Positions 1-64,000 of a DNA stretch of 64,000 bases are shown piece by piece (position 1 is the first letter of the stretch; the number at the start of each line of letters is the position of its first letter). Source of the stretch: Amphibalanus amphitrite (Eukaryota > Arthropoda > Thecostraca > Balanomorpha > Balanidae); NCBI RefSeq assembly GCF_019059575.1, contig NW_024881567.1, positions 963,001 to 1,027,000 of the forward strand, read 5' to 3'. The notes below the pieces were generated by a model. That model did no database searches and was not told the DNA's origin. It worked only from the letters and a program-made list of their open reading frames with translations. The translations under genes and the position numbers were made by a program.

Positions 1-1995
1 GTGTCGAACAGACCTCCTACCCTCAGTTTTTCGCAAATAACTCGCGTAAAAAGCGGCTGATTGCGACGAAACTTTCAGTACCCTCGAGTTAATCAATATT
101 ACGCCTACCCTATAATTTGTATGACCCTGGCTCAAAAGACCTTTGACTTGTGATCTGTTTTCCGAGACCATGTTTGGCCGGAATCGCGTTTTGCCGAATT
201 TCGAGTAGAGCGTGTTTTATTGTCTTTTTGTGACTTTAAGCGATCAAACATGTGAAAGGATGTTGATCCCATGGATTCTAGTGGTATCAAGGTCACGTGA
301 AGGTCAGTCAGGTCACTGACCTTTGATGACCTTTGTTCACTCTTTCGAGTTCTACATGTTTCTAGGGAGGATTTTGGAGTTGATTTCGCATTTAGAAACC
401 GTTTGAACATTTAACCCGCGCGGGGCTGGGGTCTCCAGCCGAACGCGAGGGGCTGGGGGGGGTAAATTTTACCCCCCCTGTTATCTCCCGAACTAACGGT
501 CCGATTTGGAAAATTCAAACGCCAATCGAAAGCTCTCATCACGAACTACTAAAAACATGTACTTAATTTAAAGTTTGAGGTCAAGGTCAAGGTCAGGTCA
601 AGGGTACAAATTGCAAGTTTCTAAAGTATCGGCCTTGCACCGTAGTTGCCGAAGAATGGAGTCATGGACTGAGACTGATCGCCCAAAACGTGTTCTTAGG
701 CTACCAAGACAATATTCGTTGCATACAATATCATTCAGAGGTCAAGGTCAAGGTCAGGTCAGGTCAGGTCAGGTCACCAAAAAACAAAATATAGAAAAGG
801 GCATGTGCGACACATGTTTTATGGGTCATTTTACTCATAGAATTCAATAGGCACACTCAATAAGTGATATGGACCACCTCTGGATGAATTTCAGGTCGAG
901 GTCAGGTCAAGGTCAGGTCAAGTGAGGTCAAATTTTGAAGTTGGTTGTTAAGGCCTAAAAAGGTGTCTATCTGATGCAGTTTTTCACGGCGAATCGAATG
1001 GTGCTATTTTTGTTTTCGTACGAGGTCTAGAACTTCCAAAAAAGTCATTTTTCAAAAATTTTGTGTGTCGTGACGTCATAAAATTTTGAATAACTCCCAC
1101 ATTTTTGAACCGATTCTTCTAAAATTTGGTATGTAGGTGCACATAGACCACTTCTCTGACATATATTCCGTTTTTTTATAGACTCAAAATTTTGGATTTT
1201 ATAATGATTTTTCCAAAAAAGTCAGTTTTTTGAAAAAATTTAGGCCAAAATCCAAGATTTTCAAAAAACCGAGATAGCCATTTGATAGACAAAGTAAAAT
1301 TACGTATAACCTTTTTTGTTACGTCTTGATTCCTTTAAAAATGAAGATGTTAGCGGCGTTTGAACTTTTGCCGTTTTTGAGGCGAAAATGACGAACATGA
1401 CGTCACTAAAACGTCAATTTCTCAAAAATTTTCCGACGGATTTCGCTCAAATTTTCAGGGAACGTGTCAAATTGATGTAAGAAAAGGTACTGAAAGTTTG
1501 GCGGCGCTGCGCGCCGCCGTTTTTGAGATATCGCAAAAATTCGCGAGGGGGGTAAAATTTACCCCCCCCCCAGCCCCGCGCGGGTTAAGAAGTAGTTTTG
1601 GTTCCCTCGTAACATGTGACCTCACCTGACCTGACCTGGCCTAAATGCACGAAAACATCATCTGTGATCAAAGCTAACTTGAAATTCGTGATCAGCACCC
1701 CGCAAAACCCTATAACAGCTTCACTTTACGAAGCTCTAACAGGTCCCGATTCCCCGACTTTTGAGTTTGACCTGTCAACTTTGACAACTTTGTCTACTTA
1801 GACTTTTGACCTGACCTAGGACCTTAAAATTGGGTATCATCGGCCTCCTCTCGTCACGGGCAACACGCTCTTTTTCCGCAAAGCTCTAGCTCGATCAGGG
1901 GTTGAACGGCAAAGGGGTCCAACGGACGCGAAGGGACGCAACGGACGCAAAGGGGTCCAACGGACGCTGGCAAAACATCAATATGGGCGAGGATG
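1..1995. repeat. Family F TTAA-type repeat (F1), left end outside the window, split by G1
   Basis: Positions 1-416 and 1585-1995 match, in order, the two halves of F2 (23317-24195). Shared blocks include the GAATAACTCGCG-like motif, a GAAACTTTCAGTACC block, CATGACCCTG and an AGGTCA-rich centre. The right end is decayed: F2 ends CGGGCGAGGG-TTAA, but here the text around 1990 runs CGGGCGAGGATG with no TTAA. The family is non-coding, and short ORFs in it do not recur between copies. Around 1905-1965 there is a short direct repeat of GGGGTCCAACGGACGC. Confidence 0.7.
417..1584. mobile_element. Family G non-autonomous TTAA element (G1), 1,168 bp
   Basis: TTAA flanks both ends (413-416 and 1585-1588). 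The left terminus starts CCCGCGCGGGGCTGGGG and the right terminus is its reverse complement. Next to each terminus is a G-run/C-run hairpin with a TAAATTTTA-like core. Inside are AGGTCA/AGGTC arrays (575-600, 737-778, 890-930) and the palindrome GGCGGCGC-TGC-GCGCCGCC at 1500-1518. No coding capacity is visible. A near-identical copy sits at 13353-14530 and a partial reversed copy begins near 58590. TTAA target duplication fits the piggyBac or Kolobok superfamilies; the sequence does not decide between them. Confidence 0.88.
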
Positions 1996-2640
1996 AAAAT
2001 ACAGCTGCTGTCATAAAAATTCAGCTTGAATCAAAGGTCAGGCTTGCCAAATTTCAGCTCTCGCAGCTATCAATAAAAATAAACATGTGGAGGCGGCACC
2101 CTCCACCCCGCACCCGCCTCCCCCCCTCTCGGCCACTGCCAGCGAGGTTTTAAGCGTATCATACACGTTACAAAGCATCATATCAAGATGACACACCCCA
2201 GCAGCCATATGCACTGAACAAAAACTTATTACGCACGCTAGTCTATCGGCACCATAGCACATGGTATGGTCGAGACTGTCGTCAGCCACGGACGCGCACT
2301 CGACCAACCCTCTGAGCCCGTTGACTGCGGGTGACCTTGACATGTCAAGCCTGATCGGCCGCCGGCCGCTGTCGTGCGATCGTTACACGCGGAGGGGAGG
2401 GAGACACAAAGCTCTACGTTATAGCTGACCTCTGACCTTTCCCTGCGCCCTGGTCACTGACCCCGCTCCATGTCGCTGGGCGGTGGCATGGCGGTGGAAA
2501 CCGGTTCTAGCCTCTACACATGCCACCATTCTAACCCTCCCCTCCCCACGCTACTATGTACGCGGCGCGGAGTACGCTCGTGCGTAACTGGGCGGAGCAA
2601 GGGGTCACGCGATACAGGGGCGGAACTGGTTGCCCTCCCG
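1996..2640. other. Unassigned spacer, no gene recognised
   Basis: This stretch lies between the decayed end of F1 and the first recognisable reverse-transcriptase codons. It has a C-rich tract near 2095-2135 and moderate GC content. It may contain the 5' part of the Penelope-like element, but I see no motif that proves it. Confidence 0.4.
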
Positions 2641-2654
2641 CCCGCCGAGCGACC

Positions 2655-3438
2655 AACGACTAATACCCTGGAGAACCGTACAAACGGTGATGAATCTGTT
2701 ACAGGAACACAGAGAGACCATCAATTTGTTTGACCTGTCTTGGACAGACGTAGAGCCTCTTCTAAGGCACTGTCTCACCAACAGCTACCTAAGATTCGGG
2801 CAATCATTTTACAAACAAACCCTCGGGTTACCCATGGGAAACCGTATAGCCCCGTCCACCGCTATCATCTTCATGGGAGCGCTGGAAGACATTTATTTGT
2901 CTGCAAACCGCGCTCAACCAGAACTGTACGTACCTGCGCTACATCGATGACTGTTTCTGTGTCTGGTCACATGGTTCGGAGGAGCTCTCAGCTTACTTCG
3001 AATATGTCAACTCGGTTCACCCCAAGATCAAATTCACCATCGAACGTTCCGACGCAACCAGTCCTCGGGGACAAATAGCATTTTTAGACACGCAGATCAG
3101 CGTGCACCAGAGCGGGCACTACAAAACGCAGCTTCATATCAAACCTGAAGCTGCATCCATCATCCTTCCTTTTGACTCGGCCCAGCCGTTCAAAACTAAA
3201 AAGTCGGTCGCTAAGTCCCAATTTCTACGAGCCCTGAAGGTTTCGTCAGACCCACAGAGCGCTAAGCGCAGCACTGACATGATATTTGACTTGTTCGTGT
3301 CCAACGGCTACCCTCCACGCTGGCTGCACGGGATAGCGCGTCAGGCTCTGAAACAATACAACAGACAAAAGTATCCGACAGCTAACCGCACAAGTGACCG
3401 TAGTCACACAGGAGCCCATCCCAAACGTAGGGATAGGA
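2655..3438 (+). pseudogene. Penelope-like element PLE1, reverse-transcriptase part (frameshifted)
   Basis: The translation carries the C-terminal half of a Penelope-type RT. It shows YKQTLGLPMGNRIAPSTA (the GLPMG palm motif), then after a frameshift near 2925-2935 RYIDDCFCVW (catalytic YxDD), then HPKIKFTIE and FLDTQI, which are typical of this family downstream of the YxDD box. The 5' part is missing or unrecognisable. The frame runs to 3438, where an hAT-like element interrupts it, and resumes in the same frame at 9883. The frameshift and the missing N-terminal RT motifs make this a dead copy. In a live element the protein would prime reverse transcription on nicked chromosomal DNA. Confidence 0.8.
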
Positions 3439-3762
3439 CAGTGGCGTAGACAGGGGGGGGCCATGGGGGCCATGGCCCCCCCTTTTCGCCTAGCCGCCCA
3501 GATGGCGCCCCAAGTAGCGCCAACTAGGCTGATGCCGTTTTACTGAGGGAACATGAAATAAAAAGTGAAATGCAAGCAGGGATCGAAGTTAATATCTCTT
3601 TGGGGGGTACCTGGACACTCCCAATGTTCTCCAGGGCACCCCCAACGAGGACCTGAACCCCAATGTTGAAGGGCGCCCCTCCGGAAACCAGAGCATTCCA
3701 AACCCCAGGGTCGATGGCGCCCATCAAAAGCCACTGGCGCCTACCTGAACGGAGACTACAGC

Positions 3763-4229
3763 CAGGCGCGGATACAAGGGGGGCCCCCCCCCTTGGCCGA
3801 TTTTTTTCAAAAATAAAATAAAAAGTTAAAAAGTTAAAAAGCTGAAAAGGGGGCCTCCTGAAAATAAAGTGGCCGAAATCCGATGAGTTTTTTTTTAACC
3901 TACCCACTTAGTTATTTCTTAGAAGACTAGCTGAGAAGACTTCTTTGTTAGAAGATTGGTAAAGCTTTTCATAACTTGGAGGTCTCTTATACTCACAGAG
4001 ATGACCACTTTTACAGGGCCTCCTAACCTGCACAGAGGGCCTCCAAACCTGCACAGATGTTGACAGTTGAGATGTTGCCTGAACAGCTAGATAAGCTCAA
4101 TAGACGCAGTTTTTTTTGGGGGGGGGGGCCAACAAGTGGGAAGATGGGGCCTCCAACAGGTGGGATTATGGGGGGGGCCTCCTGGTTTCTAATGGCCCCT
4201 CCCTTGGAGATTTTCTGGATCCGCCCCTG
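3763..4229. mobile_element. Small hAT-like MITE O (467 bp) inside N
   Basis: The 8-bp duplication ACTACAGC lies at 3755-3762 and 4230-4237. Termini are CAGGCGCGGATAC on the left and GGATCCGCCCCTG on the right, an imperfect inverted repeat of the CAGNGGCGGATCC type. The interior holds G/C runs and no coding sequence. Confidence 0.8.
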
Positions 4230-4720
4230 ACTACAGCTGCCCCATCTAAGATCGACGGAGCCCCCCTGAAACCAATGGCGCCCCTCTAGAGCACCGGCAC
4301 CCCATCCGAGACGCCACTTGATACTACAGTCGCCCCATCCGAGACGCCCCTTGAGACTACAGTCGCCCCATCCAAGCTGAATGGCGCCCCTCCATAGCGT
4401 CCGGCGCACTGCTGAAGGCAACGGTGGCTCCATCCAAGCCCAATGGCGCCCCTCAGCGCCCTTCTGAAGATCACATTCGCCCCATCCAAGGTCGCTGGCG
4501 CCCCTCATGGCGCCCACCTGAACGGGGACTTCAGTCATCCCATCCAAGATCGATGGCGCCCCTTTGAAACCACTGGTGCCACTCTGAACGTCACAGTCGG
4601 ACCATCACAATGGCGCAATGGCGCCCACTGGTGATGCCGCCCCTCGGCACGGTGCCGCTTCCTAATGTCATGCCATTGCCGACCCTTCACCACGGTTGCC
4701 CCCTCAAAATCAGGGCGGAA
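4230..4720. repeat. GGCGCCCC-type minisatellite in the body of N
   Basis: Irregular units of about 35-50 bp share ATGGCGCCCCT, then a CCACTGGCGCC- or CATCCAAG-like half. They also occur left of O (3500-3750), so they belong to N and were divided by O. Long ORFs here come from the repeat and are not genes. The following stretch 4720-5141 has no feature I recognise. Confidence 0.6.
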
Positions 4721-5868
4721 TCCTAACTGAAATCTGAGAGCGAACGATAATTATAAGCACAATCATAAGCAATTCAATTGTGCATCTTTTGCTTGCGGAA
4801 GGTCGCAACCGGTATCCAAACCAAGGTACCTATAAGAAACATCAAAACTAGGGTGACTTGACTTGGTGTGTTGTCATGTTCAAGTCGTTCCTCGATTCAG
4901 ATTTAGGCAGTTAGTTGCGGTGTTAATCCTACACACGTGCGGTCTGAGGTTCTAAGCACGGCCACCCCGGTCGACCGCAGGCCGCAGCCCACAGGTCAGT
5001 TTGTATCAGTGAGTGAACCTGGAGACAACTTCTTGCAAATAATGTGTCCATGGTTGATCAACGTATATTTTACCGTCTCGTATTAGCATACATGCGTCTT
5101 ATAAAAATGTTCGTAGCCTGAGTTCGTTTACTATATCGTGCTTAACCCGCGCCGTGCTGGTGGTCTGAGTTTTCTGTGGAGTGCTGGGGGGGGGGGGCGT
5201 TTTCACGCCCGCTGTCTAACTCGGCTCCTGGGCAGTGGGCCATGTAGCGACACGCAGTAAGTGACTTCGAAGGAGCGTAAAAATAATGAGGGAAATACAA
5301 CGGTCATTTGTAGGTCAGAGGCCAGTTTTACTAACAGAAAAGTAGCCGCCTGCCAGAATTTTTTTACTAGGCCACTTCACATACGGTAAAGCCCTATCCG
5401 CTTACGTGCCCATCGCATTTACGCTCCGTATGTGAAACGGTCTTTAGGCAAACAATTCCGGCAGGCGGCAATTTTTCTGTTGGTAAAACTGGTCTCTAGT
5501 CAAAGGTCAGGTCGCCAGAGATCATCAAAAATCAAATTTTGCATATTTCAACATTTTTGAAAAACCGGCGCATAACTTGGGAACCAATACAGCTACGGCG
5601 CCGCAGAACAGCGCATTCCATAGCCCTTTTAGCGGTCTTTCTTGAATTTGTCCTCTGATTTGACCTCAGGTCATTAGTTTAGCCGCCAGATGGCAAAAAC
5701 TCCAAAAATAGCCGTTCTTGCGATGTTTTTCGGTAATAACTTTTGGCGTAAGAGTCACGATATTATTTTTCCCAGCATCGTGTTCCTCTCGTCGAGCCGC
5801 GTCAATTTAACTATAATTTGATCTTGAAAAGTCATTCGGAAAATTTGACCCCAGGTCAAGGTCATGAC

Positions 5869-8800
5869 CAGTGGCGTATCCAGGATCTTGAAAAGGGGGA
5901 GGCCAAACCTGCTCAAGGGGCCCCACCCTTACCTGAGGGGCCCCAGAGGTAGAATACTTAACCCACGCACAGGTGCGGTTCTTTGCCACTTTCGCCATGT
6001 GAGGGAGCCTTTTTAGGCACACTTGGCAATCTAAAAACTCTGAAGGCTCATTCTGGCCTCTGAAAGCCTCTCTTCGGCAACAGAGTGAACGACTGGCCTC
6101 AGCCGGCCCCATAATGGCATCAGGAGACCCATACTATTGCTGACCTGCCAGGGCCCCACGCTGGCTCTTGGGAGCCTTTGAGTCAGTCTGATGACCCTAT
6201 GCCGCTCTCGAAACCACGCCGGTCGCTAGAAGCCCATGCTGCCCTCTGAGGGTTCCGCGCCGGCTTCTAAGGGTCAAGCTCCTACCTCAAGGAACTCAAA
6301 CATGCATAAGATCTGAAGAATGGCTGCTGAGGCCCTCGAAGTGGCTCTAATGGCCCGACGCCAGCCTATGAAGGCCCCGTGCTGGCTTCTGAGGGCCCAG
6401 CACCAGCGTCTGAAGTCAGATGACAGCTGGCCCCACGCTGGCCTCAGAGGGTTCACACTGGTCACAGAGGGCCTCACACTGGCCTCAGAGGGCTCCACAT
6501 TGACTTCAGAGGGCCCCAAGCTGGTCTCAGTGGCCAGTGGGCCTCAAACTGACTTCAGAAGGCCCCACGCCGCTGGGCTTAGAAGACCCCAAACTGGACA
6601 TAGACAGCCCTACACTGAACATGAGGGTCCCACACTGGCCTTAGAAGGCCCCACAATGGACTTAGAGAGCCCCACGCTGACCTTAGAGGGCTCCACGGCT
6701 GGCCTTAGAGGGCTGCGCGCTGGCTCCTTAGGGTTCCACGCCAGCGTCAAAGGGTCCCACCCACGCCCAAGTCTAAGCTTCTCGAGGACCGCCGAAGCGG
6801 CCTCTGAGTGCCCCCACGCTAGCCTCTGGGGCTCGGCCTCAGCTTCTGAGGGCCCTGAGACGGCCTATGAGGGCCCTACGCCGGCCTCTGAGGGCCATCA
6901 AATGGTAAAATTAAGATAGTTTGACGTAGTTGACTTTATTTAATGACTTAATGACGTAATGACTTTATTTAAGTTTGGGCCAGTACTTCGGATAAGGCCC
7001 TGAAGGTCGTTTCTCTTGGGACACCCAAGCATGCACGTACCCAGGATTTCGCCCAGGAGGGGTCAACCTGCTCTCGAAGGGGCCCCGGGTTACCTGGGGG
7101 CCACTGACGACCCAGGCAGGGACGTATCCAGAACATTTCGATGGGGGGGATTGGGCACAGTGGGTCCGGTCCCCCTTGCGGACGGGTCCCCTCTGTCTGT
7201 CTGTCTCACTGTCTGCCTGTCTGTCTGTCTGTCTAAGCCCTGAGAAAATGTGGAGAATTGGCAGATAAAGTATCATTTTGCCTGAGCAATGTGCTTAAAA
7301 TGCACGGTCTTTTATGAAGAAGCGAAGCGAGCGAGCCCGTCAGAGTCGCCGGTGTTGGTCCCTCAGATTTGTCTGCGGAAGGCCGTCAGATGTGCTGGTG
7401 TGGGGTCCACACAGGCGCCGGTTGTGGGGCCTTAGGGCTTAGAGACGCTGGTAGGGGCCGTCATAGGCATGTATGGGGCCCTGAAAGTTACTAGTGGCCC
7501 TTCATAGGGTGGCAAGGGAACCTCAGATGCCGGTAAGAGGCCCTCAGAGTCGCTAGTAAGTGACCGTTAGATGCGCTGGTATAGGGCCCTCGCAGGCGCT
7601 GGTGAGCGGGCCTTCAGAGCCGCCGATGTAGGCCGTTAAGAGGCGCTGGTGTGGGTCCCTTAGAAGTGGCGGTGAGGGCCCTCCCAGGCGCCATTCTGAG
7701 GGCCCTCAGAAACACTGGTGTGGGCCGTGGGGGCATAACAAACATGTGTGGGGCCCTTACAGCTGATCTCTCATTAGCCTTCAAGGACCCTCAGAGACCG
7801 GCAAGGTCCTTCAGAACCTGGGGTGGGGCCCTTCTGGAGATAAGTGTGGCTACATAAGAGCCCATGACGTGTCCTCAAAAGCCCCGTGGTGTCCTTTCAC
7901 TCCTTTCCAGTTGAAGCGTGACCAGCGCGGACCCTCTGATGTCAATTGGCACCGTAGGGCCCCTCGGGCCCGAGGTGACCCTAAACCATATAACGGACAC
8001 GTGTCCCCTCGCCCCCTGGCTATGCCATTGAATCCAAGTGATCAGGGGCCCTTTAGGTAATCAGGGGCCTCTCAGGTGACTGCAGGGGCTTTTCAATTGA
8101 CCAGGGGCCCACCAGGTTACTGTAACCAGGGGACCCTCTGATAATCAGGGGCCGGTTATACCAGGGGCTCCTCGGGCAACTAAGGGCCTTCATGTGACTG
8201 CAGGAGGTACTCCCGGGTAAACATGGCCCCTCAGGTGACCAGGGCTTCTTCAAATGACTGGCCAGGGGCCATCCAGGGGTCAGTGGCCCATGCGTAACTA
8301 GGGGCCCCTCAGATAACCAGGGGCCCCTCAGGTAACCAGAGGCCCCTCGGGTAACCAGGGGCCCCTCAGGTAACCAGGGGCTCTCGTAACCAGGGGTCCC
8401 TTACCAGGAGTCATTCAGATAACCAGGGGTCCCTCAGGTAACCAGGGGTCCCGTGACCACGGCCCCTCAGGTAACCAGGGCCCCTCAGATAAACAGGGGC
8501 CCCTCGGATAGCCAGGGGTCCCTTAGACAACCAGGAACCTCTCAGACAACCAGGGGCCCCTCAGATAACCAGGGGCCCCTCAGGTAACTAGGGGCTCGTC
8601 AGATAACCATGGACTCCTCAGGTGACCAAGGGGACCCTCAGGTAACCAGGGGCCCCTCAGATAGCCAGGGGCTCTCAGGTAGTTAGGGGCCCTCTGTGTT
8701 CGTCACTGTGATAAATATCGCTCTTTGATATTAGTTTTTCTTCCGAGTAAAAGACGTTCTGTCTGGTACTGGAATTAAGACAGGGAGACCCAAAACGCCT

Positions 8801-8960
8801 TCGTCACGCTGGTCCCCCCGAGTTATCCTTGGACCTCAGGGGCCCCCGAGGCCCCCTTGGGTACGTCACTGCACTCAAGTGACCCAAAGGGCCCACTTGC
8901 ATGTCTGATCCCAAAGGGGGAGGCCATGGCCTCTTGGCCTCCCCCCTGGATACGCCACTG
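5869..8960. mobile_element. hAT-like non-autonomous element, 3,092 bp, copy a
   Basis: The 8-bp duplication GTCATGAC flanks it exactly (5861-5868 and 8961-8968). The 16-bp terminal inverted repeat is CAGTGGCGTATCCAGG. The interior is repeat-derived: GGCCTCAGAGGGC-like units (6400-6890), a CTGTCTGT run (7190-7235) and a GGGGCCCC minisatellite (8290-8690). No transposase is encoded; a 199-codon ORF at 6320-6919 is made only of the repeats. An inverted copy of the same length lies at 27317-30408. Internal stretches resembling other hAT ends (7030-7060, 7120-7150) are shared by both copies, so the composite structure predates their spread. Confidence 0.93.
8285..8695. repeat. GGGGCCCC minisatellite of the 3,092-bp element (copy a)
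   Basis: About twenty tandem units of roughly 19-20 bp carry the core AACCAGGGGCCCCTCAG. The GGGGCCCC palindrome recurs in most units, with variants such as GGGGTCCC. The same array in reverse complement occupies about 27582-27990 in copy b. Confidence 0.85.
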
Positions 8961-9882
8961 GTCATGACGTGACCGAAATAGGTCATGTTGCATATCCGTC
9001 GATCCGTATCGTTGAGCTGAACACACCTGAGGTGTTTTCACCGGTCTAGCATGTTCCTATCAAAAGTTATTGTCAAAAAACTGCCGGGGACCTTTCATTA
9101 CCTGAGACGACCTCAGGGGCACACAGAGGGGTTCATGGGTGCAAATTTTCTTATTCAGTGTGTTGTGTTTACCCATAAGCCGATGTTTGAGAGTGTTTAG
9201 AACGATGTACGTCCAAAAGAGGCGCATTTAAATTTTCTCCCGTTGACTTTACCTATAATGGGGAGGTCGCCAAATTGACCTGACCTTAGGTCACAGATAT
9301 CGAAATACAACGAAATACATCTTATACATACCTACCTACTTTTACTCTTTTCAATCGCTGAAAGTTTCAAAACGATCCTTCATTCGGTGTAGCTATAGCG
9401 AGCATTGAAACTTGTTCCATGAGATAAGGTGATAAGGTCACTTGAGACCTGGTGACCTGACCTTGAAAGAACCGTGTTTGAAATTTTCACATGTGCAGAA
9501 AGGGTGTATAAACAGGTGTGCCAAAAGCGGCGGCGCGTAGCGCCGCCGTTTTTAAGATCTTCGCGAAACACCTGAGTGGGGGGGGGGGGGTAAAAACGCC
9601 CCCCTAGCACGGCGCGGTATCCCTCAAGATGAAGACTTAATGGATTAAAAAAAAAATGGACTGCAGATTGCTTTCAATGGATGTTATGAAAACCCAGCGA
9701 AACCTGGCTCTTACACTCGTATTTCGAAACACCTATTAATTCAGGCATAAACAAAACGTTGACGTTACATTTTAGACTGACACCTCTGTCACTAGCTGAC
9801 AATGGCGCCCCACTCAAGGGAAAAAGTCGCCCCCCGCGAGCACCATGGCCCCCCCTTTTGCTGATTTCTGGCTACGCCACTG

Positions 9883-10423
9883 GGATAGGATATATGTGTC
9901 ACTGCCTTTCATCAGTGACAGCCTGACCCGGAAAGTAGATGCGGCCCTGAAATCTGTTAATCCCAGCTTAACAGCATCGTGGAAAAATGGCAACACCCTC
10001 GCCAAACGCCTGGTACATTCGGCTTTAGAGCCCCCACCCTGTCGCGCAGGGAAGCAGTTCTGCCGTACGTGTAACAATGGACTACATGGGCGATGCGCAA
10101 CGAAAAATGTCGTCTATCAGATCACATGTATGATGTGCGCAGCTGCCGACGGGCCTCCTCAGACATACATTGGAGAAACAAAGCGCTGTGTCAGATACAG
10201 GTTCGATGAACATTTTAGAGACGGCACCAATCGTACGAGGCAGACTCCCTTTGGAGAACATATGAGGGAGAGCCATCCGAATGAGTCAGAGCCTCGGCTA
10301 TCTGTCACCATTCTTCGCGGATGCAAAGACGCAGCTGACCGGAAGATAGCCGAGGCTCAGGCTATCCGGGATAGGCAGCCCTCTCTGAACGGTCAGATCG
10401 ACACGTGGCCACTGCTCCACTGA
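9883..10423 (+). pseudogene. Penelope-like element PLE1, GIY-YIG endonuclease part
   Basis: The frame continues from 3438 once insert N is removed. The translation starts IYVSLPFISDSL, has Cys pairs CRAGKQFCRTC, then VYQITCMMC and TYIGETKR (the GIY-YIG catalytic start with the family's Tyr, Gly and Arg), and later FGEHMRESH. It ends at a stop at 10421-10423 with no internal stop. In live elements this domain nicks chromosomal DNA to prime target-site reverse transcription. This half is better preserved than the RT half. Confidence 0.85.
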
Positions 10424-11030
10424 ACGATTACGGTTTGTCAGCCATCGATCGATGTGTATTGTATATGTAATGTATTCGGTGTGATGTGTTGATACATTTG
10501 AGTACGAGGTGTAGGACCCAATTACTTGTAATTACTAAATTTCGGTACCGGTGTCAAATGTGTAATTGTGTAGGGATCGTGTGTGTTCGTATTTAGGCCA
10601 ACATGCGTCATTTGATTTCTGTATACCTATGCTGCCAGTCTGGGGAGAAGATCGTGATCGTAAATCATGCCTTTTTATTTTTTTCTTTTATTTTAGGTGT
10701 CATTGACTTAGATGTATTTAGGATTAGTACTTAGGGTAAAGTGTTAAAATTGGATTATTGTTATTTATGGTAGCAACAACTTGTGATCGGTGGTGCAAAG
10801 AATGTTATCCGCACGTTCGCCATCTCTGCTTCAAATATGAATGCTTTAAATGTTCACTCTGAAAAAGCCACAAGGGCGAAATATCAGTGTCTTATATATA
10901 TTGTGTTTTTTCGTCAATTTTCGATTAAGTATGAGCAAAGGCTATTTCATCACCACTAAAACGGTCAGAGAATACCCCATTTTACTGTCGAGTGACCGGA
11001 TGATGTTAAATAAATAAATAAATAGATAAA
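10424..11030 (+). other. 3' untranslated region of PLE1 (inferred)
   Basis: AT-rich non-coding sequence follows the GIY-YIG stop and ends in a TAAATAAATAAATA-like run near 11008-11030. Beyond it a D-family relic begins. I infer this is the element's 3' UTR because no other element boundary lies between. Confidence 0.5.
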
Positions 11031-12399
11031 TTCAGTGTTTCAGAATGTGTAGAATGACTTGCGTCTAAAAGAGACGACTTTCAATTTTCTCCCATTGACT
11101 TGTAACTGGTGACCTGGCCTTAAAGGGACTATCCCACCTTCTAAAATGCTGTTAAAACCAGTTAAATTGTGCCCAACTTTATAGATTGGATGACCAGGAA
11201 CACGGTTCTGGCATTTATTTTTCATTAAACATCTTAGGCTTCCCATATTCCAAACACAAACTTTCAAATATGTGACGTCACAGCCCAAAATTACCTCCTT
11301 CCCCAGGCCACATTACTGTCATAAAGCTGATTCTTTTTACACTGTAAAAAAATCTTACAAGCCCCTTGTAGGAAAACCGCTGGCGCAAAAATGAGCATGC
11401 AGCGACGTGTAAAAATCGCCTCATATTTAGCTAGTAAGAGGGTACAAGCTTGTTTCGTTAGTAAATGACAAGCCCACGCCTCATAAACCGAGCACCCCCG
11501 TGTCAGCCCCTCGTTTCGTTATTCGGTACCTCGTTTGAAAACGAGGGCAAAACCAGATCGGTACGCCGATTAGGCTCCTTAGCAGGACTCGCCTGGTAAC
11601 CCAACCAGCTAGCGCCTGCTATTGCTGCCCAGTAGTAATACTAGCTCAATTGCGTCACCCCCCCCCCTCCTTCTCCCCAGCCGCCCCTCCGACTGGTGGA
11701 CGACCGACAGCGTGCCAGCCACGTTACAAAAAAAAACATACACAAAAATAACGTTTATTATTTATTAGCATACGATACAAAATATCTAAATATTTACATA
11801 TTACAATATCATAGCGGAGTGGTGCAAAAGCTGATTCGAGTCACCACCAATAACATTCACAAAATAATACGGTTGAATGAGACACGATCGGGCACTTCCA
11901 CGGGCTTTGACGCAACGGCACTTACAACAGGCGAGTGAGCAAGTTGATCCTGCCATGTCAGGTACATTGTGCACTGTGCAGTCCATCAAATATTTGCCAT
12001 ACTTTGCAGATTCAAGCAAGTTTTTTTTCTGGGCGAGGCTTACCAACAGAAATATCGCTGGCTTCCGGTATACCTTCATGCCTCAGTCTCCCACAACTTT
12101 AAGCAACTCTGCAAACAGAAAAGAAAATTAACTGCTGATTTTAAAATATCAGTGAGGATGGCTTTATTATCTACATCAACTGACTTTTGTATAAGATAAA
12201 TCAATGTGAGGCAATATATGTAGCTTACACATTTGGAAAAAAAGGCTAGACAGCAACTGAAAGAAAGTCCGTCTTCCAACAGTCGGAATTCAAACGAAAC
12301 AGTGGCCCACAACGGTCAAGGGGTGAATTCTATGACGCAACATGTGTTCAGAATATTACAAAATAAATAAAATGTCCCCCATTGCTACGTAAATATCAT

Positions 12400-13310
12400 A
12401 CAATATAACGTACCTTCGAAATATCCCAGCCCGAGAACTTCACAACGCACCGTGCCACAACACAACCGCACCAATTGCCGGCAGCCGCAGAACTGAACAA
12501 TGGCGGCCGGAAATGACGGCCCCGCGCCGGAAGTGAAGGACGCGTTTTAGAAGCAGTCTCAGACTCGTCGCTGCTCACCGTACCAGGGATTTATGAGGCA
12601 CTACCGAATCAAAGTCGTTTCGCCTCATTCGGCAACACGAAAACCCTACCAGGACTAGTCCGATGATGAGTTTCCGACTAGGTGGCGTGTGCGCAGGATT
12701 ATATTTAAAGCACACTGTAAACCAAATTGACAAGTCTTGTGTAATATAACCAATCATCTCTTGGTATGTTTACCAACTGATACTTTTCAAACAAGCCGTT
12801 GTCTGGTGCATTGCTTGTCAGATGACAACTACGAGTCAATAGTTACTATGCACACCAACTTCTCAGTATCCAGACCAACTCTACATTTGTTTCAACGTTT
12901 GTTTCTTAACCAGTTTTGGAAACTTGTTGCCGCATGGTTATTTAACCGGCGCCTAACTTGTACTGGTCAGCTGGTCAGCATACACATGGTCAGCTGCGCC
13001 CGTGACGTCAGACTTGGCGGACCAATCAGCGGTCGCCGTCCGGCCCCGGCGCGGCGGTTTCAAACCGTTCAAACCAGCAGTTGTCGCGCGGCCGCCGTGC
13101 AGCATGGATCAGCGACGAGGGCTGTTCCAGCATTTGTGCAGTAAAAAGTGAAATCTGTGAACTGTGGTGTTCGTGCTGTGAGTGAGGCCCGCTCTGGCCT
13201 GCGGGACGCACTAATCGTGCCTATACCCGCGGTCGAGACGCCTCCCTTCCCCTGCGCGCGCAATGTAAGTGGGCCAGACCTTTGCATGCACATGTGAGCA
13301 GATGTTTTGC
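12400..13310. promoter_or_regulatory. CpG-rich, promoter-like segment inside element A
   Basis: Two CpG-rich patches stand out from AT-rich surroundings. The first (12420-12560) has CGGAAGTG-type ETS sites and ATGGCGGC. The second (13000-13270) has a perfect CRE TGACGTCA, a nearby CCAATCAG CCAAT box and GC-rich blocks. Facing splice-donor-like sites occur (AAG-GTACGT on the minus strand near 12408-12416; GTGAGTGAG on the plus strand near 13179). No long ORF supports a protein. It could be a captured host promoter or the element's own promoter. This rests on motifs alone. Confidence 0.3.
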
Positions 13311-13352
13311 GGTCGGTGTTTTTTATATATAAATACATTTATTTGCCTTTAA

Positions 13353-14530
13353 CCCGCGCGGGGCTGGGGTCTCCAGCCGAACGCGCGGGGCTGGGGGGGG
13401 GGGTAAATTTTACCCCCCCCCCTGTTATCTCCCAAACTAATGGTCCGATTTGGAAAATTCAAACGCCAATCGAAAGCTCTCATCACGAACTACTAAAAAC
13501 ATGTACTTAATTTTAAGTTTGAGGTCAAGGTCAAGGTCAGGTCAAGGGTACAAATTGCAAGTTCCTACAGTATCGGCCTTGCACCGTAGTTGCCGAAGAA
13601 TGGAGTCATGGACTGAGACTGATCGCCCAAAACGTGTTCTTAGGCTACCAAGACAATATTCGTTGCATACAATATCATTCAGAGGTCAAGGTCAAGGTCA
13701 GGTCAGGTCAGGTCAGGTCACCAAAAAACAAAATATAGAAAAGGGCATGTGCGACACATGTTTTATGGGTCATTTTACTCATAGAATTCAATAGGCACAC
13801 TCAATAAGTGATATGCACCACCTCTGGATGAATTTCAGGTCGAGGTCAGGTCAAGGTCAGGTCAAGTGAGGTCAAATTTTGAAGTTGGTTGTTAAGGCCT
13901 AAAAAGGTGTCTATCTGATGCAGTTTTTCACGGCGAATCGAATGGTGCTATTTTTGTTTCCGTACGAGGTCTAGAACTTCCAAAAAAGTCATTTTTCAAA
14001 AAAATTGTGTGTCGTGACGTCATAAAATTTTGAATAACTCCCACATTTTTGAACCGATTCTTCTAAAATTTGGTATGTAGGTGCTCATAGACCACTTCTG
14101 TGACATATATTCCGGTTTTTTCGATAGACTCAAAATTTTGGATTTTATAATGATTTTCCCAAAAATGTCAGTTTTTTGGAAAAATTTAGGCCAAAATCCA
14201 AAATTTTCAAAAAACCGAGATAGCCATTTGAGAGACAAAGTAAAATTACGTATAACCTTTTTTGTTACGTCTTGATTCCTTTAAAAATGAAGATGTTAGC
14301 GGCGTTTGAACTTTTGCCGTTTTTGAGGCGAAAATGGCGAACATGACGTCAGTAAAACGTCAATTTCTCAAAAATTTTCGGACGGATTTCGCTCCAATTT
14401 TCAGGGAACGTGTCAAATTGATGTAAAAAAAGGTACTGAAAGTTTGGCGGCGCTGCGCGCCGCCGTTTTTGAGATATCGCAAAAATTCGCGAGGGGGGGT
14501 AAAATTTCCCCCCCCCCAGCCCCGCGCGGG
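13353..14530. mobile_element. Family G TTAA element (G2), 1,178 bp
   Basis: TTAA lies at 13349-13352 and 14531-14534. It has the same termini, AGGTCA arrays and palindrome (14446-14464) as G1. The two copies differ mainly in homopolymer G/C run length and scattered substitutions. Orientation matches G1. Confidence 0.9.
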
Positions 14531-15332
14531 TTAATTCAACTCTTTGTATTTTTAACTTAACTGATGGACATATATGGGCTGTAAAAGCTAATCTGGTTGG
14601 CGATCATGCTTTATTCGAATTATCTGCGTGATCGTGCAACTGCCATGATTGTTATGGTCAATGTGGAAATATTCGTCATACGGGCATGTTATACCTACTT
14701 CTGGCTTGATGCGATGCACAAAACCATGTTCTTCCACATACGCAGCAGTTCTTGCTTCAAAGACTTATATGCTGACGGTGCACGATAGGTATGCCTTATA
14801 CCTCATGCATTTACCACATCCATTCGAAAATATGCACTTGGAATTGTCTCCAGTCAATAGTATTAATTACATACTACGTGATGTAGGTACGTGACCGTAA
14901 TAAATACTAATGATTCCAGAAACTTCCGAATGGATGTGGTGTATGCATTCATCGATTATATAACCCATCAGTATTTCGTTTCTTGTCAGCGCAAGCCTTT
15001 GAGCAATAACTGATGCCAGTCATGATTTTGTGCACCACTTCCAGCCAAAAAATGACCTGTCCGTATAGAAAATATTTCCTGAATCAGTATCGTGGCAATT
15101 GAAAACGAACGCGAATCGTAAGTTCTTAAGGTTATCAACGCAAACAAAGCGATTGTAAGGAAGAACAAGTTCGAACTGAGCGTTAGTACACTTACTTGTT
15201 GACAATTTGTAAACTAGCAATGCCCAGTCAAAGGCTAGTTCATCAACAAACCAGGGGTTGTTGAACCGACAAGGAAACGGCTATGCCTATCCAGAAGTTG
15301 GTAGGTTCACAAGGCCCAGACTAGTACTCAAC

Positions 15333-15625
15333 AAGGTGACGCCTATGCAAATTGGAACCAAACTTGTAGACAAACTGTTAGTTTGTTGGCCAACACGCCT
15401 GGGGTTGGTGAATCGACAAGGTGACGCCTATGCGAATTGGAACCAAACTTGTAGACAAACTGTTAGTTTGTTGGCCAACAAGCCTGGGGCTGGTGAATCG
15501 ACAAGGTGACGCCTATGCGAATTGGAACCAAACTTGTAGACAAACTGTTAGTTTGTTAGCCAACAAGCCTGGGGCAGGTGAATCGACAAGGTGACGCCTA
15601 TGCGAATTGGAACCAAACTTGTAAC
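15333..15625. repeat. 85-bp tandem repeat, about 3.5 copies
   Basis: The block AAGGTGACGCCTATGC recurs at 15333, 15418, 15503 and 15588, an exact 85-bp period. Each unit also carries AACTGTTAGTTTGTT and CAACAAGCCTGGGG. The unit is not a multiple of three. A degenerate unit precedes the array from about 15255. Confidence 0.9.
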
Positions 15626-17999
15626 AAGGAGCCAACTTGTAGATTTGGTTTACAGTGCACGTGCAGGGCGGTGCCTCATTAGCCGACATAATAATAATAT
15701 GACACGATAATGAAACACGCATGTAACTAGCATGCAACAAGCTTCTGGAGGATTTAATTATGAGACTATGCGTAGTTTTCCGACACAGCGCGAAATCTGA
15801 TGATAAGCAGGAAGGGGTGTTAGGGAAGCATTTAAGTTATTAGGTTACCGTTTGTAACCAATTGTTTCACGAGGCCACTCTTTAACTAACAACCCTCAGG
15901 CTGATAATGTCCCTATATATAACAGCAAGGTACAATGGACGACCGTGTAACCCACTCCTTGTCATAGAATTGGCTCGTGACATTTTTTTACAGTGTACTC
16001 TGTAGGCACCACAACAAAGTTCAGACCAAGTTTTAAGCGATTTTTCAACGAACAACCCCATTTAAATCAGAATGACTAAACGAGGTGACGTCACACTAAC
16101 GGTCGCTCCATGTTGAAGATAGGGCCTTGTACAAGGCCCATTTTCAAATGAAGGGAACGAATTTCTTCAACACCGAGGCCGCGGGGGTTGCAACCTAGAT
16201 AGATAGTGGTTTCTGAACCTCGCCGCAAACTTGGCTATCTCAACTCAAACCCGATGTTAAAGGTGGGATAGTCCCTTTAACCCTCGCCCGCACATGCCAT
16301 TTTCCCATCCTAGAACGCACGTGGGGGGTGCCAACCCCCCCCCCCCCCGCGCCATTTCCTTCTGTTGGAGATAGAGCTTCGCGGTAAGGACCAAAAAGAT
16401 TCTTTGGGAAGAGACGAATCCAATTATACTCAGTTTTACCTTCTCAGGTCAGGTCAAACTAAAAAATGTTGCTGTTTTGGGTCACCGTTGGATATCAAGT
16501 GCGCTGCTTATCATATACCGATGACGATGCCGTTTTCTGGTGCCAAGCCAGTTAGAACCTCTTTGTCACACTACCCGACCAGGTTTTTGCTGCTGAGGTC
16601 ATTTCAGGTCAAGTTAGGTCAAGGTCAATTACATGTGTTTGTATGTCTCATGTCTGTGTGTGTCTGTGTGTATACTGATGTGTGCACCGATTGTTTATGT
16701 GTCCATATTACATGAAATCATGACGAGAAGCTTTTACCAAAAATGCAGTCAAAAAAACTTCACGAAAAGTAAATTCAGCTTGCCTAAAACGCAATTATTT
16801 TAGATGACCTAGGTTGACCTTGACCCTGACCTTGACATCTGTACATCGTCGAACAACATGTTCCATGATAGGTGGGAGGTAAGACTGGCAAAAAAGGCCG
16901 AAATCAAGGTGTCGGCGTGATCCAGGGGTCCTTCCTGGGGCCAGTGCTCTTCTGCTTTTCACTAATGACCTCCCGCAGCACATATCCAACGGAAAACCAA
17001 GGCCATCTATAGAAGGTACAGCAGGGACGTATCCAAGGGGGGGGCGACGGGGGCGGTCGCCCCCCCCTGGGCCCTGCCGGGCCCCAAAAGCGGGCCCGGC
17101 AGGGCCCGCTAGGCAGCAAGAAAGCGGGCCCGAAGGGCCCGCTTTGGGGCCTAGTCAGGAACAATTTGGGGTCGGCTGGGCCAAAAAGCGGAAGGGCATG
17201 TTCAGAAGGATTTGTTCGAATTTTTTGGTTCGCGGATGGGCCCCTGGGGCCCTGCCGGGCCACAAACAGGTCCGTAACTGGGCCCTTCGGCCCACTTTTG
17301 GGCAGAGCGAGGGCAATTTGGAGCCCGGCAGGGCCCCAAAAGCGGAAAGACCCGTTCAGAAGGATATGCTCGAGCCTTCGAGCTTGAGGAAGGGCCCCTA
17401 TGGCCCTGCCGGACTCCAAACGGGTCCCTTATCGGGCCCAAAGGTATCGCTTTTGAGCTAATTGGCCCCGGAGAAGTTATGGTTAGCGGATCCGAAAAAA
17501 TCCTCTTCCGTGCCCAGTCACAGGGCCTGTCTGTGCCCTAGATGTGGAAGGGCCCGCTGAGAAGATCTTGCCCAGGCTTTCGGGTCCAAAAAGGGCCCAT
17601 AGGGTCTTGCCGGTGCTCATATGGGTCCCTAGCCGGGCCCCACAAGCGGACCGGGCCAAGCCAATGACAACCGGGGGCCCGGAAGGTCTACAAAAGCGGA
17701 AGGGCCCGCTCAGAAAGCCTTGAAGCAGGCTTTTGAGCTTAAGTATTGGTCCCTCGGCCTCGACAACGTATCAAGAAAGCGAGCCCAGATATATGTACAC
17801 TTCCGTGCCCAGTCTCAGAAACAGCTTGTCCTGGCCGGGCCCCAGAAACGGAAGGGCCCGCTGAGAAGGCCCTGCCCAGGCCATGGGGCCCGAGGAATAG
17901 GCAACAGCCGATGATGGGACCCTTTCGACTGACCTCATGGGGCTGCTCCTGTTTACAGTTCTCCGAACAAAATGAGCTCCATAGTTGCGCCACGGATGG

Positions 18000-19703
18000 C
18001 GTTTGGGACAGGCGGTGGGGGAGGCGTTTGAACACCCTCTCTCTCTAACTCGGCTCCTGGGCCACGTAGCGACACGTAAGCGTACGTGGCATTCGGAAGA
18101 GCGTAAAAAATCATGCCGAAAGTAACTCGGTCATTTTCTAGGTCAGGTCAAAGGTCAGGTCACCATAAGTCAGCAAAGGTCACATTTTGCCTATTTCAAC
18201 ATTGTTTGACAACTCCGGCGCATAACCCGGGTACAAACAGAGCTGCAGCGCCACAAAAAAAAACGCATTCAATAGTTCTTTTAACGTTCTTTCCGTAAAC
18301 TGTTCTCAGAATTGACCTGCGATTAACCCGCGCACCGACGGGGGTCCGCGCCAACTTAGAACCGACGGGGGGGGGCGGATGACCGCCCGCCCCCTGAGAT
18401 CTCAAAAACGAAGCAAGATAGCGACAAGCGGTAAACGGCATGGGGTACGCACGGACAAGGTCTACAATTTTTAATTAGGTCATTTCCAGATCAGGTCAAA
18501 GATGACGTCACAGGGGTAAAAAAAGTCAAAATGGCGGCGCTAGATATGAAGAGTTTTTTCTCGAATAACTTTCGAATTAGCCAAGCTAGGAACAAACTAA
18601 GGGCACCATCGTGATCCTCTCGTCAATCCGCATCGAATCATACTCCGTTATCTACTGTAGCTCTGACACGACGTGACAAAGTTGCAAAAAAGTGATTTGA
18701 GGTTGGGTCATTCGAAGTAACCTGGTGATCTGACCTTAAAAGTTAGGAGGTTCAAACTTGCACACCATGTGTAAAATTAATGAGAAAATAGTCATGCCAA
18801 ATTTCGCGGCGCTACGCGCCGCGGTTTTCCCGCATAACCTCAAGGGGGGGGGGGCGGATAACAGCCCCCCCGTCGGTGCTCGGGTTAACGGTTTAGCCTC
18901 TTGAGAGAAAAAACTTTTAAAATAGTCGTTTTTATGAAACACTTTTTTTCTTTAACAATTTTCGACTCAGGAAAAGGCACGACATTTCTTTTGTCAGCAT
19001 CGTGTTACTCTCGTCGAGACGCGTCGAATGAACTACATATAATATGACCTTATCAGGTCATTTAGAAAATGTGAACTAAATTCAAGGTGACCTGACCTGA
19101 AAGGTCATGTTGCACATTCGTCAAACCGTATCGTCGATAAGGCCTGAACACATCTAAGGTGTTTTCAACGCTCTAGCGTGTCTCTAACAAATGCTATTGT
19201 CAAAAGCTGTGGAGACGTTTCGTGACCTGAGATGACCCCATAGACATAAGGAGGGGTCACGGGTACAAATTTCCGATTTAGGTTGTCATTTTTTATGTAA
19301 CCAGGTGAAGTGATTGAGGGTGCCTAGGATGACGTTTGCCTAAAAGAGGCACCTTTCGATTTTCTCCCATTTATAAAACCTAATGGAGAGGGCGCAAAAA
19401 TTGACTTGACCTTATGTCACCACCGGTATGCAAATTTCGAGATAATCATTTTATACATAGGTACTGTTACTCTTATCAATCGCTAAAAGTTTCAAGCCGA
19501 TCGTTCAGTCGGTGTTGCTATGGAGAGCATTCTAACCTTTTCTGAGGTGAGGTCACTTGACGTGGTCTGGTGACCTGACCTTGAGCGACCTGGGTGTAAA
19601 ATTTTCATATCTGTAGATAAGATTCATCCCTCTTTTTTATATCCACGCAAAACCGCAAGGAGGAGGTGTTCAAACAGCCCCCCCCCCCCCGGCCGGGCGC
19701 GGG
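18000..19703. mobile_element. Family J (D-like) TTAA element, split by element I
   Basis: The right end is intact (GGCCGGGCGCGGG then TTAA at 19704-19707). The left end is decayed, starting at a GGCGTTTGAACACC hairpin remnant near 18025. The body follows the D and L order: AACTCGGCTCCTGGGCCACG, GTAAAAAATCATG, AGGTCA arrays, ACTCTCGTCGAGACGCGTCG, and the ACACATCTAAGGTGTTTTCA block. Non-coding. Confidence 0.65.
18327..18884. mobile_element. Family I TTAA element, 558 bp
   Basis: TTAA lies at 18323-18326 and 18885-18888. Termini are CCCGCGCACCGACGGGGG and its near inverted repeat. The subterminal hairpin core is CGGATGACCG on the left and a CGGATAACAG variant on the right. The palindrome GCGGCGC-TAC-GCGCCGC is at 18806-18822. 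This is the innermost level of the nest. Confidence 0.85.
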
Positions 19704-20405
19704 TTAACGAACTTCAACGGAAGTGAACTGCAAAAACGAACTTCAACGGAAGCTAACTGCAAACATGTTATCAAGGTCGAGAAACGCAAGACAATGCATT
19801 TTCATTTACAATGCCAAATTCTATCGTAAATTTGCTGTTTTTTCGACATTCTCGAATTTTTACACGCCAGGATAGGCAGTCGCTGTGGGGCCCCTTTTGG
19901 CTGACCTCCGGGCCCTTCTCGGCTGTCGCCCCCCCTGAGCGAAATCCTGGATACGTGCCTGAGGTACAGTCACTCTCCCGCCGACCAATCAGAGACAGAT
20001 CCTGAGTGATGTCACCCCTGATGCTCGCAAGGGGTGCTCCATTCCTTTACAACGTAAAAACGACTAATTTCATTTGAAAATTGTTGGTGACACTGTTAAC
20101 ATATCGCTCAACCGTTGATGTCATTGGAAAGTCCAACTAATTTTCTAGCGATAAAAAAGAGCAGCAATATGCTAAGAAATGGCCGGTTTTGAAGATATAC
20201 ACGATTTAAAAATCCCCTGCAGTTGCAGGAAAGCAACGTAAAAACGCATCGAGCTTATATTTTTACTATGAATAAATCATTTTTCAGTAAGTCTTTAGAA
20301 ATGGTATCGATTTAATCAACAACTTTATTACAATATTTTTATTACTTGTAACTTTATTTCAAAATAATATTTTCAAAAATGGCAACTGTTGGCAAGTAGC
20401 TTTAA

Positions 20406-21416
20406 AGGGAGATTATGACCTTTTTCCACAAAATCTGAGTTAGGACCATTTTCTGACAAAACACAACAAGTTATAATGTAAATTAAAACCATTTTGCTCA
20501 ATTCGGTACCTTGCCGCAAATATCTCAACTTGAAGTCACGTTAGCGGGGAGCGCTGAAAATGACCGTTGAATAAGTACTTACATCACTTTTTGGTACTTG
20601 CATGTAATTTTGTAAAATGAGCGTATTCATTACATTTGATCTTCATCACATCTAGTTAGTTAATGGTCGTCTATAGTGCCTTCAAAAGATATTCATGGTT
20701 TGGGGGTGGTTTATGTCTAAATTTACGCAACTATTTTTCCTGTTCATCATCTGTCGCCATATGCTGCTATTTTAGTAGCAACGACTCAATTTTGAATCGG
20801 TCCCGCCGACTGCACAATAAAAGAAGATAGATACAACACTTTTGCGGCATCACTGAAAAACTTATGCAGTACTGTTATCAAAATTATCATAACACCGTTC
20901 GACAAACCTGAAGTCTTTTTGAAATAAATATGCTTGTATTTTTCGCTTCAGGCTCTGAGGCCAAAATAATGAATTTCGTAGTCGCAATCGCAAGATTTGG
21001 CTGCGATTCTGGCGCATGCCGTTCATTTGTGGCGCAAAATAATACTTGGAAACAAAGAAGAGTAGGCACTATGTACCCCCGAATTAGAATCTAATTAATT
21101 CTAAATCGAATTGACTCTAATTCAAATTAGAATCCTTACAACCAAGCAACGACAAGGCGATAACATAAACAAAAACCCAAGCGTCGCTGTTTGAAACAAA
21201 AGCGCCATATACTGCGACTTTTTTATAGAGAAGGACAACGCATTTCGGTGGGTGTTACAAGTACTGCAAGTACTGCTTCTTTTTTGCAAAAATAAAAACC
21301 TTTTTCACATACGAAAATGTGCTAGGAAATTTTCATATTTTATAGAAACTACAGTAGAAATAGTATAGATGTCGAGTAATTTTTATTTAAGAAAAAAGAA
21401 AGCTCATAATCTCCCT
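20406..21416. mobile_element. TTAA element B, 1,011 bp
   Basis: TTAA lies at 20402-20405 and 21417-21420. The terminal inverted repeat is AGGGAGATTATGA followed by C or G and CTTT. The body is AT-rich and has no gene. Near 21088-21133 the palindrome-like word AATTAGAATC and relatives repeats several times. Confidence 0.82.
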
Positions 21417-21551
21417 TTAAAGCGATTGTGGCGCACCGCGCCATTATTGTCCTGAGGCCCCCTTATGATGTCATCAAAAGTGGAGTGACATGGGCCTGCG
21501 GAAAACTCATAATGTACGCAGACGACACCCAGTTCCTCGATGCCGACCAAC

Positions 21552-21813
21552 TAAAGATGTCAATCGGATACCAACTTTTTGGTATACCGATACCAAACCG
21601 GTACCAACTTGGTATTTAGTATTTCAATCGTAATGTGTTTGGTATTGTGTTGGTATCATAAGCCCTCACTAAGGTATAAGAGGCTAAGAAATCGGTAAAA
21701 AGTTGGTAGTTCCCTCATTTTCCCAAGTCGGTTTGGTTTCGGTATTTTCCCGTGGTTTTGGTTGGTAGTTGGTTTGGTATCGGTATTCCGATTTTCTGTA
21801 ATTGACATCACTA
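21552..21813. mobile_element. hAT-like MITE, 262 bp, GGTATACC-rich
   Basis: The 8-bp duplication CGACCAAC lies at 21544-21551 and 21814-21821. Ends are TAAAGATGTCAAT and ATTGACATCACTA. The interior repeats GGTATCGGTAT and GGTACCAAC words. Removing it joins FLDADQ to PTNIQ in frame inside the RT. Confidence 0.85.
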
Positions 21814-21878
21814 CGACCAACCAACCAATATTCAGGCTCTAAAATCTCGCATAGAAAACACCCTTTCTGTAGCACTTA

Positions 21879-22141
21879 AGGCCTGGCTACACTATGCGTT
21901 TTCTGCGTGCGTTTTTGCAGGTTTGCGTGTTTTGCGTAATATCGTTCTAGGAAAAAAGTTATAAACTATATAATTTTTACTTTGGTTATATACAAAAGCT
22001 AATATAACTCTTATGTAACTAAAATTTAAGGTGAAAAACATCACAAAAACGTAATATCCTTCTTTTTTCTAGAACGATATCACGCAAAACACGCAAACAC
22101 GCAAAAAACGCACGAAGAAAACGCATAGTGTAGCCAGGCCT
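21879..22141. mobile_element. PIF/Harbinger-like MITE, 263 bp
   Basis: A 3-bp TTA duplication (21876-21878 and 22142-22144) flanks a long terminal inverted repeat of roughly 70-80 bp. It begins AGGCCTGGCTACACTATGCG and continues through TTTTGCGTG words to ATCGTTCTAG. The centre is AT-rich. The TTA target is typical of PIF/Harbinger. Removing it gives VALTWFTQ in frame in the host RT. Confidence 0.88.
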
Positions 22142-23316
22142 TTACATGGTTCACTCAGAACCGTCTTAAAATAAACCCAGCAAAAACCGAAATGGTCACA
22201 CTCAAGTCACGGCGTCAGAATTTGGATGAAAACATCTCAGTATCATTTGGCAATGACAACGTTTCACCGGTTGGCAGCGTCAAGGTGCTGGGTGTCACCA
22301 TTGACTCGCACCTGGATTGCGTAGACCACATCAGCACGGTAGTGAGGCGTTGCTACTGTGTACTGGTGGGATTGGCTAGGGCGCGGCGCAAATTACCGAG
22401 GTGCACCAGGCGTCTTTTAACTGAGGCCATTGTCTTACCGCACCTGCGTTGCTGTTTGACCGTCTGGGGCAGCTGTACCGCCAGCCAAAAGCAGCGTATT
22501 CAAAAAACGATAAACATCGGTGTTTGCATTGTCGCTGGTCTGGGCCGCCGTGATCATGTCACGCCTGCGCTGCGGGAACTGGGGTGGTGCAAGGTGGATG
22601 AGATGATTACAGAGCGTGACATCGCCACACTGCGTCATTTGATCGCCGCCCCCTGTGCGTCCGCGAGGTGTTACGCGAGCGAGTCGTCCTGCGCTCCGAT
22701 GTGTCCTCCCGCCACACCCGCGCAACGGCTGACGGCCAGCTGCAGCTGCCCAGAGTGCGCACTGAGCTTGCCCGACGAAGCTTCGTGTATCGAGCGACGC
22801 GAGAATGGAATGAACAGCCCCCGAATGAGAGACTGTAGGTAAACATATTTTATTTTTATGTCCAATCATAGATAGTAGCACTATTGTGTGTGTATGTGTG
22901 GTTTTTGTTTTAAGAAAAGTATTTTAGTCTTATTCACCACTTGTTAGCAGGTTTTTACTGTATTTTAGATGTATGCACTTTTTTATTATGTATATGACGT
23001 GGAAGCTATATCACCCATTGCATGGAGGTTCCGAATAAACTATCTGTATCTGTATCTGTATCTGTGTCAAAAGCTCACAAGGCCCATAGCCAACGCAAGA
23101 TGTTGAGAATTGGTCATTGGGGTCATGACATGACCTGAAAAACAGGGTCATATCTCCGAAACCATAAACCACAGAAACTTGAAATTTTTAGTGGACGTCA
23201 AGAAAGGATAGAGGAGCAGCTGTACGAAAAATCAGGCTTTTAGCTCTAAACATGTTGAGTGCAGAGCAGAAAAACAACCTGAGGGTGGCACCCCCCCATA
23301 CGCGGGTGAGGGTTAA

Positions 23317-24195
23317 CCCTCGCCCGTATAGGGGGGGGGGTCGAACGGACCCCCCCCATGGTTTTTCGCGAATAACTCGCGTAAAAAGCGGCCGATCGCG
23401 ACGAAACTTTCAATACCCTTGCGTTCATCAATTTCACACCTACCCTGAAAATTTCATGACCCTGACCCAAATGACCTTTGACCTGTGACCTACTTTTCGA
23501 GACCATGTTTGGCTGGAATCGCGATTCGGCGTATGTCGGCGCGCATTAGCCGCGCGTTTGCAGTCTTGTCGTGGTTTCAAGCGTTCAAACATGTGATATG
23601 ATGTTGCCCCCATGCATTAGGGTGGGTGTCAAGGTCACCTGAAGGTCAGGTCAGGTCATTGACCTTTGATGACCTCGGTTCACTTTTTCAAGTTTTACAT
23701 CTTTCTAGGCCAGTTTTTGAAGCTGAATTCGAATTTAGCAACCATATGAACATTTACGAAGTAGTTTTGGTGCCTTCGTAACATGTTACGAAGCTGTCAG
23801 AGGCGGTTGCCACCTACTACGAATACCCTTACTGGTTGACCTGACCTGACCTGACCCGACCTGGCCTAAATACATGAAGACATCATCTGTGATCAAAACT
23901 AACATGATATTCGTGATCAGCACCCCGAAAAACCCCATAGCAGCCACACTTCACGACGTTCTAACAGGTCCCGATTTTCCCGCCTTTGGGGTCATTGACC
24001 TGACCTGCAAGGTCAACCAATGACATAGGACCTTAAAATTGGGTACCATCGGCTTTCTCTCGTCACGGGCAACACGCTCGTTTTTTCCGCGAAGCTCTAG
24101 CTCGATCAGGGGCGAAACGGCAACGGGGGGTCCAACGGACCCCCCCCCCCCCCCTTATACGTTCGCGGCTGGAAAAACACCAATACGGGCGAGGG
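23317..24195. mobile_element. Family F TTAA element F2, 879 bp
   Basis: TTAA lies at 23313-23316 and 24196-24199. Termini are CCCTCGCCCGTAT and ATACGGGCGAGGG. The subterminal hairpin core is TCGAACGGA on the left and a CCAACGGACC variant on the right. AGGTCA repeats lie at 23640-23690 and 23838-23870. This is the reference copy for F1 and F3. Confidence 0.85.
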
Positions 24196-24354
24196 TTAAG
24201 TGACCTGGATCTGAAATTTTAACAGCATATGTAGAAAAGGTATATGATAAGGTATGCCAAAAACGGCGGCGCGTCGTTTTTGATATATTCGCAAAATATA
24301 CCGCAGGGAGGGGGTGTTCAACCCCCCCCCCCCTTCCAGCAGGGCGCGGGTTAA

Positions 24355-24656
24355 AGAATTACATAGCATCTTTAACAGTGTCTGACACCCGTAATAGGGT
24401 AACATTTTCTCAGTTTATACGTGGGGCAACCAATATACCCCACTGGTCAATTTACCCCAATTTACTCCACACTCTTCTATGCCTGGAGGCTCTCCACTAT
24501 AGAGGCATCAAAATTACCTCAAATTAATGTGTTGGGGTCCCACACGGGACCTCAAAAGAATGCGGTTGCAGCGCACGTTATCAAAACAGCCACAAATCCT
24601 ACATAGCTTCACCCTTCGGCACTCAATATGGTAATGTGACGATATGTATATTTCAG
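24355..24656. other. Probable intron sequence upstream of the host exon
   Basis: This stretch has no repeat family that I recognise. It ends in a 3' splice site (TATATTTCAG), consistent with intron. Confidence 0.4.
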
Positions 24657-24789
24657 GTGAAGCATCTGCAAAGGTGCGGCCGACAGATCGCGCACTTTGC
24701 CTTTGGCCAGTCGCCGTTCCCGATCCCGGAGCTGGCCGTGGCCGCCCTCCGACAGCACGCCGGCGAGCACGCCTACCTGCCAGTGGCCG
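24657..24789 (+). CDS. Internal exon of a PLP-dependent aminotransferase-like host gene
   Basis: A 133-bp open segment has a 3' splice site directly before it (TATATTTCAG at 24647-24656) and a consensus donor after it (GTGAGT at 24790-24795). The translation reads HFAFGQSPFPIPELAVAALR, then HAGEHAYLPVAG. This matches my knowledge of the N-terminal region of fold-type I aspartate/aromatic-type aminotransferases, where a G-x-SPFPxP turn is followed by a helix and a Y-LPV-G segment leading into the PLP-binding domain. High GC and codon-like composition differ from the flanks. Neighbouring exons are not in the window, or lie beyond the inserted repeats. A solitary exon could also be a pseudogene fragment. 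Confidence 0.55.
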
Positions 24790-24846
24790 GTGAGTGGCCA
24801 GCTGCTTTCTCCATGACCAGCTCAGTCCCACGCACAAGGGGGAAAA

Positions 24847-25191
24847 GCTCAAAAAATTGAGCGCTCAAAAAATTGAGCGGGCCCCATTATGAAGGAATAG
24901 GCGAAACGATGGTATTTTACAATGCCTTTAGCGTCACACTACGGCAAATATCGTATCCAAATAAGGTATCAATGGCAAGAGAGAGCAACAAGGTTTCTTC
25001 TCGAACACTCACCGTGATAATTTATATCGGTGTTTTTGGAAAGAAAATGCCTTAAAGACGCTCAAATCTTTGAGCGCCACTTGTCGTTCGGGACCGCGAT
25101 ACTCAATAAATTGAGCGCCACGACAGACGACAGTCAGCTGGCGCTCAAAAAATTGAGTGCCGGCCAGCATCTACACTCAATTTTTTGAGCG
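24847..25191. repeat. Cluster of GCTCAA-N4-TTGAGC stem-loops (left arm of T)
   Basis: Six stem-loops occur. Two are perfect tandem 16-mers (24847-24862, 24863-24878). The others are CGCTCAAA-TC-TTTGAGCG (25059-25076), CTCAATAAATTGAG (about 25102-25115), GCTCAAAAAATTGAGT (about 25143-25158) and CTCAATTTTTTGAGCG (about 25176-25191). Two more lie at the other end (31214-31229, 31230-31246). Confidence 0.85.
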
Positions 25192-25929
25192 TTCTCCGTG
25201 ACAGGTGAAGCCGGTACTGGCTGCCATTTTTGATGTTATGTTCGTTGAAATACGTTAAACTGAGTTGAAACAGAAATGCAGGAAGTTGAATGCTACGTGG
25301 TACCTTAACTTTTCACAAACCCATGGCATCATGTCACATTTTCCGCTAGTAGTTTTATCGGTCTTTCGGATTCGGCACACCTCAAATAATTATACAAGGC
25401 TTGAATAATCCGTATGAATACTGTAATTGATATTCTCTGACTGTACTGCGAGAAGGGAATACGTGAATACAGAGACATCCACCCACCCTTGAATATTGGA
25501 GAATTATAGCAGGAAAAACTGTATTGCCACGGTTACAACTTACAAGGCCATCGGCCGCAAACAAACAAAAATACTGTACATGTGGGTTAGATTCACAAAT
25601 ATCATCAAGTGTGGAACACAGAGACGAGCAAAACAACATCACATTATCGCATGCCAGCCCGACCACGTTGGAACCGGGTCCGGGTGACCTGCGACCGGAA
25701 CCTGCGTCTTGCCAGCATACATCACAAAAGCAGGAGGCAGTGTCGTACTGCTTTGATCCAAAATATGCCATATAACAAATGATATAAACGACCTAAGCTC
25801 GGACTAAGCTTATCATTATCAAATCCTTAACATGTAAAAGACGAATGGAAACATCGAGTCTCAGACCAGCAGTAGCAACGATCACAGTAGCAACATCACA
25901 AAGAACACGCGGCATTATCAGACAGCCGT

Positions 25930-26480
25930 TTTTTATCGGGCTACAGGCGGCGACGGCGTGGTTGCAGACCAGCTGCGAGGTAGCGGCGTGCGGGCAAAAG
26001 GCGCGGGCACACCTCCATGTGGCCGTGCGGACAGTGCGCGGTCGGCGTCGCATAGTGGGCGGCATCGGGCTGTCCCGGGCCGTCGAAGCCGCACAGGTTG
26101 TCGGCGCATGTGGGCGCGCGCGGTCACCACGGCCAGCTGCTCACCGCCAGCACAGACTGCGCAGCGTCGCCGCTCCGCCGGCCAGAACACGCAGACAACC
26201 CTTCTTGCAGTCGCACAACACGTCGCCAAACTCATTCACCTGCTCCACCATGTTGTTGATGTCACCGAGTCGTTCGAGTTGTGGCTCGTGCCGTCGAGCA
26301 TGACCTGCCCGATCGGACACGGGTCAGCGGCTTCTGCTCCAGCGAAGTCTTCATCTTAGTGACGTCTTGCTGATCTCCACAAAGGCTGAGCAGATGACCT
26401 TACCCACAGAGACGGCCGACGTCCTCGCCAGCGACCGCTTGGTTGTGCAGACCTGCCAGAAAAAGAAAAGCTGTTTGGTG
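25930..26480 (-). other. GC-rich, exon-like segment of unknown origin
   Basis: This patch has high GC and many CpG within AT-rich sequence. On the minus strand there is a strong pyrimidine tract with CAG near 26450-26470, followed by a short open segment and a GTAAGG donor near 26400. Further down, one frame reads DINNMVEQVNEFGDVLCDCK, with another GTGAGC donor near 26152. These could be short exons of a host gene. I do not recognise any domain, the frame shifts between segments, and chance is possible. Confidence 0.2.
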
Positions 26481-27316
26481 ATCTCAAACGATTTTTTCTT
26501 TATGCAGTGGAACAAAACGGAAAATATGTCATACAACAGGAACTAAAAAAAGATGCAGCCTAGGTCGTCTAAGAAATGGGTGCAACATTGATAAAATTCT
26601 TCATTGAATGAATTCTGCAAATGCTTTTGATAAAATGTGTGGTGATTATAAGGAGACCACTTTACTATAAAATTGCTCAGGATTCCCTATCTGGACCTAT
26701 CAAAAAATCCTGACTGCACACCAACAATGAGCATTAAATCCAAAACCTCTACCAGGTAGGTACCTAGGGATGATTAAATTCTGATTCAGGAAAATATTTC
26801 ACATCATACAAATAAAAACATTTACTATATTGAAACTCAAAATGTGATGCTGATCCAGTGACCTAAGGGTCTCAAAGTATAATTATGAATTAATCTATTA
26901 TAAATTTGGTGGTGACTGCCGACTGGCGTCTCGCGGCCTAGACCTTGAGGCTTGAAAGTGGCCTTCCTTTTCCGTTGACTCCGATCCTCCAGATGGAAAT
27001 GATATAAAGGATCATTTTTATCTTATTTCATATGAGCGAGCCAGTCAGAAAAGTGGCTATCCTGTTTCAGCATTCACCCACACAATAGTTGACTGTCAGT
27101 CTGTCATGCTGTCAGTGTTGTGAAGTAATGAAGGAGTTGAGTTTTGTTGATTATAAATTGTGATGTTATGTAAAGGACTGGAAAATGAATGTGAAAACCA
27201 TGGAAACATATTGGCAGAGTATTGTCACTTACTATCAGGACATATGGATAGAGAATACATTCAAATTAATAAGAAATGCCAAATATCAAGGTACTCAATC
27301 ACTGATAGCAGTGGAC

Positions 27317-30300
27317 CAGTGGCGTATCCAGGGGGGAGGCCAAGAGGCCATGGCCTCCCCCTTTGGGATCAGACATGCAAGTGGGCCCTTTGGGTCACTT
27401 GAGTGCAGTGACGTACCCAAGGGGGCCTCGGGGGCCCCTGAGGTCCAAGGATAACTCGGGGGGACCAGCGTGACGAAGGCGTTTTGGGTCTCCCTGTCTT
27501 AATTCCAGTACCAGACAGAACGTCTTTTACTCGGAAGAAAAACTAATATCAAAGAGCGATATTTATCACAGTGACGAACACAGAGGGCCCCTAACTACCT
27601 GAGAGCCCCTGGCTATCTGAGGGGCCCCTGGTTACCTGAGGGTCCCCTTGGTCACCTGAGGAGTCCATGGTTATCTGACGAGCCCCTAGTTACCTGAGGG
27701 GCCCCTGGTTATCTGAGGGGCCCCTGGTTGTCTGAGAGGTTCCTGGTTGTCTAAGGGACCCCTGGCTATCCGAGGGGCCCCTGTTTATCTGAGGGGCCCT
27801 GGTTACCTGAGGGGCCGTGGTCACGGGACCCCTGGTTACCTGAGGGACCCCTGGTTATCTGAATGACTCCTGGTAAGGGACCCCTGGTTACGAGAGCCCC
27901 TGGTTACCTGAGGGGCCCCTGGTTACCCGAGGGGCCTCTGGTTACCTGAGGGGCCCCTGGTTATCTGAGGGGCCCCTAGTTACGCATGGGCCACTGACCC
28001 CTGGATGGCCCCTGGCCAGTCATTTGAAGAAGCCCTGGTCACCTGAGGGGCCATGTTTACCCGGGAGTACCTCCTGCAGTCACATGAAGGCCCTTAGTTG
28101 CCCGAGGAGCCCCTGGTATAACCGGCCCCTGATTATCAGAGGGTCCCCTGGTTACAGTAACCTGGTGGGCCCCTGGTCAATTGAAAAGCCCCTGCAGTCA
28201 CCTGAGAGGCCCCTGATTACCTAAAGGGCCCCTGATCACTTGGATTCAATGGCATAGCCAGGGGGCGAGGGGACACGTGTCCGTTATATGGTTTAGGGTC
28301 ACCTCGGGCCCGAGGGGCCCTACGGTGCCAATTGACATCAGAGGGTCCGCGCTGGTCACGCTTCAACTGGAAAGGAGTGAAAGGACACCACGGGGCTTTT
28401 GAGGACACGTCATGGGCTCTTATGTAGCCACACTTATCTCCAGAAGGGCCCCACCCCAGGTTCTGAAGGACCTTGCCGGTCTCTGAGGGTCCTTGAAGGC
28501 TAATGAGAGATCAGCTGTAAGGGCCCCACACATGTTTGTTATGCCCCCACGGCCCACACCAGTGTTTCTGAGGGCCCTCAGAATGGCGCCTGGGAGGGCC
28601 CTCACCGCCACTTCTAAGGGACCCACACCAGCGCCTCTTAACGGCCTACATCGGCGGCTCTGAAGGCCCGCTCACCAGCGCCTGCGAGGGCCCTATACCA
28701 GCGCATCTAACGGTCACTTACTAGCGACTCTGAGGGCCTCTTACCGGCATCTGAGGTTCCCTTGCCACCCTATGAAGGGCCACTAGTAACTTTCAGGGCC
28801 CCATACATGCCTATGACGGCCCCTACCAGCGTCTCTAAGCCCTAAGGCCCCACAACCGGCGCCTGTGTGGACCCCACACCAGCACATCTGACGGCCTTCC
28901 GCAGACAAATCTGAGGGACCAACACCGGCGACTCTGACGGGCTCGCTCGCTTCGCTTCTTCATAAAAGACCGTGCATTTTAAGCACATTGCTCAGGCAAA
29001 ATGATACTTTATCTGCCAATTCTCCACATTTTCTCAGGGCTTAGACAGACAGACAGACAGGCAGACAGTGAGACAGACAGACAGAGGGGACCCGTCCGCA
29101 AGGGGGACCGGACCCACTGTGCCCAATCCCCCCCATCGAAATGTTCTGGATACGTCCCTGCCTGGGTCGTCAGTGGCCCCCAGGTAACCCGGGGCCCCTT
29201 CGAGAGCAGGTTGACCCCTCCTGGGCGAAATCCTGGGTACGTGCATGCTTGGGTGTCCCAAGAGAAACGACCTTCAGGGCCTTATCCGAAGTACTGGCCC
29301 AAACTTAAATAAAGTCATTACGTCATTAAGTCATTAAATAAAGTCAACTACGTCAAACTATCTTAATTTTACCATTTGATGGCCCTCAGAGGCCGGCGTA
29401 GGGCCCTCATAGGCCGTCTCAGGGCCCTCAGAAGCTGAGGCCGAGCCCCAGAGGCTAGCGTGGGGGCACTCAGAGGCCGCTTCGGCGGTCCTCGAGAAGC
29501 TTAGACTTGGGCGTGGGTGGGACCCTTTGACGCTGGCGTGGAACCCTAAGGAGCCAGCGCGCAGCCCTCTAAGGCCAGCCGTGGAGCCCTCTAAGGTCAG
29601 CGTGGGGCTCTCTAAGTCCATTGTGGGGCCTTCTAAGGCCAGTGTGGGACCCTCATGTTCAGTGTAGGGCTGTCTATGTCCAGTTTGGGGTCTTCTAAGC
29701 CCAGCGGCGTGGGGCCTTCTGAAGTCAGTTTGAGGCCCACTGGCCACTGAGACCAGCTTGGGGCCCTCTGAAGTCAATGTGGAGCCCTCTGAGGCCAGTG
29801 TGAGGCCCTCTGTGACCAGTGTGAACCCTCTGAGGCCAGCGTGGGGCCAGCTGTCATCTGACTTCAGACGCTGGTGCTGGGCCCTCAGAAGCCAGCACGG
29901 GGCCTTCATAGGCTGGCGTCGGGCCATTAGAGCCACTTCGAGGGCCTCAGCAGCCATTCTTCAGATCTTATGCATGTTTGAGTTCCTTGAGGTAGGAGCT
30001 TGACCCTTAGAAGCCGGCGCGGAACCCTCAGAGGGCAGCATGGGCTTCTAGCGACCGGCGTGGTTTCGAGAGCGGCATAGGGTCATCAGACTGACTCAAA
30101 GGCTCCCAAGAGCCAGCGTGGGGCCCTGGCAGGTCAGCAATAGTATGGGTCTCCTGATGCCATTATGGGGCCGGCTGAGGCCAGTCGTTCACTCTGTTGC
30201 CGAAGAGAGGCTTTCAGAGGCCAGAATGAGCCTTCAGAGTTTTTAGATTGCCAAGTGTGCCTAAAAAGGCTCCCTCACATGGCGAAAGTGGCAAAGAACC

Positions 30301-30408
30301 GCACCTGTGCGTGGGTTAAGTATTCTACCTCTGGGGCCCCTCAGGTAAGGGTGGGGCCCCTTGAGCAGGTTTGGCCTCCCCCTTTTCAAGATCCTGGATA
30401 CGCCACTG
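27317..30408. mobile_element. hAT-like non-autonomous element, 3,092 bp, copy b (inverted)
   Basis: The 8-bp duplication CAGTGGAC lies at 27309-27316 and 30409-30416, different from that of copy a. The 16-bp inverted repeat CAGTGGCGTATCCAGG and the length equal those of copy a at 5869-8960, in opposite orientation. Every internal block I compared is identical, including the translations of seven shadow ORFs. It lacks a transposase, so it was mobilised in trans. Confidence 0.94.
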
Positions 30409-31967
30409 CAGTGGACTATCATATGTTTTAATGTCAATTATATGAAAGTTAAGACTGAAACTACCTTTTACCTCATCATAACTAATGAAAAATTGTGTGA
30501 AGAAAACATTCACAGCCTCTTTGAAGCACTTAGACCACTAAAAAACAAAAATTTTCACGTAAATATGTTGTGTCTCCTTCCTTCAAAACATCATATCGGA
30601 TGGCGCCACTTTCGTCGACAGTTACTTATCTGCACGCAAATCGAGGAAAACGTGAATTGATTGACGTTTACGTGTTTCCAAATTTAAAATCACAGCATAT
30701 TCAAACTTTTCAGTGTACCTTTTAACATCTAAGTACAACTAAAACGATAAAAACTTACCCTCAACATAAGGACGACGACAACCACGCGACCGGAGACGTC
30801 GCGACGAAATAAACAAACGGCGCCGCCAAATGAAAAATATTCTCCGATATGGGTAATGTGAAATTGAATCGCAATCATTTTGGGTAGTATGAAAAATGCT
30901 CTTTCCAACAGAACCCTAGTAAAAAACGTGAATGGACAAAAAATAACTTTTATTTCCACATAAATATTGGCCTGTTTTTAAGTCATCCTGGTACGCCGTA
31001 AGATTTCGACGTATAAATTGGTGTTCCCCCAATCATTGAAGCTTGAGCAGTGAAAAATATGAAAGCCTAATCTGTTTTGCATCAGTAGTGATTCTCCTAG
31101 GGTGTTGCCATTTTTCCCTAGGTGTTGCGAGTTGCTTTTGCAAAACGTGTTCCTGAAACGGCTCAATTTTTTTAGCCCTCAGCATTACGCCTATGGGAGC
31201 CTCTGACGTCACACGCTCAATATTTTGAGCGCTCAATAATTTGAGCTTTTCCCCCTTGTGCGTGGGACTGAGCTTGGACAGTGGAGACGGTTGAAATGCA
31301 GGACCACCCTGAATTGGGTCTTCCTGTGACGCCCCCGTCTCCTTGGGGGGGGGGGGGTGCCACCCTCGCCCGCACATGGGGGGAGGCTGCCACACCCACA
31401 CCCCCCAGGTATATTTTCTATTCTGCACTGAACATTTGTAAAGCTAGAAGCCTGATGTTTCGTATAGCTGCTCCGCTATCCTTTCTCAGCGTCCACTTAA
31501 AATTTCAAGTTTCTGTTGTTTTTGACTTCGGAGATATGACCTTGTTTTCAAGTCATGTCACGACCCACATGACCAAAACTCAATATCTTGCGTTAGCTAT
31601 GGTTCTTGTGAGCTTTTGACACATTGATTTCGGTATGTTTTTGCTAGTCTTACCTCCCACCTATCATGGAACATGTTGTTCGACGATGTGCAGATGTCAG
31701 GGTCACGGTCAAGGTCAACCTAGGTCATCTAAAAACATTGCATTTTAGGCTTGCTGAATTTACTTTTCATGAAGTTTTTCGACTGCATTTTGGGTAAAAG
31801 CTTCTCGGATCATGAAATCATGTAATAGGGACACACAAACCACAAACCAATCGGTGCACACATCAGTATACACACAGACACACACAGATGACAGACATAC
31901 AAACACATATCATTGACCTTGACCTAGCATGGCCTGAAATGACCACAGCCGGTAAAAACCTAGTTGG

Positions 31968-33360
31968 TTTCAGGATCAATAGAAATCTGATAATATGACA
32001 TAAAATTGCTTTATCCATTTTCAAACGTTTCGACTTTATTCAAAGTCATCTTCAGTGTTAAGATTGACAAGTACACAATTACATGCTGACATAAATATAC
32101 AAGCAGTCGATGCAGGGTATCAGTCGATGCACATCACACACTTCACAAAAACAAGACAAAACATCATTCGTGTTGATTCGGTCGTCTTCCTACAGAACGA
32201 TACTTAGTTTAAACGCAGATGATCGGTCATTGATGGTCGGTTTCGCTTCAAATATGTGTAAAGATTCTAAAATTCGTAAACTGAAGTTTGAGCGTTTTTG
32301 ATCTATGATTTTGAAATCGTCTATACTGAAGGGGGTGTCACATGCCAAAGAATGATCCCGTACAGACGATGCTACTGGACTGGATAAGAGTTCGCCCGTT
32401 CTGTGTGACCTACCCTTGTGTTGACAAACTCTGCTGTGGAGCCTAACATAGGTAGAACCTATGCAAGATCCTTCACACGAAGGACAACTGAACTTATAAA
32501 CTACAGCAGATCGACACATTTTAGGGATAGAGTCCTTGAACTTGAACAGAGATCCAATAGTGAAGTTGTTTCTGAGAATGAATCGCGGGCTTAGATATGG
32601 ATAGTACTGTTGTAGGAGAGCGCTTATTTCATTTTTGAGCTTAATTGAGCGTTTTCCAAAAAACGGCAAAGTGAAAAAGCTTTCGAGTTTTTCAACCTGT
32701 GGTTGATTTGTGATAGTAATGAACCTTCTGTTGAGAAACTTGGCAATGGCGGCATCTACCAACGACCTTGGGTAACCGTTATCCAAGAAAAAACCTTTCA
32801 GGGATCTTAGCTCTAGATCGAAGAGCTTGTAGCTCGAGCATAAACGGTAGGCGCGATAAATAAATGAATGGATGACTGCCCACTTGATGGAAAATGTGAC
32901 GAAACTAAAGAAGCTCAATCCTAGTCCGGTAAAGGTAGGCTTGTGGAAAACGGAAGTCTCAATAGAAGAGCCAATACGTTTTATCTTGACATCCAAAAAG
33001 GGTAGCGTTTGGTCGGACTCTACTTCTTTGGTGAACTTAATCTTTGGATGCTGCTCGTTAAGGAAGGATAAAAACTTTTCTTCATGAGTGACGTGTCGAA
33101 AGACCAGAAAACAATCATCAACATACCTCCTATACAGGACAGGACGAAATTCAGAAGGGCAGGTAGTAAGCCACTTCTTCTCATGAAAGCATAAAATGTT
33201 GGCAAAGGTAGGGCCAAGTGGTAGGCCCATCCCTACGCCGTCAAGTTGTTGGTACAACTGTCCGTTGAAAAGGAAAAACGAGTTGGTTACTGACAAATCT
33301 AACATTGAGCGGAATAGTTTCCGAGGGATGCCACTGACGCTGTCAGTCTGGCTGAATAGA
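31968..33360 (-). mobile_element. Penelope-like element PLE2, minus-strand arm
   Basis: This is the left arm of an inverted Penelope pair. Its 3' end faces outward, adjoining the target duplication AAACCTAGTTGG at 31956-31967 (the partner copy is at 35377-35388). The 5'-truncated end meets the plus arm head to head near 33360, at a short AGAGCTAG microhomology. The arm includes the coding region and a 3' UTR with GACTTTATTCAAAGTCATC. Confidence 0.85.
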
Positions 33361-33363
33361 GCT
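32190..33363 (-). CDS. Penelope-like RT plus GIY-YIG protein, N-terminally truncated
   Basis: About 390 codons run without a stop. RT motifs in order are QLDGVGMGLPLGPTFANI, RRYVDDCFLVF (catalytic YVDD), HPKIKFTKE and LPFLDVKIKR. A linker follows with NGYPRSLVDAAIAKF. The GIY-YIG domain shows VVYKFSCPSCEGS, then CIGSTYVRLHSRVCQH and a late RILESLHIFEAKP block carrying the conserved Glu. The N-terminal RT motifs are absent because of 5' truncation. The YIG motif reads CIG here but YIG in the plus arm, so the catalytic Tyr is replaced by Cys. With no promoter and no N-terminus this arm is unlikely to be functional, although its frame is clean. Confidence 0.85.
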
Positions 33364-33366
33364 AGA

Positions 33367-33969
33367 GCTAAGATCCCTGAAAGGTTTTTTCTTGGATAAC
33401 GGTTACCCAAGGTCGTTGGTAGATGCCGCCATTGCCAAGTTTCTCAACAGAAGGTTCATTACTATCACAAATCAACCACAGGTTGAAAAACTCGAAAGCT
33501 TTTTCACTTTGCCGTTTTTCGGAAAACGCTCAATTAAGCTCAAAAATGAAATAAGCGCTCTCCTACAAAAGTACTACCCATATCTAAGCCCGCGATTCAT
33601 TCTCAGAAACAACTTCACTATTGGATCTCTGTTCAAGTTCAAGGACTCTATCCCTAAAATGTGTCGATCTGCTGTAGTTTATAAGTTCAGTTGTCCTTCG
33701 TGTGAAGGATCTTACATAGGTTCTACCTATGTTAGGCTCCACAGCAGAGTTTGTCAACACAAGGGTAGGTCACACAGAACGGGCGAACTCTTATCCAGTC
33801 CAGTAGCATCGTCTGTACGGGATCATTCTTTGGCATGTGACACCCCCTTCAGTATAGACGATTTCAAAATCATAGATCAAAAACGCTCAAACTTCAATTT
33901 ACGAATTTTAGAATCTTTACACATATTTGAAGCGAAACCGACCATCAATGACCGATCATCTGCGTTTAA
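33367..33969 (+). pseudogene. Penelope linker plus GIY-YIG fragment, cut by D1
   Basis: The frame reads through NGYPRSLVDAAIAKFLNRRF and VVYKFSCPSCEGS, with an intact YIGSTYVRLHSRVCQH, to the ending FEAKPTINDRSSAF. It then runs into D1 at TTAA 33966-33969. The RT is missing altogether. Only about three residues differ from the minus arm, so the two arms diverged recently. Confidence 0.85.
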
Positions 33970-35156
33970 CCCGCGCCCTGCTGGGGGGGGGGGTGTTTGA
34001 ACACCCCCCCTGTGGTTTTTCGCGAATATCTCAAAAACGGCGGCGCGGAGCGCCGCCGTTTTTGGTACACCTTATCATACATCAATTCTACACATGTTGT
34101 GAAAATTTCAGACCAAGGTCATTCAAGGTCAGGTCACCAGGTCACTCGAAGTGACCTCACCTCATAAAAAGTTTCAATGTCTGTCATAGCTACACCGAGT
34201 GACCGATCGCTTTGAAACTTTCAGCGATTGCTAAGAGCATTAGCATGTACAAAATGTATATCTCAGAATTTTGATATCGATGACCTAAGGTCAGGTCAAT
34301 TTTGCGACCTCACCATTATAAGTCAATGGGAGAAAATTGAAATGCGCCTGTTTTGGACGAAAGACATTATAAACACTCCCAAACACTGAATTACAAGTGG
34401 TTAAGACACACTGAACATGAAAATGGTGTCTGTGACCCCTGTTTATGCCCTGAGGTCATCTTAGGTCACGAATGGTATCTAACAGTTTTTCGCAAATAAC
34501 TTTTGATAGAGGCATGCTAGAGCGATGAAAACGCCTTAGATGTGTTCAGCTCGACGATACGGATCGACTGATATGCAACATGACCCTTTCCGGTCAGGTC
34601 ATGACCTTGACCTGAGGTCAAATTTTCAAGTTGACCTTTCAAGGTCAAATTATAGTTCGTTCGATGCGTCTTGACGAGAGGAACACGATGCCGGTAAAAG
34701 TAAGCTCGTACAATGCTTGGGTCAAAAGTTATTGCAGAAAAACTGTTTCCGAAAAAATCGGCTATTTTTGCCGTTTTTGCCCCCTGCAGGCAAAACCGTT
34801 GACGTTAGGTCAAATCTGAGAAAATTACTCAGAAAGGGCGTTAATAGGGCTATCGAATGCGCTTTTCCGCGGCGCTGTAGCTCTATTGGTTCCCGAGTTA
34901 TGCGTTGGCTTCTTGGAAATTTTCGACATTCGACCTGGAAATCGGCGAAAATTTGCCTTCAATGACCTCTGGTGACCTGACCTTTGACCTGACCAAAAAA
35001 TTGACCGAAGTGATTTCCTCATTATTTTTGACGCTCTTTCGAACGCCGCCTTCCGCGTATCGCTACGTGGCCCAGGAGCCGAGTTAGAAGGGGGGGTGTT
35101 CAAACACCCCCCCCCCAGCAGGGCGTGGAAATCCAGGACCCCCAGCCGGGCGCGGG
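33970..35156. mobile_element. Family D TTAA element D1, 1,187 bp
   Basis: TTAA lies at 33966-33969 and 35157-35160. Termini are CCCGCGCCCTGCTGGGGG and the inverted CCAGCCGGGCGCGGG. The hairpin core is TGTTTGAACA on the left and TGTTCAAACA on the right. The palindrome GGCGGCGC-GGA-GCGCCGCC is at 34039-34057. AGGTCA words are frequent throughout (34110-34150, 34280-34300, 34600-34660, 34970-35000). Non-coding. Full reverse copy D2 is at 48779-49968. Confidence 0.9.
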
Positions 35157-35627
35157 TTAAACTAAGTATCGTTCTGTAGGAAGACGACCGAATCAACACG
35201 AATGATGTTTTATGTCTTGTTTTTGTGAAGTGTGTGATGTGCATCGACTGATACCCTGCATCGACTGCTTGTATATTTATGTCAGCATGTAATTGTGTAC
35301 TTGTCAATCTTAACACTGAAGATGACTTTGAATAAAGTCGAAACGTTTGAAAATGGATAAAGCAATTTTATGTCATAAACCTAGTTGGATAGTGTGACAA
35401 AGAGCTGTTCTAGCTGGCCTGGCACCACAAAGGGCAGCGCCATCGGTATATGATGGGCACAGCACGTGATATTCCAACGGTGGCCCCAAACAGCAACAAT
35501 TTCTAGTTTGACCTGACCTGGGAGGTCAACGATTGACCTAATGAGGAAAATTAGGTACCATTGGATTTGTCTTTTCCCCACAAATCTGTTGGTCTTTGCC
35601 GCGAAGCTCTATCTTCAGCAGGAACGA

Positions 35628-36560
35628 AATGTTTATTGATTGTTTATTGAACACTTAAGAACCCATCCATACAACATGGCTATTGGCTATTCTTGAATTC
35701 GTGTCATAGGAGGTGAAAAAGTAAATACAAGGGGATGGTGACGCGATCAAGCACACATAAAAAATACATAGCCCACAAGCACGCATACTTTCTAAAATTG
35801 GCCCAGACGCCGTTTCACATTCCTTTTAAAAGCGCCCGGTGGTTGCTCCCTGACAGCGAGAGGCAGGGCATTGAAAGCCGGCACAGCACGGTACAAAAAT
35901 CTCCTTCGGCCGGACTCGGATCTTATCCGTGGAAGAGCGAGGTCTGCGTCCTGCCGTGTGTTGCGCTCTCTCCCCTCTCCTACTGTGGAGAGCTGCTCGG
36001 CGATATCCTGAGGAGCGCCGGTCACCAACATGCGCTTGAGTAGGCACAGAGTGTGGTAAGTGACCAGTTCACGAGCCGGGAGCCAGGTGAGAGTTGTAAG
36101 TGCGTCACTCACGCGGTCATGCTTGCGCCGCCCCGTGATAACTCGTGCACCGAAGTTAATCACCTTTTGAACACGAGACATGTTTTTGGCGACCGCAGTA
36201 CCATAGACACTGATACAATATCTCACGGTTGACAGAACCAATGCGTTGACAATAGTGATGAGAGTCTCTTTCGGTAGTCTATATCTGGCATGACTAAGAC
36301 CTATAAGAAGACCAGTACATCGTCCGACAAGCTGATCTATATGGTACTCGTAAGACAGCGTGCGGTCCATCACCACGCCCAAGTTTTTGACGCGATCACT
36401 CTCGTGGATGGTACTGCCGCTCACGGTAAGGGTAACAGGCGGAACACCTCGTAACATTTGGCGCGTACCCAAAACTATAAGCTGCGTCTTGCTGGAGTTC
36501 AGTTTCAAGGAATTTTGCATAAACCAGCGATGCAGGGTATTTAGTGCACACTCCATGCGC
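35628..36560 (-). pseudogene. Non-LTR retrotransposon M2, RT thumb/C-terminal part
   Basis: Minus-strand coding begins VKRMECALNTLHRWF at the TTAA junction (36561-36564), continues KLNSSKTQLIVLG, VKNLGVVMDRTLSY and HIDQLVGRCTGLLIGL (RT thumb) and ends FNALPLAVREQPPGAFK with a stop near 35790. The 3' UTR runs to two AATAAA words near 35628-35645. The catalytic part of the same RT is at 49994-50425, and a 13.4-kb TTAA element separates them. The frame is open in this part, so the disabling events are the insertion and the 5' truncation. Confidence 0.88.
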
Positions 36561-36835
36561 TTAAAGGAAATAGTTCACTTTCACGAAATCATTTTTTTTG
36601 CAATGGATTTATGATTTTTTATGTCCAAAATGATCAGCAAAGAAAATAAAACCTTTTTATAACAAAAGATTATTTTCTATATTTTGATATAGGAAGAACT
36701 TTTCAGTTTCTGTAAGGCACACGCGATCCAGTATTAAAAGAGCATGGGTCCCGAAAATTCTTCAGAAACTAGAGAAACTCGAGGGCAGCGCTTTTCGAGT
36801 AGCGCTGCGGCCCGAAGGTTGGGACTTTGAATTGT

Positions 36836-37530
36836 GGAAAAACGCCCGCCCGCCGCAAACCGCAAACACCGCAAAACGCGCAAAACGCACGCCCGAAACG
36901 CCAACGCAAATGTCGCAAAAAAACAAACGCCCGCCCGCCGCCAACCGCAAAAAACGCAAAAACGCCGCAAAAAATAAAACCGCCCGCATCGCACGCACGC
37001 TAACCGCCAACCGAAAACGCCTAAAAGCGCCCAACCACCGCCAACCGAAAACAAATTGAACGCCGCAAACGACGCAAAAAAAGAAAACCACCCGCATCGC
37101 CCGCCGCCAAATACAAACACTACAAAAAGTACAAAACGCCCGCCCGCCGCAAAACGCAAACACCGCAAAACGCGCAAAACGCACGCCCGAAACGCCAACG
37201 CAAACGTCGGAAAAAATCGCCCGACCGCCGCAAACCGCAAAAAAACGCAAAAACGCCGCAAAAAATAAACCGCCCGCATCGCACGCACGCTAACCACCAA
37301 CCGAAAACGCCTAAAAATCGCCCGGTCGCCACCAAACGCAAACACCGCAAAAGAACGCCCGGCCGCCGCAAACAGAAAACAAACCTAACATCGAAAAGGG
37401 CGCAAAAGCACCCGCATCAACCGCCCGCCCGCCGCTAGGCACAAACACTGCAAAAAAACGCCCGCCCGCCGCAAAACGCGAACACCGCAAAAAAGCGCAA
37501 AACCCACGCCCGAAACACCAATGCAATTAA
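36836..37530. repeat. AC/CpG-biased low-complexity repeat
   Basis: For about 700 bp the plus strand is almost only A, C and CG dinucleotides. T is rare, and nearly every G follows a C. A longer unit is visible: the segment from AAACGCCGCAAAAAATAAA through CGCATCGCACGCACGCTAAC occurs near 36955-37010 and again near 37250-37300. ORFs rich in Lys, Arg, Asn or, on the other strand, Phe and Gly are by-products. Confidence 0.85.
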
Positions 37531-37539
37531 GACCAAAGT

Positions 37540-38290
37540 GACGCGAGGCGTTACATGTATGTATATGCGTACCTCACAGTAATTTATTAATGCATGAAAC
37601 TGATTAAAGATTCCTTAATTCTAGCCTGTTTTGGCACTTAATGGCGCAGTTGAGACAAAAATGGCGCACAACAGCCTATTTTATGGCTCGCTTCATATGT
37701 GGCGCAGCCTAGTTTTGTGCACTACCGTTGCAAGTTTCGACGAAACCGGCTCGTCGAAATAAATACGCGTAATATTCCTCAACTTTAGCCACTGTATAGC
37801 TAAAATGACGCACTAGAGACTAAAACGGCGCACATCAGATTATTGTATTGTATTCGTTGCACCGTATGTGGCGCAGGTCATTTTAATGCATCAATGTTGC
37901 AAGTTTCGTCGAAATTGGCCCATAAATGGCAAAGTTATGGCCAAAACGCCTTACATTGAGAGTGCACGTGGTCACTCGAGGTGGGGCGCCACGTGCCACG
38001 TGTGGCCTAAAGACATAAAGCGACCACTCTTTTGTACCATATGAAAGGGGTCGTCAGTGCTCATGGGTAGACTTTCGGGTGCGCCACCATTGTCTCCCAG
38101 CGGCCGATCAAACTTGGCCAATCTTTAAATTAAATTTCGAGGAGCAGCATATACCACGCTTGACACGTGTGCGATTTTGCTCTTAGGCTTATTAGATATT
38201 AGATCTTAAGCGGTTGTTGTTGCGTGGCTAGCGTTCCCAGTACTTTCTCGAAATTAGCATTCTTGGTTTTCTCTTTTTGGCACTCATCGT
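37540..38290. repeat. Left flank Q of the retrotransposon, with a diverged ~160-bp duplication
   Basis: Two diverged copies share TGGCGCACA, ATGTGGCGCAG and TTGCAAGTTTCG (about 37640-37780 and 37805-37930). At 37965-38005 and 38163-38170 there are four CACGTG words, similar to the cluster at 45565-46416. The flank on both sides may therefore be one repeat broken by the retrotransposon. No gene. Confidence 0.5.
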
Positions 38291-38597
38291 TGTGAATTTC
38301 TACTGAATACTGGCGGGGCGGCGGCGGTGCTGCGCCGCGCTCGGTCCGCGTCGGTTTAGTGTCGGCCATTTTGATTTTCCCACCTGGAAAATCGTGATTT
38401 GATCAAACCGGTAAGGTTCTCTGTTCTCTCCTTACTTTTACGTCTCTGTTTTGTTTATTTGCTCCTTTCTCCATCAAAAGTTTCCTTCATACTCGTTTCT
38501 CGGGTGTGCCGCCTGTGAGATCTCGTTTTTTCCAACCCTCTTCGTGCGTTTGGCACGCTTTTTTCGGCGCATTTCCAACCATCTACATTCTCTAAAC

Positions 38598-39999
38598 ATG
38601 GCCCCTCCCCTCTCCCGCCCCCGCCCTCCCCTGACCCGCCCCCTCCTCGAAGATTCCTCTCCGGGCTCGCCTGTTCGAGGCTGGGAGCCGCTAGATGACG
38701 TGCCTGACGGGCAGTCGTTTATCATCCTGACTAGTCCTGATCGGTCCCTCCAGGGCCTGTCACCGTTTCGAATCAAACGAGAACTCGACACCTTAATCGG
38801 CCCGGTTGTCACCGCAAAGGTAGTCCGATCTGGATCTCTTCTAATCCGGGTTAAAAACAAGGCTCAGGCCTCGCTGGCCCTTTCGATCCAGACTTTCCTC
38901 GGCAACGAAGTCGCCGCCAGCCCTGCCACCAAACTGAACTCGGTGGCCGGCACTGTATTTGCCCCATCACTGAAAAACATGGACGAGACGGAGCTCCTAC
39001 ACGAACTGCGGCCGCAGGGGGTCACCCTCGTCACTCGACTCCGCTCGCGTGGCCCCACCCCAAACCCGAGGATCAAAATCCACTTTCTGGGCCTTACCTG
39101 CCCACCGGCTATATACGCGGGATATGAAATCTTGGTGGTCAGGGAATGGGAGCCCAGCCCCCGCCTCTGCCGACAGTGCGGCAGCTACGGCCACAATCAG
39201 ACGACCTGCAGGTCAAAGCGACTGAACTGCCTGAAGTGTGGCACAACCGGCCACAAGGTCGATGAGTGCGACCGGGATCTCTACAGGTGCGGCCACTGTG
39301 GTGGCCCGCACCCAGCCTGGGATCGGATTTGCCCCGCATGGGAGTACCAAAAAAAATAAGCTCAGAGCCAAGCTGGCGCCACCACCCCCGCCTCCACCGT
39401 TCCCGCCGAGTTCCTACTCGGAGTCAGGTGCCTCTGAATATCCGGCGCTCTCGTCCTCTCCACGCAGAGCCTCACTCACCGACACCGTACCGAGTCGCGA
39501 AAACCCGCCGGTCCAGAGTCGCACCCCGAAAGCCCCTGTCCGTCGACAGCTGAGCGCGCCCGAGGCTGTGGAGACCCCCGCGTCTGAGCCGGAGCGGGTG
39601 ACTGAATCGCCCCTCAGCCCGGACGGAAAGCAGACGGAGACGTCGGCCGGTCCTCCGGCTGTCACCCCGGGACAGGCGCAGTGCGACCGCGGCGACGACG
39701 AATCGGTTCCAAACAGCACCGGCAACATGGTGAGGGAGCCATGGGTCGACACTGACAGCATCGTGGACACAGGGGCGGACTCAGACGTTTCTGACACAGA
39801 GACAGTCTCTGCAATCGTGGGTCCGGTGGCCTCTCCGCCCCCCGACTTAGAGGCGGACGAGGCCGCCCCAGCGGCGAGCCAGCAAGTAAGCACAGACACT
39901 CAGCATCCGCGAGCCACGACACGCGCCCCGTCCCCAACCCCGTCAGAGGGGATGAAGACCAGAGCCGCAGCGGCGGCTGCTCGTGAAAAATCCGTTTAA
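38598..39999 (+). pseudogene. ORF1 (Gag-like, three CCHC knuckles) of an RNase H-bearing non-LTR retrotransposon
   Basis: I chose ATG 38598 because it sits in a good context (AAACATGG) and opens the conserved part. ORF1 proteins of this type bind RNA and chaperone nucleic acid. C-terminal knuckles are CRQCGSYGHNQTTC, CLKCGTTGHKVDEC and CGHCGGPHPAWDRIC. The frame stops at 39358, just after an A8 run at 39349-39356; with one A fewer it continues as KNKLRAKLAPPPPPPP into a Pro/Ser/Thr- and acid-rich tail ending AAAAAREKSV at 39999. The break is therefore a +1 indel in a homopolymer. ORF2 starts 19 bp after this stop. Upstream, 38290-38597 is probably the 5' UTR. Confidence 0.8.
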
Positions 40000-40018
40000 C
40001 ACTCAACACACATAAAAC

Positions 40019-43000
40019 ATGCATCGATCTGATGAATTCGTCCTCCAGTGGAACACTTCCTCTCTAGTGAGCCACTGGGGCGAATTCAAGAACTATATAT
40101 TAAATAAAAAGCCGTTGGTAGCCGCCATTCAGGAGACCCATTTTCTGGACTCAGATTCCTCTAATTACAACTTTAACATACGTGGATATATTTTATATAC
40201 AAATAACGTAAATGAAAAACCCCGCCGAGGCGGCTCGGCCCTTTATATTGCTAATAACCTCTTGCATCACGAAATTCAGCTCCGCACCACGCTTAACGCG
40301 GTCGCAGCTCAAGTCAAAATACCGCAACATGACCTTGCCATCCTTTCCCTGTACCTTTCCCTAGCCACCGCTTTTCCTCCTCTGAACTCCGCCAACTGTT
40401 TGTCCAGCTTCCCCACCCCTGCCTAATACTAGGAGATTTTAATGCCCACCACAGATCCTGGGGCTCAACAACGAACAACGCGCGCGGAACACTAATTGAT
40501 AAGATAATGGATTCACTTGATCTCATTTGCATTAACAACCGCACACCCACTTTCACCAGACGCAACCAAGGTCAAGTCATACACTCCGTCATCGACTTGG
40601 CCTTCACAGACACTAACACCGCGACACTTTTCACTCAACACGTCGGAGATGATACATTGTTTAGCGACCATTATCCCATTCACTATCAACTTAATGTCCC
40701 TTCAGGACAAGCCAATTTTACATTTCTTCCTCGTTGGAACTTTAAGAAAGCTGATTGGGCCTCCTTTCAAAAACATATAGATGAACACACTCCCACCCCT
40801 CTCCCTGACATCAACACCTTTTTAAACGTGATTCTCGCTGCTGCTCACCAAAATATTCCCCATACCCACCCCCCACGTGAAAACAAAGCTGCCCCTTGGT
40901 GGAACGCTGACTGCAATCGAGCTGTAGCTCTGCGGAAGCGTGCCTTACGAGTCTTTGACAAATGTATTTGCGATTACCATGAAAATGCACTCCGGAAGGC
41001 CCGATATGATGCTTCACAAATAATACTTAAAGCAAAACAAGGATGGCACTCCTTCTCTAACAACTTTAATAGATTTACTCCCCTTTCTAAAATCTGGTCG
41101 CTAATTAGAGTTTTTTTCTACAAGGCGCAGCACAACTTACAAAATTCCTCATCTCTACATTAACAACACCCACTACGCCACTCCCCTTGAAGTTGCGACA
41201 CAGTTCGCCCAACATTACGCACGAATATCTTCTACTCAACAATACACACAAGTACAACATGACAGCTTTAACACAACACTCGACACCCTCTCCTTCGACT
41301 CAGCAAATACTGAAAATTATAACAAGCACTTTGACTTGTTCGAACTTAGACACGCCATATCTCGATGTGGTGAAACGTCGGTAGGGCCGGATCAGATAGC
41401 CTATCCTTTCTTCAAAAATCTTTCTGAATCCGGCCTTGAAAACCTTTTGATAGTAATTAATAATCTATGGGAAAACAATTTGTACCCCGAGAGCTGGAGA
41501 AACAGTACCATCGTCCCCATCCTAAAACCCTCCAAACCACCCTCCTCCCCCTCTAGTTATAGACCTATATCCCTAACCAGTTGCGCTGCTAAATTGACAG
41601 AACATATGGTCAATGGACGGATTAGGGCATGTCTAGAAGGTAACTACCTCCTCTCTCCACATCAAACAGGATTTAGGTCTGGCCGCTCCACGGCAGACAA
41701 TATAGTCCACCTCATTGATGACATCCAGAAGGGCTTCCAAAATGACATGTATACATTTGCAGTTTTCATTGATTTTCAAAACGCCTTTGATAAAGTAAAT
41801 AAACAAGCCCTTCTGATCAAACTTCATAAGACAGGTATTCGCGGCCACATGGCCCATTATATCTCTAATTTCCTCAAAGATAGAACATTTAACGTACGAT
41901 GCGGTAACACATTTTCTCCCAATCTTAATCAGGATCACGGCCTCCCTCAGGGCAGTGTCCTCTCCCCAACCCTCTTCCTTATTATGATGAACGACCTTTT
42001 TCAAAATCCACCTAGTAGCCTTAAGCATTCTATTTTTGCCGATGATGTGGCCATTTGGGTAACGCGAAGAAACATTGACTCGGCTTTTGCCTATGTTTAA
42101 AACGCAATGGAGGATATTAATAGCTGGTGCGATAAATGGGGCCTAGTCTTGTCCCCCAGCAAAACAGTAGCACTTATATTCTCCCATAAGTCCCGTTTTA
42201 AATTTGATACCGAACTTAAAGTAAAGAACCAAACTATCAAATACGTTAAAACGTTCAAATATCTCGGCATCACACTAGATAGTAGACTCTCCTTTAAACA
42301 TCACTTTGAAGACGTTAAAATGCGTTGCACTAGGCGCCTCAACATACTTAAGTGTATAGCAGGAAAGGATTGGGGTGCTGATCGCAGCACCCTCCTTAAC
42401 CTATACACTTCCCTAATCCGTCCTATCCTGGATTACAACAGTTTTCTATTTGATGATATAGCTTCTAAACAGATCGAATCACTTCAAGTTATACAAAATA
42501 AGGCCCTGCGTATAGTTACAGGAGCCCAATGCACCACAAATATCAAGGCTCTCCACGCAGAATGTAATATTCCTCTTCTCTCTCACCGCCGTAAACTCCA
42601 ACTCCTTCGCTTCTATGCGCGCACTTTCTTGTCCCCTTATTCGCCTTCGCACCGCATTGTCTCCAATCGATATACGGACGACCCTCCCACAACGGCCCAA
42701 CTCAAATACCCGATAATCGCCTATCGCATAGAAAGGACACTTAGTGATTTCCAGTTGGATTTTCCATCTATTTTTCATCGGCCACCCATCTCTTCTTTCT
42801 TTCTGCCAGCCATAGAGAATGTTGCATTCCTGTACGCAGAGGCAAAATCAAAAGTCACAAAACAAGAAAGCATTCAACTTTTCTATGAGCATAAAGAAGA
42901 ACATAAAGACTATGCATACATATATACAGATGGTTCAGTTTGTGACGGGAGGACGGCAGCCGCAGTCACATCTGACCATCATAACAAAACAAGTAGGCTA

Positions 43001-44936
43001 CACGATGACCATAGCATATTTAGTGCTGAGTTGATAGCCATTCACTCAGCACTCAAATATGTCTCGTCGAAAAACATAGAAAAGGCTGTGATCTGCACAG
43101 ACTCAGCTTCATCGGTAAAGGCAATAGCTCACAGAAAAATGGAAAAAAAACGAAATCGTTTATAAAATAAAAAAGATGATTATTGGCTTTACCGATGAAA
43201 ACAAACACGTCATTCTCCTGTGGATTCCGTCCCACGTTGGAATACAGGGGAATGAAAAAGCGGACAAGCTAGCCAAAGAAGGTCTTCATCTCCCATCTCG
43301 AAATCATCTCGCTCTCCCCCTTCCGGATTTTCTGTCTTCGCTCTTCCGTGCCTTCCAGAGATACCGCCAAAAATGCTGGATAGCTGATCATACACCACAT
43401 CTCTTCTCCATTAACCCGCGCCCCGTTGGGCTCTGCCGAGCAACGCGCCCCGTTGGGGGGGGGGGCCATTTTGGCCCCCCCCTAAGATCTCGAGAACCAC
43501 GCAACGTAGCGACAAGCGGCAAACGGTGTTGGATAGCCCTATCAGGGAACTACCTTGTGACCCAATTTTATTGACCTAGGTCAAACCGATGACGTCACAG
43601 GTCAGGTCAAAGGTCCAATTTTCACCGTTTACAGGCATTTCAAGAAATGCGTTGTAAAATCGAGTAAAATGCATTTCATTGAAAATCATCGATGGGGAAA
43701 TGTTCTTCAAACACATATTTTGCTAGTTGAGGTCACTGATACCAGGTCAGGTCACTGAGGTCAGGTCACTGGGGGGTCACAATATGAAAGTGTCGTGCGA
43801 TACATGTTTTATGGTCAATTTTACATGACAAATGCGATTATGTGGGTCAGGCAGCCTTTGGGGCCAGCTTAGGTCACGTTTTGGTCAAGGTCAGGTCAAG
43901 GTCAGGTCAAGGTCAGGTCAAATAAGGTCAAATTTCAAAGTTGATATTTTTGCATAAAATGGGTATCGAATCGATGCAGCTCGTCACGGGGAGTTCAATG
44001 GTGGTCTTTGTTTTGCCGTACGAGGTCTAGAATCGCTAAAAATTGAGTTCAAAAATTTGACGTCATCATTTTTGAACAGTTTTTTCGCTATAACTTGGCC
44101 AAAAAACGAGATATCGATCTGAAATTTGGTATGTATATAGAAGAGCGCAGGGACTATCACATATATTCCGGTTTTTTCGAAATTCGGAAAAATTTTGGAT
44201 TTTTTTTTAGTTTTTCTAAAAAAATCAATTTTTTGAAATTTTTTGGGTCAAAAACCCAAAATTTTGAAAATCCGAGATAGCAGTTTTGTAGCGCCGCTTT
44301 TTATCTATTAGACCATATAAAGAACTTTGAAATTGCTTGATACCTGTAGATTTGGTGAGCGTTTCAAGATTGCATGTTTTTTGCTCATTTTTGCTCGAAC
44401 ATGACCTCAGTTTGACCTCAATAACTCCTGACCTAAGGTGACCTAAGACTTGAAATTTGGTGTGAAGGTGTCAAATTGATGCCCGGAAAGGTACTGAAAA
44501 TTTGGCGGCGCTGCGCGCCGCCGTTTTCTTGCTATTCAGGAAAAACCACAGGGGGGGCCAAAATGGCCCCCCCCCCAACGGGGCGAGGGTTAAACCGAAA
44601 CTTTGCCATTTCTACTCTTCCCATCAAAACACAAGGATCAAAGAGAGAGTCCTAGCCAGGCTCCGGCTCGGCCACACCCAACTCACCCACAGCTACATCC
44701 TGGACAGAGCACCTCCACCCATATGCCACCACTGCCGCGACCACCCACGCTACACCATCTCACACTTCCTCCTCCACTGCCCACACCTACACCAACACCG
44801 CAGACATATAGTACAATACATTAGCACACATGGACTCTCTCTCGACCTTCCGACTCTCCTGGGCGACACTCATCCGGATATCCACGACCTTCTGTTCGTC
44901 TTTCTCGCCGACGCTCGGATCATCAAGAGCCTTTAG
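40019..44936 (+). pseudogene. ORF2 (AP endonuclease, RT, RNase H) of the same non-LTR retrotransposon, broken
   Basis: AP-endonuclease motifs: LQWNTSSL, AAIQETHF (Glu), LILGDFNAHHRSWGS (Asp-Asn), FSDHYPI (Asp-His). RT motifs: GPDQIAYPFFKNL, SYRPISLTS, FIDFQNAFDKV (catalytic Asp), GLPQGSVLSPTLF, FADDVAIW (FADD). RNase H: YIYTDGS, FSAELIAI, CTDSASSVKAI, WIPSHVGIQGNEKAD, completing the D-E-D-D set. The C-terminus has CHHCRDHPRYTISHFLLHC. Breaks: a frameshift near 40362, one at a T7 run near 41107, a stop TAA at 42098-42100, one at an A8 run near 43143, and TTAA element H1 (43415-44589). Domain order with RNase H suggests the I/R1/Jockey group. All domains are present, so this was recently full length. 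Confidence 0.88.
43415..44589. mobile_element. Family H TTAA element H1, 1,175 bp, inside ORF2
   Basis: TTAA lies at 43411-43414 and 44590-44593. Termini are CCCGCGCCCCGTTGGG and CCCAACGGGGCGAGGG. The hairpin core is CCATTTTGG on the left and CCAAAATGG on the right. The palindrome GGCGGCGC-TGC-GCGCCGCC is at 44504-44522. An AGGTCAAGGTC array lies at 43875-43925. Removing it restores FSIKPKLCHFYSS in the ORF2 frame. H2 (57439-58590) is a close relative. Confidence 0.9.
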
Positions 44937-45290
44937 CGTGTTAGGGCCGCGGCTGCCGCCCCTAAAACGCTAACCAGAGCCCTCGTCTCCCGGCTCACCC
45001 CCAAACGCACACACTAATTAATCGCGGTTACAGGGCTTTTTCCCTCGCGCCGTTTTGGCTTAGGTGCGAGGTTTTTGCCCTTTGCGTTAGGCGTCGGGTT
45101 TTTTTATTATTTAGGACTTTTTCGCCCGACTATTACACCCCACAACAAGGCCCCGCCGGGGGGCTGGAGCCTAGAAGGTCTTATACCTTCTGTCAGTGCG
45201 ATGAAAGCTTCCCGGCTCCATTACACTGACACCAGCTCACAAGTGTTCATGTCTATTATGTATTGTTAATAAAAGTCATTCCCACTGTTG
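44937..45290 (+). terminator. 3' UTR and poly(A) signal of the RNase H retrotransposon
   Basis: A GC-rich 3' UTR of about 330 bp ends in AATAAAA at 45269-45275. No clear poly(A) tail or target duplication follows, so the exact element end is uncertain. Confidence 0.55.
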
Positions 45291-47106
45291 TGTTTGCGAC
45301 TCCAGACATCTCGGCTCTTTGGCTATACACGTAAGTACCTCCCTTAGCTTTGATTCCACATTAAGATAGGATCCCACGTTGTTTTTGCTACCGGGTTCAC
45401 ATAAACCGGTTTAACGTAAGACTTGCTGCCCGGCGAAAATTGCCGGAGTAACTGCCCCCTGCTCGGGTATGGCACTAGGCCGACCGAGCAAAAAAAAAAT
45501 CTTTAAATTAGGGTTTACCTCACTATCCGTCACAATATCTCCGGAATGGAGAACCCCGGGCGGCCACGTGCTTGACACGTGGTAGACCCAACACCGTTGG
45601 TTATTGTCGCAACCGACTTGGAACTCTGGCTCAAACCCATGCATTGAGGTTATCACCTGAGCGTAATTATGCACCAATGGCTACCTACCCCAAAATGCTA
45701 CACCCACGTGGCGCACGTGCGAAAACACGTGCACCACGTGATGAGGTGTGCAACTAGCCTGGAGCATCCCCTTGACGACTGCCCTCGATTGGTGCCGCTG
45801 GCGCGCATTGTTTGCGCGGCACAGGCCATCATACCAGCAGTGGTCAAATTTTCACTGGGGTGGTCCACTCAAACAAGTGCGGGGCGTGCACGTGCATTTC
45901 AATCGCCCCATATATGGCCTATGCCACGTGGTAGGCGACATGTGGGTGCATATCATACTGTAACATTTTCAAAATCTAACGTGGGAATTTTGAGGAAAAT
46001 CGATTTTAGTAATTTTTTCAAGAAATCCCATTGACTTAACACGTGAAAATTTGGGCGCGTGCCACGTGCAAAAAAGTTAATTATATTTCAAGCGATCAAC
46101 ATTGGCGAACGCATCCCCTGACCGACTACCCGCACTCAAAAAACAAAGAAAATCTATCGAGCCGATTTTGAGCAAATCAAGAAAAACCGTTTTGGCCCAT
46201 TTCGTAACGTTAAACCAATGGCGGCTGCACGTGCAATTTACACCCCCTTCCCGAGGCTGCCCGAAACGGCGTTGCCGGCTCATGGTAGATGCCGGGGCGG
46301 CCACCCAGCCCATAGAAGCCCATCGCATTACAATTACCCGTCTGCGAGAAATGCGATGCCGAAAATCCACCTAATGTTGAAGCCTATGGGCCTAAAACAC
46401 GTGCACGTGCCACGTGCAAGAAAAATAATTATATTCTTAGCTGAGGGTGTTTCGTGGTAGATAATCTGCGGGGGCAGCTGCCCTGAAAATTTCATCAAAA
46501 TCTATCGGTTCGTGTGCAAACGGTGCAAGGTGCCCCAATTCGCTGCACCAAACACGAATCCTATCCCGAAATGGAAACACCCTCAGTTTGTTTTTCAATA
46601 GAAAAACACAATTCTAAAGAATAGTGTTTGTCTAATGAAGAAACAACCTTCGGGTATTATCGCGGCCACCGGCATTTGGGCGATTTGGGCGATCTGCTCG
46701 TGCTTTTGTTACTGGAGCGCCTCTTTCCCCGAGATTGCGCCGGCCGCCTGCCATGGACGAAAAATACACGACTTTGAAATCCGGTTGATCGTGGGAAAAT
46801 ACCGCCGGAGGTCTCGGCTATATGCAGGAATTCACCGGGATGTATAGTATATACCATTGCCTCGATGTATACGCTATAGCCTGCAAGCTGGCTTTGGTGC
46901 AAACTGCATACATGTCAAACATGGTATAGGGCGGATTGTCGATTGATGTAAGCGAATCAGACGTTCAATTGACAATTTCCGATTCTTATTCGATAATTAC
47001 GGCCAATTATATTTTATTTTAGGAAGTGTTATTAGGAGCGGAGCAATAAAATCTCATTTCTCCCCTGTCTCTTTACCTATCTCTCAAATCCCTTGCTCAC
47101 TCATCT
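45291..47106. other. Right flank Q of the retrotransposon, mostly unassigned
   Basis: No gene is recognised. The striking content is a cluster of CACGTG words (see 45565-46416). The paired hairpin ACCGGGTTCACATAAACCGGT lies near 45391. From 46640 to 47100 I see nothing in particular. Confidence 0.4.
45565..46416. promoter_or_regulatory. Cluster of 14 CACGTG E-box palindromes
   Basis: CACGTG occurs at 45565, 45576, 45705, 45714, 45726, 45735, 45889, 45925, 46040, 46063, 46228, 46398, 46404 and 46411. Random expectation for a specific hexamer in 852 bp is about 0.2. Several are embedded in larger GTGCACGTGC or CCACGTGG palindromes. CACGTG is the bHLH E-box (Myc/Max and Clock type). Whether it acts as such here is unknown. 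Confidence 0.75.
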
Positions 47107-47114
47107 TTCCTCTC

Positions 47115-47267
47115 CATAGGCGGCGGAACGGGGAGGGCACCGGGGCACCGTCCCCCCTTTGATTTTGGCATTTTAACATTAGCCCTATGGGCGTTGCATG
47201 GAAAGAATGGGACCAAAAGTTAGCAGTGCCCCCCCCCCCCTTAACTGAAGGTGTTCCGCCGCTACTG
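47115..47267. mobile_element. hAT-like MITE U, 153 bp
   Basis: The 8-bp duplication TTCCTCTC lies at 47107-47114 and 47268-47275. Ends are CATAGGCGGCGGAAC and GTTCCGCCGCTACTG. The interior holds C runs only. Confidence 0.8.
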
Positions 47268-47355
47268 TTCCTCTCTGTAGGTATCAGTCTCCTTGCCGTC
47301 CTCCCTGAAGTCCCTGTCAGTCTTTTCCTTCATACTTATCCTCCTTTCTCCCACC

Positions 47356-47476
<121 letters not shown>

Positions 47477-47620
47477 CCGTCCGTCTGTCCATCTCTTTGT
47501 CCGTCTCTCCGTCCGTCCGTCCGCCCTTCCGTCTCTCAGTCCGTCCATCCATCCGTCCGTTTCTCCATTCTCCGTCCGTCCGTCTCTCCGTATGTTCGTC
47601 CGTCCGTCTATCTGTCTCCC

Positions 47621-48774
47621 CAGACCCCATCCGAAAACGCCCTAAAACAAACGAGTCCTCAAATTAATAGGTTAGGGGCATATGCCCCCGGACAGGAGCC
47701 TGAGGGGCATTCAGTACAAGTATGCCCCCCCCATTCAGACTTACACTTCTTACGCCTATAACGAGGAATAAATAAAAATTGATTAGAAAGCCTTCCTAGT
47801 AACTAGGTACTTTTGTGATCAGAGTCGTTTTAGTAACCTCAATTTAGTTGTCATTGCGTTACTGTGCACTTTAAAGCAAACTTTTCGTAATAAAAGTTAA
47901 GTTTTCGTCTTATTCCTGAAAGGAAAACGTAAATTTCCGGCGATTTCTGGCGCTGCCGGGTTATTTGTCCCAAAAGCCCCCTCCTCCTGGATCTGCCAGT
48001 GGGGTATTGGCCCTGTTTCACCAGTGATAGCAGCACGCTGCATAGCTACGTTTGGAACAGAGTTGCTGTCTCGTTGAATGCGTTTGATACATTTGTTTGA
48101 TCGCACGGCCGTGAAGATGTTAGCATCAATATTTCATGACATCACACAGTTTGACGACGCCATGGTTTGTTGATGTTTCCATGGAAACCCAATTTGACAC
48201 GTGTAATAGCAGCGTGTTGCTATCACCGGTGAAACATGGCCCAGGTGGCCTTCCATTTGTTTTTGTTTTTTTTTTTAGAAAAAAACTATCGTATCAGGGC
48301 TATGACGAAAAATAAGTGGCCTAAATCCGATGAGAAGACAGGATTTGGGGGTACCCTAGGAGTAGGTTTGGCTCCGTGACCTGGTATGCCCCCCCCCCCC
48401 CGTGCTGAAACCCTGGATCCGCCAGTGCGTGAAATAATGCATTAAAGATTAAAGAACCATGCAAAGTTAGCCCTTTTACTAGTTTTACTGGCAAGGGCGA
48501 TAATGTTCCCCTGAATGTCCTTATTGATCAGTACGAGAATTTCTCTAGAGTTCTCGTAGATAATTTCTCTAGTTTCTGAAGAATTTTCGGGACCCATGCT
48601 CTTTTCATACTGGATGCAAATATATGCAAGGCACACATCCTCAACGCAAGACACCTTTTTCGGGACGAGAAATAGAATATCTTTGCCTAGGGTGATCGTT
48701 GGGCTGTAAAAGCTCCTGATTTATGCTCGTCTCAGCCCAAGCTACGGAACTGCTATTCCAGTTCAAAATCCATG
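47621..48774. repeat. Degraded hAT-type remnants and the right arm of element C
   Basis: Two solitary right ends of the CCTGGATCNGCCAGTG type are seen (47986-48001, 48411-48426), with C-run blocks next to them. I could not find matching left ends or duplications. From 48436 the sequence belongs to the right side of C, including the inverted arm at 48562-48606. No gene. Confidence 0.5.
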
Positions 48775-48778
48775 TTAA

Positions 48779-49968
48779 CCCGCGCCCTGCTGGGGGTCCT
48801 GGATTTCCACGCCCTGCTGGGGGGGGGGGGTGTTTGAACACCCCCCCCTTGTAACTCGGCTCCTGGGCCACGTAGCGATACGCGGAAGGCGGCGTTCGAA
48901 AGAGCGTAAAAAATAATGACGAAATCACTTCGGTCAATTTTTTGGTCAGGACAAAGGTCAGGTCACCAGAGGTCATTGAAGGCAAAATTTCGCCGATTTC
49001 CAGGTCGAATGTCGAAATTTTCCAAGAAGCCAACGCATAACTCGGGAACCAATAGAGCTACAGCGCTGCGGAAAAGCGCATTCGATAGCCCTATTAACGC
49101 CCTTTCTGAGTAATTCTCTCAGATTTGACCTAACGTCAACGGTTTTGCCTGCAGGGGGCAAAAACTGCAAAAATAGCCGATTTTTTCGAAAACAGTTTTT
49201 CTGCAATAACTTTTGACCCAAGCCTTGTACGAGCTTACTTATACCGGCATCGTGTTCCTCTCGTCAAGACGCATCGAATGAACTATGACTTGACCTTGAA
49301 AGGTCAACTTGAAAATTTGACCTCAGGTCAAGGTCATGACCTGACCGGAAAGGGTCATGTTGCATATCAGTCGATCCGTATCGTCGAGCTGAACACATCT
49401 AAGGCGTTTTCATCGCTCTAGCATGCCTCTATCAAAAGTTATTTGCGAAAAACTGTTAGATACCATTCGTGACCTAAGATGACCTCAGGGCATAAACAAG
49501 GGTCACGGACACCATTTTCAAGTTCAGTGTGTCTAAACCACTTGTAATTCGGTGTTTGGAAGTGTTTATAATGTCTTTCATCCAAAAGAGACGCATTTCA
49601 ATTTTCTCCCATTGACTTATAATGGGGAGGTCGCAAAATTGACCTGACCTTAGGTCATCGATATAAAAATTCTGAGATATACATTTTGTACATGCTATTG
49701 CTCTTAGCAATCGCTGAAAGTTTCAAAGCGATCGGTCACTCGGTGTAGCTATGACAGACATTGAAAGTTTTTATGAGGTGAGGTCACTTCAAGTGACCTG
49801 GTGACCTGACCTTGAATGACCTTGGTCTGAAATTTTCACAACATGTGTAGAATTGATGTATGATAAGGTGTACCAAAAACGGCGGCGCTCCGCGCCGCCG
49901 TTTTTGAGATATTCGCGAAAAACCACAAGGGGGGGTGTTCAAACACCCCCCCCCCAGCAGGGCGCGGG
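48779..49968. mobile_element. Family D TTAA element D2, 1,190 bp, reverse orientation
   Basis: TTAA lies at 48775-48778 and 49969-49972. It is reverse complementary to D1 from end to end, with the palindrome GGCGGCGC-TCC-GCGCCGCC at 49881-49899. It lies only 4 bp from the last 17 bp of C, so it inserted almost at the terminus of C. Confidence 0.9.
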
Positions 49969-49993
49969 TTAAAAAGTGAACTATTTCCTTTAA

Positions 49994-50425
49994 CCAGTGA
50001 TGCGGTGTCACTTTTTCTGCCCGTAGCGAGGAGCTGAGTATCATCAGCGTATTGAACGATGGTCACCTCGCTCTCTACGTACAAACTGATGTCGTTCGAG
50101 TACACGGTGTACAACAACGGTCCGAGCGAGGTACCTTGGTACACTCCAATCGGGTTTCTCATCGGTTTGGAGGTCACCTGTTCGTTCTGTGGCGAGCTCA
50201 TTCGAACGTATTGAAAATGATCCGAAAGATAACTTTGGAACCACTCAGTGTTCACTCCATAAAGTTCAAGTTTTTGAAGCAGTTTGGCGTGATTCACAAC
50301 ATCAAAACATTTACTCAGGTCTAACAAGACAAGAAGACAGATATGACCCTGATCCATGGCCTGATGGATGCGATCGGCAAGGCCGTATAGAGAAGGTAAA
50401 ACCGTCCCGCGGTTTTTGCCGCCCG
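49994..50425 (-). pseudogene. Non-LTR retrotransposon M2, RT catalytic part
   Basis: Minus-strand translation carries YGLADRIHQAMDQG, LLVLLDLSKCFDVVNH (motif A with catalytic Asp), WFQSYLSDHFQYV, GVYQGTSLGPLLYTVYSNDI (motif B) and IVQYADDTQLLATG (YADD). It ends SDTASLVK at the TTAA shared with element C. The 5' end is truncated near 50425. The thumb half is at 35628-36560. No stop or frameshift is seen in this half. Confidence 0.88.
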
Positions 50426-50698
50426 AAAACTTTAACATTACGTGACGTCACTGGAGACTTCGGCGCTCCGACGGTCGGCGGCGCTGCATGGTTATGACTT
50501 ATGTATGAGGGTTAGGCATCCCGGCGAGGCGTCGTAAATGAAGGAGTTTCGAGTACCTAATACACATTCATCGTGTTTAATGGATTTACAGGAACGGCTA
50601 CCCCTCTGCCAGCCCCACCTAACTGTAATGTAGCTCGCGGCCTCGGACCGGTAGCCTGCTCCTCCCCGAACGCCATTCCTTCAGCCCTGGCGTGTTAC
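50426..50698. other. Short unassigned spacer
   Basis: It carries a CRE-like GTGACGTCAC near 50441-50450. Nothing else is recognised. Confidence 0.3.
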
Positions 50699-51005
50699 GA
50701 CCCCCCCCCCCCCTCGCGTTTGGCCCCTGATTGAGCTAGAGATTCGTGGAAAGAACGAGCGTGTTGCCCGTAAAGAGAGCAAGCCAATGATGCCCAATTT
50801 TAAGGTCCTAAGTCATCGGATGACCTCCCAGGTCAGGTCAATGACCCAAAAGTCGGGAAAATCGGGACCTGTTAGAACGTCGTAAAGGGTGGCTGCTATG
50901 GGGTTTTTCGGGGCGCTGATCACGAATATCACGTTAGTTTTGATCACAGATGATGTCTTTATGCATTTAGGCCAGGTCGGGTCAGGTCAAGTCAGGTCAA
51001 CCAGT
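50699..51005. repeat. Family F fragment F3 (reverse orientation)
   Basis: It matches the right third of F2 in reverse complement: the C-run hairpin remnant, GATTGAGCTAGAG, AACGAGCGTGTTGCCCGT, AATTTTAAGGTCCTA, ACCTGTTAGAACGTCGT and the final AGGTCGGGTCAGGTCA array. TTAA termini are missing. Confidence 0.75.
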
Positions 51006-51007
51006 AC

Positions 51008-51178
51008 CTAGGGGTACTGCCGAGCCGGGCACTAGAGGTGCTGTGGGATCTGAGTGCCAGCGGTCAGCCTATAGGCCGCACTATAGTGCGGCAGCTACTA
51101 ATGGGTCGGGCCGAGGCTATACGTGGAAACACGTGCTACATATGCGGGGCTGAATCACACCACGTGGCACGTGGATGA
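51008..51178 (+). pseudogene. Unrecognised coding remnant with a CxxC motif
   Basis: An open stretch of 57 codons has no ATG at its start. It encodes LEVLWDLSASGQPIGR and later NTCYICGAESHH, a possible zinc-binding CxxC-x4-HH. It could be a fragment of a mobile-element protein. I cannot name a family. Confidence 0.25.
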
Positions 51179-52112
51179 CCGATGTACCCTAGCAGTAGCA
51201 CCCCCAGATTCGGTAACGCCTTCGGTAAAAGCGGCGGGGGCCGTGTTCAGTGACACTAACACCGCCGCTGGCGTGCGGTTTTGAGTTACGGCTGGTGAGC
51301 TGGAAAGACACGACGCTGAACTGCGGGCATGCAGAGGCTGTGAGGAAGGTGGAGTTATGTTACACGGCGCGCAGCTTATAGGAGGCCCAAGAGCAGTCGG
51401 GCTGGAGGGGGCGACAAGCAGCGTCCGCTTCTGCTCGGCATAAGAAGAGAACAGCCGTTCCGATCAGCAGCGTCTGGAGACAGTGTGCAATCCAACCGTC
51501 CGATAAAGACGATCTTACTTTGTCCTAAAACGTGGATATGAACAATTAGTTGGGTTCCGAGCCGTCACCGGCTCTGGCCACCGTAGCTAGCGTCAGCGAC
51601 ACCGGCACCAGAGCCAGTGACCGGTGACAGACTGGTTCAGACCCAATGTATCGCCACCCACCCTCTATAGATGGCCTTGCACCCTCCCCCTCCTGTCAGA
51701 CGAGTCCGAGCGAGTCGGGTTCGTCGATCAAGACTGCATGAGCTCAGCGATCATGAAATGTCTCAGCTTGGGCCTTCTTTATAACCTTGATGTGCGATTT
51801 ATAGGCATTACTGGAACGTTCCGCACTGCAGTAAACACTTTAGATGGACCTTGCGCGCATTCCCAATGAATGTCACTAAAAAGGATATGCAAATACACAC
51901 AGAAGAACACATGCACGCACCAACACAAGCTTCGCACGCATGCAGGCGCGCGCACACAACACATACTGTTAATTTGCAGCCTAATGGCCGTTGCAGCGTT
52001 TTAAGCACCGACCAATGAGAGCCGTTGGAGACCAGGTCTCCAGTGACGTAATCGCGCCGGGTAATGCAATTGGCCCCTGGGCGGCTCCAAATGCCGGGAC
52101 GGCACCCCCCTG
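51179..52112. other. Unassigned spacer
   Basis: No repeat or gene that I recognise. A CACACA/GCGCGC-type patch lies near 51890-51965. Other shadow ORFs show no domain. Confidence 0.3.
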
Positions 52113-52590
52113 GCGATCGGTAATTTGAATAAGTGCCGTTTCGGCGAAAGCCATGTTGGGCGGAAGCAAGAAGGCAGTTGTTGACGAAGAAAGAGTACAA
52201 CTGTTCGTGAACTAGCCGTTCTATGATCTTTGAGAGACAGGGCACAAGCGATATAGGGCGAAAACTAGATGGGTCGGTGAGAGCACCGACTGACTTGTAA
52301 ATGGGCTGTATCACGGAGAGCTTCCACGGCGTAGGTACTGTACTGGTGACCAAACTAGTGTTAATTACGCAAAGGATCACATGTGCTATCGCGTCAAAGC
52401 AGGATTTCAAAAACTTCATCGTAATCCCGTCTGCATCACACGCCCCGCTGCCGTTCATGCACAGTACCGTAGCACGCAGCTCTCCCATAGTGACAGGTCT
52501 CACACGGAACTGAGCGGTGGAGACACGGGGGAGTCGAACAGGCAGCTCACGGAAATCGGGGGGACGCGCGACAGTGAAAATGGCGCGGGG
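52113..52590 (-). pseudogene. Non-LTR retrotransposon M1, RT N-terminal fragment
   Basis: Minus-strand translation reads CDADGITMKFLKSC, VPTPWKLSVIQPIYKS (motif 1 region), SSFRPISLVPCLSKIIERLV (motif 2) and SAQHGFRR (motif 2a/3), then after a frameshift ETALIQITDR, where it ends. It is not simply the missing start of M2: its last residues overlap the M2 start with a different sequence, so it is a separate copy, probably of a related family. Both ends are truncated. Confidence 0.8.
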
Positions 52591-53160
52591 GTTGCCACCA
52601 CCCCCGCGTCATTTCGTTCCTGTTGGAGATAGAGCTTCATTATAAAGATTTCCAGATTCTTTAAGAAGAGACAAACCCAATGGTACCCAATTTTATCTCA
52701 TAAGGTCAATCATTGACCTTCCAGGTCCGGTCAAACTAAAAAATGTTGCTGTTTAGGGCCACCGTTGGAATATAACGCGCGGTGCCCATCATATACCGAT
52801 GACGCTGCCGTTTGTGGTGTCAAGCCAGCTAGAACAGCTCTTTGTCACACTATCCGACTAGGTTTTTACTGGCTGTGGTCATTTGAGGTCAGGTTAAGTC
52901 AAGGTGAATATGTGTTTGTATGCCTGTGTGTGTCTGTGTGTATACTGATGTGTGCACCGATTGGTTTGTGTGTCCCCATTCGATGTCTCCAGAACCGCTG
53001 CGCCGATCGTCACTAAACTTTCAGTACCCTCCCCACATTGCTCCAACACACGGTAAATAACTTTTGAAAATACCCATCTCCAATTTTGGTGTTTTCTGAA
53101 CCAAAATTTTGCGAGGAATCCGATGGTGTGGTCCCCGAAATCTGAAAAATTTCCATTTTG
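52570..53160. repeat. Family E fragment E3
   Basis: It has the E-family order: GGTTGCCACCACCCCCGCG hairpin, TTGGAGATAGAGCTTC, AGGTCAATCATTGACC, CATATACCGATGACGCTGCC, a TGTGTGTCTGTGTG run (52926-52942) and CTTTCAGTACCCTCC. The start abuts M1. Confidence 0.7.
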
Positions 53161-54906
53161 GAGATAGCACCTATTTTAAAAAAAGTAAATATTCGTCATG
53201 CACAAAAGTCAAATAAATTGAAAATATAATGAGTGAATATTTATAACAACACTAGAATGTATCAAACATGGATTACTTAGATGTTAACTTAGATGTTTGA
53301 CTTTACACCGCTATTACCAGAAAAGTTGTGGACCACTTTACCGTTATTGCTTGCACGGGAGGATTTGCAATTCAATTCTGGACAGATACTGAAAGATTGA
53401 CGTTCATATGATAATTTTGACGTGAGTTATTGGCGAAAAACAGGTGGGGTTGGCGAAATCCGCCCCTTCCATCGGCCGTGCTACGTTGTACTACTTGTTG
53501 CTATATCATCCAAAGTTATCGTTGGTCCACTCTAATTTTCTCAGCACGTGTGCCTTACGTGTAGTGGAATACAATATCAAAATTTGAGCAAAATCGAAGG
53601 GTATTCATTTTTCACAAATTATATTTTAAGAATTAAATCAAAATAAAATAAATTCAAAATCACGAAAAAATATAAAAATTGCCACATTTAACTAGCATAA
53701 CTCCTTATGTACACGTTTCAGTTTATTTGAAATTAATAGCTTCAAAAATGTTGAAGCTATAGATCTTTCAAGATTGTAATACACGTCCAATTCTGCTCAA
53801 AAAGCAGAAGTTTAGCGACTTGTATCTCTGTAGCCCGAGGGCATATGACAAAATCCTTTCACCCTCAGAGGTTTCACCCAATAGCCAATAAGTATACCAG
53901 GTTTGAACAAAATCGCAGAGGTGGCCGATTTTGGCTGTCCCGGTTGACATGGAACCACCTATAAAAAACAATATTTTGGTGGGTTTCAGCTTAGCAAGAA
54001 AGACTATAAGATATTGCATATCTAGGGAGCGAGGTTAGAAGTAGCATGCATCCCCGGCGGCCAAAGCGGCCACCTCTTGGCCACCTCGTCGACTCGCAGG
54101 TCCTGTGGGATTCCGTGATGCTTCAGTGCTGACAGCTTCACCCAAGCTTCACCCACAGAAGCACGGGTAGAGCAGTATGAGTAGAATGTGGGGTGAGGTG
54201 TCTGTCCGCCTCTTCATTGTAGGTACATGTACAACGTATACATCGCCTCGTCCCGCCGAAGCTCGGTATCGACCGTTACTTATTCACAACTGGCGGATCC
54301 ATGCAGCGGTCTTGGACATTGCGGGGGCTTACCCTAAAAAGGTTTCTCCGAATTAATTTTAAAAACTCGGATTTCGATTTCTTGCGCACTTCTGTGCAGT
54401 GTGATGAACGAACATTTCCTCAGAGAAGTTGTGAAGTTTTGTTTTATTCTCCGAAAAGCGATTTCGGGCGCTGCCCCGGTTGTGGGGGAAGACATTTGCC
54501 CCAAATGCCTTCCCCGGGATCCGCCAGTGGGCTGCTTCACCCCGAGCTTTACTAAAACGTCTTCAAACCCCACCAGAAACCGATGGTAAGGTGAATTTAA
54601 ATCCAATAACTCATCTCTGTCTGCCCGCCTAAATATACCTACTGCACATGGTACGGGACCCGGTCCTGTCGGAGCTCTGAGCCGATCGTGACATTTTCGG
54701 CTTTCCCCATCCCATGCTCGATTAGACACGTTCTCCTTCCCCACCCGATTGCTGATGTCTATTTAAATTTAATACCCCATCTCTGTTTTCCCGCCCATAA
54801 CCCATTTATTGCACACCGCTCAGCGCCCGGCCCCGCCAGAAATATCCTAGCGCGCTGAGCAGTTGCCTCCAGCCGCGTCATCGCGAGGCCCCGCGCGGCT
54901 CATAAC
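53161..54906. other. AT-rich unassigned stretch
   Basis: No gene or known repeat. Near 54293 and 54533 there is a degraded inverted pair, ACTGGCGGATCC and GGATCCGCCAGT, possibly a decayed hAT MITE without a visible duplication. Confidence 0.35.
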
Positions 54907-55459
54907 CAGGGCTGCGGAGTCGGAGTCGGAGTTGGAGTCGGCCGGAGTCGACAGTTCTGCCAGGAGTCGGAGTCGGAGTCGCCCAAATCTTACCGATTCC
55001 GACTCCGGAGTCAGAGTTAACGCTGCATGGCTCAACATCATGCACTGCACCTGTTTGATTGACGATACTGCACTCGAAATTAGATTTTGTAATAGGTCAT
55101 TTTTCTGTTTTGAACGAACGTTTTCAGCGAAAGAAGCAGAATACGGTGAATGCCCCAGAACCTGCTTTTTAAATCTGCTTGTGATTTGTAATGCCATAGA
55201 CTACTACATATCTACTACATAGACTACTACATAGACATGTAGTAGTCTATGTTAATGCATATTTGCAACGCAAAGCCTTTGGAACGCGCATGGGATCGTT
55301 TCAGGCAAGATAAAAATATATCCATTATGAACTTCAATATCATGATATGGGTATTCATAGAACCGTCCGGAGTCTGAGTCGGAGCTGGAGTCGGAGTCGA
55401 TTTTTGAAGCCGGAGTCGGAGTCGGAGTCACCCTAAAATCCATCGACTCCGCAGCCCTG
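54907..55459. mobile_element. hAT-like MITE R1, 553 bp, with GGAGTC arrays at both ends
   Basis: The 8-bp duplication CTCATAAC lies at 54899-54906 and 55460-55467. The inverted repeat CAGGGCTGCGGAGTCG is followed on both sides by GGAGTC hexamer arrays (54914-55016 and 55369-55445, reverse). The centre is AT-rich, with a TACATAGACTACTACATAG repeat near 55200-55245. No coding. Confidence 0.9.
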
Positions 55460-55675
55460 CTCATAACTGAATACATTGCGCGAATAGCCGTGTCGCCCCC
55501 ATGGAGGATACGAGGAAACGACGTAAGACTTATGCCTTAGAATGAGACGGGAGCGGAACGAGGGGAGGGACGACGTGGATCAAGCTGGTCCTTCCCACCT
55601 CCGTACCTATTCCCAGGTGGGTGACGGCACGTGATCGCCTGAGGCGGTGGGGGGTAAAATATTTTCGTCATTTAA

Positions 55676-57160
55676 CCTTCGCCTCAGTGGGGGGTGGACA
55701 TATGTTACCACCCTGTCGCGTTTTTTTTTGCGTGTGAATAAAAAACCGCGGCGCTACGCGCCGCGCCGCTTGGGGTAGCTTTTGGTACATCAATTTTGGA
55801 CAATGTGTGAAATTTTTGACCCCAGGTCATGTCAGGTCAGGTCACCAGGTCAAGTTAACTGACCAAGCTTAAAAAAGTTTGCAATCATGTCTAGCCTGCA
55901 GTGTTTGTCAGAAAGGTTTTAAACTTGGTGAATTGCATGATGTTATGGGCGCCTACAATTTGTATATCTCGGATATTTTATATCCGTGACCTAAGGTCAG
56001 GTCAGTGGCGTGACCTTTCCATTACAAGTCAATGGAGAAAAATGAAAATGCCTCTAGATCCGTGTGTATGCATAGGAACAGTCCAAATATTTCAGAATCA
56101 CAATGATTTGGAACACTAGTGATGACCAAGGTGTCATTTTTGCTGATAGCCTCTAGAAAGGTCATCCGAGGTCATTTGAGGCTACAAACAGATTTTTGCC
56201 AATAATTCGCGATTGGAAAGAGATAGAACGCTGGGATGATCTCATTGTGTATGTCTTGCTGAGACACATCGACTGATATGCAACATGACATTTTCCGGTC
56301 AGGTCATGACCTTGACCTGAGGTCAAATTTTCAAGTTGACCTTTCAAGGTCAAATTATAGTTCATTCGACGCGTCTCGGCGAGAGGAACACGATTCTGGC
56401 AATAGAAATGTCGTGGCTTTTTGTAGTCAAAAGTTATTGTCGAAAAACACTTTTCGTAAAAACAGCTATTTTTGGAGTTTTTCCCTCTGGAGGCTAAACC
56501 GTTGACCTAAGGTCAGTTTTGATAATAACCTTATCAAAAGAAGTTTAAAAGCTATCGATTGCTTTTCCATGCGTTTTTCTAGCTACCATAGTTCCTGAGA
56601 TCAGGGCTGCGGAGTCGATGGATTTACGGCGACTCCGACTCCGACTCCGACTCCGGCTTTCAAAAACCAACTTCGACTCCGACTCCGACTCCGGGCAGAA
56701 ATGTCGACTCCGATCGACTCCAACTCCCGACTCCGACTCCGCACACCTGGCAGGGCTGCGGAGTCGACAGATTTTCGGTGACTCCGACTCCGACTCCGGC
56801 TGGGGTTTCCAATATCGACTCCGACTCCGACTCCGACTCCGGTCACAACTGTCGACTCCGACCGACTCCGACTCCGACTCCGACTCCGACTCCGCAGCCC
56901 TGCCTGAGATAACGGCATGTTTTCTGAAAATATAATGACCATTAGCAAATTGTGACCTTTGATGACCTCTGGTGACCCCAATATTACTCTAAGATGAAAA
57001 ATGGACTAATACTTTCAAGCGTACGCATTGAGAGCTATCGACTGCTTTTTACCGCGTCTTTCTAGTCCTCTTAGTTTTTGAGTTAGATGTGGGTGGTAAC
57101 ATATGCCCCCCCCCCCCCCCACTAGGGCGAATTTGGCTGAAACCGCCACTGGGGCGCGGG
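55676..57160. mobile_element. Family S TTAA element, holding R2
   Basis: The left end is TTAA at 55672-55675 followed by CCTTCGCCTCAGTGGGGGG. The right end reads CCACTGGGGCGCGGG then CTAA, one base off TTAA. The palindrome GCGGCGC-TAC-GCGCCGC is at 55748-55764. The body follows the D order, including the GTCATGACCTTGACCTGAGG and GAGAGGAACACGAT blocks. Confidence 0.7.
56602..56902. mobile_element. hAT-like MITE R2, 301 bp, a fused double unit with GACTCC arrays
   Basis: The 8-bp duplication CCTGAGAT lies at 56594-56601 and 56903-56910. Outer ends are CAGGGCTGCGGAGTCG type, as in R1. An extra copy of that terminus lies inside at about 56753, so two units share one pair of duplications. GACTCC arrays fill most of the rest. 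Confidence 0.88.
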
Positions 57161-57163
57161 CTA

Positions 57164-57241
57164 ATGCTCAACATTAGGGAGACCCGCATATCGGCGTTCA
57201 GAGGGACCGTCAAGAAATACTTGAGCATGGCGCGGCGGTGA
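57164..57241 (+). pseudogene. C-terminal tail of a non-LTR reverse transcriptase
   Basis: 26 codons read NIRETRISAFRGTVKKYL and end in a stop. This resembles the last residues of the RTs at 35790 (PLAVREQPPGAFKRNVK) and 22840. The rest of the element is not adjacent. From 57242 to 57434 its probable 3' UTR continues with TAAGTGTCTTTT repeats. Confidence 0.45.
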
Positions 57242-57438
57242 ACGCACATATATGTACGCACAGGAGCAAGGCCCCACAGGAGCTTTTATTGTGATCTTAG
57301 CGCGTCCACTTTTGTTTTACATGTTTTAAGTGTCTTTTACCCATATCGTGTCTTTTACCGGTTAAGTGTCTTTTGCCCATATTTGATAATGTTGACGCGA
57401 GCACATGAAAAAACAGTGATTGTCTGGATGAGCTTTAA

Positions 57439-58590
57439 CCCGCGCCCCGTTGGGCTCTGCCGAGCAACGCTCGGCAACGCCCAACGCCCCCCCCCCCCAA
57501 CGGGGCGTTGGGGGAGGGGGGCAATTTCTCCCCCCCCTTAAGACCTCGAGAACCACGCAACCTAGCAACAAGCGGCAAACGGTGTTGGATAGCTCTATCA
57601 GGGAACTAACTTGTGACCAAATTTTATTGACCTAGGTCAAACCGATGACGTCACAGGTCAGGTCAAAGTTCGAATTTTCACCGTTTACAGGCATTTCAAG
57701 AAATGCGTTGTAAAATCGAGTAAAATGCATTTCATTGAAAATCATCGATGGGGGAATGTTCTTCAAACACATATTTTGCTATTTGAGGTCACTGATACCA
57801 GGTCAGGTCACAGAGGTCAGGTCACTGGGGGGTCACAATATGAAAGTGTCGTGTGATACATGTTTTATGGTCCATTTTACATGACAAATGCGATTATGTG
57901 GATCAGGCAGCCTTTGGGGCCAGCTTAGGTCACGTTTTGGTCAAGGCCAGGTCAAGGTCAGGTCAAGGTCAGGTCAAATTAGGTCAAATTTCAACGTTGA
58001 TATTTTTGCATAAAATGGGTATCGATTCGATGCAGCTCGTCACGGGGAGTTCAATGGTGGTCTTTGTTTTGCCCTACGTGGTCTAGAATCGCTAAAGATT
58101 GAGTTCAAACATTTGGCGTCATATTTTTGAAGTTTTTTCGCTATAACTTGGCCAAAAAAAAAACGAGATCGATCTAAAATTTGGTATGTATATAGAAGAG
58201 CGCAGGGACTATTACATACATTCCGTTTTTTCGAAATTTGGAAAACTTTTCGGATTTTTTGAGTTTTCTAAAACAATCAATTTTTTGAATTTTTGGGGGT
58301 CAAAAAACCAAACTTATGAAAATCCGAGATAGCAGTTTTGTAGCGCCGCTTTTTGTCTACTAGACCAATTAAAGAACTTTGAAATTGCTTGGTAACTGTA
58401 GATTTGGTGAGCGTTTCAAGATTGCATGTTTTTTGCTCATTTTTGCTCGAACATGACCTCAGTTTGACCTCAATAACTCCTGACCTAAGGTGACCTAAGA
58501 CTTGAAATTTGGTGTGAGGGTGTCAAATTGATGCCCGGGAAGGAAATGAAAATTTGATGAACCAAATTGATGCCCGAAAAGGAACTGGGG
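57439..58590. mobile_element. Family H TTAA element H2, right end lost
   Basis: TTAA at 57435-57438 is followed by CCCGCGCCCCGTTGGG, as in H1, with an expanded terminal CCCAACG/CGGGGCG palindrome. The body matches H1 in order and orientation, including the AGGTCA array at 57950-57985. The right terminus and GGCGGCGC palindrome are replaced by reversed G sequence from about 58590. Confidence 0.8.
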
Positions 58591-58831
58591 GGGGACAGAA
58601 TCTGCCCCCTCCCGTTTTTCGCCAATAACTTCTAAACGCATTACGCCAGCGACGTCAAACTTTCAGTACCTTATCATACATCAATTTGACACATTCCCTG
58701 AAAATTTGAGCGAAATCTGTCGGAAACTTTTTGAGACATTGACGTTTTAGTGACGTCATGTTCGCCATTTTCGCCTAAAAAAACGGCAAAATTTCAAGCG
58801 CCGCTAACATCTTCATTTTCTTCATTTTTCA

Positions 58832-58955
58832 CATACACACATACATACACTCACGTCAGCCCACACATTTACACATACATACATGCACGCAGGCAAACAC
58901 ACAATACGCACATACATACGAACCATGCATACAAGAACACAAAAATATAGACACA
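58832..58955. repeat. ACAY-type simple repeat upstream of the L1-like ORF2
   Basis: Imperfect CACATACA/CATACATA repeats on the plus strand lie directly before the leader of the ORF2 gene. Confidence 0.8.
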
Positions 58956-59100
58956 AAGCACAACCAAGCTAAGGAAGCAGCAGAGGGTCTTGGTATGTTT
59001 CTTTGCAGTTATATGAAGAGTTTTCCTGGTTATATTGAGACGGTTATATCATGGAATATGAAGTTCACTAGGAGACATAAAAGTAAACTTAACAACAAGT

Positions 59101-62100
59101 ATGGATAGTATAAAAATTCTCTCAATGAACTGTCGCGGTCTAAGTGGCCTTCAGAAAAGACGGGATGTCATGCATTATCTTCGAAACCAAAATTACGATG
59201 TTGTCTTTTTGCAAGATACGCATATGACAGAGCAAGCGCTGCCTTATTATAATAACCTCTGGAGAGGAAAATGTTATCATTCATGTTACAGCTCCTGTAG
59301 CCGTGGATGTTCAATACTGTTTAACATTAACACGCAGCACCAAGTCATCAAAGAAATCAGTTCACGCTGCGGAAATTACCTTATAATAATATCAAAGATC
59401 CATTCTGAGACTTTTGCGTTCGTATGCATATATGGTCCAAACAAAGACCAACCTAGCTTCTTCAAGGAAGTATTTTCTCACTTGTCAGAAATTGAAATTG
59501 ACCACACGATACTAGGTGGAGATTTCAATTTCATCATAGACCCGACGATTGACGCGTTAAATTACGCACGAGAAAACAACGTGAACTCAAGACAACAATT
59601 TATGCAATTGGCAAAACAATATAGCATGGTTGATATTTGGAGACAATTGAACCCCCAGGAGAGGAAGTATACCTGGACACGTAAAAACCCATTTAAATGC
59701 GGTCGTCTTGATATGTTGTACGTGAACGAACAGCTAACTAACAGAGTAGCAGATGCAAACATTGTCTCCGGATATAGGACAGACCATTGTGCAGTTACCT
59801 TAACGATACAAACGAAACAGCATCAAAGAGGAGGTGGTTTATGGATGTTCAATACTTCCCATTTATCAAAACAAGAGTACATCGAACGAATCAAAACATG
59901 CATTCATAATACAATAAAACAATACGCGGTACCAGTATATGAATCAAACGTTTACACAAATTACAAGAACTTTAGTACCATACAGCTAACGATAACAGAT
60001 TGCCTGTTCTATGAAACACTCATTATGATGTTAAGGGGAGAAAGCGTCAAATTTTCAAAACAAATAGCCAGACAGAACAGAGCAAAAGAAGACCAACTTA
60101 AAAATGAAATCGACAAAGCGCAGCAAAAATTCAACGAAACAGCGTCGGAGAATGACCTGAATTGCCTTGAAATTGCAAAAACTAAGCTAGAAGAGTTCAG
60201 AAGCCCCATTGTTGATGGTTTAATAGTTCGTTCTAGAGTAGCATGGCATGAACAAGGAGAGAGAAGTTCTAAGTATTTTCTGTCATTAGAAAAAAGAAAT
60301 GCTTGCGCAAAGTCTATTCAATTTATTAAAGACGGTGATAAGACAATTACAAATATCAACACGATTCTTAAACGATTTTCAGAACACATGGAAAACAAAT
60401 ATAGTAAGGATGACAATATTAGATGTGAGCAAAACTTAATTGCGAAAAACATAAGCAACCAATTGACCATGTCGGACTGCGAGAATTTAGATACTGAAAT
60501 AACACTGAAAGAATTAACGGAAGCTCTTTACAAGATGAAAAAAGGGAAGACGCCTGGATCTAATGGGTTTCCCGTTGAATTTTTTAGAACTTTCTGGTAT
60601 GAATTGGGGCCATTTTTGCATCGAGCTTTTATCGCATCTCTAACAAAACAGCAAACACTAGCGTCACATAGAGAGGGAGTAATCAAACTAATACCAAAAC
60701 AAGGGAAGTCGCCTTACGATATCAAGGGCTGGCGCCCTATCACATTACTAAATGTTGATTATAAAATCGTATCCACAGCAGTCGCCATCCGGCTTAGAGG
60801 TATTATCAGTACAATAATAAGTCCCTGTCAAACTGCATACATTTCTGGCAGATATATCGGAGAGAACTCTAGGTTAGTGTATGATATACTGACAATAGGA
60901 AAACAGAGAAAAATGAACGGAATGATTGCTGCAGCTGATTTTGAAGCGGCATTCGAATCAGTTTCATGGGAATATCTTACGTCAGTGTTAGAAAATATGA
61001 ACTTTGGAACGAGGTTCATAAGCATCATTAAGTTATTGTATTTGAATCACCAAAATTTTTCTCGGATCATGATAAACGGACACCTCGGACCTCAAATATT
61101 TTTACATAGAGGAATTCGACAAGGTGATCCGTCATCGGGTTATTTATTTAACATTGCTGCGGAAGTGTTAGCAGGAATGATCATTCACTCATCGAAATTA
61201 AATGGAATAAATATGTCTCCCCAAAAACAAGTACGCATATCTCAGTATGCGGACGATACATTATTATTTTTGGACGGGTCTGATGAGTCTCTGAAAGGAG
61301 CTATGCACGAACTAGATCAATTCACTCGCATATCGGGGCTCAAAGTTAATATAAATAAAACATCTTGTTTGCCTTTCGGTATGCTTACTAAGGATTGCAT
61401 TCCTACAGACTTGGGTATAAAAATAGTAGACGAGCTTAAAGTTCTGGGAATAATTATATCAAATAATCTAGACAAAATTACAATTAGAAATATTGAAGAA
61501 AAAATGATATCAGTACGTAAAGACTTGTATCAATGGAAAAGACGAAACCTCACTCCGATAGGCAAAATATGCATAATCAAAGCAATGATAATTTCTAAGC
61601 TAGTGCATCTTTTCATATCCTTACCAAATCCACCAAAAGAGTTCTTTAAAGAAATTGAAGGTTTGATTTTCGATTTTATTTGGCACGGTAAGAGGGATAA
61701 AATCAAACGTACAAAACTCATGCAGGGCTACGGACAGGGTGGATTAAAAATGATAAATATGAGAGCGTTTATTGATAGCATGAAGTTAACATGGCTCAAG
61801 CGTTTCATTTCCTCTACAGGAGATTGGACAGAAATAGCGAGGACACAATTACCCCCTGGATATCAACTTCTTACGTACGGCAAAGAAAAACTGAAATCTA
61901 TCAAAAGTAAAATCACAAATAAATTTTATGTTGATGTAATGGACGCTCTAATAAGATTTACCACGTATTATAAGCCCAGTAGTGAGGAAATACTAACGGA
62001 GACTCTATGGTTTTCTGACCATTCAGGATTTGCCAACAGCATAATCAGGGAATGGAATACGAAAGGATTGCGCTTTGTATCCGACTTGTTTGACCATAGA

Positions 62101-62892
62101 ACCCGGAAGTTGCTCACAAGAGAAGAATTAAAGGAAAGATTTAATATAAAAATAGATTTCTTGAATTATGAAAGACTTGTGCAAAAACTGCCAGAGAACT
62201 TGGTAAATAACGCTACCAACGACCTTAGCAGTCCTATCATACCTTATAAAATACAAGCAGTAATGCATGGAAAAGCATTTACGAAGCTTGCATATGAAGT
62301 CCACCTAAAAGCAGCAACATCAAATTATAAGTATGTGAATCAACGAATTGAAAGCAAATGGGAAAATGATGTTGGACAATATGAGAACGGTTCGTTATTA
62401 ACCATAATGAATGCCACGAAGTCAACATATCTTTTGTATTTCCATTATAAAATAATCAACAGAATTTATCCCACAAACAAATTGCTAGTATTTATGAGTA
62501 TTGCAGAATCGAGTGATTGTTCTTTTTGCCAAAACGAGGTAGAAACTATCGCGCATCTTTTTTGGTATTGTCCAAAAACTCAATATTTTATTCGAAATAT
62601 ACTTTCGCACATGAAAGAACATTATGAAAAAACAATCTGTGTAAATGAAATGAATTGGTTCTTCTTAACAGACCTTTCAAGCGTTGACGTTTTAGTCATC
62701 ACCTTAGCCAAATATGTCATACATCAAGCACGAAAACAAAACAGCATTCCAACGTTAGCAGCAGTGATGAATGTACTGAAAGCGGAAGTGACAAAAGAAT
62801 ACCACGGATGTAGATCTAATGGAAATGTGGATGCTTTTAGGAAGAAGTGGGGAAAGCTTGTGAAAATAATCGAAGGAGATACAGTTACGTGA
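59101..62892 (+). CDS. Complete ORF2 protein of an L1/Tx1-type retrotransposon (1,263 aa)
   Basis: One uninterrupted frame from ATG 59101 (MDSIKILSMNCRGL) to TGA 62890. AP endonuclease at residues 1-235: MNCRG, FLQDTHM (Asp where Glu is usual), YGPN, LGGDFNF, RLDMLYV, RTDHCAV. RT at about 470-770: KKGKTPGSNGFPVEFF, WRPITLLNVDYKI, AADFEAAFESV (catalytic Asp), GIRQGDPSSGYLF, ISQYADDTLLFL (YADD), and LKVLGI in the thumb. A zinc-ribbon-like CSFCQNEVETIAHLFWYC lies near 1140-1157. The GIRQGDP and QYADDT signatures and the C-terminal Cys motif place it with L1/Tx1 elements. It is the only large intact ORF in the window. The protein would nick chromosomal DNA and copy its RNA into the site. Confidence 0.95.
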   Translation: MDSIKILSMNCRGLSGLQKRRDVMHYLRNQNYDVVFLQDTHMTEQALPYYNNLWRGKCYHSCYSSCSRGCSILFNINTQHQVIKEISSRCGNYLIIISKIHSETFAFVCIYGPNKDQPSFFKEVFSHLSEIEIDHTILGGDFNFIIDPTIDALNYARENNVNSRQQFMQLAKQYSMVDIWRQLNPQERKYTWTRKNPFKCGRLDMLYVNEQLTNRVADANIVSGYRTDHCAVTLTIQTKQHQRGGGLWMFNTSHLSKQEYIERIKTCIHNTIKQYAVPVYESNVYTNYKNFSTIQLTITDCLFYETLIMMLRGESVKFSKQIARQNRAKEDQLKNEIDKAQQKFNETASENDLNCLEIAKTKLEEFRSPIVDGLIVRSRVAWHEQGERSSKYFLSLEKRNACAKSIQFIKDGDKTITNINTILKRFSEHMENKYSKDDNIRCEQNLIAKNISNQLTMSDCENLDTEITLKELTEALYKMKKGKTPGSNGFPVEFFRTFWYELGPFLHRAFIASLTKQQTLASHREGVIKLIPKQGKSPYDIKGWRPITLLNVDYKIVSTAVAIRLRGIISTIISPCQTAYISGRYIGENSRLVYDILTIGKQRKMNGMIAAADFEAAFESVSWEYLTSVLENMNFGTRFISIIKLLYLNHQNFSRIMINGHLGPQIFLHRGIRQGDPSSGYLFNIAAEVLAGMIIHSSKLNGINMSPQKQVRISQYADDTLLFLDGSDESLKGAMHELDQFTRISGLKVNINKTSCLPFGMLTKDCIPTDLGIKIVDELKVLGIIISNNLDKITIRNIEEKMISVRKDLYQWKRRNLTPIGKICIIKAMIISKLVHLFISLPNPPKEFFKEIEGLIFDFIWHGKRDKIKRTKLMQGYGQGGLKMINMRAFIDSMKLTWLKRFISSTGDWTEIARTQLPPGYQLLTYGKEKLKSIKSKITNKFYVDVMDALIRFTTYYKPSSEEILTETLWFSDHSGFANSIIREWNTKGLRFVSDLFDHRTRKLLTREELKERFNIKIDFLNYERLVQKLPENLVNNATNDLSSPIIPYKIQAVMHGKAFTKLAYEVHLKAATSNYKYVNQRIESKWENDVGQYENGSLLTIMNATKSTYLLYFHYKIINRIYPTNKLLVFMSIAESSDCSFCQNEVETIAHLFWYCPKTQYFIRNILSHMKEHYEKTICVNEMNWFFLTDLSSVDVLVITLAKYVIHQARKQNSIPTLAAVMNVLKAEVTKEYHGCRSNGNVDAFRKKWGKLVKIIEGDTVT

Positions 62893-63006
62893 ACTTGTTT
62901 TATTCCTACACCGTTCAAAAAAAAAAAAACGTTAAAAAGTGCTGCAAAGCATATGGAGACCTTCCTTAGCTGTTTTCTTTATAGCATGTAGCGTGTCTCG
63001 CCTGCG

Positions 63007-63102
63007 CGACACACACACATACACACACACACACACACACACGGCACACACCTACACACACACGCACACACACTCACACACACCTACACCCCCCCACACA
63101 CA

Positions 63103-63156
<54 letters not shown>

Positions 63157-63195
63157 ACACACACACACGCACACGCACACGCACACACATACGCA
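63007..63195. repeat. (AC)n microsatellite
   Basis: About 190 bp of CA/AC repeats occur with CACACCC, CATACA and CACGCA interruptions, in the 3' part of the retrotransposon. Periodic variants continue to about 63300. Confidence 0.95.
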
Positions 63196-63628
63196 CAAGC
63201 ACCTAAACTGATACAAACACATTGCACAAGCACACCGACACATGCATATACGCACACAGTCACAAACACAACCCAGTACAAACAGAAATGCCTACACATA
63301 CATAAATGCAATCATTCCGTTTCTTTAACAGTGTAGTTTATGTTGTCTGTTTAATTACTTGTTTGTTTGGTTGCTCTTTGCTCACCTAGGTTACTGTTTG
63401 TTGTGTTTGAACGGAAGATTGTTGAACGTTACTGTGTTTGAACGCCGGCCTGTGGCGGAGCCCTGAGTTTTGCCGAGCATTGGGCCCCCGCCCCTATGAC
63501 CCATCCGGGCCAACCTGGGTACCGGTCCCAATTGAAAGGGACCGGTCGGCCGCCCGGGCGGGCGGGGCGCCGGCCTGTCGAGTGTCGGGTCGGGTCGGCG
63601 CTCCCCTCGCCCGGGCGGTGGTTAGGGG

Positions 63629-63660
63629 GCACCCCCGGGAAAAATGATTTTCCGGGGGTG
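63629..63660. other. GC-rich stem-loop in the 3' region of the retrotransposon
   Basis: CACCCCCGGGAAAA is followed after a short loop by TTTTCCGGGGGTG, a near-perfect hairpin with a 13-bp stem. It sits in a GC-rich block (63440-63690) whose composition differs sharply from the AT-rich ORF2. Confidence 0.75.
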
Positions 63661-63913
63661 CGGGCGGGGGCCCGCGGCCCGTGATTCGTTACGCCAGCGA
63701 ACAATCGAAACGGAGGGAGCGGCGCCCGCTCACTGTCTTCGACAATCGAGTTTACTATGTTGTGCATGCTGTGTGTCCTGCTATGCATATGCTGACGATC
63801 TCAACCCCGGCCAGAAATAAGCGGTATATTACTGCACGCTGTTGCAGTTTGTGTCAGCGATTTGTGTTTGGTGATTGTGTTCTGTGCAATAAGCTGTGAA
63901 GTGTGCCGTGTCC

Positions 63914-63939
63914 AATAAACTTCAGCGAATGTGAAAAAA
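63914..63939 (+). terminator. Poly(A) signal and poly(A) tail
   Basis: AATAAA is followed by a short A tract that directly abuts the second target duplication. Confidence 0.8.
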
Positions 63940-64000
63940 AACATCTTCATTTTTAAAGCAATCAAGACGTAACAAAAAAAGGTTATACGTGATTCTACTT

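What the first reader, a model, noticed from the sequence alone, without database searches (positions are those of the whole stretch)
417..58590. AGGTCA arrays: nuclear-receptor half-sites dispersed by a TTAA super-family
Families D, E, F, G, H, I/J, L and S all carry clusters of AGGTCA in direct repeats, often as TCAAGGTCA (the extended NR5A/ERR-type site) or overlapped as AGGTCAGGTCA. Examples: 575-600, 737-778, 13685-13720, 23640-23660, 34110-34145, 43875-43925, 57950-57985. The rest of the elements diverges far more than these words. Established knowledge: AGGTCA is the consensus half-site of RXR-class and orphan nuclear receptors. Inference: the elements may use a host receptor for expression or targeting, or have seeded receptor-responsive sites.
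Basis: partly seen in the sequence, partly recalled or inferred. Interest (0 to 1): 0.7.

Follow-up and report, generated by a model that had tools for sequence, protein, structure and literature searches.

The report
Evenly spaced AGGTCA clusters in transposons
A group of cut-and-paste transposons in this animal genome carries the same short regulatory word, AGGTCA, in clusters about one nucleosome apart, and this arrangement tends to stay while the DNA between the clusters changes, which suggests that the mobile DNA may rely on how the host packages it.

Summary
AGGTCA/TGACCT occurs 250 times in the window against 29.6 expected, the highest ratio of any hexamer. 222 lie in 16.1 kb of TTAA-element territory (7.7 expected), 28 elsewhere (21.5 expected). 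Words are kept whole more often than same-composition CpG-free controls: 163 of 226 against 167 of 449.

The new finding is spacing. Clusters recur every ~166 bp (SD 12.6, n=12), no random placement matched (0 of 2000), and the DNA between is nearly all unrelated. A ~165-bp comb appears in 20 further stretches. TGACGTCA (63 seen, 3.7 expected) keeps the same register in 24 of the 26 cases with a cluster nearby; 37 have none. Full-length piggyBac copies carry such ends and clusters around a transposase gene; three gene-less derivatives keep 6-7 words each.

The receptor reading is partly supported: suitable host receptors exist, but the extended NR5A site is a minority and no single dimer spacing dominates. 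Gene-less copies keep the clusters, so a role in transposition is likelier than a promoter. I favour host factors between phased nucleosomes; transposase-binding repeats are the main rival. Binding was not tested; species unknown.

The parts
411..1588 (+). TTAA element A1 (1178 bp), matching ends TTAACCCGCGCGGGGCTGGGG, no frame of 150 aa or more; clusters only in its left half; TGACGTCA at 1071 and 1398 stand near two phase positions that lack AGGTCA
578..600 (+). AGGTCA cluster 1 of A1 (4 words)
739..776 (+). AGGTCA cluster 2 of A1 (7 words), centre 168.5 bp on
899..930 (+). AGGTCA cluster 3 of A1 (5 words), centre 157 bp on
13349..14534 (+). element A2, 97% identical to A1; clusters 13522-13544, 13683-13720, 13843-13874
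48775..49972 (+). element B2 (1198 bp); six clusters centred at offsets 190, 353.5, 541.5, 702.5, 873.5, 1026.5
33966..35160 (-). element B1, 97% identical to B2; clusters 34116-34157, 34281-34298, 34453-34468, 34596-34647, 34807-34812 (one word), 34963-34990
35374..35631 (-). fragment next to B1, related to the fragment at 52595-52975; cluster 35509-35539
43411..44593 (+). element C1 (1183 bp); clusters 43572-43609, 43730-43768, 43871-43930, 44402-44444; TGACGTCA at 43590 and 44058
57435..58556 (+). element C2, 91% to C1 (right limit is that of the BLAST match, no TTAA there); clusters 57628-57665, 57786-57824, 57927-57986, 58454-58496
23313..24199 (-). element E1 (887 bp; orientation by likeness of its left end to the right end of the other families, my reading); clusters 23472-23491, 23632-23675, 23837-23852, 23996-24015
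3..1927 (+). E-like element (3-413 and 1617-1927) split by insertion of A1; clusters 290-332, 1617-1637, 1768-1817
5142..9617 (+). B-like element F in pieces (5142-5318, 5499-5869, 8960-9617), split by a hairpin insert (5319-5498, seen by eye) and a 3,095-bp insert (5869-8963)
18014..19707 (+). B-like element G with the shorter TTAA element H (18323-18888) inside; cluster or single-word centres 18161, 18315, 18487, 18733, 19076, 19225, 19409, 19565
55672..57010 (-). element J (71% to B2) with five clusters 55824-56515 and one at 56953-56968 beyond a CGACTC array (56602-56888); outer limits uncertain
16277..16990 (+). element K1; clusters centred at offsets 174, 334, 541, 691; right limit uncertain
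31362..31967 (-). fragment related to K1 (31618-31967) plus flanking repeat; clusters 31712-31727, 31914-31925
50707..51006 (-). fragment 91% identical to part of E1; clusters 50821-50840, 50984-50999
52595..52975 (+). fragment related to K1 (78%); words at 52703-52719 and 52886

Best explanation
The AGGTCA clusters are a cis-acting module of one lineage of piggyBac transposons and of gene-less elements with the same kind of ends. They sit about 166 bp apart in the gene-less elements and ~187 bp apart in part of the full-length element, so each gap has room for about one nucleosome. My proposed mechanism: host factors that read AGGTCA (orphan nuclear receptors such as NR5A, ROR or NR4A), and at some positions a TGACGTCA-reading bZIP factor, occupy the linkers. 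They hold the element as an open, regularly phased nucleosome array in the germ line or early embryo, so that the transposase can reach and bring together the two ends. Shown: the module, its spacing, its conservation in most pairs, its presence in full-length piggyBac copies and its retention in three of their derivatives. Inferred: that host receptors bind it, that nucleosomes are phased by it, and that this helps transposition.
For: Enrichment is confined to these elements. Words outlast their surroundings. Centre spacing is 166.3 bp, SD 12.6, n=12 in A1, B2, C1, E1; phase coherence is 0.876 at 169 bp, with 0 of 2000 random placements as high. A comb at ~165, 330, 500 and 665 bp appears in 20 other 10-kb stretches, on same and opposite strands. 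At first order it also stays after masking related copies (20 pairs in phase; jittered null 8.4 +/- 2.6, maximum 18 of 2000). Element ends are in phase too (TTAACCC: 32 pairs in phase, 8 off). TGACGTCA is 63 against 3.7 expected: 14 within 30 bp of a cluster, 10 at 135-200 bp, 2 at other distances up to 265 bp, 37 with no cluster that near. Full-length L039/L042 encode a piggyBac transposase (PF13843 E 2.2e-69; T. ni piggyBac structure E 2e-78) between clusters of the same kind. Derivatives in L010, L014 and L027 keep both ends with 7, 7 and 6 words and match no part of the gene. Near clusters GGGTCA is the commonest one-base variant (43), then ACGTCA (33, of which 28 are accounted for by the 14 nearby TGACGTCA, each counted twice); the other sixteen are 0-15. 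This fits the RGGTCA receptor consensus (recalled). Three host DBD exons have P-boxes CEGCKG, CESCKG and CEGCKG.
Against: No binding or nucleosome data exist here. Edge-to-edge gaps run from 102 to 161 bp, leaving out two long ones; several are shorter than a 147-bp core. A1 has clusters only in its left half and C1 lacks two in the middle. The GC profile that would favour nucleosomes between clusters is weak (+0.029 +/- 0.010 mid against edge) and the 10-bp AA/TT signal is not clear. No single receptor spacing dominates and the extended site is a minority. After masking related copies the later peaks are weak. 37 of 63 TGACGTCA have no cluster near them. In L039/L042 part of the array is a real tandem repeat of ~187 bp (2.3-2.4 copies), so the spacing may be inherited from unit duplication. 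E0b-E1, K1-Y and (by whole words) K1-K2 show words no better or less conserved than other sequence.
Confidence: 0.42

Rival explanations
1. The clusters are transposase-binding subterminal repeats: the transposase (for example its C-terminal cysteine-rich domain) binds AGGTCA/TGACGTCA, and the match to host-factor words is a coincidence.
For: Subterminal arrays bound by the transposase are known: piggyBat carries three binding sites on its left end (PMC11707139, passages). Gene-less derivatives keep the clusters, as binding sites should be kept. Seven other piggyBac elements in the same genome (L029, L030, L033, L034, L035, L037, L038; L033 and L034 are close copies) have 0-4 words each and one close pair in all, so the words go with one transposase lineage among those read.
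Against: In B-type elements the clusters run right through the 1.2-kb body, not only near the ends; A1, with clusters in its left half only, is less telling. The end palindromes, the expected CRD sites, differ between families while AGGTCA does not. Two different words, both canonical host-factor sites (recalled), share the register. Spacing, number and orientation of words inside a cluster vary.
Confidence: 0.27
2. The clusters are the last recognisable box of an old tandem repeat (unit ~165-187 bp) that the ancestral piggyBac acquired; they persist through unit duplication and conversion, without any role in chromatin.
For: In L039/L042 part of one side is a true tandem repeat of 187 bp with GACGTCATAACTCCG followed by TGACCT words. 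One pair of B2 intervals shows inverted similarity (score 40; best of 100 shuffles of the same pair 25), and one C1 pair equals its best shuffle (25). A profile of four L039 units also matches, above threshold, other sample stretches (L013, L021, L023, L024, L027, L028) and one place in the window. Pokey elements carry 200-bp repeats taken from rDNA spacers (PMC3849761, passages).
Against: The other interval pairs in A1, B2, C1 and E1 are no more alike than shuffles. The single above-threshold window match (44413-44555, E 2.6e-5), and those in L013 and L028, lie at element ends, that is, in the shared terminal part; the ones in L021, L023, L024 and L027 (1918-2074) I did not place. Decay alone does not explain why the words stay (163/226 against 167/449).
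Confidence: 0.17
3. One reading: receptor sites serve as promoter or enhancer for the transposase (or for host genes), as with NR5A2 sites in mouse SINE B1.
For: Exact AGGTCA words; host receptors of the right class are present; clusters lie on both sides of the transposase gene in L039/L042.
Against: Derivatives without the gene keep the clusters. The authors of the Pokey paper reason the other way round: repeats that the non-coding derivatives lack are likely transcriptional (PMC3849761, passages). The extended NR5A site is a minority and no single dimer spacing dominates.
Confidence: 0.1

Closest known systems
piggyBac superfamily (T. ni piggyBac, piggyBat)
   Same: TTAA target, CCC-starting ends, DDE transposase with cysteine-rich end, palindromes near the ends
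   Different: Evenly spaced AGGTCA/TGACGTCA clusters along the element; I saw none described for piggyBac or piggyBat in the passages read
CMITEs of Acropora corals (PMC2872659; abstract and two sections read)
   Same: TTAA-flanked, piggyBac-related non-coding elements whose internal part is more conserved across families than the ends; the authors suggest a role in transposition
   Different: About 100 bp long with one 75-bp conserved block; no periodic word array is described in those sections
Pokey and mPok of Daphnia (PMC3849761; passages)
   Same: piggyBac of an animal (a crustacean) with ~200-bp internal repeats and internally deleted derivatives
   Different: Pokey repeats come from rDNA spacers and are absent from the non-coding derivatives; here the derivatives keep the clusters
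NR5A2 sites in mouse SINE B1 (PMC11102866; passages) and DR2 elements in Alu (PMC1785376; title and start of abstract in listing)
   Same: Host receptor half-sites spread by transposable elements; NR5A2 can bind nucleosome entry-exit sites
   Different: Those are retrotransposons with one or a few sites (recalled); here a DNA transposon carries up to six clusters in a nucleosome-length register
Hermes (hAT) ends read by BED zinc fingers (PMC10368747; start of abstract in listing)
   Same: Contacts of the transposase well beyond the tip of the element
   Different: Other superfamily; the sites are read by the transposase itself

Membership tests
piggyBac superfamily | TTAA at both ends | tested here: met
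   A1, A2, B1, B2, C1 and E1 have TTAA at both limits; C2 not at its BLAST-limited right edge. L039 and L042 have TTAACCCTCGC / TTAACCCTAGA ends
piggyBac superfamily | ends begin CC(C/T)T (rule as quoted in PMC2872659) | tested here: inconclusive
   L042, E1 and K1 ends begin CCCT (met); A and B ends and the left ends of C begin CCCG, the right end of C1 CCCT
piggyBac superfamily | transposase with DDE_Tnp_1_7 domain | tested here: met
   P0002 from L042, 646 aa, PF13843 E 2.2e-69; T. ni piggyBac 6x67 E 2e-78. Met for L042 only; not found in the 10 of 30 window frames scanned
piggyBac superfamily | C-terminal cysteine-rich domain | tested here: met
   the alignment to 6x67 runs to residue 638 through the Cys-rich stretch in the L042 copy
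Gene-less derivatives of L042-type piggyBac | ends derived from the full-length element, gene region missing | tested here: met
   L010, L014 and L027 keep ~300 bp of one end (92-93%) and ~400 bp of the other (84-98%), in 2183, 946 and 956 bp
Gene-less derivatives of L042-type piggyBac | same for window families A, B, C, E | tested here: inconclusive
   same kind of ends and clusters, but bodies not alignable to L039; a right-end profile match for C1 only
Classical nuclear-receptor response element | AGGTCA pairs at DR1-DR5 or inverted spacing | tested here: inconclusive
   same-strand pairs at steps 5 (49), 6 (20), 7 (5), 8 (3), 9 (3), 10 (31), 11 (19); DR4 and DR5 pairs are abundant but can arise from tandem runs
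NR5A/ERR monomer site | TCA in front of AGGTCA | tested here: not met
   met in a minority only: 34 of 250 have TCA, 14 not preceded by AGG; 8 of 169 first words
Nuclear-receptor binding site in general | bound in vivo by a receptor | not testable with these tools
   no ChIP, DAP-seq or expression data; host receptors exist
Phased nucleosome array | clusters in linkers of positioned nucleosomes | not testable with these tools
   spacing fits; GC trend weak; no MNase data

The most novel reading that the evidence does not exclude
A DNA transposon that carries its own chromatin plan: receptor-type and CREB-type sites placed in successive linkers, one nucleosome apart and in register with the transposon ends, so that every new copy is packaged as a standard open array. 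Thousands of copies would then write this register, and clusters of host-receptor sites, across the genome.
Probability: 0.3. Interest if true: 0.85.

Novelty: new variant of a known kind. Interest (0 to 1): 0.62.

Why it matters
If the register is real in chromatin, these elements are a natural test of whether a transposon can set nucleosome positions in its own favour and use host receptors for transposition rather than for transcription. One 23-base cluster sequence alone occurs 6,042 times in the 807.6-Mb assembly, against 1 for the same pattern read backwards, so the elements could also have laid down thousands of receptor-type site clusters. Ten literature searches showed me, in the titles and abstract starts listed, no report of such an array.

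Tried and rejected
Satellite or tandem-repeat artefact: TRF on the window, the 20 sample stretches and L042 gave 12 rows of period 120-220. Only L042's holds several words (5); two hold 1 each and the other nine hold none. So the comb is not made by recognisable satellites.

Homology between intervals as source of the spacing: pairwise local alignments against forward shuffles gave one clear exception (B2 intervals 1 and 2, inverted, 40 against 25) and one tie (C1 intervals 1 and 2, 25).

A second recurrent word (ATAACTC): enriched (57 against 24.3) but not clearly in phase, so not part of the claim.

Ordinary piggyBac elements as source: seven with TTAACCCATTAG-type or TTAACCCAGATC ends lack clusters. 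The flanks of a 58%-identical transposase (C778, L044/L045) have clusters on one side only, and its ends were not found, so I do not use it.

Species: not identified. A barnacle was my guess from recall; the barnacle assembly sizes that I saw (770, 613 and 482 Mb and a small partial one) do not match 807.6 Mb.

A genome-wide count of cluster pairs at chosen distances did not complete.

Full report
Observation. The window is eukaryotic: it carries LINE-type reverse transcriptases and lies in an 807.6-Mb assembly of 2,644 contigs at G000:C70:963001-1027000. AGGTCA and its complement occur 250 times against 29.6 expected from dinucleotides, the highest ratio of all hexamers. By BLAST of the window against itself and by the ends TTAACCC(G/T)CGC I drew a territory of 16,125 bp of TTAA elements. 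It holds 222 of the 250 words (7.7 expected, 100 shuffles, maximum 15); the rest of the window holds 28 (21.5 expected). The limits of this territory were set by hand from those two sources, in places a little beyond the matches.

Conservation. I aligned 16 pairs of element stretches. Word bases agree in 1676 of 1795 cells and other bases in 14040 of 17223. Words do better than the rest in 29 of 32 directed comparisons; E0b-E1 (both ways) and K1-Y (one way) go against. Counted as whole words against other hexamers, 5 of 32 go against: the same pairs, K1-Y both ways, and K1-K2 one way (0.57 against 0.58). The clearest case is B2 against J: 99/100 in words, 433/680 outside. As a control for mutability I repeated the test on 13 of the 16 pairs (A1-A2, B1-B2 and J-Gb left out) with CpG-free hexamers of the same composition: whole words kept 163 of 226, against 167 of 449. 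The pairs share members and are not independent.

Spacing. Distances between words on the same strand in the window fall at 0-60 bp, almost none at 60-120, then peaks at 140-180 and 300-360. Grouped into clusters, the centres in the representatives A1, B2, C1 and E1 are 166.3 bp apart (SD 12.6, n=12; one 522-bp step in C1 left out of this mean). Phase coherence at the best period (169 bp) is 0.876; 2000 random placements with at least 100 bp separation never reached it (mean 0.305, maximum 0.838). The first cluster lies 168-190 bp from the left end in A1, B2, C1 and E1 and 164 bp in H. The last lies 154-195 bp from the right end in B2, C1, E1 and H, but 674 bp in A1, whose right half has no cluster. 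The DNA between clusters shows almost no repeat: one interval pair (B2 1 and 2, inverted, score 40; best shuffle 25) is clearly more alike than shuffles and one (C1 1 and 2) equals its best shuffle.

The comb is not peculiar to the window. In 20 stretches of 10 kb taken at one fixed position on contigs 1-20, AGGTCA is 410 against 90.7 expected (rank 4 of 2080). The distance histogram shows peaks at ~165, 330, 500 and 665 bp, on the same strand (134 in 160-180 against 19 in 80-100) and on opposite strands (54 against 4). After masking everything similar to earlier pieces (221,279 of 264,000 bases left, 295 words) the first peak stays: 20 cluster pairs at 145-190 bp, against 8.4 +/- 2.6 with jittered positions, maximum 18 of 2000. 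The later peaks are then weak; duplicates inside one piece were not masked. Recognisable tandem arrays do not explain it.

A second word in the same register. TGACGTCA occurs 63 times in window plus sample (repeated window copies dropped) against 3.7 expected. 14 lie within 30 bp of a cluster of two or more words, 10 of the rest at 135-200 bp, 2 at other distances up to 265 bp, and 37 have no such cluster within 265 bp. With the repeated copies kept, the distance histogram has 15 pairs at 0-20 bp, none at 20-140, 28 at 140-180. In A1 the two TGACGTCA (offsets 661 and 988) stand close to where clusters would be expected (about 670 and 1004) but AGGTCA is missing; in C1 one stands at offset 648. 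Other words that lean to the register are single AGGTCA (35 pairs in, 33 off; chance would give about 0.59 to 1), AAGTCA (23, 18), AGTTCA (15, 9) and the element ends (TTAACCC 32, 8). Among the 18 one-base variants of AGGTCA, GGGTCA is the most frequent close to clusters (43), then ACGTCA (33, of which 28 are accounted for by TGACGTCA counted on both strands); the other sixteen are 0-15.

What the elements are. The genome has 116 scored piggyBac transposase (PF13843) matches, a lower bound. I read 13 of these loci. Seven lie in elements with TTAACCCATTAG-type or TTAACCCAGATC ends that hold 0-4 scattered words each and one close pair in all; for five (L031, L032, L036, L040, L041) I found no element ends. 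One, L039, has ends of the window type, 3,975 bp apart, with 12 words, five close pairs, four TGACGTCA and a piggyBac frame. L042 is a 99.2% identical 3,971-bp copy with an open transposase frame, 13 words, six close pairs and four TGACGTCA. L043 is a third copy, with a C-type element next to its end at a shared TTAA. The protein (P0002) matches PF13843 (E 2.2e-69) and T. ni piggyBac 6x67 (E 2e-78) including the cysteine-rich end. In the sample, L010, L014 and L027 hold copies of 2183, 946 and 956 bp that keep ~300 bp of one end and ~400 bp of the other end of this element, match no part of the gene, and hold 7, 7 and 6 words and two TGACGTCA each. In L039/L042 part of the array is a true tandem repeat of 187 bp, 2.3-2.4 copies. 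The bodies of window families A, B, C and E do not align to L039 in the BLAST, so their derivation from this very element is not shown.

Mechanism. A derivative without a gene gains nothing from a promoter, so what it keeps is likely used in cis for moving. The Pokey authors use the same logic in reverse (PMC3849761, passages). The palindromes inside the G/C runs near both ends differ between families (for example TAAATTTTA, TGTTTGAACA, CCATTTTGG). In piggyBac and piggyBat such palindromes are bound by the transposase's cysteine-rich domain (PMC11707139, passages). AGGTCA, by contrast, is the same in all these families. This favours a common host reader for AGGTCA and a family-specific transposase for the palindromes; it is inference. 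AGGTCA is the half-site of many nuclear receptors and TGACGTCA the site of CREB/ATF factors (recalled). The genome has 77 zf-C4 exon matches. I read three: nearest solved structures are ROR-gamma (L046), NR5A2 (L047) and NR4A2 (L048), with P-boxes CEGCKG, CESCKG and CEGCKG. No single dimer spacing dominates, DR4 and DR5 pairs are abundant but can come from tandem runs, and the NR5A extension is a minority, so monomers or clustered binding would be needed in many cases. Gaps between neighbouring clusters average 141 bp (66 intervals, chosen within 105-175 bp, so partly by construction) and are slightly more GC-rich in the middle (+0.029 +/- 0.010). This fits nucleosomes between clusters but is weak; NR5A2 prefers nucleosome entry-exit sites on the 601 nucleosome (PMC11102866, passages).

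Verdict. The elements are a piggyBac lineage and gene-less elements of the same kind. The even, nucleosome-length register of AGGTCA and, in part, TGACGTCA is the surprising part. I give 0.42 to host factors in linkers of a phased array serving transposition, 0.27 to transposase-binding repeats, 0.17 to a decayed tandem repeat, 0.10 to a promoter role. It is a new variant of a known kind; the nearest published parallel that I read is the CMITE group of corals.

Noticed in passing
window 5869-8963 and 27314-30408: Two 3,095-bp copies in opposite orientation that are 100% identical, each with 19-bp minisatellites and a TTAACCCACGC word; a very recent element or an assembly duplication.
   Followed up: no
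window 56602-56888 and 55368-55429: CGACTC/CGGAGT hexamer arrays; the first sits between two AGGTCA clusters of element J, which without its ~287 bp would be ~165 bp apart.
   Followed up: partly
window 5319-5498: A ~170-bp insert with inverted ends (seen by eye) next to an AGGTCA cluster of element F.
   Followed up: no
window 1500, 44504, 49881: A GGCGGCGC..GCGCCGCC hairpin followed by T's 88-91 bp from the right end of A1, B2 and C1.
   Followed up: no
window 59062-62892: Open 1276-aa LINE frame with endonuclease, reverse transcriptase and zf-RVT domains.
   Followed up: no
window 32190-34000: Two 99% identical inverted 611-bp stretches (32209-32819 and 33359-33969) inside frames that look like Penelope-type RT/GIY-YIG (my reading; no Pfam match for the one frame scanned).
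   Followed up: no
G000, many contigs: zf-C4 and piggyBac matches often come as equal-scoring pairs on different contigs, as if the assembly kept both haplotypes.
   Followed up: no
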